A stretch of DNA of 64,000 bases from Vulcanisaeta distributa JCM 11217 (GTDB lineage Archaea > Thermoproteota > Thermoprotei > Thermoproteales > Thermocladiaceae), in the NCBI RefSeq assembly GCF_001316005.1, contig NZ_BBBJ01000001.1, forward strand, positions 62,001 through 126,000. Reading direction: 5' to 3'. Below the pieces are notes generated by a model. The model was given only the letters and a program-made list of their open reading frames with translations. It was not told the DNA's origin and did not search any database. Positions 1 to 64,000 of the stretch are shown in pieces. Within the stretch, counting starts at the first letter, position 1, and each line of letters opens with the position of its first letter. A program made the translations under genes and the position numbers.

Positions 1-1102
1 GATGTTGGCGTTTTCTTCGGTGTTGGTGCATTCACGGCACCCCCCCTTCTTTCGCTATTGTTTGGTAGGTTGGGTGATAAGTATAGTAGGAAGGCGGTTC
101 TATTACTGACGCTTGCCTTTCTGCCGATAGCCACGGCAATACTCCTAATCACTAAGTATTACCCATTGCTCCTACTTGCAGCCGCATTAGGCGGTTTCGG
201 TACCGCTGGGACGTTAGCCAGTGGTAGTGTTGGTGCTGTGGCTGCACCAGTCCAAACGGCGATATTGGCTGATAAGACGGAGGACATGGATAGTCCATAG
301 TATACGCAATATTCAACTTGGTATCTGGAACGGCATCGGCAATCGGGGCATTACTGGCTAACCTCAGCTATCGAGACGCATTCTACGCGGCCCTTGCATT
401 ATCAGCGGTTAGCCTATTCGTGGTATTACCAATTAGGGAGGAGCATAGACCCAAACAACGCGTTAATGATGATCCAAACACTAATTCTAAGGCCATAGCC
501 CAAAAGGTAAGGAGGGATTTAACGTACATAAAGAGGTTCGCGATTGTTGGTGCATTAAATGGCACAGCCCAGGGATTAATAACGCCATTTCTACCTATAA
601 TATTTAAGATGGTCCTCCACGTGAGTAATGGCGTTGTTGGCGACATATTCTTCATCGGCGGTCTTGCAGCAGCCTTCGCATCGCTCACGGCGCCAGTCCT
701 CTCGAGGATTTTCGGGCTTAGGGATGCCATAATTATTCCAAGGGTAATATCGACGATCGCCTTAATCCTCATACCATTCTCAACAACCCTTTACCTAGCC
801 GCAATAACGTATGTTGTTTACGTGATGTTTAGGGTATCATCACTGGCTCCACAGCAAGCCTTAATGATGGAGCTCGTGGGCAGGGGGCAGTAGGTCAACG
901 GTCTCTGGGGGTTAACCAAGCGGCGCGATTGTTGCCATCGGCAACGGCGACGATGGCGGCAGGCCCAATGCTCGACTACCTACCAATCCCCCCCGTACCG
1001 TTTACCATAGCCTTCATCGTGAATGTTATAAACATAGCCCTTTACAGGAGGTTCTTCCCTAACCCAAAGCCAACGCGTGGAGGAGTAACGGTAATTGAGT
1101 AA
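1..1102 (+). pseudogene. MFS transporter, 3 prime part, frame broken
   Basis: C-terminal part of a major facilitator superfamily permease; the start lies before the window. The loop motif GRLGDKYSRK (positions 61-90) is the classic MFS loop 2-3 signature, followed by hydrophobic helices. Frame changes near 291-294 (one base missing), at the G5 run 883-887 and at the G5 run 907-911; shortening both runs to four restores a continuous protein that ends at 1102 with charged residues after a last helix. A C7 run at 988-994 adds one Pro. Breaks at homopolymers favour sequencing error over a true pseudogene. Substrate unknown. Confidence 0.75.
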
Positions 1103-1105
1103 TGA

Positions 1106-1798
1106 CTAAACAACTTCAGAAGCCCTAACCTCAACACCCAACTCCCTAGCCAACTCAAGAGCCCTCCTCCTAATTACCGGACCAACAATGAGCAACCTCG
1201 GCTTCACCTTATTAACCCTCTCGTAGAGGACTCCCTCCCTATATAGTTCAGCCACGTCACCACGGTCAATACTCGCCTTATACTCAACGAGTACGTGCTC
1301 ATTATCCCTAACGAGAACATCTACATCAATAACCGAGGGGTGACCGAGTACTACGCCGTCATTGTCGTAGTACGTCCAACGCCTAACCTCATAAACCTTA
1401 AGCAGGTCACTGACGAGGTACTTAATGGACTCCCTGAAGGCTTTTTCCGCGAAAAGCCCATACCTATAGCCCAACGCCGTTACTGAGGATGTTAACTTCT
1501 CAATGCTGGTCTGCATAACGATTATGACCTCACCATGCCTCCTAACGTCTTCACTCAACGTCTCTACAATCTTCTTAAGCTCATCATGAGATTTAACAAG
1601 TGCCTCCACGGCTTTCCTTAATTCGCCTATCTCCTCGCCCTGCCTGGCAACGATATTCTTCAAATCAGATATGGCCTTAACTAGGTTGTCCACTGAGGAC
1701 TTAAGGTCGCTAATGCCCAATAGTCCCATTACCGCATACCTGAATTCCTCATCCTCCTTAAGTAACCTCAAGAGTTCCTTCCTTAGATCAAGGCCCAT
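1106..1798 (-). CDS. DUF3782-type coiled-coil protein with PD-(D/E)XK nuclease-like domain
   Basis: 230 residues. Residues about 10-110 are an amphipathic coiled coil rich in Leu, Glu and Lys. The C-terminal half carries an Asp-containing strand (DVDVLV) followed by LVEYKAS, the D...ExK arrangement of restriction-like nuclease folds, then a LLIVGP strand typical of archaeal DUF3782 proteins. The family is abundant in thermophilic crenarchaea and its role is not established; nuclease activity is an inference. It is convergent with the MFS gene and divergent from hyuB. A TATA-like element at 1823-1833 lies 25-35 bases before the ATG. Confidence 0.7.
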   Translation of the reverse strand: MGLDLRKELLRLLKEDEEFRYAVMGLLGISDLKSSVDNLVKAISDLKNIVARQGEEIGELRKAVEALVKSHDELKKIVETLSEDVRRHGEVIIVMQTSIEKLTSSVTALGYRYGLFAEKAFRESIKYLVSDLLKVYEVRRWTYYDNDGVVLGHPSVIDVDVLVRDNEHVLVEYKASIDRGDVAELYREGVLYERVNKVKPRLLIVGPVIRRRALELARELGVEVRASEVV

Positions 1799-1821
1799 AA
1801 CCTATTTGAAGTTCGCACCTA

Positions 1822-1834
1822 ATTATTTAAATCC
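1822..1834 (-). promoter_or_regulatory. TATA-like promoter of the DUF3782 gene
   Basis: The A/T stretch containing ATTTAAATA on the minus strand sits about 25-35 bases upstream of the ATG at 1798, the usual distance for leaderless crenarchaeal transcripts. Assigned by position only. Confidence 0.5.
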
Positions 1835-1847
1835 ACCCATGGCAATG

Positions 1848-1856
1848 CTTTATTAG
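1848..1856 (+). promoter_or_regulatory. TATA-like promoter of hyuB
   Basis: GCTTTATTA lies about 25-32 bases before the ATG at 1880, which supports that ATG over the TTG at 1862. A G5 run (1856-1860) follows directly. Confidence 0.4.
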
Positions 1857-1879
1857 GGGGTTTGAAGCTTATCCTTAGG

Positions 1880-3472
1880 ATGGTTTCGTGGGAACTCGTG
1901 TTTAGAGCCTCGGTGTTTATTGCTGAGGAGATGGGCGTTGCTCTGCGTAGGTCGGCCTTCTCACCAAACATACGTGAGAGGATGGATCACAGCTGTGCGA
2001 TAACGGATTCGGAGGGTAACATTGTGGCTCAGGCGGAGCACATACCGGTGCACCTGGGCTCATTCAGGGTGGGCGTTAAGAATTTACTCAATTGGCTTAG
2101 TAATGAGGGTGTTGAGCTTAGCCCTGGCGATGTAGTGATTCTCAATGACCCATACATATCCGGTACGCACTTAAATGATGTCATGGTCATGGAACCGATA
2201 TACGTAGGTAATAGGCTCATTGGCTACGTCGTTAATAAGGCTCACCATGTGGACGTTGGCGGGCCTGTGCCGGGTAGTATTAACCCCCCCAGCGCTAAGA
2301 CGATTTATGAAGAGGGTTTGGTAATACCACCGGTTAAGGTTGCGATTAGGGGTGAGTTACAGCGTGACATACTAAATATGATACTCAGTAACTTCAAGAC
2401 CCCGGAGACCGCGATTGGTGACATAACGGCTCAACTCGCCGCGAACAGAGTTGGAGTTGCCAGGGTTAGGGAGTTGGTGGAGAAGTACGGCGTTGATAAC
2501 GTCGTTAATGCGTGGAGAGAGGGTATTGAGTACGGCAGGAAGTTAGCCCTGATGGAGATTGGCAAGTGGCCCAGGGGGGGCATTTACGACGCCGTGGACT
2601 ACATGGAGCTTGGTGATGAGTTATTACCAATTAAGGTGTCTATTGAGATAGGCGAGGAGGGTGTTAAGGCCGACTTCAGTGGTACGCATGAACAGGTCGA
2701 GGCGCCAATAAACGCTGTTTATGGCGTGACATTCTCAGCCGTATCATTTGCGATAAGATCATTGATGCAAAGTGACATACCAACCAACGAGGGCTTCTAT
2801 AGCGTTATAAGCGTCATGGCGCCCGAGGGCACGCTCGTTAACCCAAGGAAGCCCGCACCAGTGAGTGGCGGTAATGTCGAGACGACGCAGAGAATTGCGG
2901 ACGTGGTCTTTAAGGCATTGGCTAAGGCACTACCTAATAGAGTACCGGCGGCTGGGTCTGGCACTATGATGAATGTAATGATAGGCGGGACATTGCCCAA
3001 TGGCGGTTACTGGGCATACTACGAAACAATTGGCGGCGGGACTGGCGGTAGGCCAGGCAAGCCTGGTGTGAGTGGTGTTCATGTGAACATGACGAATACG
3101 TTAAATACCCCCATTGAAATCGCCGAGAGACAGTACCCACTGCTATTCACGGGTTATAGGATTAGGGAGGGGGGGAGTGGTGGTGATGGACTATACCGAG
3201 GCGGTGATGGCATTATTAGGTCATTTAAGGTGCTGACTAAGGCGAGGCTATCGATAATGGCTGAGAGGTTTAGGACAAGGCCGTGGGGGGGTCTATGGGG
3301 GGGCGGTGGTGATGGAGCGCCAGGTAGAGTCACTATTAGGAGGGGGGGTAATGCTGTGGTCATTAATTTACCGAGTAAGGCGACAATAGACCTGGAGCCA
3401 GGTGATGAGGTAATAATTGAAACGCCGGGGGGGGTGGGGGGGGATACGGCTCAAGAAGGTGATTTTTATTAA
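1880..3472 (+). CDS. hyuB: Hydantoinase B / 5-oxoprolinase beta-type subunit
   Basis: About 530 residues, close to the full length of HyuB, the half of ATP-dependent N-methylhydantoinase, acetophenone carboxylase-like or 5-oxoprolinase enzymes that works with HyuA. Family blocks seen: N-terminal [16 protein letters not shown], the metal/active-site region [24 protein letters not shown], and the Gly-rich C-terminal blocks. Seven G/C runs of 7-8 insert Gly or Pro (for example 3285-3303); removing three bases each gives normal HyuB text. No hyuA is adjacent, so its partner must be elsewhere or it belongs to a single-subunit relative. The ATG at 1880 is preferred to the TTG at 1862 from promoter spacing. 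Confidence 0.85.
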
Positions 3473-3505
3473 ATTCTTAGTGAAAAAAATTGTTAAATAA
3501 AGTAA

Positions 3506-3896
3506 ATGAGCACCAGGGAGGAAATCAATACGCTAATTAGGAGGGCCAGGGACTTCTTAAGGACGGCAAATTTTCAGATGGAAAATGAGATGTATGACTT
3601 AGCCGTTTTCAACCTTGAACAAGCCCTTCAATTATTCTTAAAAGCGAAGATTCTTGAGTATGGTGCTCAGTATCCACGGACACACAGTGTGCGCTACTTA
3701 CTTAAGTTTTTACGTGATGTCGTGCCAGGTGATAAAAAAGCAAATTGTAAGTGAGTTGTTAGACAGGTATTTATTTGAACTAGGCGTGCTTGAAGATGCT
3801 TATATTGGTGCTAGGTATGTGCCAAGGGAATATACGAAGGAGGAGGCTGAAAGGTTAATTAAGGTTGTTAGTGAAATAATGAGCAGTGAATTATGA
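3506..3896 (+). CDS. HEPN domain protein (toxin partner), frame broken
   Basis: About 129 residues when read across one frame change. HEPN proteins paired with minimal nucleotidyltransferases form toxin-antitoxin modules in which HEPN is usually the RNase toxin. The four-helix HEPN pattern is visible: RARDFLRTANFQMEN, FNLEQALQLFLKA and PRTHSVRYLLKFL, with the conserved Thr-His before the third helix. The frame is lost at the A6 run 3734-3739; five A's give KKQIVSELLDRY and continue to the stop at 3896. The next gene overlaps its end by 11 bases, as is usual for this pair. Confidence 0.8.
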
Positions 3897-4203
3897 TTAC
3901 TTAATTGAGGATGCCAGGAGGAGACAGGATGTATTTAGGAATCTCAATAAATACTTACGCATTATTAAGGAGGTTATTAAGTCCTTAGATCCTAATGCCG
4001 AGGTTTATTTATTCGGTTCTGTTGCTGAAAATAAGTACGCATTATCGAGCGATATTGATGTTTTGGTGATAACCAGTGTTGATCCAGGGATTGTTCTCGA
4101 GAGACTGTGGAGAGCAGGTATTGGACCTCCCTTTGAGATCCATGTGAGAATGCCGGATAAGCTGGCTTATTATAAGAGGTTCAGTAAGTTGATTAGGGTG
4201 TGA
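3886..4203 (+). CDS. MNT-type minimal nucleotidyltransferase (antitoxin partner)
   Basis: 105 residues with GTG start overlapping the HEPN gene. The pol-beta nucleotidyltransferase core is clear: YLFGSVAENKYALSSDIDVL, matching GS-x(n)-SDIDV with both metal-binding aspartates. MNT partners of HEPN toxins are known to silence them, in characterised cases by attaching nucleotides to the HEPN protein. The protein is near the usual 100-130 residue length and shows no inflated run. Confidence 0.85.
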   Translation: MNYDYLIEDARRRQDVFRNLNKYLRIIKEVIKSLDPNAEVYLFGSVAENKYALSSDIDVLVITSVDPGIVLERLWRAGIGPPFEIHVRMPDKLAYYKRFSKLIRV

Positions 4204-4302
4204 ATACTTCATTCCGCATAATATCTACTTTTATCCTTATTCATGAATAAGGTTCCTGTGTTCTTAGATAAATTAAGGCCATTAGTATTTTGAATGGGTG
4301 CT

Positions 4303-4311
4303 ATCTTTAAA
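4303..4311 (+). promoter_or_regulatory. TATA-like promoter of the secreted protein gene
   Basis: CTTTAAAAG about 28-36 bases before the ATG at 4339, after a gene-free stretch from 4204. Called by position and composition only. Confidence 0.4.
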
Positions 4312-4338
4312 AGTTCAGGGATAAGAACTTAACTAGGA

Positions 4339-5577
4339 ATGAGGTTTCTTATGAATACGGGTTATGGTTTACGGCAGTTATTAATTGTCTCAGCAATTAC
4401 CGTAATAATCATTAGCGTTTTATTCATCATAACCCTACCGAGATCATGTACAAAACCTTCAATGGCAAATGCAATTAATAATACGAGAAACATAAAATTA
4501 ATAATCAATGCTCAGGGGATTAACGAGCCATCAATGGAAGTTATTAAATCCCTTAATTTCACGTTATCATTAACTGAAGGGCAGATAACAAAAGACCCAA
4601 GCGATTTATGTTCTTACCTGGGCTTTGTGCTTCTGGGACCTACGAATCGACCAATTAATTTTAATGGTACGTATATAATCATTTATGGTCAACATGGTTA
4701 CAGCGACTCACTTGGTAATGTTGTGGTTGATTTTTGTCTCATATGGAATGGATTAGTCTATAGAGATTTGAATGGTTTCTCAGTGGGTTATGCTCAGCTT
4801 TATAGTGTGGTTGTATATGTTCCAGGGTCCGGCGCGTATATTAAATACTTAGAGTTGTTCCAAGATGCCTACGCCTCATACGTGGCTTATGAATATGAGA
4901 TGAATAAGATAAGCGCTTCGCAATTACCTGGAGATGTTAAATGGGTAGTAAGTGGTAATAATTATAGTGTGGGTTACTGGACGATTGATTATTATACGCC
5001 ATACCCAATGCAGTGCATGGCGGTAAAGAAGTATAGGACCACCTTAACCCTAGGCTATGCAATCCAAGCGCCCTCGATCTCCTCTACATATTATTGTTCA
5101 CAAAACACAATATCATTATCAGTAAAGGCATCTAGCGTAATAACGCCGTTGAATTTCGCCGTGTATAATATAACATGGGTCTTTAAGCCCATGAGTAGGT
5201 ATTGGGCATCTCAGGAAGTAATGTATGGTGTTGAGAGTGAGGGTTATACGTATATGGGTCCTGCCAATAACCCGCAATCATTGATGTACGTGATTCCTGT
5301 GGGTGTCTCGGTTGTTGCCTATAAGCCGTTTGGGTGTACGTACTACTTGCTCGGCTTCATACCAATACCTGGCGTATTAGTTGGTCATATTGTTTACGAT
5401 GTTGATTGGTACATATGGGTGAACTCTAATGGATCAATGGGCATTCAAAGCCACGGCATGTACATACCACCGCCAGGTATAAACAAGGACTGGAAAGAAA
5501 GCCAAAGCCCATACATGGGACTCCAGGGATTTTATTACACAACGCAATGTCAACCAATCTGGTGGCTATGGTGGTAA
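4339..5577 (+). CDS. Membrane-anchored extracellular protein of unknown function
   Basis: 412 residues. A hydrophobic segment at about residues 12-34 (LLIVSAITVIIISVLFIITL) is a signal anchor; the remainder is rich in Tyr, Asn, Ser and Val with many potential N-glycosylation sites and several Cys, and it ends in a Trp-rich tail, typical of exported crenarchaeal proteins. No catalytic motif recognised. Its codon use and AT content are slightly higher than the operon genes around it. Adjacent HEPN-MNT genes do not inform its role. Confidence 0.7.
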   Translation: MRFLMNTGYGLRQLLIVSAITVIIISVLFIITLPRSCTKPSMANAINNTRNIKLIINAQGINEPSMEVIKSLNFTLSLTEGQITKDPSDLCSYLGFVLLGPTNRPINFNGTYIIIYGQHGYSDSLGNVVVDFCLIWNGLVYRDLNGFSVGYAQLYSVVVYVPGSGAYIKYLELFQDAYASYVAYEYEMNKISASQLPGDVKWVVSGNNYSVGYWTIDYYTPYPMQCMAVKKYRTTLTLGYAIQAPSISSTYYCSQNTISLSVKASSVITPLNFAVYNITWVFKPMSRYWASQEVMYGVESEGYTYMGPANNPQSLMYVIPVGVSVVAYKPFGCTYYLLGFIPIPGVLVGHIVYDVDWYIWVNSNGSMGIQSHGMYIPPPGINKDWKESQSPYMGLQGFYYTTQCQPIWWLWW

Positions 5578-5651
5578 GCATTGTTAAATGCGGGATTATT
5601 TATTTTATTTGTTTTCTTAATTAATGGCTCATAGTAATTCAATCATTGATA

Positions 5652-8600
5652 ATGTATAGTAGGTTTGGGTTTATTGATAGGCCGTTGAATCCAAGTGGAG
5701 TTCCGCCTATTGAGCGTAGGTACTCGCCGGTGGGTTTTGAGGGTGAGCTTGAGAGGGTTAAAGCTGCGATCAATGCTTTCCTTAGGGGGGGTAGTGATAA
5801 TATTGCGGTTGTCATTGTTGGGCAGTATGGTTGGGGGGGTAAGAGTGAGTTGCTCGATGCCGTGGAGGCCGTGGCGCAGGGCCTTGGGCTCAAGGTTCTT
5901 AGGCTACCGCTTACCTTTGGTCTTGACATTAACGTGGTCATAAACTCACTGCTTAAGGCGCGTGGCAATTCTAATGAGCCTCTGCTCCTGCTTATTGATG
6001 AGGCTGATGAGGTTAGTAGGGCTGTTGAGCTTAGTAATGCGCTTAGCCCTGGTGATGCTGGTAAGGTTAGGGACTTGGTCATTAGGCTCGGCTCACTAAT
6101 TAGGGCCTTGATTGAGCCCAGGAATTATAGGGATGTTCTTGGTGTTGATCCAAGAGGCTTGGCAAGGTTATGATGGTCCTAGCCTTCACACCGCAACTCT
6201 ACTATAACATACTCAAGAACATGGTGCCTGACGTATTCGACATAACGAGGGGGGGTAGGGTATACATGGAGATAGTGCTTGATGAGAGGATGCCCCCCCT
6301 ATGGCTCTACGAGGCAATGCTACTGCAGCGCTTCAATGCCTACTCCACGGATGAAAGGCTTGACTTAGTAAGAAAGGGCTTGATAAATGGCCTTCACCCA
6401 CTGAGGCGTGAGTACCTGGCCACGCTTTATGAGTTAGTGGCTAACACTGAGGGTGGTAAGGCTTCGCCGAGGGCCTTGGTTAAGTTCACGTCTAAACTCC
6501 TTGATATGGTTGTGGAGAGGGGTAAGGAGCTTAATTACGAGTTATTTGAGGAGTTCCTGAAGAGCGAGGTCTCCAGCGGTGAGTTGAAGGCATACCTTGA
6601 CGTGATTAATGAGGGACCTAATGATGAGAGAGGATCCAGGGTATTTAAGGCATTGTTACTATCAGGCATACCAAGAGGTATTGGTGATTTAAGTTCAGAG
6701 CTTGGGTTTGATGTTACATCGTATATCAATGCGATGGTTAAGGCTGGGTTAGTTGAGGAGGTTCAAGTCGCTAGGTTTAGGCTTGATAATGATGGATTAG
6801 GTAGGGTCAATAATGAACTGATTAAGCTAAGCATGGCGCCTATTGAGGGTGATCTTAGGGATATATCGATAAGCTACGGCTCGTATTACACGGCGTATGA
6901 GGGTGAGCCCATAATCTACGTGGTATTTCCAAGTAATGCTAAGGTTTCATCAACCACAAGCATAACTAAGGCATACCAGGTATCGCCCAGGTTACATAGG
7001 ATGCTCGTTTTTGGTAAGGAGCCTGAGGAGGTCATTAGGGCTAAGGAGGAGGTTGGTAAGGCCATAGGCATTGTTAATGCGTTTCGTGAGGACTTGGCAA
7101 TGGAGATAGTTAGGGCTGCGCTTGGTTCGCAAGTAACGCTTTATCCATTATCAGGTGCTTTGTTTGGCGTTATTGAGAATCCGCTCGATGTTAGGATTGG
7201 TGTTATTGTGAGTATGGATGGAGAACCCAATCAACTCATTAAATTGTTGAGTAAGGTTGTTAATGAGGGCATAATTACGGTTAATGGTCAGGAGAGGGTT
7301 ATTGACTCGTTATTAGTCATTGTAATATCCAGGACTTTACTCACCAATGATATAGCGAAGAACGTTGTTGAGCCTATCAGTAAGTTATCCTGGAAGCTCG
7401 TGCTTGGTCCAGCGACTGACTTTACGTACTTCTCCATATTTGGTTCTGATAGGATTGATGAGCTTAGGTCCATAGTAATTGGTTCCAGGCTTGAGAGGTT
7501 GGATAGGGTTCCTAGGGAGTACTCGGTCTTTCTCGAGAGACTTAATGACTATAGGGATGAGGTGTTGGCGTTTAGGGATAGGGTTAGGCAGAGGGTTCTT
7601 CAGTACACGATGGCCATTAGGCGCGGCGCTAAGGAGTCAAAGGATGCCGTGATCAGGCATATCGTTGAGGCTTGGGTTAAGGGTGAAGGTCTTGAGGATC
7701 AGCCTGAGGTTTTTAGGGATGAGAGTGGTAAGGCTAGGGTTAGTCCTGTTGAGTCGAGCTTCATAAATTACCTAAGGTCATTGGGTAAGCAGAGCTTTAC
7801 GGTGAAGGAGCTTGAGTATCTCATAAGGAGGTTATACCCTACGCACCTGTGGAGGGAGTTTAAGGAGGGCGATTTAATTAAGTTACTAAGTCTTAGGGGA
7901 TTATTATTGCCAGTTAATGATAACCTGACTGAGTATGCCCCCCCATACTCACCCGAACTCGTGCCTAAGGTACTAACCATACTCAGTGAGCATATGGGGA
8001 GACTTAGTGAGTCTCTCCGTAAGCCATTATCGATAAGCATTGATGAGTTGAATATGAGTATTGAGGTTCAACTTGGGATCAATGTTCAGGATAGCGAATG
8101 CGAAAGGGCATTTACATTGTTGAAAGCCGTGCCTGAGACATCAAGCGAGTTCCTAAGGAGGTATTCATTATTTATGCTATGTATTGATAGGTTGGAGGGT
8201 GAGGTTGATCAGAGACTTGAGGAATTGAATAAGGAATTATCGGCGTTATCATTATCATTAAACAATACGATTAAGGACATATTGAGTAAATTAGGCAGTG
8301 CAGGAAGGGCATTAATGAGTATTTACCTGGGCTTTCAAACGAAATTGACTCAAGAATTAACAACTTAATCGAGAGGGTTAAGTCATATATTTTGAGACTC
8401 AATGGTCTTGAGTTGGAGAATATTAAGGAGAGCTTACCAACAATACTCGAGACAATTAACTCCGAGGTTAATGGCATGATTGAGCTAATGAATATTCTGA
8501 GAGGTATTGAGGATAGGATTAAGGAGTACGTAGAATTAACGGGCATATTAAGAAATGCATCAGTCATAGTGGGTAAGGGCATTCCTGAAATGACCATTGA

Positions 8601-9090
8601 GGACTTTGTAAACGACTTGTTACCATTAATAAGGCATGGTTCATTGGACCTATTGAATAATTACTTAAACGAACTAACGCGCATCGTTGAGTTAAGGCGT
8701 AAAGAGCTTAGTGAGGTTCTGGGCAATGTTAATGCGTTGATTGATAAGTACGCTAGGATAACTGCATGGCTTAAGAAGAGAATCAGCAATAAATTGGTTA
8801 GCAAGTTATTAGGTGATAGTGTTCCCGAGATTCCAAGCCCATCACCCACATTCGACAATGCTAAATATATCAGCGATGCAATTAGGAGCATCGATGAGGT
8901 AATTAGTGGGATTGGTAAGGAGCTTAACATACCCAGGGACTTACTCATTAAGGTTGCATCGCTGGGACCTAATGTGGGTATTGACGAGGAGTCCATAGCC
9001 AGGGAGCTCAATATTGATACTTCCACGGTTAATAAGTACCTGGAGAGTATGTGGAGGGCAGGTCTAATTGATAGGAGGTATGTAACGTGA
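5652..9090 (+). CDS. Large P-loop ATPase with coiled coil and C-terminal winged helix, frame broken
   Basis: Read across two frame changes this is about 1146 residues. Walker A GQYGW(G)GKSELL at residues 57-67 has an extra Gly from the G7 run 5833-5839; without it the loop is canonical GxxGxGKS. Walker B is LLLLIDEADE. The middle region is alpha/beta, then a long helical region (about 750-1050) likely forms coiled coil, and the end (ARELNIDTSTVNKYLESMWR) resembles a winged helix. Breaks: one G missing near 6166, and GGG for GGGG at 8329-8331. It heads a cluster leading to nurA. It is not HerA by motif; a DNA-processing or SMC-like motor role is inference. The ATG at 5652 is chosen over TTG 5646. 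Confidence 0.7.
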
Positions 9091-9100
9091 GGTGGTGCTC

Positions 9101-9755
9101 ATGAAGATTGCGATTCTCGGGCTAGGGAGGAATTGCATACCCAATGAAGTATTTAGTTGCGAAGATACTAACGATGCGACTGTAATCATTGACTTAATCG
9201 GTGGTCTTAGGTCATTGAATGTTAAGGCTCAGTTAATAGTCTCATCGAACCCTGAACCTCTCGTACCGGTTAAGAGGCGTGTGTTGATGAGATTGCGATT
9301 GGTAATTCCGTGTTACGGACTTTAATAGGTCTTGGAGAGCTCGATGGTGATGCCGTTATTAAGGGTGTTAGGGGGTGAGGTATTTGGTGTTTCAGTGAGT
9401 GGTAAGGTCGTACTCTTCGCAAGGCCATTACTCATATACCTAATTCATGACCCTGAACCATTTATTAATGAGCTGAAGTTACTGCTTAGTAATGCACCAC
9501 CTAGTGTTAGTATTGAGGATGTGGTTAAGGAGTTGGCGTCCTTAATAATTTCTGAGAGACGTAGTAAGAAGGTTTCGCGCACGTTGGCTTACCTGGAGGA
9601 GTTTCTCCAAGACAACGATGTCGGTAAGTTACCGCCATACATACTCGACTTACTGACTAGCGTTGGTGCTGTGCAGGGTGATAGGGTTAATAGGGAATTG
9701 ATTGAGAGAATAATAAGCGAGGTGAAGGCCAGGATATACCGAGGAGGGGGGCTAG
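9101..9755 (+). CDS. Unknown protein between ATPase and NurA, frame broken
   Basis: About 218 residues when a missing base near 9285 (GAT preceded by one G too few) and the G5 run 9371-9375 are corrected; the joined protein runs from MKIAILGLGRNCIPNEV to the G6 run 9746-9751, where five G's would end it at a TAG directly before the nurA ATG. N-terminal half looks like an alpha/beta fold, C-terminal half helical. No family recognised. It starts 10 bases after the ATPase stop and abuts nurA, so the three are probably translated as one unit. Confidence 0.55.
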
Positions 9756-9756
9756 G

Positions 9757-10683
9757 ATGTTTAACGACGTAATAGTAGACATGCTCGAGCTCATTGAGAC
9801 CAGGATAGCCCAAATGAGGGATAGGGCCCTAGAACTACTTAACAATGCCGGTAATTACATGGACTACGTAATTGAGGTTGCACCTAACAGGGAGTTCACG
9901 AGGTTCATAGCCGTTGATTCTGGTTTCACCGAGATAACGTACTTAGGTTTTAGAATAGCCGTTATCAACGTGGCCCTATTAATGAATGTTGATGGTAAAG
10001 GACACGTAATAAATAGGTTCGACGCATTACTTGGAATTTCCAGTGAGGAATTGGAGAGAATGGCGCTGGACATGGAGGCTCAATACGCCTTGGAATACTC
10101 AAGGTCCTTTCCCGTGGATATCGTATTGCTTGATGGAGCGTTAATAGGGAGGAACTACGTAAATAGATTCACCATTCCAATACTTGCTCATGCTAAGGAT
10201 GTTAAGGTCAATAGGTATTCGCAGGGAATAACCAACGATGAGTTTAGGAATTATGTTGATAGGGCGTTGCAGATAATGGAGGAACCGTTGGTGATGCATA
10301 TGATTATGGAGACTTACAGGGCGAGGAATAAGTCGGTTAATGCTCTGATCACCAAGCCTTATGTTGTTGGTAAAGTTGGTGATAATGAGGTTTATGGGTT
10401 CTACGTTCAATACCTGCCAGCGACATTGCCAATATACACCGAGTACATGGGTGAGCCTGGCATGATTCGGCATGTGATATCGCGTATAGCCCCCATTATC
10501 GACAATGCCGAGACTTGGTTATCCAGCCCCCCCACTGTACATTGTTGATAGGGTTGCTAAGGTGAATGCGGACTTCAGGGGATGGTTAGGTTAATAATGG
10601 AGAAGTTGGGCGGTGAGGTCTTGAGCGAGTTAAGGGGTATGTACTTAAGGATTGGGCTTAATGAGTATGTGAAGAGTAAGTGA
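9757..10683 (+). CDS. nurA: NurA-family 5 prime-3 prime nuclease, frame broken
   Basis: NurA resects DNA ends together with the HerA translocase in archaea. Seen here: FIAVDSGFTEI with the first conserved Asp, VDIVLLDGALIG with the second LDG motif, a long helical hairpin, and after frame correction a C-terminal GYPAPLYIVDRVAKVNADF, the YPxPL..AD..AK block of NurA. Breaks: C5 at 10490-10494 (four restores frame), C7 at 10527-10533 and one G too few at 10578-10581. Corrected length is about 305 residues. The partner upstream is a large non-HerA ATPase, which makes this locus unusual. Confidence 0.75.
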
Positions 10684-10795
10684 TGAAGTTACTTAATGCC
10701 GTGGTGAGGATTGTCATCCCGGGTTCATCTCATCAAAGCAGGTGCTCAGCAGCGTCCTAGACCTAATCATCAAATGTGATGTATTTTTCCAGTAA
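10683..10795 (+). CDS. Small protein overlapping the nurA stop, uncertain
   Basis: An ATG inside the TGATG overlap with the nurA stop opens a frame MKLLNAVVRIVI; if one C is added to the CCCGGG at 10718-10723 it continues as GFISSKQVLSSVLDLIIKC to the stop at 10795, about 37 residues. The stop-start overlap and the same class of homopolymer error support a real small gene, but it matches no family I know. It could equally be non-coding. Confidence 0.35.
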
Positions 10796-10858
10796 TTTAA
10801 CTCTTTATTTCCACAATGACCATTAAGCAAATAAAGTGCTAAAGGCTTTGTTTGTTGG

Positions 10859-11223
10859 ATGTTGATTTACATTGTGCGAGCCATGAATGAGCTTAGGAGG
10901 TGCCTAGCTCTCTATGACGAGTTTGAGTGTTCGGCATACCTTAATAGGACATATGGCACATGGATGGTTAGGCTTAGTAGTGATGAGGCCAATTCAATAC
11001 TTAACGAGGCATCGAAGGCATGCACGCAGGTTGAGAGCAGCTTTCTATACTGTATATTTTGTGTTGGCTCACAGTGCAGTATGGAGCCCTCGGAATCCGT
11101 GACCAAGTACATAATTGACTGCTCGATAAGCTCAACATAAAGCAGGGTGTAAAGGATGCACTGAGGAGCATGCTTAATAAGGCTGTGGAGATTAATTCCG
11201 AGGTCGCCTGCACCGGTGAGTAG
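10859..11223 (+). CDS. Small Cys-containing hypothetical protein, frame broken
   Basis: About 121 residues after a one-base repair near 11118-11126: the first part has several Cys (CLALYDEFEC, CTQVESSFLYCIFCV), the second is LNIKQGVKDALRSMLNK with a last Cys before the TAG at 11223. An alternative start is the ATG at 10883. Cysteine-rich spacing suggests disulfides or a metal site, which is inference. It is followed after three bases by the membrane protein gene. Confidence 0.5.
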
Positions 11224-11226
11224 CTA

Positions 11227-12298
11227 ATGCTTAAGCAGGTGATCTTTGGAGGAATCTTTGATAAATTGCCACAGGACGTTTACAGGAGGTGGTTTGTTTA
11301 CCAAATGAGGGTTTCTCAGGCGTTATTAATAATCTCCATGGCATCCTTCATAATTGGTTCAGCAGTTTTGGCGCTGAGGTATGGTCGCTTACATGGGGGG
11401 GATTTAATGCTCGGTGGCTTGGTATTGTTCTACATAGGCATAATGTTTAGTCAACACCCTGGCTTCACGAGGGTTATGCCAAGCCCATTTGCGTCAATAT
11501 TAATTGGTTTATTAGCCATTGCCTGGTTCGTGATTTACGCATTGGGGGGGATGTGGTTCAGCTGGGTAGTGGGCATTATCCTAGCATTATACTATGCATT
11601 ACTGTTAATTATCAGGGGGTGGCTTAGGCAGGAAGCCCCCCCTTTACTGGCCCAACACGTTTTTCCTGAGCGGTTTGATTAGCTTAATGATTGCCCTATA
11701 CCTGGGTGGCTTTAGACTGGTGGTATTCCCCGTGGCGTCAATTACAAGTCTCATGAGACGTGTTGAGAGTAGGCAAAGACCCATCTACGTCATTGATGTG
11801 CCATACGCGGTCCTACTCCCTGTGATGACGTACTACCTCAATAACCCCCCCATAGACCTGGCGATTCTCTCACTACTCACGTTAATAGTCATTGGTGTAC
11901 CCAGGAAATTCGGACCCGCGTTTAAGACTATATACTCAAGGGCATACCCAATCGGTTCATCGCTTGGCAGGGCAATGCTAATAATTACCGCAATCCTGGC
12001 ATTAATTGGAGTTCCGCTGGGTGATGCCATTCACGCACTTTTCATAGGTTTCATAGCCGTAATAATGTCCTCACTATGCATACCAATGCTTAACCCAGGC
12101 ATTCTCTGGTTCTCAATGAGGCGCTATGGCATTGTTGGCTTCGAAATACCAATGCTCCTCTTCATATCAGCCATATTAAGGGCAATCTACTACCTGGTTG
12201 GCCCACAACTAATTGCTGCATCCCTAATCCTCGCATTCATAGTATATATCGAGGTCGCGGCATCATACCTAAGCGGTGAGAGAGTCAAGGTGCTCTAA
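11227..12298 (+). CDS. Polytopic membrane protein, frame broken
   Basis: About 355 residues with roughly nine or ten hydrophobic helices and short loops; no known transporter signature. The frame is lost at the T5 run 11660-11664; four T's give HVFLSGLISLMIALYLGG and join both halves. C7/G7 runs at 11395, 11544, 11636 and 11845 add single residues. It begins 3 bases after the preceding gene, so belongs to the ATPase-nurA direction of transcription, and its end overlaps the convergent DUF99 gene by 14 bases. It may anchor or be independent of the upstream DNA-processing genes. Confidence 0.6.
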
Positions 12299-12872
12299 CG
12301 TAGTTAAGTAGTGCATTCGCTATCAACCTTGCAACCCTAATTGGCTCAGGTCTCTTACCCTCCTTAACGAACTTCCTAATTATCGTCCTAGCCGTCCTAT
12401 AGTCAATCCCGGTAAACCTCACGTAAATCCTCAAACCACCGGGTAGCAGCATTTCCTTAGGCTTACCCAACTTCTCATAAAGCCTCACCCTCACGTCCGA
12501 ATCGCTCGGAAACAACTTCCTCAGCGCATTTACGACATCACCCTCAGGCTCCTCAAAGGTCAGGCACATTATGGGTAGGCCCAACTCATTCGCTAGTCTC
12601 TCCAGGTCAATTATGTTGTACCAAGATATTATACAGCCATCAATCATCAACAACTGAATATCATTCCTGTTAAATGACCTGTATAGGCTTATTACGGCAT
12701 CAGTAGCGTCCAAACCACCAACCGTAGTCCTACCCAGCGATACACCATCAATAACGCCATCACTCCTCATGACAACGCCAACCAATATCGAGTACTTAAG
12801 GTCAAGCCTAAAGCTCTCGGCTATACCAAGGGCCCTCACGCCAGACTTACTAACAAGAGAGTCAGTACCCAT
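12285..12872 (-). CDS. DUF99 family protein (EndoV/EndoQ-like fold)
   Basis: 195 residues, the normal size for DUF99/UPF0215. Characteristic blocks: VRALGIAESFR near the N terminus, GVVMRSDGVIDGVSLGRTTVGGLDATD, and LLMIDGCIISWYNIIDL. The family shares an RNase H/endonuclease V-like fold, and is widespread in archaea; its reaction is not settled. No inflated run lies inside. Convergent overlap of 14 bases with the membrane protein gene. Confidence 0.85.
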   Translation of the reverse strand: MGTDSLVSKSGVRALGIAESFRLDLKYSILVGVVMRSDGVIDGVSLGRTTVGGLDATDAVISLYRSFNRNDIQLLMIDGCIISWYNIIDLERLANELGLPIMCLTFEEPEGDVVNALRKLFPSDSDVRVRLYEKLGKPKEMLLPGGLRIYVRFTGIDYRTARTIIRKFVKEGKRPEPIRVARLIANALLNYVRAP

Positions 12873-13209
12873 ACTGATCTAATCACGTAATGTTCCATAG
12901 TTTAAATTATAATACTTAACACTCACTATGAATTAATTGATCCCTGGAATTACAGTGTTGTGGTAGTAAACCTGATATGCGTCGGTACTAATCGTTAATA
13001 TCGGCTTGGGTTCAGCGACGGAATAAATGTACTTAGTGCAATGAGTATGATAATGGCAGTAATTGATATAGCAAACACCGTTATCGCAATATCCCTCCTA
13101 TTGATATTCATGGATGTTAAATAATCATTAATTGCCAAGATTTTATACTTCGGGTATTCTTAAAGGATAAATCAAGCTAAATTGAATGAAAGTCTTAAAT
13201 TTAATGACA
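12873..13209. other. Intergenic region with one possible tiny membrane peptide
   Basis: The 337 bases between DUF99 and the aldolase end. AT-rich stretches near 12900-12920 (TTTAAATTATAATAC) look like the DUF99 promoter region read on the minus strand. Apart from a 27-codon frame at 13041-13124 nothing else is evident: no tRNA fold, no repeat. Confidence 0.5.
13041..13124 (+). CDS. Possible 27-residue single-helix peptide
   Basis: ATG at 13041 opens MSMIMAVIDIANTVIAISLL followed by LIFMDVK and a stop: nearly a pure transmembrane helix with a charged tail. Composition suggests a small membrane peptide, but a frame of this length can arise by chance and no promoter is obvious. Confidence 0.25.
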   Translation: MSMIMAVIDIANTVIAISLLLIFMDVK

Positions 13210-14080
13210 TTATACCCTGGGCTTTAGTCCCAACCTTATTAATCCATCCCTGAGCCTCTGCACCTCTGAATCACTCAGTGGCCTTAGGTATGGTTCCTTA
13301 ACGGTTCCGAAGTCATAACGCAGCAGATGCACGAGTTTATAGTAGCCATCAACCCCCCCTGGATACTCCTTAATCAACTCCCTAACCCTGGCTATTAAGT
13401 CCTGCTTCTCCATGGCCGATTGAAGCTACCGGCCCTGAAGTCATTGAACATTTCCCTCATGACCTCCGGAAGCACGTTGCCATCGCCGAGATACAACCCT
13501 TTGCCCCAACCATGAGCGCCGGCAGTATTGTGGAGTCTGCTCCATTGAGCACCGTTATGCCTAGCCTAACGTGGCCCATTATCTGCGTTATATCGCCAGT
13601 ACTATCCTTAACACCGGCTATTTTAACGCCATCACTGAGAAGCCTCGCTATTAGGTCTGGCGTTACGTTGAAGCCCGTGTTCTGCGGTATGTTGTAAATG
13701 AATATTGGTAACTTCGTTAACTGGGATAGCTTCTCGTAGTATCTCCTCAGAGTCTCATAATCTGGCCTGTAATAGATTGGTGGTATTGACGAGATAGCCA
13801 CTGCACCATACCTCTCGGCAAGTCTCACAGTCTCCACCACATCCTGCCAATCAAATGAGAAGACATGAACCATCAACTGCTTATTCGTATTCCTCGAAAT
13901 AACCTCCAAGGCCTCCCTCCTCTCCTCAAGCGTTAGGTACGGTCCCTGGCTAGTCGTACCAAATGGGTAGAAACCATCAACGCCGGCCTTCGTTAGCGAG
14001 TCAACGTGCCTCGCAAGGGACTCCTCATCCAATTTACCGTTTTTAAAGGGTATTGCCAAGGCTACGAATATTCCCTCCAT
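13210..14080 (-). CDS. Dihydrodipicolinate synthase / KDG aldolase family enzyme, frame broken
   Basis: About 289 residues, a TIM-barrel class I aldolase of the DapA/NanA/KdgA family. Seen: FYPFGTTSQGPYLTLEER (the GTTxxxxxL substrate loop), IFIYNIPQNTGFNV (catalytic Tyr), and IAGVKDSTGDI containing the Schiff-base Lys. Frame repairs near 13477 (one A missing) and 13420 join ANVLPEVMREMF and the helical C terminus MEKQDLIARVREL. In Thermoproteales such genes often act on 2-keto-3-deoxygluconate in the branched Entner-Doudoroff pathway, but substrate cannot be set from sequence. C7 at about 13353 adds a Gly. Confidence 0.8.
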
Positions 14081-14142
14081 CGAGGTTATTCGGCATAAAG
14101 CCTTAATAAAACTATTTACTTACATATCATAATTAATTCAGT

Positions 14143-16626
14143 TCACTGGACAATCCTCCTCTCATTACCCTCCTTGACAAGCCTAATAACACTATACTTA
14201 ACATTAGCCTCCTCGGCCGCCTTCACTATGTCATTAACCAAATCCTCTGATTGAGTCGTGATTATTACCTGACCAACCAAGCCCTCATTAACGAACCTGG
14301 TTAATAACGCCGCGAAGGCCCTCCTAATGTTCACGTCAACGTACGGTATTGGTTCATCCATTAGTAGGAAGTCAACATTGTGGTTAGTGGCTCTATAGAC
14401 ACTTAGCAGGAATGAGAGGGCTATCGTCAGTCTCTGTCCATCGCTCAACCTGGATATTGTAACCTTCCTACCGCCAGGCCTAATTGCATAGAGTGTGTAT
14501 TCACTGACTACTCCGACAACGCCCCTATCCCTAACCGTAACCTCAATACCCGCACCCTCAAGGTCATTGTATGGGTATAGTAGCTTGAATATTGAACCAA
14601 CGTTATCCCTAACAATCCTAATCATTTCATCCCTAACCCTGGCCTGAACCTCCCTGATACCAGCCCTAATCCTGACCAACCTGTTGTAGAAGTCCTCAAG
14701 GAAGTCAAGTCTCCTCCTGAGCACTGAGGGGGGGTCCTCCTTATCAAAGCCAAGACTTGACAGTGCAAGTTCAAGCCTACTTAGCTCCGCCGAGTCATCA
14801 CTCAACCTAGCCCTAACCTGAGACAACCTCTCATCAAGATACTTAATTTGGTCTTCAATACTCGTTACAGCCCTCGTATCAACACCAAGACTACTGAGTT
14901 GTTGCCTAAACTCCTCCTCCTGCTGTTTCAGGGAGTTAAGTTCCCTATACTTTCTTAGGTATGAAATCGCCTTATCAACATCGTCAATTTCAGCCCTAAA
15001 CTCGTCAATAAACCTCGTAAGTACCTGAATTCTCCTATCAATATCCCTAATGGACTTCTCAATAGTCTCAAGCTTCGAGACCACAGCCTCAAACCTAGAC
15101 CTAACATCACGTGCACGTTCAACGGTGGTCTCATAATCATTAACGATGGGCAATAATGTCTCCATATTAGTTAAGGCCTTCTCCAGTTCATTCAGTTTAT
15201 TCCTCATCTCCTCAATTTCGTCACTACGACCCCCCCTCGATAATTCCTCAATCCTTCTCTTAATGTTTTCATAATCCTCCTCACTCAACGGCCTATTACA
15301 GACAGGGCACCTCTCCTCATGATTGCTCAGTATGTATTGTAAAACGTTTAGTAATGATACCCTAAAGCTCTCCTCAGAACTTAACTTCTCAAGCCTACTC
15401 TTTAATTCCTCAATGTCCTTCCTAACCTTAATTGGCTCACCATACTTATCAACTAACGCCCTATACTCCCTAACCCTGGGCTCCTCCTGGGAAAGTCTCG
15501 TCTCCAGCTCCTTAAGTGATGCCTTTAGTGACTCGACCTGGATCTCGAGGTCATTACGAACATTACTAAGGTACTCCCTATCCTCAACCAGCTTATCCTT
15601 AAGTTTTGTGAGTCCCTCGAAGGCTTTGTATATATTCTCGCAGCCTCAGCCATGTTATCATTAGTTATCACTAACTTACTAACCTCATCAGCCTCCTTAA
15701 CAAGTGCGTACTCCTCAAGCTTCTCAACCAATGAATCCCTAAGCCTCTCAAGCCTAAGCCTAATGCTCGTCTCATTAACCTCCTTAATGCCCGCCCTCTC
15801 AAGCTCCTGCTCAAGACTCTCCCTCCTAATCCTAGTAGCGATATAGTTACTGTATACCTCCTCAACACCCCCCCCTGAAGTTCTTCAGTATTTCCTCCCT
15901 CTTTCTCAATAAGTCATTATACGCGTTACCGAGTTCCTCCTCCTCCTTCCTCAATTTATCAATTTCCTCCCTCAACTCCCTAACCTTTTCCCGCGCCTTC
16001 TCAATGGAGCCATACTTAACAATTATTTCAGGAAGCTCCTTAACACTGGCGAGTCTCTGCCTAAGTCTATTAATCAATTCCTCAAGCTGGGACATGGGCA
16101 ACGACTTATTTAAATTATCGAGAACCTCAAGCCCAAACAACTTATCAATGAATAAACTCCTCTTCGTGATACTACCATAGACTAGCGCCTCAAGGGTCCT
16201 ATGCGTAACTAGTACAAACCTCTCGAAGTCGTCATCGTCAACGCCCAGGAACTCTATGACCTTAGGATTGACATCATCACCCTTATACCTAGTGCCTTCA
16301 ATCATGGCAGTAGGACTCTCCCTTGCAGTTTCACCAGACCTCTTAAGCTCCCTAGTAATTTCAATACCATCAGTAAGCACTAGCCTAACGAGTGAGGAAT
16401 TCGAATCCTCATTTATTAGGTCAGCCAACTTTGAAACCCTCTCCTTAACCTCTAACTGAGTTCCATAGAGCGCATACTCAATTGCCTGAACAATACTCGT
16501 CTTTCCAGAACCAACAGGACCGTGTATAACATTAATACCATCACCAAAGACAACCCTATGCTCACCTCTAAATCCCCCCCTGAAGTCCCTAATGATTAGC
16601 TCATTAATCCTAACCTTCACCCTCAC
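14143..16626 (-). CDS. Rad50/SMC-like ATPase with zinc hook, arcadin-4 candidate, frame broken
   Basis: About 825 residues after repair. Walker A HGPVGSGKTSIVQAIEYALY near residue 35; long coiled coils; a zinc hook CPVC (15298-15309) at the centre; C-terminal signature RLSDGQRLTIALSFLLSV and Walker B DFLLMDEPIPYVD with an ABC-type D-loop. Breaks: C8 at 15868-15875 (four restores NFRGVEEVY) and one base near 15641. It could be the general Rad50, but it sits directly downstream of crenactin with a 17-base overlap to the gene between them, and the Arcade cluster of Pyrobaculum relatives includes an SMC/Rad50-like arcadin (from memory arcadin-4). No Mre11 or HerA is adjacent, which favours the cytoskeletal assignment. 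Confidence 0.75.
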
Positions 16627-17473
16627 TCACCTCAACGCCAACATTACTCAACTCCTCATTAATCGCCTTAATAACGCCCCCCCTCCTACCACCCTCCTTA
16701 TAAGCCATGTAAAGCTTAATAGCCAATTCAGCATCCTGCCCAAGCCTCTCCCTCAGGAACTTAATTATTAACTCATCAAGTTCACCCATTCCCACCACCC
16801 CCCTCCTTCTCAATACCTCAATCCATGGATTATTACTGAGGAAGTCGGGTAGCTCATTACCAATTGTCGAGCCCTCCTGCACGGCGGTATTAGGCGTTCT
16901 TGCGCCCTGCAGTCCAACGCTTTCGAGCCTATTGACACGTTCAATTAATTCATTAATTGTTTGTTCAATCCTCATCACCCTATCCCTCAACTCATTAATG
17001 TCCTTGGCCAATGGCTGAATGTTGATGCCCGATAAGGAATTCCTCACATCATTAATTGCCTTCTCGAGGTCATCAATCCTCTTCTTAATACTCTCATCAA
17101 CACCCTGCTGTAGCTGTATTGGTATGCTTGGTATTAACTCCTCCACGGCCCTTTCAGGATCACTTGATGATAGGTCGTATATGTAGACACCAACCCTATT
17201 ACTCCTGAATAATTTGCCATTGATTAATCCCCCCCTGGCGCTCTGCGGAAATGCTATATATGCCTTATTGTAATTAAACCTATTCCTCATGACATTACTA
17301 AGCTCATCAATTATGTAGGACTCCGTTGGGAACTCCTCAGTGGATATTCTGAGGTAAACCGTGTTATTACCCTCCATGAGCACGATCTCCCTCTCACTCA
17401 ATTTATCCACTACCCTGAAGCCCCTCTGTAATAGCCACTCCTCAAGAAGCTTCCTCGCAATTTCAATACTCAT
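16610..17473 (-). CDS. Coiled-coil protein of the crenactin cluster, arcadin candidate
   Basis: 287 residues. Residues 1-115 form a compact alpha/beta domain (MSIEIARKLLEEWLLQRGF), 130-190 a heptad-patterned coiled coil (IKKRIDDLEKAINDVRNSL), followed by a low-complexity linker and a helical C-terminal domain with two Gly-rich inflated runs (16677 and about 16798). It overlaps the Rad50-like gene by 17 bases and follows crenactin closely, so the four minus-strand genes look like one operon. Position between crenactin and the SMC-like gene suggests arcadin-2 or -3; not recognised by sequence alone. Confidence 0.55.
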   Translation of the reverse strand: MSIEIARKLLEEWLLQRGFRVVDKLSEREIVLMEGNNTVYLRISTEEFPTESYIIDELSNVMRNRFNYNKAYIAFPQSARGGLINGKLFRSNRVGVYIYDLSSSDPERAVEELIPSIPIQLQQGVDESIKKRIDDLEKAINDVRNSLSGINIQPLAKDINELRDRVMRIEQTINELIERVNRLESVGLQGARTPNTAVQEGSTIGNELPDFLSNNPWIEVLRRRGVVGMGELDELIIKFLRERLGQDAELAIKLYMAYKEGGRRGGVIKAINEELSNVGVEVSEGEG

Positions 17474-17548
17474 TACACCTACACATTACTAATTAACAAC
17501 TCACTTTTTAACCTAATTGAATCATAAGATTAGAATGAAAGGGGGGGT

Positions 17549-18867
<1,319 letters not shown>

Positions 18868-19203
18868 TCACCAGATCGCCTTAATCGTAATGAACTCATT
18901 ATTAAACATTATTACGTACGTATCATCAAAAGACTTAACCCTAGGTTTCAGGTAATCCCTTAACTTATCGGGTAATGAGTTAATGGTCTCGTTAATGCAA
19001 TTAAGCACTTGATCGAGAACTCCCTTCAAGTGCTCATTCGTGGTCTCCACATAGTACATAGCCTGATACTTAACTCCATTGTCTATGGCTATGAACTTAA
19101 GGTTAAGACTACTTAATATGCATGTTATGAACTTACGCCCCCCCTCCCTAACCACATCATCCTCACTCTTTATCTCGCCAACCTTACATTCTTGACAGCT
19201 CAC
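18868..19203 (-). CDS. Small protein upstream of crenactin, arcadin-1 candidate
   Basis: 111 residues, six bases before the crenactin ATG and therefore almost certainly cotranscribed and perhaps translationally coupled. N terminus MSCQECKVGEIKSEDD has a CxxC pair; the rest is an alpha/beta pattern with a long helix GVLDQVLNCINETINSLPDK. C7 at 19138-19144 gives an extra Gly (REGGRK). Arcadin status rests on synteny and size alone; the protein at 21253 is another possible arcadin. Confidence 0.55.
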   Translation of the reverse strand: MSCQECKVGEIKSEDDVVREGGRKFITCILSSLNLKFIAIDNGVKYQAMYYVETTNEHLKGVLDQVLNCINETINSLPDKLRDYLKPRVKSFDDTYVIMFNNEFITIKAIW

Positions 19204-19275
19204 ATGATTTTATTAGCAATAAGGTTTATAAGGAGATTGCGCCTCTTGTGGCGAGATTATAAGGTGCATAGTATT

Positions 19276-19638
19276 ATGGAGAGTGAGTTAATCCTTGAGG
19301 TTAAGGATCTTGGAAACATCGTAGTTAGGTTAGAGCCAGCCCTATCCCCCCCACTGACGTATGCCAGGTTAGGTAAATCATTACCAATTAGATCAAATGC
19401 AATTAAGTACAGCCAAGTCATACTAATACCCCTGGATTTGGGCCTCGTCAGTGAGGGCAAGAGGACTAGCCTAAAGCCATATGAAGTTGGCTACTGGGTT
19501 AAGAAGAGAAGCTTAGTAATTGCACTGGGTAATGTTGATCTTGGTGAGCAGGTAAACGTACTTGGTTACGTGGTTAATGGTGCCGAGCTTCTTAGTAAAT
19601 TGAATGGTGGTTACTCCATAAAACTCTCGATTAGGTAA
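19276..19638 (+). CDS. Cyclophilin-like fold protein (TM1367/DUF3830 type)
   Basis: About 120 residues from ATG 19276; an in-frame upstream extension to 19192 would overlap the divergent gene start and lacks family resemblance. The pattern of short beta strands and YARLGKSLPIRSNAIKYSQV resembles the small cyclophilin-like proteins of thermophiles (LP...N....YG.E). C7 at 19346-19352 adds one Pro. Role unknown in archaea. It lies between the crenactin cluster and Alba, divergent from the former. Confidence 0.55.
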   Translation: MESELILEVKDLGNIVVRLEPALSPPLTYARLGKSLPIRSNAIKYSQVILIPLDLGLVSEGKRTSLKPYEVGYWVKKRSLVIALGNVDLGEQVNVLGYVVNGAELLSKLNGGYSIKLSIR

Positions 19639-19646
19639 CTAGGATT

Positions 19647-19656
19647 AAGCTTTTAA
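19647..19656 (+). promoter_or_regulatory. TATA-like promoter of alba with G7 run in the leader
   Basis: GCTTTTAAAG about 40-48 bases before the Alba ATG. A G7 run (19663-19669) lies between this element and the gene, a clear non-coding example of the inflated runs. Confidence 0.45.
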
Positions 19657-19694
19657 AGGGTTGGGGGGGAGGTACCGAATACGGCGAAAGAGGT

Positions 19695-19985
19695 ATGAGC
19701 ACGCCACAGCAGGAGACCACAATACTAGTTGGTAAAAAACCAACCACAAGCTACGTAATAGCGACGGTAATGAGCTTCAACGCAGGAGCCAAGAAGGTAA
19801 TACTAAAGGCTAGGGGGGGCGGTGCAATAGCTAGGGCGGTCTCAACAGCAGTAATGATAAGGGATAGGTTCCTACCAAACCAGGTAAGGATAAGCGACAT
19901 AAAGCTACTAACCGACAAAGTAACTGGCCAGGGAGGAAAGGAGAGGTCTGTGGCCGCTATTGAGATAGTGCTTGAGAGGGTATAA
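19695..19985 (+). CDS. albA: DNA/RNA-binding protein Alba
   Basis: 96 residues. Alba coats DNA and RNA in crenarchaea as dimers. Seen: ILVGKKPTTSYVIATVMSF, VILKARG(G)GAIARAVSTAV, IRDRFLPNQVRISDIKL and the C-terminal beta strand with SVAAIEIVLERV. The acetylatable Lys of the loop appears within GAKKVILKARG. The G7 run at 19813 makes ARGGGAI of ARGGAI. Start ATG is the only good candidate. Confidence 0.93.
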   Translation: MSTPQQETTILVGKKPTTSYVIATVMSFNAGAKKVILKARGGGAIARAVSTAVMIRDRFLPNQVRISDIKLLTDKVTGQGGKERSVAAIEIVLERV

Positions 19986-20045
19986 GCAAATAGCACATAA
20001 GCTGCTTCAAAAATTAAGTAAAATAATTACAATATCAATTATTTA

Positions 20046-20609
20046 TTACCGTAACCTAGACATCTCAATAAGATAACTCCTAATTTCCTCAAGTAAGGTA
20101 ACGAGAACGAATAATGCGCTCCTCCTGTTAGTGGCTATTAATGGCATGACCTTAACCTCATAGGGAACCTTCAAAATACTCTTAATGGTTGGTATGTCCA
20201 CTGCGGTGGGTACGTCCTGCTTATTCGCAGCAACAACGTGGGGTGTTGATGGGAAGTTCTCCCTAAAGAAGTTATACATGCCCAAGGCCTCCTTAACCCT
20301 CTCCTCACTTGAACTATCAACTATGAATAAATAACCATGCATGCCCCTGGCAATTATCTTCCACATGAAGCTAAATCTTTCCTGGCCAGGTATGCCGAAT
20401 AGATGCACGACAAGATCCTCTCTAACCTTCATTCTGCCATAATCAAAGGCCACTGTCGTACTTTTCTTACCATCAATGGAACTCTTCATTATAGGTACAT
20501 CAGTCTCAATGGGTAATACCTCACTTAACGTTTTAACGAAGGTTGTTTTTCCAGCACCATATGGTCCAGCTATCACAATCTTTATGGTCTTTATCGGCAT
20601 CGTCCTCAC
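20046..20609 (-). CDS. Small GTPase, MglA/Gtr-like
   Basis: 187 residues. G1 loop AGPYGAGKTTFV, a divergent G3 LFGIPGQERF (Phe/Gly where Ras has Asp/Ala), and G4 NKQD are clear. Such GTPases pair with roadblock/LC7 proteins; in bacteria MglA-MglB sets cell polarity, and similar archaeal pairs exist without known roles. The start lies one base from the end of the roadblock gene upstream, so the two form an operon. Closeness to the crenactin cluster (about 1 kb) is suggestive only. Confidence 0.8.
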   Translation of the reverse strand: MRTMPIKTIKIVIAGPYGAGKTTFVKTLSEVLPIETDVPIMKSSIDGKKSTTVAFDYGRMKVREDLVVHLFGIPGQERFSFMWKIIARGMHGYLFIVDSSSEERVKEALGMYNFFRENFPSTPHVVAANKQDVPTAVDIPTIKSILKVPYEVKVMPLIATNRRSALFVLVTLLEEIRSYLIEMSRLR

Positions 20610-20610
20610 C

Positions 20611-21114
20611 CTACATGACGGCCTTACTCTTTATGAAATTGATCACATCCTCAATGTCCTTAGGCGTTATCTCAACATTAATAACCTCTATAACCTCCTC
20701 CTCACTAACGCTGAGTAGCTTTCTCAATAAGTCATACAGTCTATCGGTATACTTCTCGAGTATTATCCTTATCAAGCCTATTGATGCCTCAGAATTAATT
20801 ATAACCATAATATAGCCTGCATCCCTAATATTCATTAATTGAATAATTCCATCAACACCCTGCATTAATATGTAATTAACATCGCCAATGGGTAATGTAG
20901 ATACCAACCCCCCCTTCAATGATGATATAAACCTCGGGGGGGCAGCGAAAAATGTATTTCCCGCATTGATTAGGATTGTGTTTGTGACGTATGTAATTAC
21001 CGTGCCTTCCCGATCCATTATATAAACAGCCCTTATCTGATCTGGACTTTCCGAAATAATCTCCTCAGCCGATGAACGAACCTCATTTATGATTCTTTGA
21101 ATATCACTATTCAC
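20611..21114 (-). CDS. Roadblock/LC7 domain protein, MglB-like
   Basis: 167 residues. The central IRAVYIMDREGTVITYVTN to GYIMVIINSEASIGLIRIIL region has the five-strand, two-helix roadblock pattern; helical extensions flank it. Roadblock proteins act as GTPase activators or scaffolds for the type of GTPase encoded next. Two inflated runs, at 20908 and 20936, add Gly and Pro in a loop (FFAAPPRF, SLKGGLVS). Confidence 0.75.
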   Translation of the reverse strand: MNSDIQRIINEVRSSAEEIISESPDQIRAVYIMDREGTVITYVTNTILINAGNTFFAAPPRFISSLKGGLVSTLPIGDVNYILMQGVDGIIQLMNIRDAGYIMVIINSEASIGLIRIILEKYTDRLYDLLRKLLSVSEEEVIEVINVEITPKDIEDVINFIKSKAVM

Positions 21115-21252
21115 AGTCCTTTCTATTTATTATAATTTTTAAATCTTTCGATTTCTCTTATACAGATAAGGGTGATCGGTATTTCAACTCCGTTAGCATT
21201 CACACCTAAGTGCATAATAAGTTTTTTAAATGCATGATGTGGATTAATACGG

Positions 21253-21603
21253 ATGATAACAATAAAGGGATACGTGGTAAGTAAGACGTTGGTTAATGAT
21301 CCTACGGGCGGTAGAATGATAGCAATACAGATTGTTGAGGAGAGGGAGACACCAGGCCCCCCCGTCATTACTGGCACTGATGAGACGTCACAGATGATGA
21401 GGGATGTAATGCCCCCCCTTGTGCAGCAGTTGCTTAGGTCGATGCCCATGGTTGGTCCATTAATGAGCGGTAAGGTTCCAATACCCAGACTCCTGATTTG
21501 GCTTAATGAGGATGAGGCCGAGGCATTAGGCCCTAAGTTAGATGTTGGTGATGCTGTGGAGATTAGGATAGATAATGGGAAGTTGGAGTTGATCAAGGTT
21601 TAA
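21253..21603 (+). CDS. Conserved crenarchaeal hypothetical protein
   Basis: 116 residues. N-terminal beta-rich part MITIKGYVVSKTLVNDPTGG looks like an OB or similar barrel, then a helical insert (MMRDVMPLVQQLLRSMPMVG) and a closing LDVGDAVEIRIDNGKLELI strand pair. C7 runs at 21357 and 21411 insert Pro. No family recognised; an arcadin identity is possible given the region but unsupported. Divergent from the roadblock-GTPase operon. Confidence 0.55.
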   Translation: MITIKGYVVSKTLVNDPTGGRMIAIQIVEERETPGPPVITGTDETSQMMRDVMPPLVQQLLRSMPMVGPLMSGKVPIPRLLIWLNEDEAEALGPKLDVGDAVEIRIDNGKLELIKV

Positions 21604-21606
21604 TGG

Positions 21607-21963
21607 TCATATTTTAACATCAAATTCCTTACTTAAATTAAGTAGATCCTTAAGCCTAATCCTTACATGCTTCCCATTTGGCAATGTCCTAACTATAATG
21701 AATGGGAGCAATCCCCCCCTACGAACCTCCTCCATTGCTATGTCTATTGGGTCATACGTACCTAATTCCTGCGGATTAATGAGTGGCTGAGCACCCATTG
21801 CCAATTGCTTTGCCCTAGCCGCCACTATCCTGGCAAGTTCATACTTAGTTATCCTGGGTGGATAAGTCAATTTACCCTTAACCAAATCATTAATGGTATT
21901 TAGAATACCGGCTAGCGCGTCCTCCTTAAGGATTGAATTTGAGGCTTGATTTGATGATGACAT
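21607..21963 (-). CDS. rpo6: RNA polymerase subunit Rpo6 (RpoK, omega homologue)
   Basis: 118 residues with the omega/RPB6 core RITKYELARIVAARAKQLAM followed by GAQPLI and YDPIDIAMEEVRRG; this clamps the largest subunit during assembly. C7 at about 21714 gives RRGGLLPF where the family has RRGLLPF. A longer N-terminal extension of about 35 residues precedes the core. Encoded away from the main polymerase operon, as usual. Confidence 0.93.
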   Translation of the reverse strand: MSSSNQASNSILKEDALAGILNTINDLVKGKLTYPPRITKYELARIVAARAKQLAMGAQPLINPQELGTYDPIDIAMEEVRRGGLLPFIIVRTLPNGKHVRIRLKDLLNLSKEFDVKI

Positions 21964-22020
21964 TGGAGAATACGGAAATAAAATCGTTTAAAAATCTAAC
22001 TATATGAACGCCAAAATTTA

Positions 22021-23696
22021 TTATTCAGACTTTGATTCGCTCTCCTCGCCACCGCCCTCAGTCTTTGACTTACCGGTGCCGCCTGTCTTTGTTTGGGCTG
22101 CAGCCACGATATCGTCAATCCTAAGTATCATTATCGCAGCCTCAGCTGCGCTCCTAATCACGTGGGTCTTAACAAGTAGTGGATCAACGACGTTTATCTT
22201 AGTCATATTCGCAACCTTGCCGCTCAGCACGTCAACGCCTGCATCAACCTCACCAGCATCATGTCTCCTCCTTAGCTCAGCAATTGCGTCGACCGGGTCT
22301 AGACCAGCGGTTAGGGCTAGTATGGTTGGTATGTGCTCAAGGGCCTCAGCGAACTTAAGCACTGCAAGCTGTTCCTTGCCAGGTAACTTCCTACCCCCAG
22401 TCCCTGAGCTTTCTCGCTATCTCCATCTCAAAGGCTCCACCGCCAGGCACAATCTTAGGCTCCCTGTATAGGTCCCTAATTACATGGAGCGCGTCCTGCA
22501 TTGACCTCTCAGCTTCATCAAGTATCCTATCCGCCGCGCCCCCTGAGCAGTATGGTGACTGCCCTTGGGTTGGGGGGGCACTGCTCAACAAAAACCATCT
22601 TCTCCTCACCAACCTTCCTCTCCTCAACGAGTCCAGCAGTACCAAGGTCCTCGGGTCTCATGTCCTTAATGCTCGTGACTATCTTAGCCCCCCCAGTGGC
22701 CTTGGCGAGCTTCTCAATGTCGCTCCTCTTAACCCTCCTAACGGCCATAATGCCCTTCTTAGCCAGGTAGTGCTGGGCAACCTCATCAATGCCCTTCTGC
22801 GTTATAACAACGTTTGCACCAACCTCAGCAAGCTTATCAACGTAGGACTTCAGTATGTTTGACTCCTCCTCGAGGAATGCCTTTATCTGCTGTGGTGATG
22901 AGACTGATATCTTCGTGGTCCACTCGGGCTTCTCAATCTCCAGCGGTGCGTCTAGGACTGCGATCTTGGCGTTAACAACCCTCTTGGGCATTCCTGGATG
23001 CACCACCTCCTTATCAAGTACGATACCCTGTATCAACTGAGTCTCAAAGAGTGACTGTCCCTTCTTCTTCTCGATCTTAATCCAGTCCAGGTCAAGGTTA
23101 TACTTGTCGCCCACTTTCTCGACGGCTATGGCTGAGGCGTCAACAGCTATCTTGGCGAGGTAATCCCTCGCCTCAGCGACGATCTTACTACTTAGTGAGT
23201 TCATTGCGACAAGCGCCAGTTGATTCTTATCCTCAACATTTATTGGCTGGGCGATCTCATTAGCGACTTGTATTGCGTAGTCCATGGCCTTCTTGTAACC
23301 GTCAATAATTATTGTTGGGTGAATGCCCTCATCCAGTAGCTCCTCAGCAAGCTCCAGCAACCTACCGGCGAGCACAACGGCTGTTGTTGTTCCATCACCG
23401 ACCTCAGCGTCCTGAGCCTTGGCAACCTCAATGAGTAACTTAGCGGCTGGATGCTGAACCTCCATCTCCTTGAGTATTGCAGCTCCATCGCCGGTAATCG
23501 TTACATCGCCGAAGGCGTCAATGAGCATCTTATCCATTCCCCCCCTAGGTCCCAGGCTTGTTGATAGTATTTCTGCAATCACCTTAGCAGCCATTATGTT
23601 GCTCCTCCTGGCATCAGCGCCAGTTGTTCTTTGTGAACCCTCCTTAAGGACCATTACTGGTACTCCTCCCCCCCTTTGCTGTGTACCGCTGCTCAT
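22021..23696 (-). CDS. Thermosome (group II chaperonin) subunit, frame broken
   Basis: About 555 residues. ATP-dependent protein folding ring. Motifs: SLGPRG(G)[32 protein letters not shown], apical domain, [38 protein letters not shown] and a Gly-rich tail. Two +1 breaks lie at C5 22539-22543 (four gives [18 protein letters not shown]) and C5 22394-22398 (four gives [18 protein letters not shown]). In-frame extra residues come from runs at 22571, 22688, 23538 and 23668. A TATA-like TTTTTATA lies about 26 bases before the ATG. Confidence 0.95.
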
Positions 23697-23718
23697 CGGC
23701 GACTCCGTAAAGCACTTC

Positions 23719-23727
23719 TATAAAAAC
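23719..23727 (-). promoter_or_regulatory. TATA-like promoter of the thermosome gene
   Basis: Minus-strand TTTTTATAG about 23-31 bases upstream of the ATG at 23696, matching a strong leaderless archaeal promoter. Confidence 0.5.
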
Positions 23728-23782
23728 CTTTCTTCAAATGATGTGAGTAAAAAATAAGTACTACAGTGATCTTGCCGATCTA

Positions 23783-24222
23783 ATGAACGTGATACACGTA
23801 TTAGCCATGCTTATAATAACGTCATTATTCGTAATACCGTGGGCAGTCGTTAGCTCATACTCCATGGAACCAACGCTTGAAGTGGGGGGGATTTAGTCGT
23901 AATGATACCGCCAAGTCAACCCTGCAGTTCATTACTGAATCACGTAGCAATATACTACTCACCCGAATTTAATGATTACATAGTACATAGGGTGATCGCC
24001 ATTAACAATGTGCAGGGATGCACGTACGTCTTTAAGGGTGATGCAAATCCAGTGCCTGACCCGTACCCAGTACCTTATGGCAATGTTGTTGGTGTCGTTA
24101 TTTTCGTAATACCCCCCCAACTGGGCCTCCTAAGTCTTTCCTATAGAACATTCACTGCGGCCTTATACATACTGGGTCTCATTATCCTGGTAATTATTCC
24201 AGCATACATACTTGATAAGTAA
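23783..24222 (+). CDS. Type I signal peptidase (Sec11-like), frame broken
   Basis: About 146 residues: N-terminal membrane helix, catalytic Ser in SSYSMEPTLEVGD (Ser27), archaeal catalytic His in YIVHRVIAI, the conserved KGDANPVPD block and a C-terminal membrane helix. Cleaves signal peptides at the outer face. The frame breaks at the G7 run 23884-23890; five G's give EVGDLVVMIPPSQ and join the two parts, so here the run is 5 expanded by 2. A C7 at 24112 adds a Pro. Confidence 0.85.
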
Positions 24223-24272
24223 TTACTCCTTATGAGGAAAAATGTATTAAGTCTCATGAGTCAGGTCTTTAG

Positions 24273-24833
24273 ATGAGTGAGGAGGTTCGGGACATAACGA
24301 CTAAGTTAAGCGGTCGTGAGTATATAAGGGGTAAGGACGGTAGGGTATTTGTGCTTAGAGAGTTTGAGATAACGGACTTAAATACTGTGGTAATGATAAA
24401 TAGGAGGGTACTGCCTGAGAACTATCCTGAGTTTTTCTTCGTGGAACACTATAGAAGCTTCCCCAAGGCCTTCATAGTGGCTGAGCTTAATGGCAATGTG
24501 GTTGGTTATATGATGAATAGGGTTGAGTTTGGCTGGAGCTACATCTGGAGAGGTAAACCAACCAGGAAGGGTCATGTAATATCCATTGGCGTACTACCTG
24601 AGGCCAGGAGGTTGGGCATTGCGTATAACATGATGATTAGGGGGGGTATGAGAGCTATGAAGCACTTCTACGGCGCTGAGGAGGTTTACCTTGAGGTTAG
24701 GGTTTCCAACACGCCCGCTATTAACCTTTACAAGAAACTGAATTATAAAATAGTTGACTTAATAAAGGGTTACTACCATGACGGGGGGGAGGATGCATAT
24801 ATAATGGCCAGGTCACTTGAGGATTTTGAATAA
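24273..24833 (+). CDS. GNAT N-acetyltransferase, RimI/Ard1 type
   Basis: 186 residues. Acetyl-CoA loop VLPEARRLGIAYNMM (R/QxxGxG/A variant), VYLEVRVSNTPAINLYKKLN and the closing GYYHDG(G)EDAYIMA, all typical of the archaeal N-terminal acetyltransferase that modifies Alba and many proteins. An N-terminal extension of about 25 residues precedes the fold. G7 runs at 24640 and 24783 each add a Gly within conserved blocks. Confidence 0.88.
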   Translation: MSEEVRDITTKLSGREYIRGKDGRVFVLREFEITDLNTVVMINRRVLPENYPEFFFVEHYRSFPKAFIVAELNGNVVGYMMNRVEFGWSYIWRGKPTRKGHVISIGVLPEARRLGIAYNMMIRGGMRAMKHFYGAEEVYLEVRVSNTPAINLYKKLNYKIVDLIKGYYHDGGEDAYIMARSLEDFE

Positions 24834-24840
24834 TGAGGTC

Positions 24841-26102
24841 TTACTCACCAAACTTCTCAAGAGTACCCAGGTAATTAGCTATAATATTCATCACATCAAT
24901 ACCCCCCCTAATCCTACTCCAAAAGCCCTTAGCGCAAGCCCTCTCACTGAATTGGGCAACATCATCCTTCATAACGTCAGGCCCCCACGCCATGAATGGT
25001 ACTGGGTCACCCGTGTGATCCTTAACCGTTATTGGTGTTGCATGGTCACAGGTTATGAATATGTAAGTATCGCTGGGTGCCTCCTCAAGGAACCTCCTAA
25101 TGCCAGCATCAACTCTCTCAATAATCATTGCCTTACCCCGGGCATCGCCATCATGTGACATTGAGTCTGTGGGCTTTACATGGACGAACACAAAATCATA
25201 GTTATTTAAGGCCCTAGCCGCTGCCTGGAATGCTGCCGTGAAATCATCATCCTTAGAGCCTATGTAGTTATCAACACTAATAACGTCCATACCCAATGCC
25301 CTACCAATACCCCCCCTAATTAACGCGACCCCCCCAGCATTATCGCTGGCTTAATCCTATACTTAGTACTCAATGGTTCGAAGTTCCTCAGAGAGCCAGC
25401 ACCCCCCCTGAGGAGGACCATGTTTATTGGGCCCTTACCTTCCCTTCTCCTCCTCTCATTGAATTCTGCCTTGCTTAGTTTTTCATAAACGAGTTTTGTG
25501 AATTCATTGATGTAATCAGCCGTGGTCCTGGCGTCATCGCTCAAAGCCCTAGCCTCTAAAACCTTAACGCCGGTGGCGTGTGGATCGGTATCGCTGACAT
25601 GTGGCGATACATTGCCTCTAAGGACTAGGGTACCCCTATGCTCACAGTCTGCTTATAAACAGCCTCAAATGCCATACTTACTCCTTAATATGGGCAACAC
25701 CTCGTTATTAATTATATTCTCTATTTCCCTAACCTCATCGGGATTTATGTACCTGCCACCCCTCCTATCAATGACCACTAAGTCATTATTGACGGTGGCT
25801 ACGTTCGTCCTAAAGGCAACATCCCCGGGATTAAGTGTTAATCCTGCGCCCAATGCCTCAAACGGTCCCCCCCTGCCAGGGTAATATTTATACGGGTCGT
25901 AGCCAAAGATTGCTAGGTGAGCCGTGTCACTACCTGGCCTAATGCCTGGCGATATTACGTCCATAAGACCACAGGACCCCCCCTCAGCAACTAACCTATC
26001 AATTGTGGGTTTAACGGCAAATTCCAACGGAGTCTTTCCACCAAGCTCCTTAACTGGTCGGTCAGCACAGCCGTCTAAAATAACCAGTAATGCCCTAGGC
26101 AT
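24841..26102 (-). CDS. apgM: 2,3-bisphosphoglycerate-independent phosphoglycerate mutase, frame broken
   Basis: About 415 residues. Interconverts 3- and 2-phosphoglycerate. Blocks: LVILDGCADRPVKELGGKTP, GSDTAHLAIFGYDPY, YPGRGPFEALGAGL after correction, DPHATGVKVLEARALS, FVHVKPTDSMSHDGD and FITCDHATPITVKDHTGDP (metal ligands). Breaks: a missing G near 25645 (CAG ACT GTG GAG restores EHRGTLVLRGNV) and C7 25329-25335, where five restores LGVALIRGIGRALGMDV. In-frame extra residues at 24902, 25308, 25402, 25867 and 25977. Confidence 0.9.
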
Positions 26103-26150
26103 AGGACTAAAGCAATACTGAGGCGTTAAAAGTATTTGCCTTAAGTGGAG

Positions 26151-26483
26151 TTAACTTCGGTTCAGCGTTTCATCAATCCACCTTAAGTACTCATCAAAGC
26201 CACCAATTATTGGCAATGCAATGATCTCAGGGACCTTATATGGATGCTTCTCCCTGATTGATCTTATCAATTCACTAAGTTTATCTCTCCTCGATTTGAT
26301 GATGAGTAATGCCTCATTATCCTCCTCAACCCTCCCCCCCTCCCAATAATAAATACTCCTTAACCCATTAACTATGTTTATGCAAGCAGCTAACTTATTG
26401 TTAATAAGAGACCTAGCTATTTCAACACCAACGTCGCTGTTAGGCACAGTAACGAGGACTACTATGTAATTATCTTCAATCAT
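26151..26483 (-). CDS. cutA: CutA-type divalent cation tolerance protein
   Basis: About 110 residues, a trimeric ferredoxin-like fold. VVLVTVPNSDVGVEIARSLI, KLAACINIV, SIYYWEG(G)RVEEDNEALL, and EKHPYKVPEIIALPI are the CutA blocks. The ATG at 26483 is preferred because the in-frame residues before it (MGGGV) arise from a C7 run at 26486. A second C7 at 26334 adds one Gly in the WEG loop. Cellular role of CutA in archaea is unclear. Confidence 0.9.
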   Translation of the reverse strand: MIEDNYIVVLVTVPNSDVGVEIARSLINNKLAACINIVNGLRSIYYWEGGRVEEDNEALLIIKSRRDKLSELIRSIREKHPYKVPEIIALPIIGGFDEYLRWIDETLNRS

Positions 26484-26604
26484 AACCCCCCCACCCACAC
26501 CTAAGAATTTGGGTACTAAAAAGTGTTATTCCTGCTACGAGTTAAGTCAACGAGTGATGAACATCATAATAATGCTTAAATGTGAGGTTTAACGCCCCCT
26601 CTTG

Positions 26605-27561
26605 ATGGAGTACATAAACCTTGGCAAGACCGAGCTGAAAATTTCAAGGATAGGCCTTGGTGCATGGCAATTTGGTGGTGATGCATGGGGGGGTCCTTAT
26701 GAATATGGTGTTGCTAAGGAGGTTATAGCCAAGGCGATTGAGCTCGGTATAAACTTCATAGATACTGCAGCTGTCTATGGGCGTGGACGTAGTGAGGAGT
26801 TTGTGGGTAGGGCAATTAAGGAGTTGGGGGGGATTAGGGACCATGTTGTTATTGCCACCAAGATACCTGGTGATTGGCATAGGTATGATGATGTCCTCAA
26901 GGCAGCAAGGCGTAGTAGGGAGAGGCTTGGTGTGGATGTTATTGATCTCCTTCAACTTCATTGGCCGGCCTGTTGGCATAATGTACCAATTTGCGAGACT
27001 ATGAGGGCGATGGAGAGGTTGGTTGATGACGGCGTAATTAGGTACATTGGCGTTAGTAATTATCCACTTCAGCTCCTTGAGGCTGCCCGTTCGTGCCTTA
27101 AGAAAAATGATATAGTTAGTTCCCAGAATAGGTATAACCTAATTGAGAGGGATGTTGAGAAGGAGTTATTGCCGTATTTACAACGTGAGGGAATCACGCT
27201 CATTGCATGGAGTCCACTGGCAAAGGGTGCGGTCACCGGTAAGTATAGCCCAGAGAATAGGCCCAGGGGGGGTGACTTGAGGGAGAATGAGCCGGTGTTT
27301 TATCCCGACAACCTTAAAGAGATAAGTACGAAGTTAACACCAGTGATTAAGGAGTTGGCGAGTAAGTACGGCAAGACGCCAGCCCAAATAGCGCTTAATT
27401 GGCTCATAATGCATGGTAACGTCGTACCAATACCAGGAGCTAAGAACGCGGCGCAAGTCGTAGAAAATGCCGGTGCGGCCGGTTGGAGATTAAGCGAGGA
27501 GGACTTTAGAAGACTTGATGAGGTTAGTAGGTCCTTGGTCATAACGTATGTTACTTGGTAA
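26605..27561 (+). CDS. Aldo/keto reductase
   Basis: About 318 residues, NAD(P)H-dependent TIM barrel. Catalytic tetrad visible: Asp and Tyr in FIDTAAVYGRGRSEE, Lys in IATKIPG, His in LQLHWPA. NADP-binding tail IPGAKNAAQVVENAGAAGW. Three G7 runs (26687, 26826, 27266) add Gly; without them DAWGPYEY, KELGIRDHV and RPRGDLREN read normally. ATG at 26605 chosen over TTG 26602. Substrate unknown; resembles the 50339-51200 gene. Confidence 0.9.
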   Translation: MEYINLGKTELKISRIGLGAWQFGGDAWGGPYEYGVAKEVIAKAIELGINFIDTAAVYGRGRSEEFVGRAIKELGGIRDHVVIATKIPGDWHRYDDVLKAARRSRERLGVDVIDLLQLHWPACWHNVPICETMRAMERLVDDGVIRYIGVSNYPLQLLEAARSCLKKNDIVSSQNRYNLIERDVEKELLPYLQREGITLIAWSPLAKGAVTGKYSPENRPRGGDLRENEPVFYPDNLKEISTKLTPVIKELASKYGKTPAQIALNWLIMHGNVVPIPGAKNAAQVVENAGAAGWRLSEEDFRRLDEVSRSLVITYVTW

Positions 27562-27620
27562 TTAGCTAAAACGGTTAATGAATTTAATTTTATTAGTACT
27601 TAAAATGGGTATATCAATGT

Positions 27621-28244
27621 ATGAAACTCCCCAGGGGGGGAATCTACGGAATAACGGATACCAGCTACACCATAAAAAATCACGTGGAGGCAGCCAGGGC
27701 ATTCCTTGAGGGTGGAGTTAGAATTGTTCAGTATAGGCGTAAGGAGGGTAGCATTAGGGTCATGCTTGAGGAGGCCAGGGCTATTAGGAGACTTTGTAAT
27801 GAGTATGGGGCCGTATTTATCGTTGACGATAGAGTTGACATAGCCGTATTAAGTGACGCAGACGGAGTTCACGTAGGGCTTGATGACGCACCTGTGGATG
27901 AGATTAGGCGGAGGTTTGGCGGTTTAATAATTGGTGCGAGTGCGAGTACGGTTGATGAGGCATTACAAGGCGAGAGAGCGGGTGCCAACTACATAGGCGC
28001 TGGCTCTGTATTCCCAAGTCCCACAAGGCCTGATTATAGAATAACTGGTCTGGATGGGTTAAGGAACATCGTTAAGTCGGTCAATATACCGGTTTATGCC
28101 ATAGGTGGTATAACGCTTGAGAGTATACCAGCAATTAAGGCAACAGGTGCCTGGGGGGGTGCCGCAGTTATCTCGGGAATACTCGCCGCCAAGGATCCTG
28201 TTAAAATGGCTAAGGCATTCGTTGAAGCTTGGGAGAATGCCTAA
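27621..28244 (+). CDS. thiE: Thiamine-phosphate synthase
   Basis: About 205 residues, TIM barrel joining HMP pyrophosphate and thiazole phosphate. YGITDTSYTIKNHVEAARAF, VQYRRKEG, FIVDDRVDIAVLSDADGVHV (Mg-pyrophosphate site), GAGSVFPSPTRPD (family usually GPIFPT.TK.), YAIGGITLESIPAIKATGAW. G7 runs at 27634 (RGGIYG for RGIYG) and 28153 (WGGAAV for WGAAV) are the usual three-base excess. Stand-alone gene with no other thiamine gene nearby. Confidence 0.88.
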   Translation: MKLPRGGIYGITDTSYTIKNHVEAARAFLEGGVRIVQYRRKEGSIRVMLEEARAIRRLCNEYGAVFIVDDRVDIAVLSDADGVHVGLDDAPVDEIRRRFGGLIIGASASTVDEALQGERAGANYIGAGSVFPSPTRPDYRITGLDGLRNIVKSVNIPVYAIGGITLESIPAIKATGAWGGAAVISGILAAKDPVKMAKAFVEAWENA

Positions 28245-28344
28245 GTTCTTTCTATACAGGTAATTCTATGCTTAATACATGAAAATTTACACTGGAAATA
28301 ATTTAGGTAATGCTTATTAATACTTGATATTTAGCAAATAAAAC

Positions 28345-29001
28345 GTGGCAACTACTACACCTGAAATGAGTAAGAAGGAGATTGCTAGGCATTACGCCAA
28401 TGCCATAGTTAAGCTCGTGATATACATAGTGGTATACGTTATAGTGGCAGCAATAATTCACTGGATAATAGTATCATTATTACCGATGTTCCACGTGAAT
28501 ATTAAACCATATGAGGGCTATGTAAATGTACTACTCGCACTGGCCTTTGGCTACTTAATTGTGTCGGCCTTTGCAGACGTTATTTACTGGTCAATGAGGT
28601 TTAGGTACGATCACCCAACTGCCCGAGCAATGAGAAACGTATTTCTACTAATTGGTATTGGCGCGTTAGTTGCGGGTATCGCAGGCGCTATTGGAGGTGG
28701 AATTGCTGGTGTGGCTGTTGGTGGCTTCCTCGGTATTGTAATTGGCTTCGCCGTGCAGCAGGTTCTTGGGCAGGCAGTGGCTGGCCTATTCCTACTATTG
28801 GCTAGGCCATTTAGGATACGTGATCATGTGAATCTACTTGGTGAGGATGGTATTGTGAATGACGTAGCCATACTATTTACTGAGGTTCTTAAAAGCGATG
28901 GTAGTAAGGTGCTAATTCCGAATAATGCGATAATTGGCAATAAGATATACTTATTGCCCAAGCAACAACCCCCCCAGACTCAGCAGCAACAACAGAAGTA
29001 A
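28345..29001 (+). CDS. Small mechanosensitive channel (MscS) family protein
   Basis: About 218 residues with GTG start. Three N-terminal membrane helices, then a Gly/Ala-rich pore helix (GIAGAIGGGIAGVAVGGFLG) and the MscS beta domain LARPFRIRDHVNLLGEDGIV followed by SKVLIPNNAIIGNKI. It stops soon after the beta domain in a Gln-rich tail, so lacks the large cytoplasmic cage of MscS. C7 at 28969 adds Pro in the tail. Confidence 0.85.
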   Translation: MATTTPEMSKKEIARHYANAIVKLVIYIVVYVIVAAIIHWIIVSLLPMFHVNIKPYEGYVNVLLALAFGYLIVSAFADVIYWSMRFRYDHPTARAMRNVFLLIGIGALVAGIAGAIGGGIAGVAVGGFLGIVIGFAVQQVLGQAVAGLFLLLARPFRIRDHVNLLGEDGIVNDVAILFTEVLKSDGSKVLIPNNAIIGNKIYLLPKQQPPQTQQQQQK

Positions 29002-29060
29002 TTACGATTAATTACAATTTAAAATTAAATTTTAATATATGGTTATATTTCATTATTCCC

Positions 29061-30288
29061 GTGCCATTACAGAGCCATGTTCAGATTGGTATTGTTGGTA
29101 AGCCTAATGTTGGTAAGTCCACGTTCTTCGCTGCAGCGACTATGATTGACGTTAAGATTGCGCCATACCCATTCACCACCATTGAGCCTAATGTGGGTAT
29201 TGGTTATGTTAGGATACCCTGCGTATGCAGGGACTTAGGTGTTAAGGATAATCCTAGGAATTCGATATGTATTGAGGGTAATAGGTTCATACCAGTGGAG
29301 TTAATTGATGTTGCTGGCTTGGTCCCTGGAGCCTGGCAGGGTAGGGGCTTGGGTAATCAATTCCTTGATCACTTGAGGAGGGCCCCCCCGGTGCTCATTC
29401 ACGTGGTTGACATGGCTGGTGCTACGGATGAGGAGGGTAGGCTTGTTAAGCCTGGTTCTCATGATCCATTGGTTGATATTGAATTCCTTAGTAATGAGGT
29501 CACCATGTGGATGGTTCAGATGCTCAGTAAGGATTGGGATAAGCTGGTTAGGCTTGTGGATTACGCAAAGAAGCCGATACTGGATGTATTATATGATAGG
29601 TTCAGTGGGCTTGGTATAACCCAGGCTCAGATAAGCGATGCCTTAACTAAGCTGAGCCTCGATAAGAAGCCACTCAGTAAGTGGGGGGGCGATGATGATA
29701 TTAAGGGCTTCGTATCAATGCTCAGGGAGTTAAGTAAGCCCATGGTCATCGCAGCAAATAAGATGGACATCCCCCCGAAGCCGAGGATAATTATAAGAGG
29801 GTCGTTAAGGAGGTTGGTAGTAAGTATAGGGTTATTCCCGTAAGTGCTGATTACGAACTTGCACTTAGAAGAGCTGCTAAGGCAAATTTAATTAAGTACA
29901 TACCTGGTGATGACGACTTCGAGATCACCTCAAACAACTTAACGAAGGCCCAGAGGGACGCCCTGGAGAGGATCAGGGACTTCATGCATAGGTGGGGGGC
30001 GGTACCGGAGTCATTAAGGCATTAAATACTGCTGTGTTTGATGTCCTAGGCATGATCGCGGTTTACCCAGTGGCTGATGAGAGAAGGTTTACCGATACAG
30101 AGGGTAATGTGCTACCGGATGTCTTATTACTACCTAAGGATGCCACTGTATTAGACTTAGCCAGGGAAATCCATAGTGAGATTGCCGAGAAGGCCGTCAC
30201 GGGCGTTGATGCCATTACCGGTAGAAGGCTTGGTGTTAATTCAAAGCTTTGGCATAGGGCTGTCGTGAAGATTTACATATCAAAGTAA
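29061..30288 (+). CDS. ychF: YchF/OLA1-type translation-associated GTPase, frame broken
   Basis: About 405 residues from GTG. G1 GIVGKPNVGKSTFFAA, G3 LIDVAGLVPGA, G4 ANKMDIP; C-terminal TGS-like domain with VYPVADE and ALNTAVFDVLG. Breaks at C6 29771-29776 (four gives MDIPEAEDNYKRVVKEVG) and G6 29994-29999 (four gives RWGGTGVIKALN). C7 29393 and G7 29684 add one residue each. OLA1 proteins bind ribosomes; the archaeal partner is not established. Confidence 0.9.
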
Positions 30289-30297
30289 TGTAATCCT

Positions 30298-32239
30298 TCA
30301 CATCCTCCTTAATCTAGGTATTCCAAGTATGTCCATGGCATTACCAAGCACTACTCTCACGGCATTCACAAGGTTTATCCTAAACTCCCTAATTCCAGGC
30401 TCGGCATTTAGCACGGGGTACTTCTCATAATAACTATTGAACACTAGGGATAGCCTATTCACGTACTCAATAATATTCTCAAGCCTTAACTCCTGGGCGG
30501 CCCTAGCGATTACCTCGGGATACTCACCGAGCAATAGTATTAATTCCCTCTCCTCATTGGCGATGCTGTCAGGTATTTGCGTAAGTTTAGGAATCTCCCC
30601 CCCAGCCTTTTCGAGTATTCCATTTGTTCTAACGTATGTGTACTGAACAAAGGGACCGCTATTCTGTCTTAAGTTCAGCACTTTATCCCACGAGAATGTT
30701 AATGGCTTATTCGGGCTTACTGAGAGGAATGAGTATCTAATCGCGCCAACAGCCACGGCCTCTGCCACCTTACCTGCCTCGTCAGGTGAGAACCTGCCTT
30801 TCACTATCTCCATAACCCTATCCCTAGCCTCATTTAATAATTCATCAAGTGATACGTAAACCCCCCCCTTTCTACCACTCATCTTCATTCCAGCCAGGTT
30901 AACCATTTCATAGGAGTAATGAATGAGCTTCCTAGCCAGGTCCTGATACCCCCCCATTGCATATAGCGCCAGCCTAAGTTGAGCCTGGGGGATGAGCCTG
31001 CTCAGAGCCAATAACCCTTATCAACTTATCGAACTTAAAGTTATCCCAGAACCAGAGGGCGTAGGCAATGTCTCTCGTTAGGTATAAACTCGTTCCATCA
31101 CTCCTAAGAAGTGTGGCCTTTGGTATGTACCTGGGCAGCTTGAGTTCATCCCAAAGCCCAAGGTCCTGGGCATACTTATCGGATCTAAACACTAACGCTC
31201 CATTATCCCTCTCAACATATTGCGGAGCCTTCCTAAGTAATTCATTAATCACCCTGGACACGCCACCATTATCAACGGCAACCTCGCTCTCAAAATCCCA
31301 TGAATCAAAGCTTATGCCAAGCCTATCAAGGGTTATCCTAAAGCCCTTGAGCACGATATCCACGGCTTCCCTAATGACCTTCCTAACGAATTCATCACCC
31401 TCCTCATAAGCCCTAGACCACTGCTTAACCATTAATGGAAGATCCTCGAACTTACCCAACCCCTTAAGTAAGGCCTCGGTTAATTCCTTGTCCCTTTCCA
31501 TGAAGTTATTGATTACGGAGACCCACTCATCCCTCTCATTAATTAGCTTATTAGCATCCTCATACTTGCCCTCATTCTTAAGTTGCTCAATTTGCTTGCT
31601 CAATCTCTTAATCTCGCTTACCGCATATGTTACTGAGTAAATAATGCCCATCACATCATCAGGTTTCCAACCACCATTAATCCTACTTAATACCAGGTCC
31701 TTAGCCACGTAATAACCAATACCAACGTATGGCATTTGATCTCCGCAATCATTAACGTAGAAATGAACCTTAACAGAGGCACCGCAGAACCTTAATAGCC
31801 TAGCCAGTGAATCACCAAGTACGGCATTTCTACCATGGCCTATATGCATGGGTTTAGCAGGGTTTGCGCTAGTATGTTCTATTATGTAACTGCCCGTTGG
31901 GCACTTATTACTAAGCCCATACTTATCGCCTAAATTAGTAATTGATGATAATACCATACCGGCATAGCTCTTTATATTAATATCAATATTCAAATAGCCA
32001 TTAACTAATGTGGCCTTATTTATTAATTTTAATTGATGTATTATTTTACTATTTATTATCTCATCGATATTTCCATGCTCCCTTATAATGCCGTGCATTG
32101 GAATTGCTAAGTAACCGTACTGCGGTGGCGCCCTTATTACCTCACTAACGTACTTGGTCACGTCAGTTCCAATTTCCATACTTAAAAGTTCAAGGAGTCT
32201 CTGAATGTCCTTAATTACCTCATCATATGGATTACTCAT
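30298..32239 (-). CDS. argS: Arginyl-tRNA synthetase, frame broken
   Basis: About 645 residues. Class I synthetase: N-terminal additional domain, HIGH variant in NPAKPMHIGHGRNAVLGDSL, Rossmann insert, LYLTRDIAYALWFWDNF, and DALR-type anticodon helices at the C terminus. The frame breaks at G5 30987-30991 on the plus strand; four restores RVIGSEQAHPQAQLRLALYA. C7 runs at 30597, 30861 and 30949 add residues. Convergent with the YchF gene, ten bases apart. Confidence 0.93.
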
Positions 32240-32336
32240 TCAAGAATTGCTTTAACTCCTAGATTATTAAATGTTTTAATGCTGTTGATTATGTATCGGT
32301 GTAAGGCTTATATAGCCTTATGATGAGTGTAGTGCC

Positions 32337-32609
32337 GTGAGTTCAGGAAGTAGGAGGAGGAAGACTGAGGAGCGCTTTAGGAGAATTCTTGAGCATGAGT
32401 ATATGCCTAAGGCCGAGATCGTACCTAAGGAGGAGGTTAAGGAAATACTTAGGCAATTGAATGCTAAGGTTTTTCAGCTCCCATGGATTAGGGCGAGTGA
32501 CCCATTGGCTAGGGCTATAGGCGCCAAGCCTGGCAATGTAATTAGGATAATTAGGAAGTCAGACACGGCCGGAGAGTTCGTCACGTACAGATTCGTGGTT
32601 CCAGGCTAA
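32337..32609 (+). CDS. rpo5: RNA polymerase subunit Rpo5 (RpoH)
   Basis: 90 residues, GTG start. RPB5 C-terminal core: [39 protein letters not shown] and [20 protein letters not shown]. First gene of the canonical archaeal polymerase operon; about 120 bases and a promoter separate it from rpo2. Confidence 0.95.
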
Positions 32610-32691
32610 TATACAAAGCAATTTAAATAGGCCCTTTATAAGAGGGTAAGAACCATGATTATTCAATCTATGGACGGGTATCCTGGAAAAA

Positions 32692-32704
32692 AGAGTTTAA
32701 ATAT
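32692..32704 (+). promoter_or_regulatory. TATA-like promoter of rpo2 with G7 run in the leader
   Basis: AGTTTAAATATTG about 28-40 bases before the rpo2 ATG at 32732. The leader holds a G7 run at 32715-32721, outside any gene. A 25-codon frame across this stretch (from 32655) is discounted because it spans the promoter. Confidence 0.5.
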
Positions 32705-32731
32705 TGATTTTGCATGGGGGGGTGATTAATC

Positions 32732-35700
32732 ATGCCAATGGATAATCCTGACATTGAGCATGGCAAGATGCTGGACTCAGTGTCAATACCAATCCTAAGG
32801 TCTAAGAGGGCATACACGGCATTTCCATCATCAGACGACAGGTGGGAGCTGGTAAGGGCATTCATTAGGGAGGGCGGCCTTGTTAGGCATCAGATTGACT
32901 CATTCAATGACTTCGTTGAGAAGAAGCTGCAGGAGATAGTTAATGAGAATAACATAATTGAGACGGAGGTTAAGGGCCTCTACATAAAGCTTGAGAGGAT
33001 CGAGGTTGGGAAGCCAAGGGTTAGGGAGCAGACGCCAGTGAGCACATTCTATACCCAATGGAGGCCAGGCTCAGGAATCTGACCTACGCGGCGCCGCTTT
33101 ACCTAACAATGGTGCTTTACGTAAATGATGAGGAGGTTGATAGGCAGAAGGTCTACATAGGCGACTTACCAATAATGGTCAGGTCCAAGTTCTGTAACTT
33201 ATACGGACTAAAGCGGCAGGAATTAATTAGTAAGCTTGAGGATCCGGACGACCCAGGCGGTTACTTCATAATTAATGGTAGTGAAAGGGTCATCGTGTCC
33301 CAGGAGGATCTAGCCCCGAATAAGCCATTTTACGATAAGGGCGACAAGGCCAGCATTACTCACGTGGCTAAGGTAATATCGATTGGCGCTGGGTATAAGA
33401 CCACGGTCACTGTTGAGAGGCATAAGGATGGAATTATATACGTGACATTCCCAGCAATAGCCACTAGGATACCATTCCCAATAGTGATGAGGGCGCTTGG
33501 CCTAGAGACGGATGAGGACATAGTGCTTGCGGTGAGTGATGATCCTGACATACAGAATGAGTTATTGCCATCACTACAGTTCTCCGTGCAGATAGCTAGC
33601 ACTGTTGATGATGCATTGGACTTTATAGGTAGTAAGGTGGCTATTGGCCAACCCAGAGAGGTTAGGATTGAGAGGGCTAAGCAGGTGCTTGATAAGTACT
33701 TCCTACCTCACCTAGGCACTACCGAGGATGCCAGGATAAAGAAGGCCTTAATGGTTGGGCAGATGGTTAAGGGCGTTATTGAGATGTACCTTGGGCGTAG
33801 GCAGCCGGATGATAAGGACCACATAGCTAACAAGAGGGTTAGGCTCGTTGGTGACCTAATGGCTCAATTATTCAGGGCTGTGTTTAGGCAGGTGCTTCAG
33901 GACATTAGGCAGCAATTGGAGAGGCATTACTCGAGGGGGGGTAAGATACCGAGTCTTGTCACGTTGGTTAGGGCCGACATAATAACTGAGAGGATTAGGC
34001 ATGCCTTGGCCACAGGTAATTGGATAGGTGGTAGGACGGGGGGGGTATCGCAGATGCTTGATAGGACCAACATTATGTCGACATTAAGCCACTTAAGGAG
34101 GGTCGTGTCAAACCTAAGCAGGACACAACCTCATTTCGAGGCCAGGGACCTACACCCAACCCAGTGGGGTAGGCTTTGTGCAATTGAGACTCCAGAGGGT
34201 CAGAATTGCGGCTTGGTGAAGAACCTGGCATTACTTGCTACGATTACAGTCGGCGTCGATGAAAATGAGGTAGAGAAGATGCTCTATGACCTGGGTGTTG
34301 TGCCGATATTAAAGGCTAGGAAGGAAGGCGTTAAGGTACCGAGGTTTACTTAAATGGTAGATTAATAGGAATACATACCGACCCAGACAAGCTAGTAAGT
34401 ACCATTAGGGAGATGAGGAGGAGGGGCCAAATTAATCACGAAATTAATGTTGCTAGGATAAGGAATGGCTACCTTGATGAGGTCAGGGTTAACTGTGACG
34501 GCGGTAGGCTTAGGAGACCGCTAATTATTATTGAGAACGGAAAGCCAAAGCTAAGGCCGGAGCATATTGAGAAGTTGAGGAAAGGCGAGTGGACTTGGAA
34601 TGACTTAATTAGCAATGGCATAATTGAGTATCTTGATGGCGATGAGGAGGAGAATGCACTGGTGGCTATTAACCCTGAGGAGGACATGAGCAGGTACACG
34701 CACATGGAGGTCATACCATCAGTCATGATCGGTGCCGTGGCCTCAATAATACCATACGCAGAGCATAACCAATCACCTAGGAACATATATGAGGCCGCAA
34801 TGGCAAAGCAAAGCCTTGGATTCCCAGCAGCCAACTATAGGTTTAGGATGGACAGTAGAGGCCACCTACTTATTTATCCTGAGAGGCCGTTGGTAATAAC
34901 GAGAGGAATAGAACTTAACGGCTACCTTGAGAGACCCGCTGGACAGAACGCGGTGGTTGCATTATTAACATACACAGGTTATAACATGGAAGACGCGGTC
35001 ATCCTAAATAAATCAGCCATTGAGAGGGGGGGTATGTATAGGAGTGTATTCTTTAGGACGTACGAGACAGAGCAAATGAGGTATCCTGGCGGTGAGGAGG
35101 ATAGGATAGAGATACCATCGGCTGAGGTTAGGGGCTATAAAGGACCTGAGGCCTATGCGCACCTGGACGAGGATGGTATTGTATCCCCTGAGGTATTTGT
35201 ATCGGGTGGTGAGGTATTGATAGGTAAGACGTCACCACCAAGGTTCTATGGAGTATATACAGAAACAGTGGTGTCCAGCGCCAGGAGGGATTCATCAATA
35301 ACCGTTAGGCGTGGTGAGAAGGGCATTGTTGATAGTGTGGTGGTTACGGAGACTAATGAGGGTTATAAACTCGTTAAGGTTAAGGTCAGGGAGTTGAGAG
35401 TGCCAGAGCTTGGTGATAAGTTCGCCAGTAGGCATGGCAGAAGGGCGTCATGGGGGGGATGATGATACCAATGCAAGACATGCCATTCACGGAGGACGGA
35501 ATAACGCCAGACATAATTGTTAATCCGCATGCATTACCGAGTAGAATGACTGTTGGTCAATTACTCGAGTCCATGGCAGGTAAAGTCGCAGCGTTGAGGG
35601 GCGTGATGATTGACGCAACACCATTTGAGGGCGTAACCGAGGAGGAGCTCAGGGACTTACTCATTAAGTCTGGTTTTAGGTGGGATGGTAAGGAAGTGAT

Positions 35701-36168
35701 GTATAGTGGGTTAACTGGTAGGAAGCTTGAGGCTGACATATTCATTGGCATTGTTTATTACCAGAAGCTTCATCATATGGTTGCTGATAAGATCCATGCT
35801 AGGGCGAGGGGGGGTCCAGTGCAAATATTGACCAGGCAACCAACGGAGGGTAGGTCTAGGGAGGGTGGTCTCAGGCTTGGTGAGATGGAGAGGGACGTGT
35901 TGATAGCTCATGGCGCAGCAGCCTACTTAGGGAGAGGCTTGTTGAGTCTAGTGATAAGTACGTTATGTATGTCTGTGAGGATTGCGGAATGATTGCTTGG
36001 TACGACTCCAATAAGGGTAAGCCTGTCTGTCCAATACATGGTGATAAGGGCAGGATAGTTAGGGTTACTGTGCCATATGCATTTAAGTTGTTGCTTCAGG
36101 AGTTAATGAGCCTTGGCATTTATCCAAGGATTGAGGTGGGTGATCTAATTGAGGAGAGGAGGGCCTGA
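32732..36168 (+). CDS. rpo2: RNA polymerase subunit Rpo2 (RpoB), four frame breaks
   Basis: About 1140 residues, unsplit B subunit. Family blocks in order: [19 protein letters not shown], EGYFxINGSERV-like [28 protein letters not shown](G)[94 protein letters not shown] and a C-terminal zinc site CEDCG...CPIH. Breaks, each mended by one added G or base: near 33035-33042, 34341-34344, 35443-35445 and 35930-35932. Runs at 33935, 34038 (G8), 35025, 35452 and 35808 each insert one Gly in conserved motifs. An essential gene broken four times argues strongly for consensus error. Confidence 0.95.
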
Positions 36169-36207
36169 TAAGGTTTATTTAATGGTTGGTCAGGGAGGTG
36201 GTGAGGG

Positions 36208-38892
36208 ATGGTAGCCCAGACCGAGAAGGTATCCGTTAAGGAGGAGGAAATACCGCTTAAGGCTATAAAGGCCATTAAGTTCTCAATTCTTTCACCAGAC
36301 GTCATAAGGTCGATGTCTGTCATGGAGATAACGACATCGGAGACCTACGATGAGGCAGGTAGGCCAATGGTCGGTGGGTTAATGGATAGGAGATTGGGCG
36401 TCGTTGAGCCTGGCGCTAGGTGTGAGACCTGCGGCAATCCACCTGATAAGTGCCCTGGTCATTTCGGTAGGATAGAGCTTGCAAGGCCGGTAATACATGT
36501 TGAGTATGCCAAGTACATCCATGACCTACTCAGGACGACCTGTAGGGAGTGTGGTAGGATATTATTAACGGATGAGGAGATTGAGAAATATAGTAAGAGG
36601 TTGGCTAGGTTGAGGGTTAGGTGGAAGTTACTTGCTGATAGGCTTATTGAGAGGATTAGGAAGAAGGCCATGGAGAGGACGGTGTGCCCGCACTGCGGTG
36701 CTAAGCAGTATAAGATTAGGTTTGAGAGGCCGTACACCTTCTATGAGGAGAAGGAGAATGGTGTATTGGAGAAGCTTGATCCAATGAAGATTAGGGAGAG
36801 GCTTGAGAAGATTCCGGATAGTGACCTGGAGTTATTGGGCTGGGACCCGAAGTTTGCAAGGCCTGAGTGGGCCGTTTTAACGGTGTTACCAGTACCGCCA
36901 CCGCAGGTTAGACCCTCAATACAACTGGAGACTGGGCAGAGGAGTGAGGATGACTTAACGCATAAGTTAGTTGATATTGTTAGGGTTAATGAGAAGCTTA
37001 GAACGGCCATTGACTCGGGCGCACCAAGTAGCGTGGTTGACCAATTATGGGACCTACTTCAGTATCACGTGGCCACCTACTTCAATAATGAATTACCGAA
37101 CCTACCACCTGTTAAGCATAGGAGTGGTAGGCCTCTGAAGACCCTAGCCCAGAGGCTTAAGGGTAAGGAGGGTAGGTTCAGGGGAAGTCTATCAGGTAAG
37201 AGGGTTGACTTCTCATCAAGGACTGTGATCAGCCCAGACCCTAACCTAAGCATTAATGAGGTTGGCGTTCCAATTGATGTTGCTAAGATACTGACGGTAC
37301 CAATGACGGTTACTGAGTGGAACCTTGAGTTGGCGAGGCAGTTGGTACTTAATGGACCTGAGGTGTGGCCGGGCGCTAATTACGTGATTTACCCGGATGG
37401 TAGGAGGGTCGACCTTAGGTACTTCAGGGATAGGCGTGAGTTGGCCAATAAGTTAGCCCCAGGATTTGTCGTTGAGAGGCATTTAATGAATGGTGACATT
37501 GTATTGTTCAATAGGCAGCCAAGCCTTCATAGGATGTCTATGATGGGTCACATAGTTAGGGTATTACCTGGCAGGACATTTAGGCTTCACTTAGCGGTTT
37601 GCCCACCGTATAACGCTGATTTTGATGGGGGGGATGAGATGAACCTACATGTGCCTCAGAATGAGGAGGCCAGGGCAGAGGCAAAGACGTTAATGCTTGT
37701 CCAGAATCACATAATAACGCCTAGGTACGGTGGTCCAATAATAGGCGCTAGGCAGGACTACATAACGGGTGGTTACCTACTTACTAGGAAGGATACGTTC
37801 ATAAACAGGGAATTGCTCATGTACTTATTAGCCGCGGCTAACTATGACGGTGAAATAGATGAACCAGCCATAATGCATCCGAAGGAGCTTTGGACTGGCA
37901 AGCAGGTAATATCGATGCTCCTACCCAAGGACCTAAACTGGGTTCAAGCGACGGCAATTAAGGAGAGCTGTAAAGATCCCTATAACTGCTACACTGATGA
38001 GTACATAGTCGTGGTTAACGGTTATATGGCAACTGGAGTCCTTGATAAGAAGTCCATAGGTGCTGAGCAGGTTGACTCGCTATGGCACGTGATAGTTAAG
38101 AGATACGGCAATGACTATGCAAGGAGGTGGGTTGACTCGATATTAAGGGCGCTGCTTAGGTTCCTAGACCTTAGGGGATTCTCAATGGGTATTGATTCGT
38201 TGGAGATGCCACCCGACAGTTATAAGGAGCTTGAGAAGCTGTATGAGGAGAGTGAGAAGAAGGTCCTTGATTACATACAGAGGTTTAGGGAGGGTAAGCT
38301 CGAGGCTGAGCCTGGCTTAACTGTTGAGGAGACGTTGGAAAATGATGTAACGATTGAGTTAAGCCGCGTGAGGGAGGCCGCGGCCCGTGTTGCGGAGAGG
38401 TACATTAATAAGGATGGTGAGGCCTACATAATGGCGAAGACCGGCGCTAGGGGGGGTAGTATCGTTAATATAACGCAGATGGTCGCCATGATTGGGCAAC
38501 AGACAATAAGGGGGGGTGAGCGCTTCAAGAGAGGATTCATTGGAAGGACTACGGCGCACTTCGAACCTGGTGATCTCGGCCCAATAGCTAAGGGATTCGT
38601 TAGGAGCAACTTCAAGGTTGGTCTCTCACCACTTGAGTTCTTCTTCCATGCGGCCGGCGGTAGGGATGGCCTAGTGGATACTGCCGTAAGGACTGCCCAA
38701 AGTGGTTACATGCAGAGGAGGCTCATTAATGCGTTGCAGGATATTTACGTTGCTTATGATGGGACAGTTAGGAATGCCTCAGGCTCCATAATACAGACTA
38801 AGTACGCTGAGGATGGCATTGACGTTAGTAAGAGTGATCACGGCAGGCTTAATCTAGATGAAATATTTAGGAGGGCGGGTATAAGTAGGTGA
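36208..38892 (+). CDS. rpo1N: RNA polymerase subunit Rpo1N (A prime)
   Basis: 894 residues, the N-terminal two thirds of the largest subunit. Zinc sites CETCGNPPDKCPGHFGRIEL and CRECGR...CPHCG; LSGKRVDFSSRTVISPDPNL; FNRQPSLHRMSMMGH; catalytic Mg loop NADFDG(G)DEMNLHVPQ at residues 469-484 with one Gly too many from the G7 run 37627-37633; bridge-helix region and the region around KTGARG(G)SIVNITQM, also inflated (38450, 38510). The stop overlaps the rpo1C start (TGATG). Confidence 0.96.
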   Translation: MVAQTEKVSVKEEEIPLKAIKAIKFSILSPDVIRSMSVMEITTSETYDEAGRPMVGGLMDRRLGVVEPGARCETCGNPPDKCPGHFGRIELARPVIHVEYAKYIHDLLRTTCRECGRILLTDEEIEKYSKRLARLRVRWKLLADRLIERIRKKAMERTVCPHCGAKQYKIRFERPYTFYEEKENGVLEKLDPMKIRERLEKIPDSDLELLGWDPKFARPEWAVLTVLPVPPPQVRPSIQLETGQRSEDDLTHKLVDIVRVNEKLRTAIDSGAPSSVVDQLWDLLQYHVATYFNNELPNLPPVKHRSGRPLKTLAQRLKGKEGRFRGSLSGKRVDFSSRTVISPDPNLSINEVGVPIDVAKILTVPMTVTEWNLELARQLVLNGPEVWPGANYVIYPDGRRVDLRYFRDRRELANKLAPGFVVERHLMNGDIVLFNRQPSLHRMSMMGHIVRVLPGRTFRLHLAVCPPYNADFDGGDEMNLHVPQNEEARAEAKTLMLVQNHIITPRYGGPIIGARQDYITGGYLLTRKDTFINRELLMYLLAAANYDGEIDEPAIMHPKELWTGKQVISMLLPKDLNWVQATAIKESCKDPYNCYTDEYIVVVNGYMATGVLDKKSIGAEQVDSLWHVIVKRYGNDYARRWVDSILRALLRFLDLRGFSMGIDSLEMPPDSYKELEKLYEESEKKVLDYIQRFREGKLEAEPGLTVEETLENDVTIELSRVREAAARVAERYINKDGEAYIMAKTGARGGSIVNITQMVAMIGQQTIRGGERFKRGFIGRTTAHFEPGDLGPIAKGFVRSNFKVGLSPLEFFFHAAGGRDGLVDTAVRTAQSGYMQRRLINALQDIYVAYDGTVRNASGSIIQTKYAEDGIDVSKSDHGRLNLDEIFRRAGISR

Positions 38893-40073
38893 TGGTTATG
38901 TCCGAGGTGAATAACGTAGTATCACAGGAGGAATTAAATAACGTATTAGTTCAATTAGCCAATATATTACCTCCAAGGATTATTGATGAACTAAAGAGTA
39001 AGCTATCGGGTATGAAAATAACTAGGGAGCAATTAGCGAATCTAGTCAAGATACTAGTCGATGAGTACTATAAAATGCTTATTGATCCTGGGGGGGCGAT
39101 AGGCATAGTCACAGCGCAGTCCGTTGGTGAGCCAAGTACTCAGATGATCCTCAGGTCATTCCACTTCGCGGGGGGGCTTAGGGAGTTCTCAATGGCGCTT
39201 GGCTTACCAAGAATGATAGAGCTGGTTGACGCCAGGAGGAAGCCCTCGGTACCCATGATGACGATATACCTAGATGAGGAGCATAGAAGCGATCCGAATA
39301 AGGCTCAGGAGGTTGCCTACAAGATTCAGTTAACAACAATAGAAAATGTAGCTAAGAGTGTTGAAGTTGATTACATCAATTCTCAAATAGTCATTGAGAT
39401 TGACGAGGATGAGCTCAAGCAAAGGGGGGGTTTAAGCATGGAGGATGTTAGGAAGGTCGTTGAGAGGATCAAAGGTAAGGGTGCCCAGGTGGAGATTGAG
39501 GGTAATGTCATTAGGATTACGTTGGAGGAGGCCGACATAATAAAGCTCAGGAGGATTAGGGATAAGGTAATGCAGACGAGACTAGCGGGCATTAAGAATG
39601 TTAAGAAGACGTTGGTTAGGTATAAGGATGGCGAGTGGATAATAGAGACTGAGGGCACAAACCTGGAGGCCGTCCTCACGATAGACGGTGTTGATTATAG
39701 GAGGACGATATCTAACGATATTCATGAGGTTGCCGAGGTATTAGGAATTGAGGCTGCCAGGACCGTCATAATGAGAGAGTTAAAGAAGGTCCTTGACCAA
39801 CAGGGTCTGGACACAGACATTAGGCACTTAATGCTCATTTCTGACGTAATGACGTGGACCGGTAGAGTCAGGCAGGTTGGTAGACATGGTGTTGTTGGTG
39901 AGAAGGAGAGTCCATTGGCCAGGGCTGCCTTTGAGGTTACGGTTAAGAATCTCGTTGAGGCTTCAATTAAGGGTGAGTTGGAGAACTTCAGGGGAGTTGT
40001 TGAGAGTGTTCTTGCTGGTAAGTACATACCAATTGGCACTGGTATTGTTCAGTTGCTAATGGAATTTGAGTAA
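38892..40073 (+). CDS. rpo1C: RNA polymerase subunit Rpo1C (A double prime)
   Basis: 394 residues, the C-terminal part of the largest subunit. Trigger-loop region GIVTAQSVGEPSTQMILRSF then HFAG(G)LREFSMALGLPRMIEL; C-terminal VMTWTGRVRQVGRHGVVGEK and PLARAAFEVTVKNLVEAS. G7 runs at 39090, 39170 and 39424 add Gly (PGGAIG, FAGGLRE, QRGGLS). ATG at 38892 overlaps the rpo1N stop, a translational-coupling arrangement. Confidence 0.96.
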   Translation: MVMSEVNNVVSQEELNNVLVQLANILPPRIIDELKSKLSGMKITREQLANLVKILVDEYYKMLIDPGGAIGIVTAQSVGEPSTQMILRSFHFAGGLREFSMALGLPRMIELVDARRKPSVPMMTIYLDEEHRSDPNKAQEVAYKIQLTTIENVAKSVEVDYINSQIVIEIDEDELKQRGGLSMEDVRKVVERIKGKGAQVEIEGNVIRITLEEADIIKLRRIRDKVMQTRLAGIKNVKKTLVRYKDGEWIIETEGTNLEAVLTIDGVDYRRTISNDIHEVAEVLGIEAARTVIMRELKKVLDQQGLDTDIRHLMLISDVMTWTGRVRQVGRHGVVGEKESPLARAAFEVTVKNLVEASIKGELENFRGVVESVLAGKYIPIGTGIVQLLMEFE

Positions 40074-40103
40074 AATAATACTTAAGCCTATCGTTGGCAT
40101 TAG

Positions 40104-40112
40104 GTTTAAATA
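40104..40112 (+). promoter_or_regulatory. TATA-like element before L30e
   Basis: GTTTAAATA 24-32 bases before the L30e ATG suggests an internal promoter of the polymerase-ribosomal operon. Confidence 0.45.
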
Positions 40113-40135
40113 GGGTTTTTTCAGGGCTGTCTTGA

Positions 40136-40447
40136 ATGATTGATATTTCACGAGAACTACAGGTAGCGTTAAACACGGGTAAGGTGACCCTTGGTTATAG
40201 GGAATCACTTAAGGCAGTAATTGATGGATCAGCAAAACTAGTAATATTGGCATCTAATGCGCCGGCTGAGGTCATGAACACCATACAGTACTACGCAAAG
40301 ATTTCAAACGTGCCAGTGTATGTGTTTCAAGGATCAAGTTGGGACCTTGGTGCAGCCGTTAGAAAGCCCTTCAAGATCTCAACAATAGCCATAATTGATC
40401 CAGGAGAAAGCAATATATTGGCTTTAGCAGCACAACGTACTGGGTGA
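40136..40447 (+). CDS. rpl30e: Ribosomal protein eL30
   Basis: 103 residues, L7Ae/L30e RNA-binding fold: LNTGKVTLGYRESLKAVIDG, AKLVILASNAPAEVMNTI, NVPVYVF and a DLGAAVRKPFKISTIAI C-terminal block. Located between rpo1C and nusA as in most archaea. No inflated runs. Confidence 0.95.
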   Translation: MIDISRELQVALNTGKVTLGYRESLKAVIDGSAKLVILASNAPAEVMNTIQYYAKISNVPVYVFQGSSWDLGAAVRKPFKISTIAIIDPGESNILALAAQRTG

Positions 40448-40452
40448 TCATA

Positions 40453-40905
40453 ATGCCTAGCATTAGATTAACAGAAGAGGAAATTAGATACGTGGCATTG
40501 TTTGAAAAGATAACTGGAATAACACCGAGAGATACAGTAATTGATCCTCAGTATAATAGGATAATATTCATCGTTGATAAGAATTTCGCGCCGCTCGCCG
40601 TTGGTAAGAATGGCGTTAACATTAGAAAGCTTAAGGAATTAACAGGTAAGGATGTTGAGGTTGTGGAGTATGGAGAGACTCCCGAGGAACTTATTAAGAA
40701 TAGTCTATATCCGGCGAGGGTTCTTTCCGTGAAAATAACAAAATTACCTAATAATGGTAGTATAGCCATAGCCACTGTGCATAACGAGGATAAGGCAATA
40801 GCAATAGGTAGACAGGGAAGGAACATTAATAGGGCTAAATTACTGGCTAAGCGGTACTTCGATATTGATAAGATAAAGATAGTATCGCCAGAACAAAGCC
40901 AGTGA
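40453..40905 (+). CDS. nusA: NusA-like KH-domain transcription factor
   Basis: About 150 residues, two KH domains only (no S1), as in archaea: FAPLAVGKNGVNIRKLKELT and KAIAIGRQGRNINRAKLLAK are the two GxxG RNA-binding loops. ATG 40453 is preferred over GTG 40444, which would overlap the eL30 stop. Confidence 0.93.
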   Translation: MPSIRLTEEEIRYVALFEKITGITPRDTVIDPQYNRIIFIVDKNFAPLAVGKNGVNIRKLKELTGKDVEVVEYGETPEELIKNSLYPARVLSVKITKLPNNGSIAIATVHNEDKAIAIGRQGRNINRAKLLAKRYFDIDKIKIVSPEQSQ

Positions 40906-40949
40906 CGTGAGGAAAAAGTAAATAAGCACTTAAATCAACGGTGATAACG

Positions 40950-41396
40950 ATGCCCGGTAAAAAATCACCGCTTGGCATGTTCGCTGCCAGGGGGGGATTG
41001 AGAGAGAAGAGGAAGAAGTTTAGATGGAGTGACACGTATTATAAGAGGAGGATGCTAGGCATAGCCAAGAAATTCGACCCACTTGAAGGAGCGCCAATGG
41101 CTAGAGGAATAGTCCTTGAGAAGGTCGGTGTTGAGGCAAGAAAACCAAACGCAGCCGTGAGGAAGTGCGTCAGGGTCCAAATAACTAAGAATGGTAAGGT
41201 GGTTACGGCATTCGTGCCATGGGACGGCGGGTTAAACATAATAAATGAGCATGATGAGGTTATAATCGAGAGGATAGGCGGTCCTGAGGGTAGGGCTTAT
41301 GGAGACCTACCCGGCGTTAGGTTTAGAGTCATAATGGTTAATGGCGTTAGCTTAAAGGCCATTTTGCAAGGTAAGAAGCAGAAACCCGTTAGGTAA
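40950..41396 (+). CDS. rps12: Ribosomal protein uS12
   Basis: About 148 residues. GMFAARG(G)[48 protein letters not shown] (the decoding-site loop), [13 protein letters not shown]7 at 40990-40996 adds a Gly near the N terminus. Start ATG 40950 (MPGKKSPLG) rather than GTG 40941. Confidence 0.95.
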
Positions 41397-41424
41397 TTTT
41401 AACTTAAGATTTAGGACTAATTAA

Positions 41425-41958
41425 TTAATCCTCAGATCCTTGGCTATCATCATTACCCTGATTGTTATTACCTTCATGTTCTTTCTCATGCTCACCAACG
41501 GGCTTTATCGTTATTAATGGCTTATTAATGACATTGGGTGGCCCCCCCTTAGGGTTAGGCTTGACCGTGTAGTAAACGGTTATTGATACTGTGTAATTAC
41601 CTGGTGTTAAGTACACGGTATACTCGTCCCTATGTAGGTTAAGCGTTACTGTTTGATTGCCAATGGTAATAATAACCGTGAAATTACTAAAGACATCATC
41701 CAAGCCTTCATGGTGAAGTTTAACCTTGAAGTATCCCGAGGAGTTAACGTATAGATATGCCGTGGCCTTAGCGGTGCCGCTCATTCCTGGCGTCAGGTTA
41801 CCGAGGTTTATGTAGGCAGCAACGGTACTGTATGTAGGAGGTGGTGGCAGGATTAGGTGATAGCTTAAGTAGGCGAGTATGCCATTCATGTTGGCGGCAA
41901 CAGCCATTCCACTGAGTCCTGCTAGGAAGGCCAGTGCTATTAGTAGCCACGTCTTCAT
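41425..41958 (-). CDS. Secreted hypothetical protein
   Basis: 177 residues with a signal peptide (MKTWLLIALAFLAGLSGMAV). The mature part is beta-rich with Asn-x-Ser/Thr sites (NLT, NSS, NFT, NQT) and closes with an acidic Asn/Gln/Glu tail, typical of surface proteins. Looks like an immunoglobulin-like beta sandwich. C7 at 41542 adds Gly (PKGGPPN). Function unknown. Confidence 0.65.
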   Translation of the reverse strand: MKTWLLIALAFLAGLSGMAVAANMNGILAYLSYHLILPPPPTYSTVAAYINLGNLTPGMSGTAKATAYLYVNSSGYFKVKLHHEGLDDVFSNFTVIITIGNQTVTLNLHRDEYTVYLTPGNYTVSITVYYTVKPNPKGGPPNVINKPLITIKPVGEHEKEHEGNNNQGNDDSQGSED

Positions 41959-42101
41959 ATTAAAAAGAGGAATTGATCGCTAATTAATAAAAGTTGCGCG
42001 ACATAAGTATTTAAAGAGTAGTGTCTCGGCATATTTTTAAGTGATGTAAAGGTTTCCGGCCTGACAAATTGATGACATCACCCCCCCTTACTGACATTGA
42101 A

Positions 42102-42665
42102 CTAACCAACCCTATAATCCCTTAACTCATCATTAAATATCCTATTAAATACGTTGAATGCCTCATCGCCATAAAGGCAAATAATTATCCTCCTCACACT
42201 CTTAAGGCCCAATGCCTCTCTCTTAATTGCCCGCGCCATTATCCTCGCCGCATCCTCATATGGACACCCAAATATACCAGTACTAATTGCCGGGAAGGCT
42301 ATACTAGCCAGCCCTAATTCCTCAGCCTTCCTAAGCGAATTTGTTACTGCATCATCGAGTTTCTCAATGGGTTCAACGCCGCATCTGGGTCCAACGGCGT
42401 GAATCACGTATTTAGCCTTTAACTTACCTGCACCGGTAACGGCAACGCCACCAACTGGAACAGGGCCATACTTCCTAACCCACTCCCTGGACTCCTCCTG
42501 AATAACCCAACCACCCTTCCTAACGATGGCTCCGGCAACACCACCGCCGTGTTCAAGATATGAATTAGCGGCATTAACAATAGCATCAGCTTCAATTTCT
42601 GTTATATCGCCCTTAGTTAGCTCCACAGTGACTCCATTGGGAAATCTGAAGCTGGGCATATACAA
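42102..42665 (-). CDS. Macro domain ADP-ribose-binding hydrolase
   Basis: 187 residues, full-length stand-alone macro domain. [42 protein letters not shown], and [20 protein letters not shown] are the ADP-ribose pocket motifs. Likely hydrolyses ADP-ribosyl or O-acetyl-ADP-ribose derivatives. A C7 run at 42079-42085 lies just beyond its stop in non-coding DNA. Confidence 0.92.
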
Positions 42666-42707
42666 TGTTTAATTCAATAAAGCATCCTTATATGCATTAA
42701 AGTGTAA

Positions 42708-42716
42708 ACTTTATAA
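42708..42716 (+). promoter_or_regulatory. TATA-like promoter of the AAA ATPase
   Basis: ACTTTATAA about 33-41 bases before the GTG at 42749 and abutting the palindrome, so a protein bound to the palindrome would block initiation. Confidence 0.5.
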
Positions 42717-42750
42717 CTGGCTACCTACCCAGTTACTGTAGGTAGCCAGT
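42716..42750. repeat. 13-bp perfect palindrome with 9-base spacer over the AAA ATPase start
   Basis: Arms ACTGGCTACCTAC (42716-42728) and GTAGGTAGCCAGT (42738-42750) are exact inverted complements. The right arm includes the first two bases of the proposed GTG start at 42749, and a TATA-like CTTTATAAC lies immediately before the left arm. Placement over the transcription start suggests an operator or an RNA hairpin on the leader. Confidence 0.8.
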
Positions 42751-43832
42751 GCTCTTTGATCCGAAGCCTAAGGAAAGAAGGAGGATTTGTTTGATCGGGA
42801 TGATGAATTGAACAAGCTCAGGACTGGGCTTGGTTATCCGGTCACTTTATTGCTTGGTATAAGGAGGAGTGGTAAGTCGTCATTAATTAAGGTGCTTATG
42901 AGTGAGGAGAAGGACGTAATATGGATATACCTTGACCTGAGGAAGTATGAAGGCTATGCATACATAACCTATAAACATCTATTGAACGAATTTGAGAGGG
43001 CATTAAATACTTGGCCGAAATTCCTGAGGGAATTACTGCGTGGAATTCGTGGGGGGGTGATTATTTCAGGGTCTGGGTTTGAGATTAAATTAAGTTGGAG
43101 TAAGGATAGAGTTGAGCTTGCTGATTTATTTGATAAGTTGTCTAGCATTAGTGAGCGTGAAGGCCGTAGAATTGTAATCGTGTTTGATGAGTCCCAGGAG
43201 CTTAGGAAGCTGAAGGGGTTTAATATATTGTATCCACTTGCCTATGCATACGATAATCTTAAATTGAGCTTCATATTTACTGGGTCTCAAATCGGCATGG
43301 TTTACAGGTTTTTAAGACTTAAGGATCCAAGTTCGCCATTGTTTGGGAGAGCGATGTTTGAGGTTCGCGTAAATCCATTTACGAGAGAGCAATCGATTGA
43401 GTTTCTTAGGACCGGGTTTAGGGAGGTTGGTATTTCCGTAAGTAATAACTTACTTGAAAGTGTATATGATGAGTTGGGTGGTATACCTGGTTGGTTAACA
43501 TACTACGGCTTTAATTATCTGCAATTCGGCGATCATGAGGAGGCGATAAAGAGGACACTGGAGTATGCGGTACAACTTATTAGGCAGGAATTTGAAAACT
43601 TCCTGAGGGGGGGTAGGGAGGAGGCTAGGGAACGTTACTACGCATAATGGGTCTATGCAAGAATGGATGCAGGTGGAGCGATGTTAAGAGAATGCTGGAG
43701 GCTAAGGAGGGCTATCGCATTGATGATAAGAAGGTAACGGAGTTACTACAAAACCTAGTGGATTCATCATTTCTGGTTAAGGATGGTGACATCTATAAGC
43801 CAAGTGACCCATTAATTACTAGGGCATTTTAA
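42749..43832 (+). CDS. Archaeal AAA+ ATPase with winged helix, frame broken
   Basis: About 360 residues. Belongs to the expanded archaeal ATPase family: N-terminal LFDPKPKERR before a missing G near 42782, then LFDRDDELNKLRTGLG, Walker A LGIRRSGKSSLIKVL, Walker B IVIVFDESQELRK, sensor FTGSQIGMVYRFL, and a C-terminal winged helix CRWSDVKRMLEAKEG joined after one base is added near 43645. Members have been linked to mobile or defence-like functions but no role is proven. G7 runs at 43051 and 43607. The upstream start GTG 42749 fits the family N terminus better than TTG 42787. Confidence 0.8.
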
Positions 43833-43837
43833 TTCAT

Positions 43838-45133
43838 TCATCCAAATAGAGGTACCTTGGTGCGCTTCGGTGGCTTGGGCACGGCAATCCATAAAGCACC
43901 TGATATAAATGCTAGTATAAGCACTATTAGCAGGGCGTGTTCTAGGGCGCCGATCTCGCCATAAATGGGCACGTAGTACTGCGCGAGCAATCCCGTTATT
44001 AATGAGCCAAGGACATTACCACCTGTAACCGCGCCATTCCAGACAATAGACGTCGCCCAACTAACCTGTTCCCTCGGGAATAAGTCTCCAAGTACAGCCA
44101 TTATCAATGGGAAGTTACTGAGTACGAATAGTATGGCGAAGAATGCGAAGATTAGGTTGCCAGTGTATATGAAGGCTATGAATAATATTGCAAAGGCAAA
44201 CGTAGATAAAGATGCAATGAGTCTCCTGCCTACCTTATCGCTTAACCAGCCAAGTACTGGCTGACCCACTATGGCTGAGGCGAGCAATACTGATAATACC
44301 TCGCCATAAGTTACACTAAGCTTTATGCCAAGCACCTTATTTATGTATATCCCGAGGAACGTCTGTATACCCTGACCAGCCGTGTTTCTTAGGAGTGTTA
44401 TCAGGAATAGAAGTGCGATTAGCATTATTGATGCCTTAAGAGCCCTAGAATTACTAGGTGGGTCACCCTTATTTTTCCTCTCGTAGGCATTAACATCAAA
44501 TATGTAAATTCCGTATAACAATACCACAAGACCCACGATAAACGTTACCAAGGCTAATATCCATAGGTTGAAAACGGCACTCACCGCGCCTGCAAAGACA
44601 AGTACCGACCCAATGAGTGGATAAAGAGTCCTACCTAGACTCCCAAATGCGCCATTTATACCTAGGGCTGAGCCAGCCGTTCCGCCGTAAGTTGCTGATA
44701 ATAATGCACTGCCTATTGGATGATAATAGGCGGCACCGACGCCAGCTAATACCACGCTTATGTATACTAGGTATAAGTCATGTATTAGAAAACCTATTGA
44801 GGTGAGTCCAATGGCGAATGCCCATAGGAACATGCCGAGCGCCATGGCTCTCATGTGACCGCCAAGCCACCTAATACTAAGTGGTACTAGGGGGCTTGCT
44901 ATTGCTGATATAGCTGCGTAGAGTGCGGATAGTAGGCCTATTATTGCGTAGTTAACACCCATTTGATTTAATACTGGGAGTATTATTCCGGGTATTAGCC
45001 ACATATTTCCATCATTAATGAAGTGGCCAATCGATGTTAATCCAAGTATTGTCGCCCTATCTTTGCTCCTTTCTCCCTGTATCATTAGCGTTAGGGCTAC
45101 CCTAATGCTTTTTAAACCAATCGCGCCTAACAA
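43838..45133 (-). CDS. MFS transporter, fosmidomycin-resistance/FSR-like
   Basis: 431 residues with 12 predicted membrane helices. GLTSIGHFINDGNMWLIPGI is the N-terminal H-F-x-N-D block typical of the FSR-type branch; LSDKVGRRLIASLSTF is the MFS loop signature; YHPIGSALLS marks helix 5. No inflated runs and no frame errors, in contrast with the other MFS genes here. Substrate not predictable. Convergent with the AAA ATPase, six bases apart. Confidence 0.85.
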   Translation of the reverse strand: MLGAIGLKSIRVALTLMIQGERSKDRATILGLTSIGHFINDGNMWLIPGIILPVLNQMGVNYAIIGLLSALYAAISAIASPLVPLSIRWLGGHMRAMALGMFLWAFAIGLTSIGFLIHDLYLVYISVVLAGVGAAYYHPIGSALLSATYGGTAGSALGINGAFGSLGRTLYPLIGSVLVFAGAVSAVFNLWILALVTFIVGLVVLLYGIYIFDVNAYERKNKGDPPSNSRALKASIMLIALLFLITLLRNTAGQGIQTFLGIYINKVLGIKLSVTYGEVLSVLLASAIVGQPVLGWLSDKVGRRLIASLSTFAFAILFIAFIYTGNLIFAFFAILFVLSNFPLIMAVLGDLFPREQVSWATSIVWNGAVTGGNVLGSLITGLLAQYYVPIYGEIGALEHALLIVLILAFISGALWIAVPKPPKRTKVPLFG

Positions 45134-45205
45134 GAATTCATGAAATGATTAATGAATCACCAACAGGCGCGAAATGCTCATAAATTAAGCATAGCGTTAA
45201 GCGCG

Positions 45206-45538
45206 ATGGCGAAGGTAGTCTTCCTAATAATGAGTGATGACGTTAAGATGGATTTAGCACTAACAATGGCTGCAAACACCGTCGGCACAAATAGGTATGA
45301 GGACTTCAAAGTCATATTCTGGGGTCCTGCCCAGGAAAGGCTATTGAGGCTTGAGGGTCCTGCCAGAGATAATTTCGAGAAATTGCTAAGGGCGGGTGCA
45401 ATTGATAGTGCATGCATTAATTATGCGAGGAATAAGGGAATAGAGCAAGAGCTAACCAAGATAGGTATTAAGTTACATCCTGCCGGTGATAGGGTTGCGT
45501 ACTACATAAATAATGGGTATCAAGTGTTGGTGTTTTGA
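45206..45538 (+). CDS. DsrE-like small protein
   Basis: About 110 residues from ATG 45206; the upstream in-frame extension to 45152 lacks resemblance. MAKVVFLIMSDD strand, a helix, VIFWGPAQERLLR and a Cys in GAIDSACINYARNKG where DsrE/DsrF proteins carry their active Cys, followed by GIKLHPAGDRVAYYINNGYQ. Sulfur-relay or unrelated role; assignment rests on fold pattern only. Confidence 0.6.
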   Translation: MAKVVFLIMSDDVKMDLALTMAANTVGTNRYEDFKVIFWGPAQERLLRLEGPARDNFEKLLRAGAIDSACINYARNKGIEQELTKIGIKLHPAGDRVAYYINNGYQVLVF

Positions 45539-45652
45539 ATTTAATCAGAAAATGAAAGGGTAAATTTCTCAAACTTTCCTTAACCTCTCAGTTACTAAGT
45601 TTAGAAATAAGTGCTAATTACTGGTATTAAATGACTTAATCAATACCAATTT

Positions 45653-46591
45653 TTACCAATTGTTAACGGGATGAGACCTACCAATTAATTGATCCTTGAG
45701 ATCAGGTAATTCTAATGGCGTTAAGTATTGAATTCTTAATGCAGCAATCCTATTGCCTAAATCGCAGGAATCAGCAGGGCTTAGGCCGTACATGATGCCC
45801 GCTATGTAGGCTGCATTAAATGCATCGCCAGCGCCTATCGTCGTCACAATATTACTCACGTTATAGGGCTGGCATTGTTGAATCTCGCCATTATTCACTA
45901 GGGCAGCGCCATTACTGCCTAGCTTTACTACGGCAATGACGTTAGTGCCGTATATAGCATTTCTCAAACCATTCATATTGCTAAATAATCTCTTCATCTC
46001 CTCCTCATTCATGAGAACAGTATCCACGGACTTAACCAGGTTAATTATGAGGTCCCTATTGCTGATGGAGGGACCCGTATCGAGGAATATTTGGATTGAA
46101 TATTCGCGGGCAATTTTAATTAACTCAGTAAATGTGTTAATGATATCCCTCGTAAACGATGCGTAAAAACCATTAATGAATATAGCCCTTGAATTCCTAA
46201 TGATACCTTCATCAATATCATTAATCACTAACTCCCTACCAACGCCTAGATAACCCATGAAGGCATGGCCATTGATGCCGATTATGTTGTTGGATATTGT
46301 TACGAATCCACGCACTCTCTTCATAAACCCTGTGTGCGCGCCGGCGTCGTTAAGGTATTTAATGAGCGCGTCAGAGAACGGGTCGTCGCCTACCCTATCA
46401 ATGACGGCGACCTTAAGGCCCAGTTTACGGGCTATTAAGGCCGTGGTGCACGCACCACCTGGTGATAACGCGATTATATCGGATACCGAAACGTCACCAG
46501 CCCTAATTGGTAATTCCCTAACCCTATAATAAATATCCAATACACAGTCAGAGATTATTACCAGGTCAAATTTATCCTCATTACTTCTCAT
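45653..46591 (-). CDS. PfkB-family carbohydrate kinase
   Basis: About 312 residues from ATG 46591 (the frame extends to 46633 but that would run deep into the upstream gene). SPGGACTTALIARKLGLKV and the catalytic TTIGAGDAFNAAYIAGI with anion-hole and base Asp are definitive. Ribokinase-like: phosphorylates a sugar, nucleoside or 2-keto-3-deoxygluconate. It overlaps by 11 bases the MFS gene transcribed before it, so kinase and importer probably serve the same substrate. Confidence 0.88.
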   Translation of the reverse strand: MRSNEDKFDLVIISDCVLDIYYRVRELPIRAGDVSVSDIIALSPGGACTTALIARKLGLKVAVIDRVGDDPFSDALIKYLNDAGAHTGFMKRVRGFVTISNNIIGINGHAFMGYLGVGRELVINDIDEGIIRNSRAIFINGFYASFTRDIINTFTELIKIAREYSIQIFLDTGPSISNRDLIINLVKSVDTVLMNEEEMKRLFSNMNGLRNAIYGTNVIAVVKLGSNGAALVNNGEIQQCQPYNVSNIVTTIGAGDAFNAAYIAGIMYGLSPADSCDLGNRIAALRIQYLTPLELPDLKDQLIGRSHPVNNW

Positions 46592-47820
46592 GCTCCCACG
46601 CACTAATGCTAATTCCCTTACCAGTCTCAACACCGATCAAGTACCAAGCAAGGGAGGCTGCGAAACCAACACCGAATATCGTAACCGCCAATGCTAGATA
46701 TAAACTCACTGGCAGGTAAGACGACAGGAATATCACCGGTATTGAACCACCCAACGACATAACCCTAACAGCCGCGGTATAGGAACCCCCCCTGCGCCTC
46801 GTAACCCAATACTCAGATTTTAGCGTATCTTCAGTTAGGAAGTACGTATTTACGAGCATTGAGAATAATATGAAGAGCACCCAAAAGATGTATTGGTCAT
46901 TTACGAGACTACTAATTAATGATAGTATAAGTACTGAGATAACCAGGGATCCTAACGATGAGATGAGCAATAGCAATTTCCTGCTAACCTTGTCAGCGAA
47001 CATACTTACTGGTATTCCGGAGATGAAGGATGCTGCCGAGAAGGCGAAGATAAGCCAATTGGTGAGACTGGGGAAGTAGTAGGGCCCGAAGGTTAATACC
47101 ATTAATGTGAAACCGGCGGTATACGACCAGCCAATTAAGCCCCCCCAATCACTACCCTAACTGGTAATGGTGGTAACCTTATGGATGCTCGATTACCTTC
47201 CTTTAAATTAAGTCTCTGATCCTCAGTAATTGTTCTCCTAGCCCTGAGCCAGTATGGTGATTCGGGAATTAATGACCTAAGTAGGTAAAGCACTGGGATT
47301 ATTACGAGTATCGTCAATCCAAGCGCAAGTTTTTGAAGCGTCACTGACGTTATGCTGGCCAGGGCCAAGGCCGCGGCTAAAACGCCGCCGAAGTTTGTGA
47401 AGTTAAGTATTAAGTAGACAGCACGGCTCCTAACACCGCTTGGGAAGTATTCATGGGATGAAATCATAACCGTATTATACTCACCACCAACGGCGAGCAT
47501 TAATATGGCTATGGAAAATAGCAAGAATGCATAGTTAATACTAAGTATTAGACTCAGGGAACCTACTACGTACATAATCAACGATAAGTAAAGGCTCCTT
47601 CTCCTACCAATGGCGTCCGATATGGGTCCCATTATAGCGCCGCCGATTAGTAGCCATAGAGGTGGCAGATGGATAGTAGGGCAATTAGGGTCCTCGGTAC
47701 TGAGACCCAGTTGGAGGCTATGTAGGCTATGGAGTATATGTAAGCCTCAATCGTGGTGCTTATGGAAAATACCGTGAAAATCAACGCATGCACCCTATCC
47801 CATTTTTCGTTATTCATCAT
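46581..47820 (-). CDS. Sugar-type MFS transporter, frame broken
   Basis: About 412 residues. MGPISDAIGRRRSLYLSL is the sugar-porter loop signature; LIPESPYWLRARR is the PESPRWL motif after helix 6 of sugar/metabolite porters; a second loop MFADKVSRKLLLLISSL follows. Breaks: one G missing near 47661-47672 (ATC TGG CCA restores WPPLWLLIGG) and C7 47140-47146, where five gives VVIGGLIGWSYTAGFTLMV. Start ATG at 47820 or 47817, both inside an inverted repeat. Followed by the overlapping pfkB-type gene. Confidence 0.85.
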
Positions 47821-47861
47821 GATAGGATATCCATCCTATTTATAAAGAATTCCTATCATGA
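47817..47861. promoter_or_regulatory. Inverted-repeat operator around the MFS-kinase promoter
   Basis: Arms TCATGATAGGA (47817-47827) and TCCTATCATGA (47851-47861) are perfect inverted complements; a shorter pair ATAGGAT (47822-47828) and ATCCTAT (47833-47839) lies inside. A TATA-like element for the minus-strand gene (47838-47848) sits between the outer arms. Repeated ATAGGA half-sites around TATA and start are what a repressor of a sugar uptake operon would use. Confidence 0.7.
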
Positions 47862-47924
47862 ACCCACGAATGAATTAAAGCATGATTTGCGCAAGGAATA
47901 TTAACTAATCACGATCATTAATAA

Positions 47925-48674
47925 ATGATGGATTTATCGTTAATTTTGGGTATTATTGGGCCTATAGTTACTATAGTCACGATTTTGGGTACGACGCTTT
48001 ACTGGCTCGGTGGCAAGTTTAAGGAGATTGACATGAGGTTTAAGCAGATGGATGAAAGGTTCAAACAAATCGATGAGAGGTTTAAGCAAATCGACGAAAG
48101 GTTCGAGCAAATTGACAGAAGGTTCGAGGAAATAGATAAGAGATTCGAAAAGATAGATGAACGCTTTAATGAAATAGATAAGAGGTTTGACGTACTCGAG
48201 AGAGATTTAAAGGGTTACGTGGACACCAGGTTTGGTGAACTCAAGGGTTATGTTGATTTAAGGATTAATGAGTTTAGGAATTATATGGATGGACGATTTA
48301 ATAGGCTCATTAATGTTATTTCCGGCCAGAATGAGTTCATCACAGAGTTTCTCGGTTTTAGGGGTGTTCTTGATAGTAAGGATGTAAGTTTCGTTAAGGC
48401 TACGCTGCGCAGTATGATTACAATGGCTACTAATCCACTTACAGAGACTGAGAAGAAGAGGTTGCTTGAGCTCATTGATAAGGATGAGTTAACGCTTGAG
48501 GAGGCCGATGAATTACTGCAATTGGCTAGGAAGTTCGTCATAGAGTATGGTGATAAAGGGCCTGATGTTTGGAAGTTATTATGGTATGCGGCGGCAATGC
48601 ACGGTATAACGCTTAGGAAACTTGAAGAGAAGAAGGCGAGGGAGGGTCAGGGAAGGGGGGGTTCCAGTGAATAG
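47925..48674 (+). CDS. Membrane-anchored heptad-repeat coiled-coil protein
   Basis: 249 residues. One membrane helix (LILGIIGPIVTIVTILGTTL), then nine tandem 7-residue units of the form RFKQIDE, a continued coiled coil to about residue 130, and a helical C-terminal domain (NPLTETEKKRLLELIDK, EEADELLQLARKFV). Resembles the coiled-coil parts of DUF3782-like archaeal proteins but has no nuclease half. The tail carries a G7 run (48655). Role unknown; probably a membrane-attached rod. Confidence 0.7.
   Translation: MMDLSLILGIIGPIVTIVTILGTTLYWLGGKFKEIDMRFKQMDERFKQIDERFKQIDERFEQIDRRFEEIDKRFEKIDERFNEIDKRFDVLERDLKGYVDTRFGELKGYVDLRINEFRNYMDGRFNRLINVISGQNEFITEFLGFRGVLDSKDVSFVKATLRSMITMATNPLTETEKKRLLELIDKDELTLEEADELLQLARKFVIEYGDKGPDVWKLLWYAAAMHGITLRKLEEKKAREGQGRGGSSE
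48015..48203 (+). repeat. Nine tandem 21-bp units encoding heptads
   Basis: Consecutive 21-base units, most beginning AGGTTTAAG or AGGTTCGAG and ending in a GAT-AxG codon pair, each encoding one RFxxIDx heptad. Third-position differences between units show they are old or have been homogenised at the protein rather than DNA level. Confidence 0.85.
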
Positions 48675-48710
48675 TTAGGGTTTTAATTGCCTGGGTTCGT
48701 TGGTTCTCTC

Positions 48711-49778
48711 GTGAAGATTAATCTTGGTAAGGATTGGATCGACTTCGTGGTTGAGAATGAGGATGACCTATACGTAATTTACCTATTGATTGATCCTGGC
48801 GATATTCTTTATGGCTGGACTGTTAGGGAGTTTAGGGGGGGTAAGGAGGGTTCCAGGGGGGGCGAGAGAGTTAGGATTTACGTTGGTCTTAGGGTTGAGG
48901 GACTTGAGTACCACGCCTTCAGGGGGGGTACGCTTATTAGGGGGGGGCGTGCTTATTGAGGTTCCTGAGTGGTTTGAGGGTGCCCGGGGGGGTAGTCACC
49001 ACACGATGGAGTTGTCCTATGGGCTTGAGTATAGGTTGGTTAAGCCTAATGGGATTGATAGGGAGTTCATTGGCAAGGTTCTGGATATGTTCAGTGGGGG
49101 GGCTTCAATAAGTGTGCTACTGGTTTCGGTTTCCATGGAGGAGGTCGCTGTTGCTCATATTCGTAGGTTTGGTAGGGAGTTGCTTGGGACGATACCAATA
49201 CAGGGCAGTGGTAAGGAGGGTGAGGATTCGCTTGATAGGTTTAGGAGGTCGCTTAGGAATGCGCTTACTCAGGTTAAGCAGTGGGTGCAGGTTAGGAGGC
49301 CGACGCACATTGTGGTTGTTGGTAATCATATGACGCTTTCAATTGCTAAGGACATTATTAACGATGAACTGAACAAATTAGGCATATCGATTATTTACCA
49401 TGAGCAGGGTGAGGGTGGTTTGGCAGGTGTTTATGAGTTTGAGAGGGTTGGCGTTGATGTTCTTAGGAAGTTGAACATAAGTCTTGGACAGGAATATGTG
49501 GATGAAGTATTCAGTAGATTAGGTATGAATAATGGATTAGTCGCAGTGGGCATTGACGAGGTTAGGAAGGCACTTGAGTTTGGTGCCGTTGAGACGATGA
49601 TAGTCCTTGATGAGACGTATAAGGAGAGGGTGATGAAATGAGGAATTTAATAAGCATGGTGCTTAGGACCAGGGCGAACCTCGTAATAATACCGTCAAGT
49701 ACCGAGGGTGGTGAGAAGTTGAGGAGTATTGGTGGTATTGCCGCACTACTTAGATTCCCTATTTCTTCTCAGCCTTAG
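48711..49778 (+). CDS. pelA: Pelota (aPelota/Dom34), mRNA surveillance factor, frame broken
   Basis: About 350 residues. Rescues stalled ribosomes with aEF1alpha/ABCE1. N-terminal Sm-like domain starts VKINLGKDW with GTG at 48711, then ENEDDLYVIYLLIDPGDILY, GSHHTMEL, eRF1-like middle domain, and C-terminal IPSSTEGGEKLRSIGGIAALLRF. Breaks at G8 48940-48947 (four gives IRGVLIEVPEWFEG) and one base near 49631 (RVDEMRNLISMVLRTRANLV). Five further G7 runs between 48835 and 49096 each add a Gly. The C terminus overlaps the convergent zinc-ribbon gene by 20 bases. Confidence 0.9.
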
Positions 49779-50160
49779 TGCTGGTTCCTGGCGATCCCTG
49801 GTTTATTATCTGCGTTATCTTGTCGTAAGCCTCTAGGATAAGAACCATGGACTTGACGAGTTCATTTATCCTATCTATGTCCTTAGTCTCCTTAAGCTCG
49901 TTATTGATCATCACCAACCTCTCATAGAGCGTGTCCCTAATGTCCATGAGACCGTACTTAATCATGACCTCCTTCTCCTCAGCATCAGACCTAACAATCA
50001 CAACAGGCCTGTCACAGTTAGCGCAGTAATACTCGCCAGTCTTGAGTCTAAGCAGTGGAGTACCGCAGACCGGGCATGTGTAACTAGTCAGCGTCGCCCC
50101 CCCAGCCCTAATTAACTGAGCCATCTTCTTGGCAACCAAGTCCCTACTACTGACACTCAC
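49759..50160 (-). CDS. Zinc-ribbon protein of the Sssca1/p27 autoantigen family
   Basis: 133 residues. The N-terminal helix VAKKMAQLIRAGATL leads into a zinc ribbon CPVCGTPL...YYCANCDRP (CxxC...CxxC), followed by a long C-terminal helix. Archaeal members are common near translation or polymerase genes with unknown role. C7 at 50097 adds a Gly before the ribbon. Confidence 0.85.
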   Translation of the reverse strand: MSVSSRDLVAKKMAQLIRAGGATLTSYTCPVCGTPLLRLKTGEYYCANCDRPVVIVRSDAEEKEVMIKYGLMDIRDTLYERLVMINNELKETKDIDRINELVKSMVLILEAYDKITQIINQGSPGTSTKAEKK

Positions 50161-50338
50161 GTTGCTAAGCTAATGCTACCTGCTTATAAACCCAACGAAG
50201 CAATGCCCAAGTTAAGTATTTTAAAGCCTTGATTAGGTTCTTCGCTAAGTGATGAGTGACATGCCATGTGACTGGTGATCGATCCTGGGGGGGTACCTGA
50301 TTACATTTACACTAAGAAATAAGGTTAATAGAGTCTGA

Positions 50339-51200
50339 ATGCATGCGGCATCCGTGGAATATAGGGTATTTAGTAAGACCGGCGTTAAGATATCCATAAT
50401 AGGCATGGGAACGTATTATGACCCAGGCTGGATAATACTATCAAGACTCGGTATAAGACCTGGCTACGCGAGAAAGCTCAGGCTTTAAAGGTTGGCCTGG
50501 AGGGGGGGGCATTAACTTCATAGATACGGCAGAGATTTACGGCTCAGAACCACTGGTCGGCGAGGCTATCAAGGATTTCAATAGGGAGGAATTGTTCATA
50601 GCCACTAAGGTCTGGCCAACGCATCTCAAGTACGACGCCGTCATTAAGGCTGCGAAAAGAAGCCTTGAGAGACTGGGTGTTAAGTACATAGACCTATACC
50701 AAATACACTTCCCAAATAGGAGAGTTCCAATTACGGAGACCATGAGGGCCATGGAGTACTTAGTCGATAATGGATTAATAAGGTTCATAGGACTTAGCAA
50801 CTTCAGTCTTGAACAAATTATTGAAGCTCAGAACGCATTGAAGAAGCACGAGATCGTTTCCATTCAAATGCCCTATAGCCTAATGGATAGGAGAATTGAG
50901 AATGATATAATACCATACGCGAAGAAGAATGGTATAGCTGTGATAGCGTATTACCCACTTGGTCATGGAAAGCTCATTAGTAGATTTCCAAGAGATGCCC
51001 TGGAAATGATAAGTAGAAACCATGGTACAAAGACCGCGGCCCAAATAGTGCTTAATTGGATAATTAGTAAGCATGAGCATGTATTCCCAATACCTAGAGC
51101 CTCGAACCCCCCCAATCACGTCAGAGAAAACCTTGGCGTTGCAGGTTGGAGATTAACTGATGAAGAAATTAGGTATCTTGAGGGTATTAGATTTTCTTGA
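50339..51200 (+). CDS. Second aldo/keto reductase, frame broken
   Basis: About 285 residues. N-terminal VEYRVFSKTGVKISIIGMGT, then after a missing base near 50475 and the G8 run 50512-50519 the catalytic block INFIDTAEIYG, Lys in FIATKVWP, His in YQIHFPN, and the cofactor tail IPRASNPPNHVREN. Roughly 35 percent like the gene at 26605 by eye. The start is ATG 50339 or GTG 50354. A non-coding G7 at 50287 lies just upstream. Confidence 0.8.
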
Positions 51201-51526
51201 GTTACAGTCTTCGAATCAGCGCTGGCAATAATTAATTAAACAATTGATTCAGTGAGTCATGGAAGGTGCATAATAATCATATAAGTATTTCATGAGTACC
51301 TTGGTTCAGTAAGGTTATACGATAATGAGAAAAGGACCTTTAAGCTAAAGTTTTGATACGGTGCTTACGAGCAAGCCTTGAAAATTGCGCCATTATTAGG
51401 GAGTTGAGGCCTATGCAGTTAGATTATGGTAATTATTAGGATAGTTGTCGTTAATTCTCCTAAAGGTACCTAATAACTTTATAATTAGCACTATTTTTAA
51501 TCCCTAGTAGTAATTACGTATATTCA
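51201..51526. other. Gene-free region upstream of truA
   Basis: 326 bases, AT-rich. No frame of note, no tRNA-like arms and no repeat. The TATA-like stretch CTATTTTTAATCC at 51491-51503 is placed 24-36 bases before the truA ATG and is the likely promoter. Confidence 0.55.
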
Positions 51527-52351
51527 ATGCCGACAATGGCCTTTAAGGTGTTTTATGATGGATCATTATTTAGTGGATTTACCGGCAGTACTAACTCCAT
51601 TGAGTATTACCTGAGGAGGGCCATTAGGTACTTCATTAAGGACTTTAAGTTAAGTAAGGCCTCAAGGACTGACCCAGGGGGGGTTAGTGCCATCGGTAAC
51701 GTAATCTCAATAAAATATGGCGATAGTATTAGGTTAGTACCTGGTATGTTAAATTCTAGGTTGCCGAATGGAATTAGGATATGGGCCTGGGCTAAGGTTG
51801 GTGATGATTTTCGTGCAAGGGCTGCGGTGTCTAGGACCTATGTCTATGTAATGCCCTGGCTCTATGAGGATGTTGATTTAATGAGGAAGGCGGCGGAATT
51901 ATTTGTGGGTGTTCATGATCTAGCTAATTTCCAGGTTAGGGAGAGGGGGGGTGTGCCGACCACGGTAATGGTAAATAGCGTTAACGTTGAGAGGCTTGGT
52001 GATTATTTGGTTTTTACCGTTGTTGGTCGTGGGTTTAGGAATAAGATGATTAGGAAGATTGTCAACGCCCTTAGAATGGTTGGTTCTAATGTATTGACTA
52101 TTGATGAATTACGGGACTTAATAGAGATGAGGATTAGAAGACCAATACCGCCTGCGCCACCCTATGGATTATTATTGCTGAATGTGAGTTATGGCGATAG
52201 GGAGCCAGCCTGGATCTCTAGTATTAATGATGTTTCCTACGTAGTTAATTACTTGGTAAGTAGGTGGTATAATTCATTATCTAGTTCCTTTGTTATTTCA
52301 AAAATTCTTCATGATTTTATGGATATAAATAAATTATTTAGCCGTATTTAA
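51527..52351 (+). CDS. truA: tRNA pseudouridine synthase A
   Basis: About 273 residues. Modifies U38-40 in tRNA. FKVFYDGSLFSGFTGS, catalytic Asp in KASRTDPG(G)VSAIGNVI (family RTDxGVHA), LPNGIRIWAWAKVGDDFRAR and MIRKIVNALRMVG are present. G7 runs at 51677 and 51945 insert Gly; the first falls right after the catalytic Asp, where the spacing is invariant. Confidence 0.9.
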   Translation: MPTMAFKVFYDGSLFSGFTGSTNSIEYYLRRAIRYFIKDFKLSKASRTDPGGVSAIGNVISIKYGDSIRLVPGMLNSRLPNGIRIWAWAKVGDDFRARAAVSRTYVYVMPWLYEDVDLMRKAAELFVGVHDLANFQVRERGGVPTTVMVNSVNVERLGDYLVFTVVGRGFRNKMIRKIVNALRMVGSNVLTIDELRDLIEMRIRRPIPPAPPYGLLLLNVSYGDREPAWISSINDVSYVVNYLVSRWYNSLSSSFVISKILHDFMDINKLFSRI

Positions 52352-52409
52352 ACATAACATGGACCAAATGTTTAAATAATAAATAAAATAATATGCATAC
52401 GGGAGTTTT

Positions 52410-53096
52410 GTGACATATTTCGACATTGATATAGCATGCAGGGAGGGTTTTGGCGAACGTAAGCTAGTCTCCATGATTCAACAGCGGATTAACTCCCTAC
52501 CCTGGGATTTGGATCTTAACGAGCAGGATTTCCTGACAGATTATGCCTATCAGGATTTGAGGTATTACTTATTGTATAAGTTTGGATTGTTTAATTTGAG
52601 TAATGAGGATGCATCGTATGAATTGTGCAGGAGGATTTTAAGGAATGAGGAGCAGGTGACGAGGATCGTTAATGAGTGGTTTAATTGGTGGGTTATTAAG
52701 TGGAGACAGAGGGTTAAGCTTGTCTTTAGTGAGAATGAGCAACTGAGTAATGAGAGTAATAACAATGCCAATCCTCAGGCTGATGCTGATGAAATACTTA
52801 AGAGTATTCCCAAGAACTTAGTTGATAAGTTACGTAGGGAGATAATCGTGGAATTAATAAGGCAGAATGAGGTTTGCAGCCTTGATGTGGTTTCAGATTT
52901 CATATTAAGGACAACACTTAGTGAGTTGATTAATGAATATGGGAAAGATGGCACGTTGAAATTAATGTCGACGAATATAACGAGCATACGCTTAAGGCTA
53001 TTAAAGAAGATAATGGAAATAAGAGATTCCAATCAACCACTTGTGATTCTCAGGGTTAGAATTAGTCCATCACAGCCATACCAGGGAATCTCATAA
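52410..53096 (+). CDS. Hypothetical helical protein
   Basis: 228 residues, almost entirely alpha-helical, with Trp-rich EWFNWWVIKWRQRVKL and an Asn/Gln-rich linker (NESNNNANPQADADE) separating two halves. No family recognised. It precedes the radical SAM gene by 5 bases and so may be cotranscribed with it. TATA-like TTTAAATAATAAATAAAATA about 20-40 bases before the start. No inflated runs. Confidence 0.6.
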   Translation: MTYFDIDIACREGFGERKLVSMIQQRINSLPWDLDLNEQDFLTDYAYQDLRYYLLYKFGLFNLSNEDASYELCRRILRNEEQVTRIVNEWFNWWVIKWRQRVKLVFSENEQLSNESNNNANPQADADEILKSIPKNLVDKLRREIIVELIRQNEVCSLDVVSDFILRTTLSELINEYGKDGTLKLMSTNITSIRLRLLKKIMEIRDSNQPLVILRVRISPSQPYQGIS

Positions 53097-53101
53097 CGCC
53101 A

Positions 53102-54652
53102 ATGAACGCGTACCAAAAGTCCTACAGGAAGGGAATGATTAGGGTAGCCATTGCCTATCCATCAAATGCTAGAGTTGCCCTCCAATCACTATCAATACAC
53201 ATAATCAGGAAACTACTAAATGAGTACCCCAACGTGTATTCGGACTTCGTATTTATAAGCGATGATGGTAAATCCCTAACCAGGTCACTTAGGGATTTTG
53301 ACATAGTGATATTCTCAGTACATTATGAACTTGATTATCCACGTATACTAAAGATGATGGAAATGAGCGGCATAAATCCATTCGGCTCTCAGAGGGTCGT
53401 TAATGATCCATTAATTGTAATGGGCGGGCCAACATTAATGGCTAACCCTGAGCCCATGGCGCCATTCGCAGACATGGTGCTTATCGGCGATGCTGAGGTA
53501 CTAATTCCAGCGCTTATTGATTATTATCCAGAGTATGGTAAGAATATTGAGGAATACGCAAACTTGGTGGGTTTTTACGTACCATCGCTTGGCAAGCATG
53601 TTGTAACTAAGGCATTTGTAAGGGACTTGTCATACTCAATTAAGCTCATCCATGATACAGCAATTGAATTAAGTCTCAGTAATGCCAAGTCCATATTTAG
53701 TAATCCAGCCATTCTCGAGATTATGAGGGGTTGCCCGAGAGGTTGCTTATTCTGTATGGAGGGCTTTGTCGGAAGGCCTGTTAGGTTTGCGGATATTAAT
53801 TCCATTAAGGAACTGGTCCTTAGGGATTTAGGTAAGGGTGAAAGGTTAGTTAATGGGGTATCCTTGATCGGTCTTTCCGTAACTGATCATCCAGGTTTTA
53901 AGGAGCTAATGAGCTTTTTAGTGAATGAGCTAAGCCTTAATGTTTCTGTTCCTTCCTTACGTGTCGACTCATTAGACGGAGATATCATTAGATTAATTGC
54001 GAAGGGTGGTCAAAGAGTCCTCACGATCGCTCCGGAGTCAAGTGAAAGATTGAGGAGGGCATTGGGTAAGGGCTTTTCAGATGACGATATTGTTAGGGTG
54101 GCAATGGACGCAGCTAATGCGGGTATTGATCACCTAAAGCTATACTTCATGGTGGGGTTGCCGGGTGAGGGTGATGACGATGTGAAGTCAGTAATTAACC
54201 TGTTATCAAGGCTTAAGAGACTGGGCATTAAGCACTCGCTCTCTGTTAATCCATGGATACCCAAGCCACATACACCATTACAATGGCTACCAATGGCTAA
54301 TGACGACATAATCAATGCCAGGGTTAAGGCATTGAGAAACGCACGGACATACACCGAGTTCTCGACATACAACGTACTTGATGCAAAGGTTCAAGCATTA
54401 CTATCGCTTGGCGATAGAGATGTTAGTAACTTAATATTTGAGGCCTCATTAACAGGGCTCGATAGGGGGGGCTCCTGGAGAAGACTGCTTAGGAAGTATG
54501 AAGACTTACTTAATAAGTATGTATATTCATGGAAACCACTTAACGGTGAATTACCCTGGAGCCACATAAGAATTCCAGGTGCTGATGAGGAAAACCTTAA
54601 GTCATTGATGCTCAAGTACGTTAATGAAGTTAATATAAGCCTTCCTGCTTAA
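53102..54652 (+). CDS. Radical SAM protein with B12-binding-like N-terminal domain
   Basis: 516 residues. N-terminal Rossmann-type domain (RVAIAYPSNARVALQSLS, DIVIFSVHYELDYPRIL, IVMGGPTLMANPEPMAPFAD) as in cobalamin-binding radical SAM enzymes, then the 4Fe-4S motif RGCPRGCLFCMEGF (CxxxCxxC) and TIM-barrel segments (TIAPESSERLRRALGKG, GLPGEGDDDV). Similar to the YgiQ/TIGR03960 type. Substrate unknown. G7 at 54465 adds a Gly. Confidence 0.85.
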   Translation: MNAYQKSYRKGMIRVAIAYPSNARVALQSLSIHIIRKLLNEYPNVYSDFVFISDDGKSLTRSLRDFDIVIFSVHYELDYPRILKMMEMSGINPFGSQRVVNDPLIVMGGPTLMANPEPMAPFADMVLIGDAEVLIPALIDYYPEYGKNIEEYANLVGFYVPSLGKHVVTKAFVRDLSYSIKLIHDTAIELSLSNAKSIFSNPAILEIMRGCPRGCLFCMEGFVGRPVRFADINSIKELVLRDLGKGERLVNGVSLIGLSVTDHPGFKELMSFLVNELSLNVSVPSLRVDSLDGDIIRLIAKGGQRVLTIAPESSERLRRALGKGFSDDDIVRVAMDAANAGIDHLKLYFMVGLPGEGDDDVKSVINLLSRLKRLGIKHSLSVNPWIPKPHTPLQWLPMANDDIINARVKALRNARTYTEFSTYNVLDAKVQALLSLGDRDVSNLIFEASLTGLDRGGSWRRLLRKYEDLLNKYVYSWKPLNGELPWSHIRIPGADEENLKSLMLKYVNEVNISLPA

Positions 54653-54742
54653 TTAGGCCACTTAATAATATTTTGATATTTTCCAAATAATACTTATGGT
54701 ATATAATTTTTTAGATAATATAATTACATTATTTACGTAAAT

Positions 54743-54754
54743 CTTTTTAAATAA
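54743..54754 (+). promoter_or_regulatory. TATA-like promoter of the ECF transporter operon
   Basis: CTTTTTAAATAA 27-38 bases before the ATG at 54781 in a strongly AT-rich 128-base gap. Confidence 0.5.
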
Positions 54755-54780
54755 GATCATCAATATTTTTTGGTGAATAT

Positions 54781-55560
54781 ATGGTTTGGAATGGTGTACA
54801 CTTTAACCTGAACACCATAATACCCTGGTACGTCATACTCATATGGACACTGCTATACTTCGCATTACTTGCATGGGCCTGGAGACCAAAGGAGGGTAGA
54901 CCCTTCGGCAATTTCAAGACCATAGACTTCGTTTACATAGCACTAATAGCAGCATTACTCATTGTTTATAACTTCTTTATATCACCGTTAATACCCAAGG
55001 TTGGTACCGTAACTACGTACTTCTACTACCCAATCATCGGTGAGACCTTCCTGGTGATGCTGGCCGCTGCCCTAGTTGGTAAACCTGGCTCGGCGGGGGG
55101 GTTAACAATGTTCATATACACACTACTCTCTGATATTATTCATTATGGCTTTGGCGGAGAACCATTCTGGTTCATTTACGAGGTTACGTCGTACGCCGCA
55201 ATAATAGATCTATGGCTTATCTACAGGGGGGGTAAGTACTACATGATACCATTCAGGGGAATCTTTAAGGGCGCGACAGACTCTAAGACATCAGGTGGTG
55301 AATCCGTAACTACTGAGGAATTAGAGGAGGAGTTGAAGCTGCTAAGGCGTTGTTTATTGTCGATGCATTGCTGGGTGGAATTACAATATCGATGGCATAC
55401 CCATTCTGGTGGAGAGGCTTTTGGGGGACCATTCGTACTTGGAATCTCGTTCACACCAAGCTTTTGGTTAATAACGAGCATAGCCAGTATAGGCGCTGGT
55501 GCTGTGCTTGGTCTTGTGGTTTCTCCATTCATTTACTACATTAAGAAGGTATTGACCTAG
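54781..55560 (+). CDS. ECF transporter substrate-binding (S) component, hidden double frameshift
   Basis: About 260 residues with six membrane helices: WYVILIWTLLYFALLAWAW, TIDFVYIALIAALLIVYNF, a Gly/Ala helix and WLITSIASIGAGAVLGLVV. Between about 55345 and 55427 the listed frame is out of phase: the +1 frame there reads FIVDALLGGITISMAYPFWW, hydrophobic and membrane-like, while the annotated frame gives a Cys/His/Trp jumble. A missing base near 55344 and an extra G at 55423-55427 cancel. It precedes the A and T components in one operon. The vitamin or ion carried cannot be told. Confidence 0.8.
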   Translation: MVWNGVHFNLNTIIPWYVILIWTLLYFALLAWAWRPKEGRPFGNFKTIDFVYIALIAALLIVYNFFISPLIPKVGTVTTYFYYPIIGETFLVMLAAALVGKPGSAGGLTMFIYTLLSDIIHYGFGGEPFWFIYEVTSYAAIIDLWLIYRGGKYYMIPFRGIFKGATDSKTSGGESVTTEELEEELKLLRRCLLSMHCWVELQYRWHTHSGGEAFGGPFVLGISFTPSFWLITSIASIGAGAVLGLVVSPFIYYIKKVLT

Positions 55561-55565
55561 GGGGG
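55560..55565 (+). promoter_or_regulatory. G6 run spanning the S-component stop and the ATPase leader
   Basis: The TAG of the S component runs into G6 four bases before the ATP-binding gene ATG. It may include an inflated GG-rich ribosome binding site; too purine-specific to tell. Confidence 0.3.
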
Positions 55566-55569
55566 ATAT

Positions 55570-57235
55570 ATGGCAAAGATTATTAAAATCAATAATCTCT
55601 ATGTTCGTTACTTCGGCTCGGACAAACCTGTTCTTAAGGGCTTATCGCTTGAGATTGAGGAGGGCGAATTCGTACTTCTCGTTGGTAGGACGGGCTCTGG
55701 GAAGTCCACGTTACTCAATGTAATTAATGGCGTCATACCAAATATAATTAGCGCAACCGTTAGGGGGGGTTCCATCAATGTCGCTGGTCGTGACCCTAGG
55801 AAGACCCCTGTCCATGAGATGGCCATGGTTGTCGGCACGGTCTATCAAATACCGGAGAGCCAAATATTCTCGTTGATTGTTGATGATGATGTGGCCTTTG
55901 GACTTGAGAATAGGGCTATTGAGCCTGAGGAGATGAGGGAGAGGGTTGTTGAGTCACTTAAGTTGGTTAACTTGCTTCATAAGATGAAACACCCAACATT
56001 CCTACTGAGCGGTGGTGAGAAGCAGAGACTTGTAATCGCCGGCGTTCTTGCGGTTAAACCAAGGATCTTAATACTCGATGAACCCACTTCAATGCTCGAC
56101 TCAATTGGCGCCGAGCAGATTTTTAACCTTGTTAAGAAGTTGAATGATGAGGGATTAACCATTATCATGAGCGAGCACAGGGTTGAGAGGGTTATAGGCT
56201 TGGTAGATAGGATTATAGGCCTTAAGGACGGGGCAATATACATTGATGATGAGCCGCATAGAGCCGTAGCCAAAGACCTGACAAAGCTGGGTGTTGAGGA
56301 GCCTCAGGTAACTACGCTTTATAGAATGATCAATAAGAACTCGGATTACTACCCAATATCAGTTGATGAATTCCTAGAGCTTGGTATTGCCGATAAGCTG
56401 GATGTTGTTAGTAGACATAAGGAGGATGATGGTGAGATCGCCATATCGGTAAATAATGTGAGATTCACATACCCAGGCAGTGCGCAGGAGGTTCTAAAGG
56501 GTGTTAACTTGGCAATTCATGATGGTGATGTCGCCAGCGTGATAGGTCCTAATGGGAGTGGCAAATCAACATTGATGTACCTACTCGCGGGCATTTATAA
56601 GCCGAGCAGTGGCAGTATTCAAATATTTAATCATGACTCAGCAAAACTCGTTGGTAAGGACAGGGTTAGGTTAATTGGTTATGTGTTTCAAGACCCTGAC
56701 CAAATGCTTTTCTCAAGTACAGTTAAGGGTGAGTTGGAATTTACGCTTAAATTAGCCGGCATTCATGGTAGGGAGGCTGAGGATAGGATTAGGAGGGTTG
56801 TTAATTACCTGGGCATCAACGACTTACTAAGCCAAAGCCCGCATAAGCTTTCCGTGGGGGGGCAGAGAAGGCTTGTTAGTGTTGCTTCGGTACTCGTGGC
56901 TGAGCCGAGGATTTTAATACTCGATGAACCAACGAGGGGTCTCGATAATGAGATGAGTACGGCCTTAATGGACTTAATACTAACAATTAAGGAGGAGAGG
57001 GGTATGACGCTTGTCATGGTTACACATAATATGAGACAGGTTGGGGAATACAGTGATAAGGCCTTTATTATGTATGATGGTAAAGTGGCATTTAGTGGAA
57101 CGCCTGAGGAGGTCTTTGAGGAATCACATAGACATCCTGAGTGGGGGCATTTCACCACCACAGGTCTTTGAGGTTACGAGAAGCATAGGTAAGCCAACAG
57201 CAAGCATCAGGAGGGTGGGGGTGAATGCTGCTTAA
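55570..57235 (+). CDS. ECF transporter ATPase, two ABC domains in one chain
   Basis: About 553 residues, fused EcfA-EcfA-prime. First domain: Walker A LVGRTGSGKSTLLNVING, signature LLSGGEKQRLVIAG, Walker B ILILDEPTSMLD. Second: IGPNGSGKSTLMYLLAG, Q loop FQDPDQMLFSS, signature LSVG(G)QRRLVSVASV with one Gly too many from G7 56857-56863, Walker B ILILDEPTRGLD. Residue 427 starts the altered signature. The frame breaks at G5 57143-57147; four gives PEWGISPPQVFEVTRSIGK and an end overlapping the T-component start at 57225. Confidence 0.92.
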
Positions 57236-58276
57236 TCAAGTACTGTATAACCCAGTCATTAACTGGATAATAACGTTGATAATACTGTTTTATGGACCTG
57301 TACTAGTTGTTTACCTGATATTTAAGCTCATTGGCTTTCAGGGCTACATGTCACTGTTTAGGTTCATTGAGGGTAAGTCAATAATATATAGGATGGACCC
57401 GAGGACAAAGATATTGCTCTCAATAGTAGTTACCACCGTCGCTGCGATAACGATTTGGTGGATATCGGCAATAATGTTCATAGCGGTCATGGCACTATAC
57501 GCATTGTTAAGTAATGTTAAGGAGAAGCTCAGGGTGGCGCTACCGCTTATACTGGCCTCGTTCATAGGAACCGCATGGACTGAGTCAATATTTGCGCCGT
57601 ACTCATACCTACAGGTAATATTCCATCACGTAACGTTCCTTTACGTATTCCCACAATCACTGGCGGTTTTGGGGATAACACAGGGGGGGTCGGGTATGTT
57701 CTATGTACCTTACCTAGGCTATGTCAATAATCCAGTTGGTCTGACGTGGGAGGGTATCATATATGGCTTACAAATAACGTTTAGAGCCGTGGCAGCAATA
57801 GCCTCTGGCTTACTGCTCATATTCAGTACACCGCCATCAGACATACTTAGATCTCTCGAGAAGAGTGGATTACCTATCGAGCTTGGATTCACGCTATTGT
57901 TGGCTGTTAGTTCCGTGCCTAAGGTACTTGAGAATTCGATGGTCGTACTTAATTCATTAAAGGCTAGAGGGGGGGTTGACTTTAGACCTAGGAGTAGGAA
58001 CCCAATAAAGTTCATTGCCGAGTCCCTATTCATAATTAGGGTTGTGGTTATGGCCCTTGTTAGTATCGTAATACTAACACTTAGAGATGCTAGGCAAATA
58101 GCTATTGCTGCTGACATAAGGGCGTTTAGGGCTTATAGGAGGAGGACGTACTATAGGGATATTAGGATGAGCAGGATTGATTATATAACGGTTGCATTAT
58201 TAATAGCGTTGCTTATCGCGGGAATATACATATCTGGGCTCCCTGGGATGGGGGGGCCGTGCCGTATAACCCATGA
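57225..58276 (+). CDS. ecfT: ECF transporter transmembrane (T) component
   Basis: About 350 residues. Membrane helices and the EcfT coupling motifs, the second visible as SLKARG(G)VDF (Ala-Arg-Gly motif contacting the ATPases). MDPRTKILLSIVVTTVAA and FRAVAAIASGLLLIFSTPPS are family blocks. The listed frame runs to 58298, but with five instead of seven G at 58250-58256 it ends GMGAVPYNP at 58276. G7 runs at 57683 and 57968 each add a Gly. Completes the S-A-T operon. Confidence 0.85.
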
Positions 58277-58281
58277 TAATT

Positions 58282-58290
58282 ATTTAAATA
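58282..58290 (+). promoter_or_regulatory. TATA-like promoter of aIF6
   Basis: ATTTAAATA 28-36 bases before the ATG at 58318. Confidence 0.5.
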
Positions 58291-58317
58291 TTTGCTAAGT
58301 TAATTAGGTCGAGAGAA

Positions 58318-58997
58318 ATGAGTAAGCGTAGGTTTGAGGTGGCGCCATTAAGTATTTATGGGACGTCAACAATAGGTGTTTATGTATTCACAAATAATGC
58401 CCTGACAATAGTGCCGATGGACGTACCTGACAAGGTTGTTAATTCAATAAGGGATACCCTCAGCACGAACGTGATTAAAGCATCACTTGCGAAATCACCA
58501 TTAATAGGAATTTTCATGGTTGGTAATGACAATGGCGTATTAGTGCCGAGCATAGTCACGGAGGATGAGATAAACGAATTGAAAAAGAACGGCCTTAACG
58601 TGTCGATAATACGCACGAGATACACGGCCATCGCTAACCTAGTACTTACGAATAATAGGAAGACAATCGTGTCGCCAATAATTGAGAAGGAATACGTAGG
58701 GTTGATAAGGGATACATTGTACTGAAGTCATAGTTGATGAGGTTTGCGGCACTTACCTCGTGGGCTCGATCGCGGTGGCTAATGATAAGGGTGTCTTGCT
58801 AAGCCCTGAGGCTAAGGATGAGGATGTAAAGAAGGTGAAGGAGTACTTTGGCTTACCGGTTAATGTTGGCACGGTTAATAGGGGTAGGAGCTTCCTCAGG
58901 GGGTGGATTGGTCGTTAATGATAATGGCGGTTTAGTTGGTAGTGACACCACAGGTTTCGAGATAGTGAGGATAATGCAAGTGTTCGGTGGTGTATGA
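58318..58997 (+). CDS. eif6: Translation initiation factor 6, frame broken
   Basis: About 226 residues, pentein fold of five repeats: IYGTSTIGVYVFTNNALTIV, SPLIGIFMVGNDNGVLVPSI, VCGTYLVGSIAVANDKGVLL, GLPVNVGTVNRGRSFLRG, LVVNDNGGLVGSDTTGFEI. Prevents premature joining of the ribosomal subunits. Breaks: one G missing near 58715-58724 (TLGTEVIVDEV) and G5 58899-58903 where four restores SFLRGGLVVNDNG. It runs to within two bases of the convergent FAU-1 gene. Confidence 0.92.
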
Positions 58998-58999
58998 AG

Positions 59000-60457
59000 T
59001 TACTCAGCGAGTTCCCTGGCCTTGGTAAGGCACTCCTCACCAAGTCTATGGGCGCTTGCTAATAAATCACTTATTAACTTCTCAACCCTAACCCTCAACC
59101 TACTTGGTATTACATCCATGCTTACATATGACATGTACTCATCATAATCAACGACCTTAGCCTCACTTGAATCCCACCTCTTCACAACATCGACTGCTAA
59201 GTCGATGTAGAGAATATTACTGCCCGTGAACTCAATTGGCGTGTTAATATTTATGTAGATACCCTTGGGTCTCCAGGCATGGTCAACATAGACATGAGTT
59301 AAGTACTCATTGCCTATTGAGGAGCAGGATATCGCCATGTCACCCTCCTCCTTAGGAAGACCGAGACCATCAAGATAACCACCACCCCCCCTCAACCTAC
59401 GCATTAAAACGATGTCATTAGGATCAAGTTTAAGCACATCCGCACTACCGAGCCTGAGAACCTCACCACTAGGCTTAATATGCACAATACCAACTCTATA
59501 CTTCCTACTCATCAACTGTCTCATAAACTCGGCACTGAACCCAGCCCTATCGCTACAACGACTAAGCAATGCCTCAACGAGATCCAACAACGCGGTATTC
59601 CTCTTTAAGGTCTTATACGTGTGATGACCAATTATTGTTGGCATGACATTATTCCTGACATTATCAAGAAGGAGCTTAGCCCTGCCATTAAGCATAACCT
59701 CAACAATGCACTCACCATCCTGGAGCACCGTGTAAGGAGTTGACGACTTACTAGCTGACTCAACTTCATTAAGCATATTTATTGCTCTCTCAATTTCCTT
59801 AACGGCCTTATCCTCATCCAGGAATTGAGCACTACTCCTCCACTTAATGCTATAACCACTCAACCTACCAACGTACTTAAGACCAACCTTAAGCAGCGCT
59901 TGCTTAGCCTCATAATCCTTAATATGCCTACTAAATAATACGGTACCACTGCCCGGCACTATGGAGACATACTCAGTATCAACTAACGCCAGGCACAGCA
60001 ACCAACTCATCACTTGGGTAAACCCTAGTCCTACTTATAATGACGGGAATCACATCACCATCATTATACGCGCCACCTATCGCCTTAAGTACGGCCCTAA
60101 CGCCATTACCAACGTCAACGAAATAATTACTATTAACAACATTGACGACACCTATGACGACCCTATGAAGTGGAACCACCGACCTCCAAACCAACGCCTC
60201 CTCCTCAACAACCCTAAGCAGGTTATTAACAACATCATTAACCACACCGCACTTGCCCATTACCGTTAACGCCCCCAGGAACCCTCTCGGAGTCCTTAAT
60301 CGTAACGTCAGGCGCAGAATTATCAACATTAATACCAAACCTACTGATTATCACGTCAGAGGCCTGCACAATGGTATAACCAAGATCAAGCACTAACTTA
60401 CTAATTGCAGTCGCGTACTTACCCCCTAATCCTAACCCTATAGCTATTTTTACTCAC
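59000..60457 (-). CDS. FAU-1 RNA-binding/ribonuclease protein (S1 + DUF402), frame broken
   Basis: About 485 residues. N-terminal RVRIRGKYATAISKLVLDLG, the FAU-1/RNase E-G-like opening, SFxDVTIKDSE-like DVTIKDSER, an S1-type domain (VVIGVVNVVNSNYFVDVGNG) and a C-terminal DUF402 domain (YLTHVYVDHAWRPKGIYINI). FAU-1 binds AU-rich RNA and is reported to process pre-5S rRNA in Thermococcales. Breaks: C5 60422-60426, C5 60272-60276 and one base near 59983. C7 at 59386 adds a Gly. GTG at 60457 is the start that fits the family. Confidence 0.88.
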
Positions 60458-60503
60458 AGAAAATCGACTTATTAAGGGCTAAAATAATTTACGACCATGT
60501 AGC

Positions 60504-60893
60504 TTAACGGCAAATACCATACTTAGCATACGAGGCGATTACTAAGCCGAGAAACAACACAGATATAGCTAATGGGAATGTAAGTATAAGCGTTGAGCCA
60601 ATGACCGGCTGCCTAACGGCCATGTAAACAGATAGTGGCAAACAAACTATGAAAAATAGAACCATAAGCACACTAAATATGATGCTCCATTTACGCTCTT
60701 CAACACTCGGTATCCTTGGTGGCTTAACTGCAACGAAGGAAAACACTAGGAATACTAAGAATGCCACCAACCCTATGAAATTAGACGTGTTGATTATCCA
60801 CGTAATTAAAAAGAACACGGCAATGACTAAGTAAATAATCATAAACCTCCTACTCATTACGGCATTACCGCAACTAAACTCTTGACTATTCAT
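60504..60893 (-). CDS. Four-helix membrane protein, unknown
   Basis: 129 residues with four hydrophobic helices (MIIYLVIAVFFLITWII, IGLVAFLVFLVFSFVAV, WSIIFSVLMVLFFIVCLPLS, TLILTFPLAISVLFLGLVIA). A Pro-rich cytoplasmic or external loop VKPPRIPSVEER divides them. No family recognised. The ATG at 60893 or the internal ATG giving MSRRFM are both possible. Confidence 0.6.
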   Translation of the reverse strand: MNSQEFSCGNAVMSRRFMIIYLVIAVFFLITWIINTSNFIGLVAFLVFLVFSFVAVKPPRIPSVEERKWSIIFSVLMVLFFIVCLPLSVYMAVRQPVIGSTLILTFPLAISVLFLGLVIASYAKYGICR

Positions 60894-60933
60894 ATACTAA
60901 AGTAATGCGTAATATCCAATTAAATGTTTTCCA

Positions 60934-61414
60934 TTAACTGGTTCCCGAAATGCTCCTTGCAAGGTTCACGAGAGCCTCAATGTCGGGTAAGTCCCTCCTG
61001 ACCTGGTCAGGCCTTAGCCTCGCCTCATGGAAACCCTCAACATGCAAAAACCATGCACTCTTCCACCACCACCTAACCTCCCTCCTGCCAAGCCTATCGG
61101 CAGTATTATCCACCGCATCAAATAATAGTTGTGCCGTCCACCTACCAATCTCGGAGGCCTTCTTTGCCTCATCTAGGCCCAGTGCAATGGCCATTGCCTT
61201 GATGGCCTCCTCGGCAGCCTTGTAGAGCTTCTCGCTGGCTTGCACGGGGGTCCTTATCAATGAGTTCCTTACCTTCATCTAGGAATTTCTCGGCGAGTTC
61301 AAGGTGAGCTTTGCTTGTTGTTGATGGGTCAAGTGATAGTGCCTTAGCTATTAGGTCCACTATGTCTATTCCCTTTCTCTCTGCCTCGTCGATTATCAGC
61401 TTTGGTATTTCCAC
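60934..61414 (-). CDS. PaREP1 family protein, frame broken
   Basis: About 160 residues. HLELAEKFLDEGKELIDKDP then VQASEKLYKAAEEAIKAMAI is the PaREP1/HEPN-like helical core of proteins expanded in Pyrobaculum and relatives. The frame breaks at G5 61246-61250 on the plus strand; four restores DPVQASEKLY. Function unknown; the family is dispersed and lineage-specific in Thermoproteales. Its presence supports the taxonomic placement. Confidence 0.85.
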
Positions 61415-61497
61415 GATTTACATTGTTGATGCGGAGTTAAAAATGTTTATTCGCAGTAACGTTAGTGCCTTATTAATTGAAGTGTTACTATATTGAC

Positions 61498-62218
61498 GTG
61501 AGTATTAAGTGCATTGCCTCAGGCCAGAAGGGTGGTGTTGGTAAGAGCACGCTGACAATACTGACGGCTAGGGTCGCACCTGCGCTTGGCATTAGGCTAG
61601 CCATTATTGACTTAGCCATGGGTAATCCAAGCACGTCCCTCAACCTACTTGGTAATATACCGAGACATACCCTGGCCACCTACGTAATTAATGCGTCTAA
61701 GATTAATGAGGTCATTCACGTAGTTCCAACAGAGCATGGACCTGTTTACCTAGTGCCTTCAGGATACGGGGATTTAACGCTTATTAATGAGTATGGGGGG
61801 GATTTTAAGGAGAGGTTGGGCTCCTTGATTAAGTATTTGATTGATAGGGTGGTTGATCATGTGGTTATTGATTTCCCATCGTTTGAGCCAAGCTAGATAA
61901 CGTGCTAAATGAGGCATTGAGTGAGTGCGATATTATTTATCCAGTGGGTATTCAGGACCTCGGCTCGGTGGTTGCCTGAGGAATTTAGTGCATTTTGTTA
62001 GGAGGTTTTCGATTAATGTCGGTCGACCCGTGATTAATATGTTTAGGGAGTCCTTGGGTAGGCAGTGGGTTGCCGCCGTTGGTAAGCTCGTTGGTTTGGA
62101 GCCTAGCGTGGTTCATTATGATCCCTGGGTCATTAGGTGGGTTCATGATGGTGCTGGTCAGTATGGTGTTGGTGTTAAGGAGGCTTTGTCATACGTAATT
62201 AGGGAGATTCTAAGTTAG
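61498..62218 (+). CDS. ParA/MinD-like ATPase, frame broken
   Basis: About 240 residues. Deviant Walker A SGQKGGVGKSTLTILTARVA with the signature Lys, Walker B-like HVVIDFPSFEP, and a C-terminal region VGRPVINMFRESLGRQWVAA. Likely a membrane- or DNA-positioning ATPase. Breaks: one A missing near 61890 (EPKLDNVLNEAL) and one G near 61967-61973 (GSVGCLRNLVHFV). Start GTG 61498 preferred to TTG 61477. G7 at 61795 adds a Gly. Partner ParB not adjacent. Confidence 0.82.
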
Positions 62219-62269
62219 TAGTTGTTACGCAAAATGGTTTTAAGGCATTAATTACTAATCATTAATGCG

Positions 62270-63130
62270 GTGTCCGTTGAGGAATTTCGAGGCATCACCG
62301 TGGATTCTGAGGATGGTGAGAGGTGGCTACTTATTGCCGACACTCACGTCGGCCTGGAGGTTGAGCTTGGTAAGAAGGGTGTTCGGATACCTAGCCAATC
62401 AGCCAGGATAGCACAGCTAGTCCTGGACTTCGCCGAGAGGACCGGGGCAACTTCGCTGGCTATACTCGGTGATGTTAAGCATGAGATAGCGAGCATTGTC
62501 GAGAGCGCCAGGGAGGTTAGGGAATTCCTAAATAGAATTAGCAGCAGATTCAATAAGGTGGTTTTGGTTAAGGGTAATCATGATGGGAATCTTGACTTAA
62601 TATTGAGTAGCGACGCAAAGCCCAATGTATACCTCATAGACTCCAGGGGGGGCTTCATAATAAGGAGTAGGGATGGCAAAAACCTCCTACTGCTTCACGG
62701 AAATTCAAAGCCTAGGATTGAGGATTTCATGAATGCTGACGTAATAATAATGGGACACACCCACCCAGCAATACTCATACAAGACGTAACTGGTTACGTA
62801 ATGAGGGCACCCGTCATCGTTAAGGTACGTGTCGATAAGTCCGTGTTCGGTAAGAACATGTATAACACCGAAATAGGCGCCACGGGGGGGCCCATGAACA
62901 TAATAGTACTACCAACCTTTAACCCATTGACCGTGGGCATGGACGTATTCGAGATATTCCCAAAGGACCTCGTCGAGGTCGAGACAATACTCCACTACGC
63001 ACGCACCTGGGAAATACTGAGCAACATAGAGGTTTACCTAACCGACATGACATACCTCGGTACAATGGATGTACTAGCCAGGATAAGGGAGGAGTTTGGT
63101 GAGGGTGGCTACGATGTTAATTGGTTATGA
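62270..63130 (+). CDS. Archaeal Mre11/SbcD-related metallophosphoesterase
   Basis: 286 residues, GTG start. WLLIADTHVGLEVELGKKGV (metal site 1), LAILGDVKHEIAS (GDVKHE, hallmark of the archaeal SbcD-related family), LVKGNHDGNLDL and IIMGHTHPAI complete the phosphoesterase site. The family is distinct from canonical Mre11, shorter and lacking the capping domain. G7 runs at 62646 and 62884 insert Gly. No Rad50 is next to it; the only Rad50-like gene of the window is 45 kb away. Overlaps the next gene by four bases. Confidence 0.88.
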   Translation: MSVEEFRGITVDSEDGERWLLIADTHVGLEVELGKKGVRIPSQSARIAQLVLDFAERTGATSLAILGDVKHEIASIVESAREVREFLNRISSRFNKVVLVKGNHDGNLDLILSSDAKPNVYLIDSRGGFIIRSRDGKNLLLLHGNSKPRIEDFMNADVIIMGHTHPAILIQDVTGYVMRAPVIVKVRVDKSVFGKNMYNTEIGATGGPMNIIVLPTFNPLTVGMDVFEIFPKDLVEVETILHYARTWEILSNIEVYLTDMTYLGTMDVLARIREEFGEGGYDVNWL

Positions 63131-63399
63131 ATGTTATTTTACACGTGCTTAAAGAAGCCTATGAATTTAAGGATTTACCGTTAAGAGAGCTAATTAAGTG
63201 GTTTTATGATAGGTTGTTGGCAGGGATTTTTAAGGCTATTATCATTAGCTCTACCGTGTTTGGTATTGTATTACTTATTTCCGCATTAGTCTTGACTGTG
63301 AAACAGTGTGTACACACTTCTTTCCTTATACTATATTATCCTAATAATGGCTATCGTGTTAATGGCGAACTGCTCATTAATCGTGTAAGTAAGCCTTAA
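63127..63399 (+). CDS. Single-helix membrane protein, unknown
   Basis: About 90 residues: N-terminal amphipathic LHVLKEAYEFKDLPLRELIK, one membrane helix ISSTVFGIVLLISALVL, short external tail. Overlaps the phosphoesterase stop (TTATGA), hence ATG 63127. No family recognised. Confidence 0.5.
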   Translation: MNVILHVLKEAYEFKDLPLRELIKWFYDRLLAGIFKAIIISSTVFGIVLLISALVLTVKQCVHTSFLILYYPNNGYRVNGELLINRVSKP

Positions 63400-63426
63400 A
63401 TTATTGTCACCGTTAATCATTATGTT

Positions 63427-63864
63427 ATGAAGAACTTAAGGTCTCTTGTATTGAGTAGAGAGTTTAGGTTTGGTGTTGCCTTTTTAGTTATTGGTATAGT
63501 ATTGTTTATGATAACGGTGTTCCTTAAGCCTACTAGTGTGTTAAATGATGGATTTTATGGAGGGCTTATTTCATTATCCATTGAATTACTGTTAATAGGC
63601 TTGATGCTTATATTAAGCATGTATATTACGGCTGGAGGAAACGCATTAATCATTAACTGCGGTATGGCTAAGAAATTAATTGATGGTATTTCCGGCACCA
63701 CAGCATTGCTGGTTATTTGGGTCCCAATTATTTTATCAATATATCATATAACGATAAACTCACCAATAGCTATAGTACTTATTACACTAACTGGCGTAAG
63801 CTTCTTTGCCTGGGCCTATGTATATGGCTATACGAGGAAACATTGCTGGGGGGGTAAACCTTAA
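63427..63864 (+). CDS. Four-helix membrane protein, unknown
   Basis: 145 residues: FRFGVAFLVIGIVLFMITVF, IELLLIGLMLILSMYI, ALLVIWVPIILSIYHI and VLITLTGVSFFAWAYVYGY. Its N terminus resembles that of the next partial gene, suggesting a tandem duplication. G7 at 63848 adds a Gly near the C terminus. No family recognised. Confidence 0.55.
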   Translation: MKNLRSLVLSREFRFGVAFLVIGIVLFMITVFLKPTSVLNDGFYGGLISLSIELLLIGLMLILSMYITAGGNALIINCGMAKKLIDGISGTTALLVIWVPIILSIYHITINSPIAIVLITLTGVSFFAWAYVYGYTRKHCWGGKP

Positions 63865-63889
63865 AGTATTTTTGTTTAGATTATGAAAT

Positions 63890-64000
63890 ATGAGATGGTG
63901 CGCCCTTAAGAATGCGTTCAATTGGTTCATTAGGTATAGTATTGGTTTTATAGTGACCGGTATTGTATTATTCATGGCGCTACCATACCTTAAGCTGATC
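63890..64000 (+). CDS. Partial membrane protein, paralogue of the preceding gene
   Basis: ATG at 63890 opens a frame that runs off the window: MRWCALKNAFNWFIRYSIGF then IVTGIVLFMALPYLKLI. The Arg-Tyr/Phe-x-x-x-x-x-x-x-GIVLFM pattern matches the first helix of the gene at 63427, so the two are likely duplicates. Confidence 0.5.
   Translation, partial: MRWCALKNAFNWFIRYSIGFIVTGIVLFMALPYLKLI

What the first reader, a model, noticed from the sequence alone, without database searches (positions are those of the whole stretch)
1..64000. Bimodal G/C homopolymer lengths: about 105 runs of exactly 7
By hand count the window has about 105 G7/C7 runs and six G8/C8 runs, but only about 17 of length 5 and about five of length 6, while normal G4 runs also persist. 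A single mode at 7 is not expected from composition or random slippage. Wherever a conserved motif gives the true length, it is 4 (sometimes 5), so most runs carry +3. Most likely a systematic consensus or base-calling artefact of this assembly; a biological G-tract expansion would be without precedent.
Basis: partly seen in the sequence, partly recalled or inferred. Interest (0 to 1): 0.9.

Follow-up and report, generated by a model that had tools for sequence, protein, structure and literature searches.

The report
Sequencing artefact lengthening G/C runs
The many runs of exactly seven G or C in this archaeal genome are almost certainly not real DNA: most are runs of four (a few of five or six) that faulty sequencing lengthened, so this record should not be used to study G-runs until it is checked.

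Summary
The count is right: 104 G7/C7 and 7 G8/C8 runs against 57 of length 4, 20 of length 5 and 5 of length 6; A/T runs are normal. It is an assembly artefact. The genome is a Vulcanisaeta or close kin with 3,857 runs of exactly seven. At 42 of 42 window runs of seven with a clean comparison, relatives have 4; the one comparable run of eight is 5. Thousands of such runs occur only in this genome, in G003 (V. distributa JCM 11216) and in G020 of another genus. They also interrupt rRNA genes. The decisive result is spatial: nearby G-runs agree on being short or long, while nearby G- and C-runs disagree, and both effects fade by about 200 bp in all three genomes. That is the length of a read, not of a gene. 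One base (G or C, not both) is over-called on reads at runs of 4 or more, and the consensus follows the locally dominant strand. A sister JCM draft was made on an Ion Torrent PGM; the window's own platform is inferred. Two archaeal G-quadruplex surveys list JCM drafts as outliers and may have counted this defect.

The parts
1..64000. All 111 G or C runs of length 7 or 8, spread over the whole window; starts and lengths are listed
   Evidence: counts and coordinates; same density genome-wide
32716..32722 (+). G7; five relatives (G008, G004, G006, G010, G002) have G4
24902..24908 (+). C7; four relatives (G008, G004, G006, G010) have C4
25310..25316 (+). C7; three relatives (G008, G004, G010) have C4
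25402..25408 (+). C7; four relatives (G008, G004, G006, G010) have C4
37627..37633 (+). G7 inside the RNA polymerase A' gene; three relatives (G008, G010, G002) have G4
38510..38516 (+). G7 inside the RNA polymerase A' gene; three relatives (G008, G010, G002) have G4
40990..40996 (+). G7; three relatives (G008, G004, G002) have G4
34038..34045 (+). G8 inside the RNA polymerase B gene; one relative (G010) has G5. The only run of 8 with a clean comparison
34335..34336 (+). GG where four relatives have GGG: a one-base deletion next to the end of the first RNA polymerase B reading frame; a second kind of error, not the G7 kind
35436..35437 (+). GG where four relatives have GGG: another one-base deletion next to the end of the next reading frame

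Best explanation
The G7/C7 runs are a sequencing artefact. Shown: runs that are 4 (sometimes 5 or 6) in relatives are written as 7 or 8 in about six of ten cases, runs of 3 or fewer are not lengthened this way and A/T runs are spared; whether a given run is short or long is shared by neighbouring runs of the same base, and reversed for neighbouring runs of the complementary base, over about 200 bp. Inferred from that: at read level exactly one of the two bases, G or C, is over-called when the run is 4 or longer. A genomic G-run is then wrong on reads of one strand and right on reads of the other, and the consensus takes the value of the strand that happens to dominate there, which gives two modes, 4 and 7, instead of a smear. 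Inferred: the reads were single-end Ion Torrent PGM reads of about 200 bases from a JCM (RIKEN) draft-genome batch. Speculative (about 0.4): the cause of the sharp threshold at 4 and of the single faulty base is a mis-trained per-nucleotide homopolymer recalibration in the instrument software; that such a step starts at runs of about 4 is recalled, not looked up.
For: (1) Relatives: in the window 42 of 42 cleanly comparable runs of 7 are 4 in every relative compared there, and 1 of 1 run of 8 is 5 (43 of 111 long runs could be compared). Per relative: 10 of 10 (G008), 12 of 12 (G004), 11 of 11 (G006), 9 of 9 (G010), 13 of 13 (G002), 8 of 9 (G005). Over 209,761 aligned bases, 212 sites with 4 in G008 read 7 at 116 and 4 at 70; of 2,001 sites with 3, none reads 5 or more. 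(2) Non-coding: in the LSU rRNA stretch, 30 runs of 7 face 4 (22), 5 (7) or 6 (1) and 10 runs of 8 face 4 to 6 in G008. (3) Distribution: thousands only in G000, G003 and G020 of 61 relatives, and only in G000 and G003 of 398 genomes drawn from the phylum, where the next highest is 340. (4) Read-length footprint: in each of three genomes the same-base correlation is positive and the opposite-base correlation negative in all three bins up to 150 bp, outside the range of 200 permutations (18 of 18 bins), and inside that range in 24 of 24 bins beyond 200 bp. Fitted length 264 +- 21 bp. A simulation of strand-majority consensus at 20x with 180-base reads gives 65% long runs and correlations close to those seen. 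(5) No dependence on coding strand: 772 of 1166 long with G on the coding strand, 284 of 449 with C, 127 of 184 outside long frames. (6) Platform: PMC9872577 (whole text) says the JCM 11219 draft BBBK01 was Ion Torrent PGM; PMC4064037 (whole text) gives PGM plus Newbler 2.8 for sister JCM drafts with reads and coverage that work out to about 200 bases per read.
Against: No raw reads were available, so the strand explanation is deduced from the consensus. The name and platform of the window's own genome were not found; JCM origin is inferred from the shared signature with JCM 11216. Two other JCM drafts, G002 (JCM 16159) and G005 (JCM 14467), lack the signature, so it is not general to that source. 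The published description of PGM errors (PMC3623719, passages) says deletions, not insertions, dominate at runs of two or more, so +3 over-calls are not the usual PGM error. One comparison with G005 gave 3, not 4, for a run of 7. G000 keeps a small correlation of 0.055 (s.e. 0.019) at 600 to 1000 bp. There is a weak context effect: runs followed by C (for G) are long in 0.50 of cases against 0.58 to 0.61 otherwise.
Confidence: 0.97

Rival explanations
1. Real G-tract expansion: a mutational process in these archaea lengthens GGGG to GGGGGGG, with +3 favoured because it keeps reading frames.
For: The commonest change is +3, which keeps frame; three genomes of one family show it.
Against: The mode of 7 is as strong in rRNA, where no frame is kept, and outside long frames (127 of 184 long). 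Two carriers share a genus with many non-carriers and the third is in another genus. No genetic process explains opposite states of G and C runs within about 200 bp and independence beyond.
Confidence: 0.01
2. Pure consensus (assembler) fault without any read error: copies of a run placed at either end of a gap are counted twice, so 4 becomes 4+4-1 = 7.
For: Would give exactly 7 from 4.
Against: It predicts 9 from 5 and 11 from 6, whereas 5 becomes 7 or 8 and 6 becomes 7 or 8; it would also affect A/T runs, which it does not; and it does not predict opposite states of G and C runs.
Confidence: 0.05
3. Both G and C are over-called on reads, and runs that stay at 4 are simply the better-covered ones.
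For: Both G and C runs are long at similar rates.
Against: It predicts a positive correlation between nearby G and C runs; the observed one is negative in all nine bins up to 150 bp.
Confidence: 0.02
4. Phase-variable tracts or selected G-quadruplex motifs.
For: Long G-runs raise G-quadruplex scores: 3.05 predicted motifs per kb here against 1.38 in G008, by my own short version of the G4Hunter rule.
Against: About 1.9 runs per kb over the genome, absent from most close relatives, the same in rRNA and tied to a read-length footprint.
Confidence: 0.01

Closest known systems
Flow-based (Ion Torrent PGM, 454) homopolymer errors
   Same: Errors sit in homopolymer runs, depend on base and on strand, and leave frameshifts; strand-asymmetric indels in PGM data are reported in PMC3623719 (passages). 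G/C runs shorter than in G008 are more frequent in G000, G003, G002 and G005 (0.29 to 0.52 per kb) than in G010, G004 and G006 (0.00 to 0.10 per kb).
   Different: The usual error is plus or minus one, and under-calling dominates at longer runs (PMC3623719, passages). Here the change is mostly +3, only at runs of 4 or more and only for G/C.
Phase-variable poly-G tracts of bacteria (recalled)
   Same: Poly-G runs of about 7 to 10.
   Different: Those are few and sit in particular genes (recalled); these are everywhere, including rRNA, and follow read strand.
Apparent G-run outliers among JCM archaeal drafts in G-quadruplex surveys
   Same: [quoted passage not shown] PMC7565180 (passages) ranks three JCM genomes among those with over 6 motifs per kb.
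   Different: I did not hold those genomes and could not test them for the footprint.

Membership tests
Sequencing artefact (strand-linked homopolymer over-call) | True length differs in independently sequenced relatives | tested here: met
   42 of 42 runs of 7 in the window are 4 in the relatives compared; G005 gave 8 of 9
Sequencing artefact (strand-linked homopolymer over-call) | Affects coding, non-coding and rRNA alike | tested here: met
Sequencing artefact (strand-linked homopolymer over-call) | State correlates over a read length, with opposite sign for complementary bases | tested here: met
   in G000, G003 and G020
Sequencing artefact (strand-linked homopolymer over-call) | Raw reads show the miscall on one strand | not testable with these tools
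   no reads held
Ion Torrent PGM / Newbler draft of the JCM batch | Platform stated for the record | tested here: inconclusive
   stated for sister BBBK01 and other JCM drafts; not found for the window's record or for JCM 11216
Ion Torrent PGM / Newbler draft of the JCM batch | Excess of one-base G/C deletions | tested here: met
   0.39 per kb in G000 against 0.00 to 0.10 in G010, G004, G006, all measured against G008; A/T runs show no such excess (0.17 against 0.05 to 0.21)
Biological G-tract expansion | Long runs shared by close relatives by descent | tested here: not met
   Of 11 other genomes of the genus only G003 has them; at 16 G000 runs of 7 compared with JCM 11216, 10 are 7 there and 6 are 3 to 5
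Biological G-tract expansion | rRNA spared | tested here: not met

The most novel reading that the evidence does not exclude
A single run- or software-level fault, over-calling of exactly one nucleotide at runs of 4 or more, marks a batch of public archaeal drafts from unrelated lineages, can be recognised from the consensus alone by the opposite-phase footprint of G and C runs, and has been counted as biology in published G-quadruplex surveys.
Probability: 0.5. Interest if true: 0.35.

Novelty: not a real feature. Interest (0 to 1): 0.13.

Why it matters
It is a data-quality result. Three species-representative genomes of one archaeal family carry thousands of false G/C insertions, which add residues to proteins, break rRNA genes and about double apparent G-quadruplex density, so surveys of G-runs, phase variation or G-quadruplexes that include them are biased. 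The G/C phase test needs no reads and could be used to screen other drafts.

Tried and rejected
Considered and rejected: real expansion, an assembler that counts a run twice, over-calling of both bases, and coding-strand effects (see rivals). Context around the run explains little. Rfam and ARAGORN on the window found no RNA genes, so rRNA was taken from elsewhere in the genome: no SSU rRNA was found in G000, and an LSU rRNA match only in three pieces at the start of contig C10. A search for literature on homopolymer recalibration found no paper with four of the five terms. No description of this G4-to-G7 defect was seen in the listings (titles and abstract starts; most of those papers were not opened). 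G020 is not named here: it could be a Thermocladium, but its sampled G+C (0.497) differs from the 53.14% printed for T. modestius JCM 10088. The genomes with 200 to 340 runs of seven were not examined.

I then corrected one count in the observation check (20, not 18, of the family genomes hold 0 to 8 runs) and added the comparison with G005 that gave 3.
Full report
Observation. The window has 104 G or C runs of exactly 7 and 7 of length 8, but only 57 of length 4, 20 of 5 and 5 of 6; A/T runs fall off smoothly. The whole genome (2,076,046 bases, 19 contigs, completeness 67%) has 3,857 runs of exactly seven. In 584,000 bases of it the G/C counts for lengths 3 to 8 are 10944, 616, 202, 87, 1046, 137, and the A/T counts for 3 to 7 are 9752, 1618, 521, 62, 2.

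What the genome is. The window's RNA polymerase A' protein has its best relatives, 90 to 95% identical, in genome records titled Vulcanisaeta (6 of the 13 loci), hyperthermophilic archaea of hot springs. From contig lengths, G003 is V. distributa JCM 11216 (NZ_BBBI), G002 is JCM 16159 (NZ_BBDN) and G005 is JCM 14467 (NZ_BBDM). From genome lengths, G008 is the finished V. distributa IC-017 (2,374,137 bp; abstract start, and passages) and G010 the finished V. souniana IC-059 (2,432,148 bp; whole text).

Who shares it. Of 61 genomes in the relatives search, three have thousands of such runs: G000 (3,857), G003 (4,803) and G020 of another genus (7,958); of the other 22 genomes of the family, 20 have 0 to 8 and two have 43 and 119. 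Of 398 genomes drawn from the phylum, only G000 and G003 have thousands, and the next highest has 340 (G020 was not in that draw). All three carriers have low completeness (67, 67 and 47%), but so have some non-carriers (G002, 63%).

True length. In the window, 43 of the 111 long runs could be compared cleanly with at least one of five relatives: 42 of 42 runs of seven are 4 in every relative compared and the single run of eight is 5. An earlier comparison that also used G005 gave 8 of 9 with 4 and one with 3. Over 209,761 aligned bases of contig C1, 212 sites with 4 in G008 read 3 (4 sites), 4 (70), 5 (14), 6 (6), 7 (116) and 8 (2) here; 13 sites with 5 read 4 (1), 5 (4), 7 (2) and 8 (6); of 2,001 sites with 3, 1,962 stay 3, 38 are shorter and one is 4. 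At A/T runs of 4, 172 of 177 are unchanged. G003 behaves the same against G008: of 219 sites with 4, 127 read 7 and 69 read 4. G008 was itself sequenced by 454 and Newbler (passages), but G010 was made from Illumina and Nanopore reads and agrees with it: 91 of 92 G008 runs of 4 are 4 in G010.

Not coding, not selection. In the LSU rRNA stretch of this genome (contig C10, about the first 2,280 bases), 30 runs of seven face 4 (22), 5 (7) or 6 (1) in G008 and 10 runs of eight face 4 (1), 5 (6) or 6 (3), while 12 runs of 4 are unchanged. The SSU rRNA loci of G020 (14 runs of seven: 10 face 4 and 4 face 5) and G003 (15 runs of seven, flanks included: 13 face 4 and 2 face 5) are affected too. That a ribosome could not carry so many insertions is inference from general knowledge. 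Runs are long at the same rate with G on the coding strand (772 of 1166), with C on it (284 of 449) and outside long frames (127 of 184).

The footprint. If reads over-call only one of the two bases, a genomic G-run is wrong on one strand and a C-run on the other, so nearby G- and C-runs should be in opposite states and nearby runs of the same base in the same state, over one read length. That is what is seen (replicated). In G000 the same-base correlation is 0.51, 0.41, 0.26, 0.01 and the opposite-base one -0.47, -0.34, -0.23, -0.16 for 0-30, 30-80, 80-150 and 150-200 bp. G003 gives 0.51, 0.32, 0.24, 0.18 and -0.78, -0.39, -0.38, -0.12; G020 gives 0.60, 0.38, 0.34, 0.14 and -0.54, -0.34, -0.25, -0.09. 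All 18 values up to 150 bp lie outside the range of 200 permutations; of the six at 150-200 bp only one does (G020, same base); all 24 beyond 200 bp lie inside. A triangular-overlap fit gives 264 +- 21 bp. In G000 a small value of 0.055 (s.e. 0.019) remains at 600-1000 bp, unexplained. A simulation of consensus by strand majority (20x, 180-base reads, 90% over-call, threshold 0.4) gives 65% long runs, same-base 0.54, 0.38, 0.18, 0.01 and opposite-base -0.42, -0.33, -0.17, -0.02 at 15, 55, 115 and 175 bp; these parameters were chosen by hand among four sets tried. Which base is over-called on the reads cannot be told from the consensus.

Source. PMC9872577 (whole text) says the JCM 11219 draft BBBK01 came from an Ion Torrent PGM. 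PMC4064037 (whole text) describes JCM drafts made with PGM and Newbler 2.8; its read counts, sizes and coverages work out to about 200 bases per read (my arithmetic). No call gave the platform of BBBI (JCM 11216) or of the window's genome. G/C runs shorter than in G008 are more frequent in G000 (0.39 per kb), G003 (0.34), G002 (0.52) and G005 (0.29) than in G010 (0.09), G004 (0.00) and G006 (0.10), while A/T runs show no such excess. In the window, one-base G deletions at 34335 and 35436 lie at the ends of consecutive RNA polymerase B reading frames, so frameshifts, and probably the low completeness, come from these and not from the +3 runs. The usual PGM error at longer runs is deletion (PMC3623719, passages), and G002 and G005 lack the G7 signature, so the fault looks specific to a run or software version. 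A mis-trained homopolymer recalibration is my guess from recall; one search found no paper for it.

Consequences. A survey of G-quadruplexes in Archaea lists Thermocladium modestius JCM 10088, Thermococcus celer JCM 8558 and Methanoculleus chikugoensis JCM 10825 among genomes with more than 6 per kb (PMC7565180, passages), and another reports many double G-runs in three distant JCM archaea (PMC8044849, one passage). Whether those carry this defect was not tested.

Noticed in passing
window 34335 and 35436: One-base G deletions (GGG to GG, against four relatives each) at the ends of consecutive RNA polymerase B reading frames; 11 frame-changing run differences backed by at least two relatives were found in the parts of the window that could be compared.
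   Followed up: partly
G002 and G005 (L002, L017, L011, L020): JCM drafts with low completeness (63 and 81%) and more G/C deletions than finished genomes, but without the G7 signature.
   Followed up: partly
published G-quadruplex surveys PMC7565180 and PMC8044849: JCM archaeal drafts appear as outliers in G-run content; some may carry this artefact.
   Followed up: partly
G014 and G017 (genus of G020): 43 and 119 runs of exactly seven G/C, above the 0 to 8 of the other 20 family genomes; not examined further.
   Followed up: no
G000:C10:131-2166: Only part of an LSU rRNA gene is present, at a contig start, and no SSU rRNA was found in this genome.
   Followed up: no
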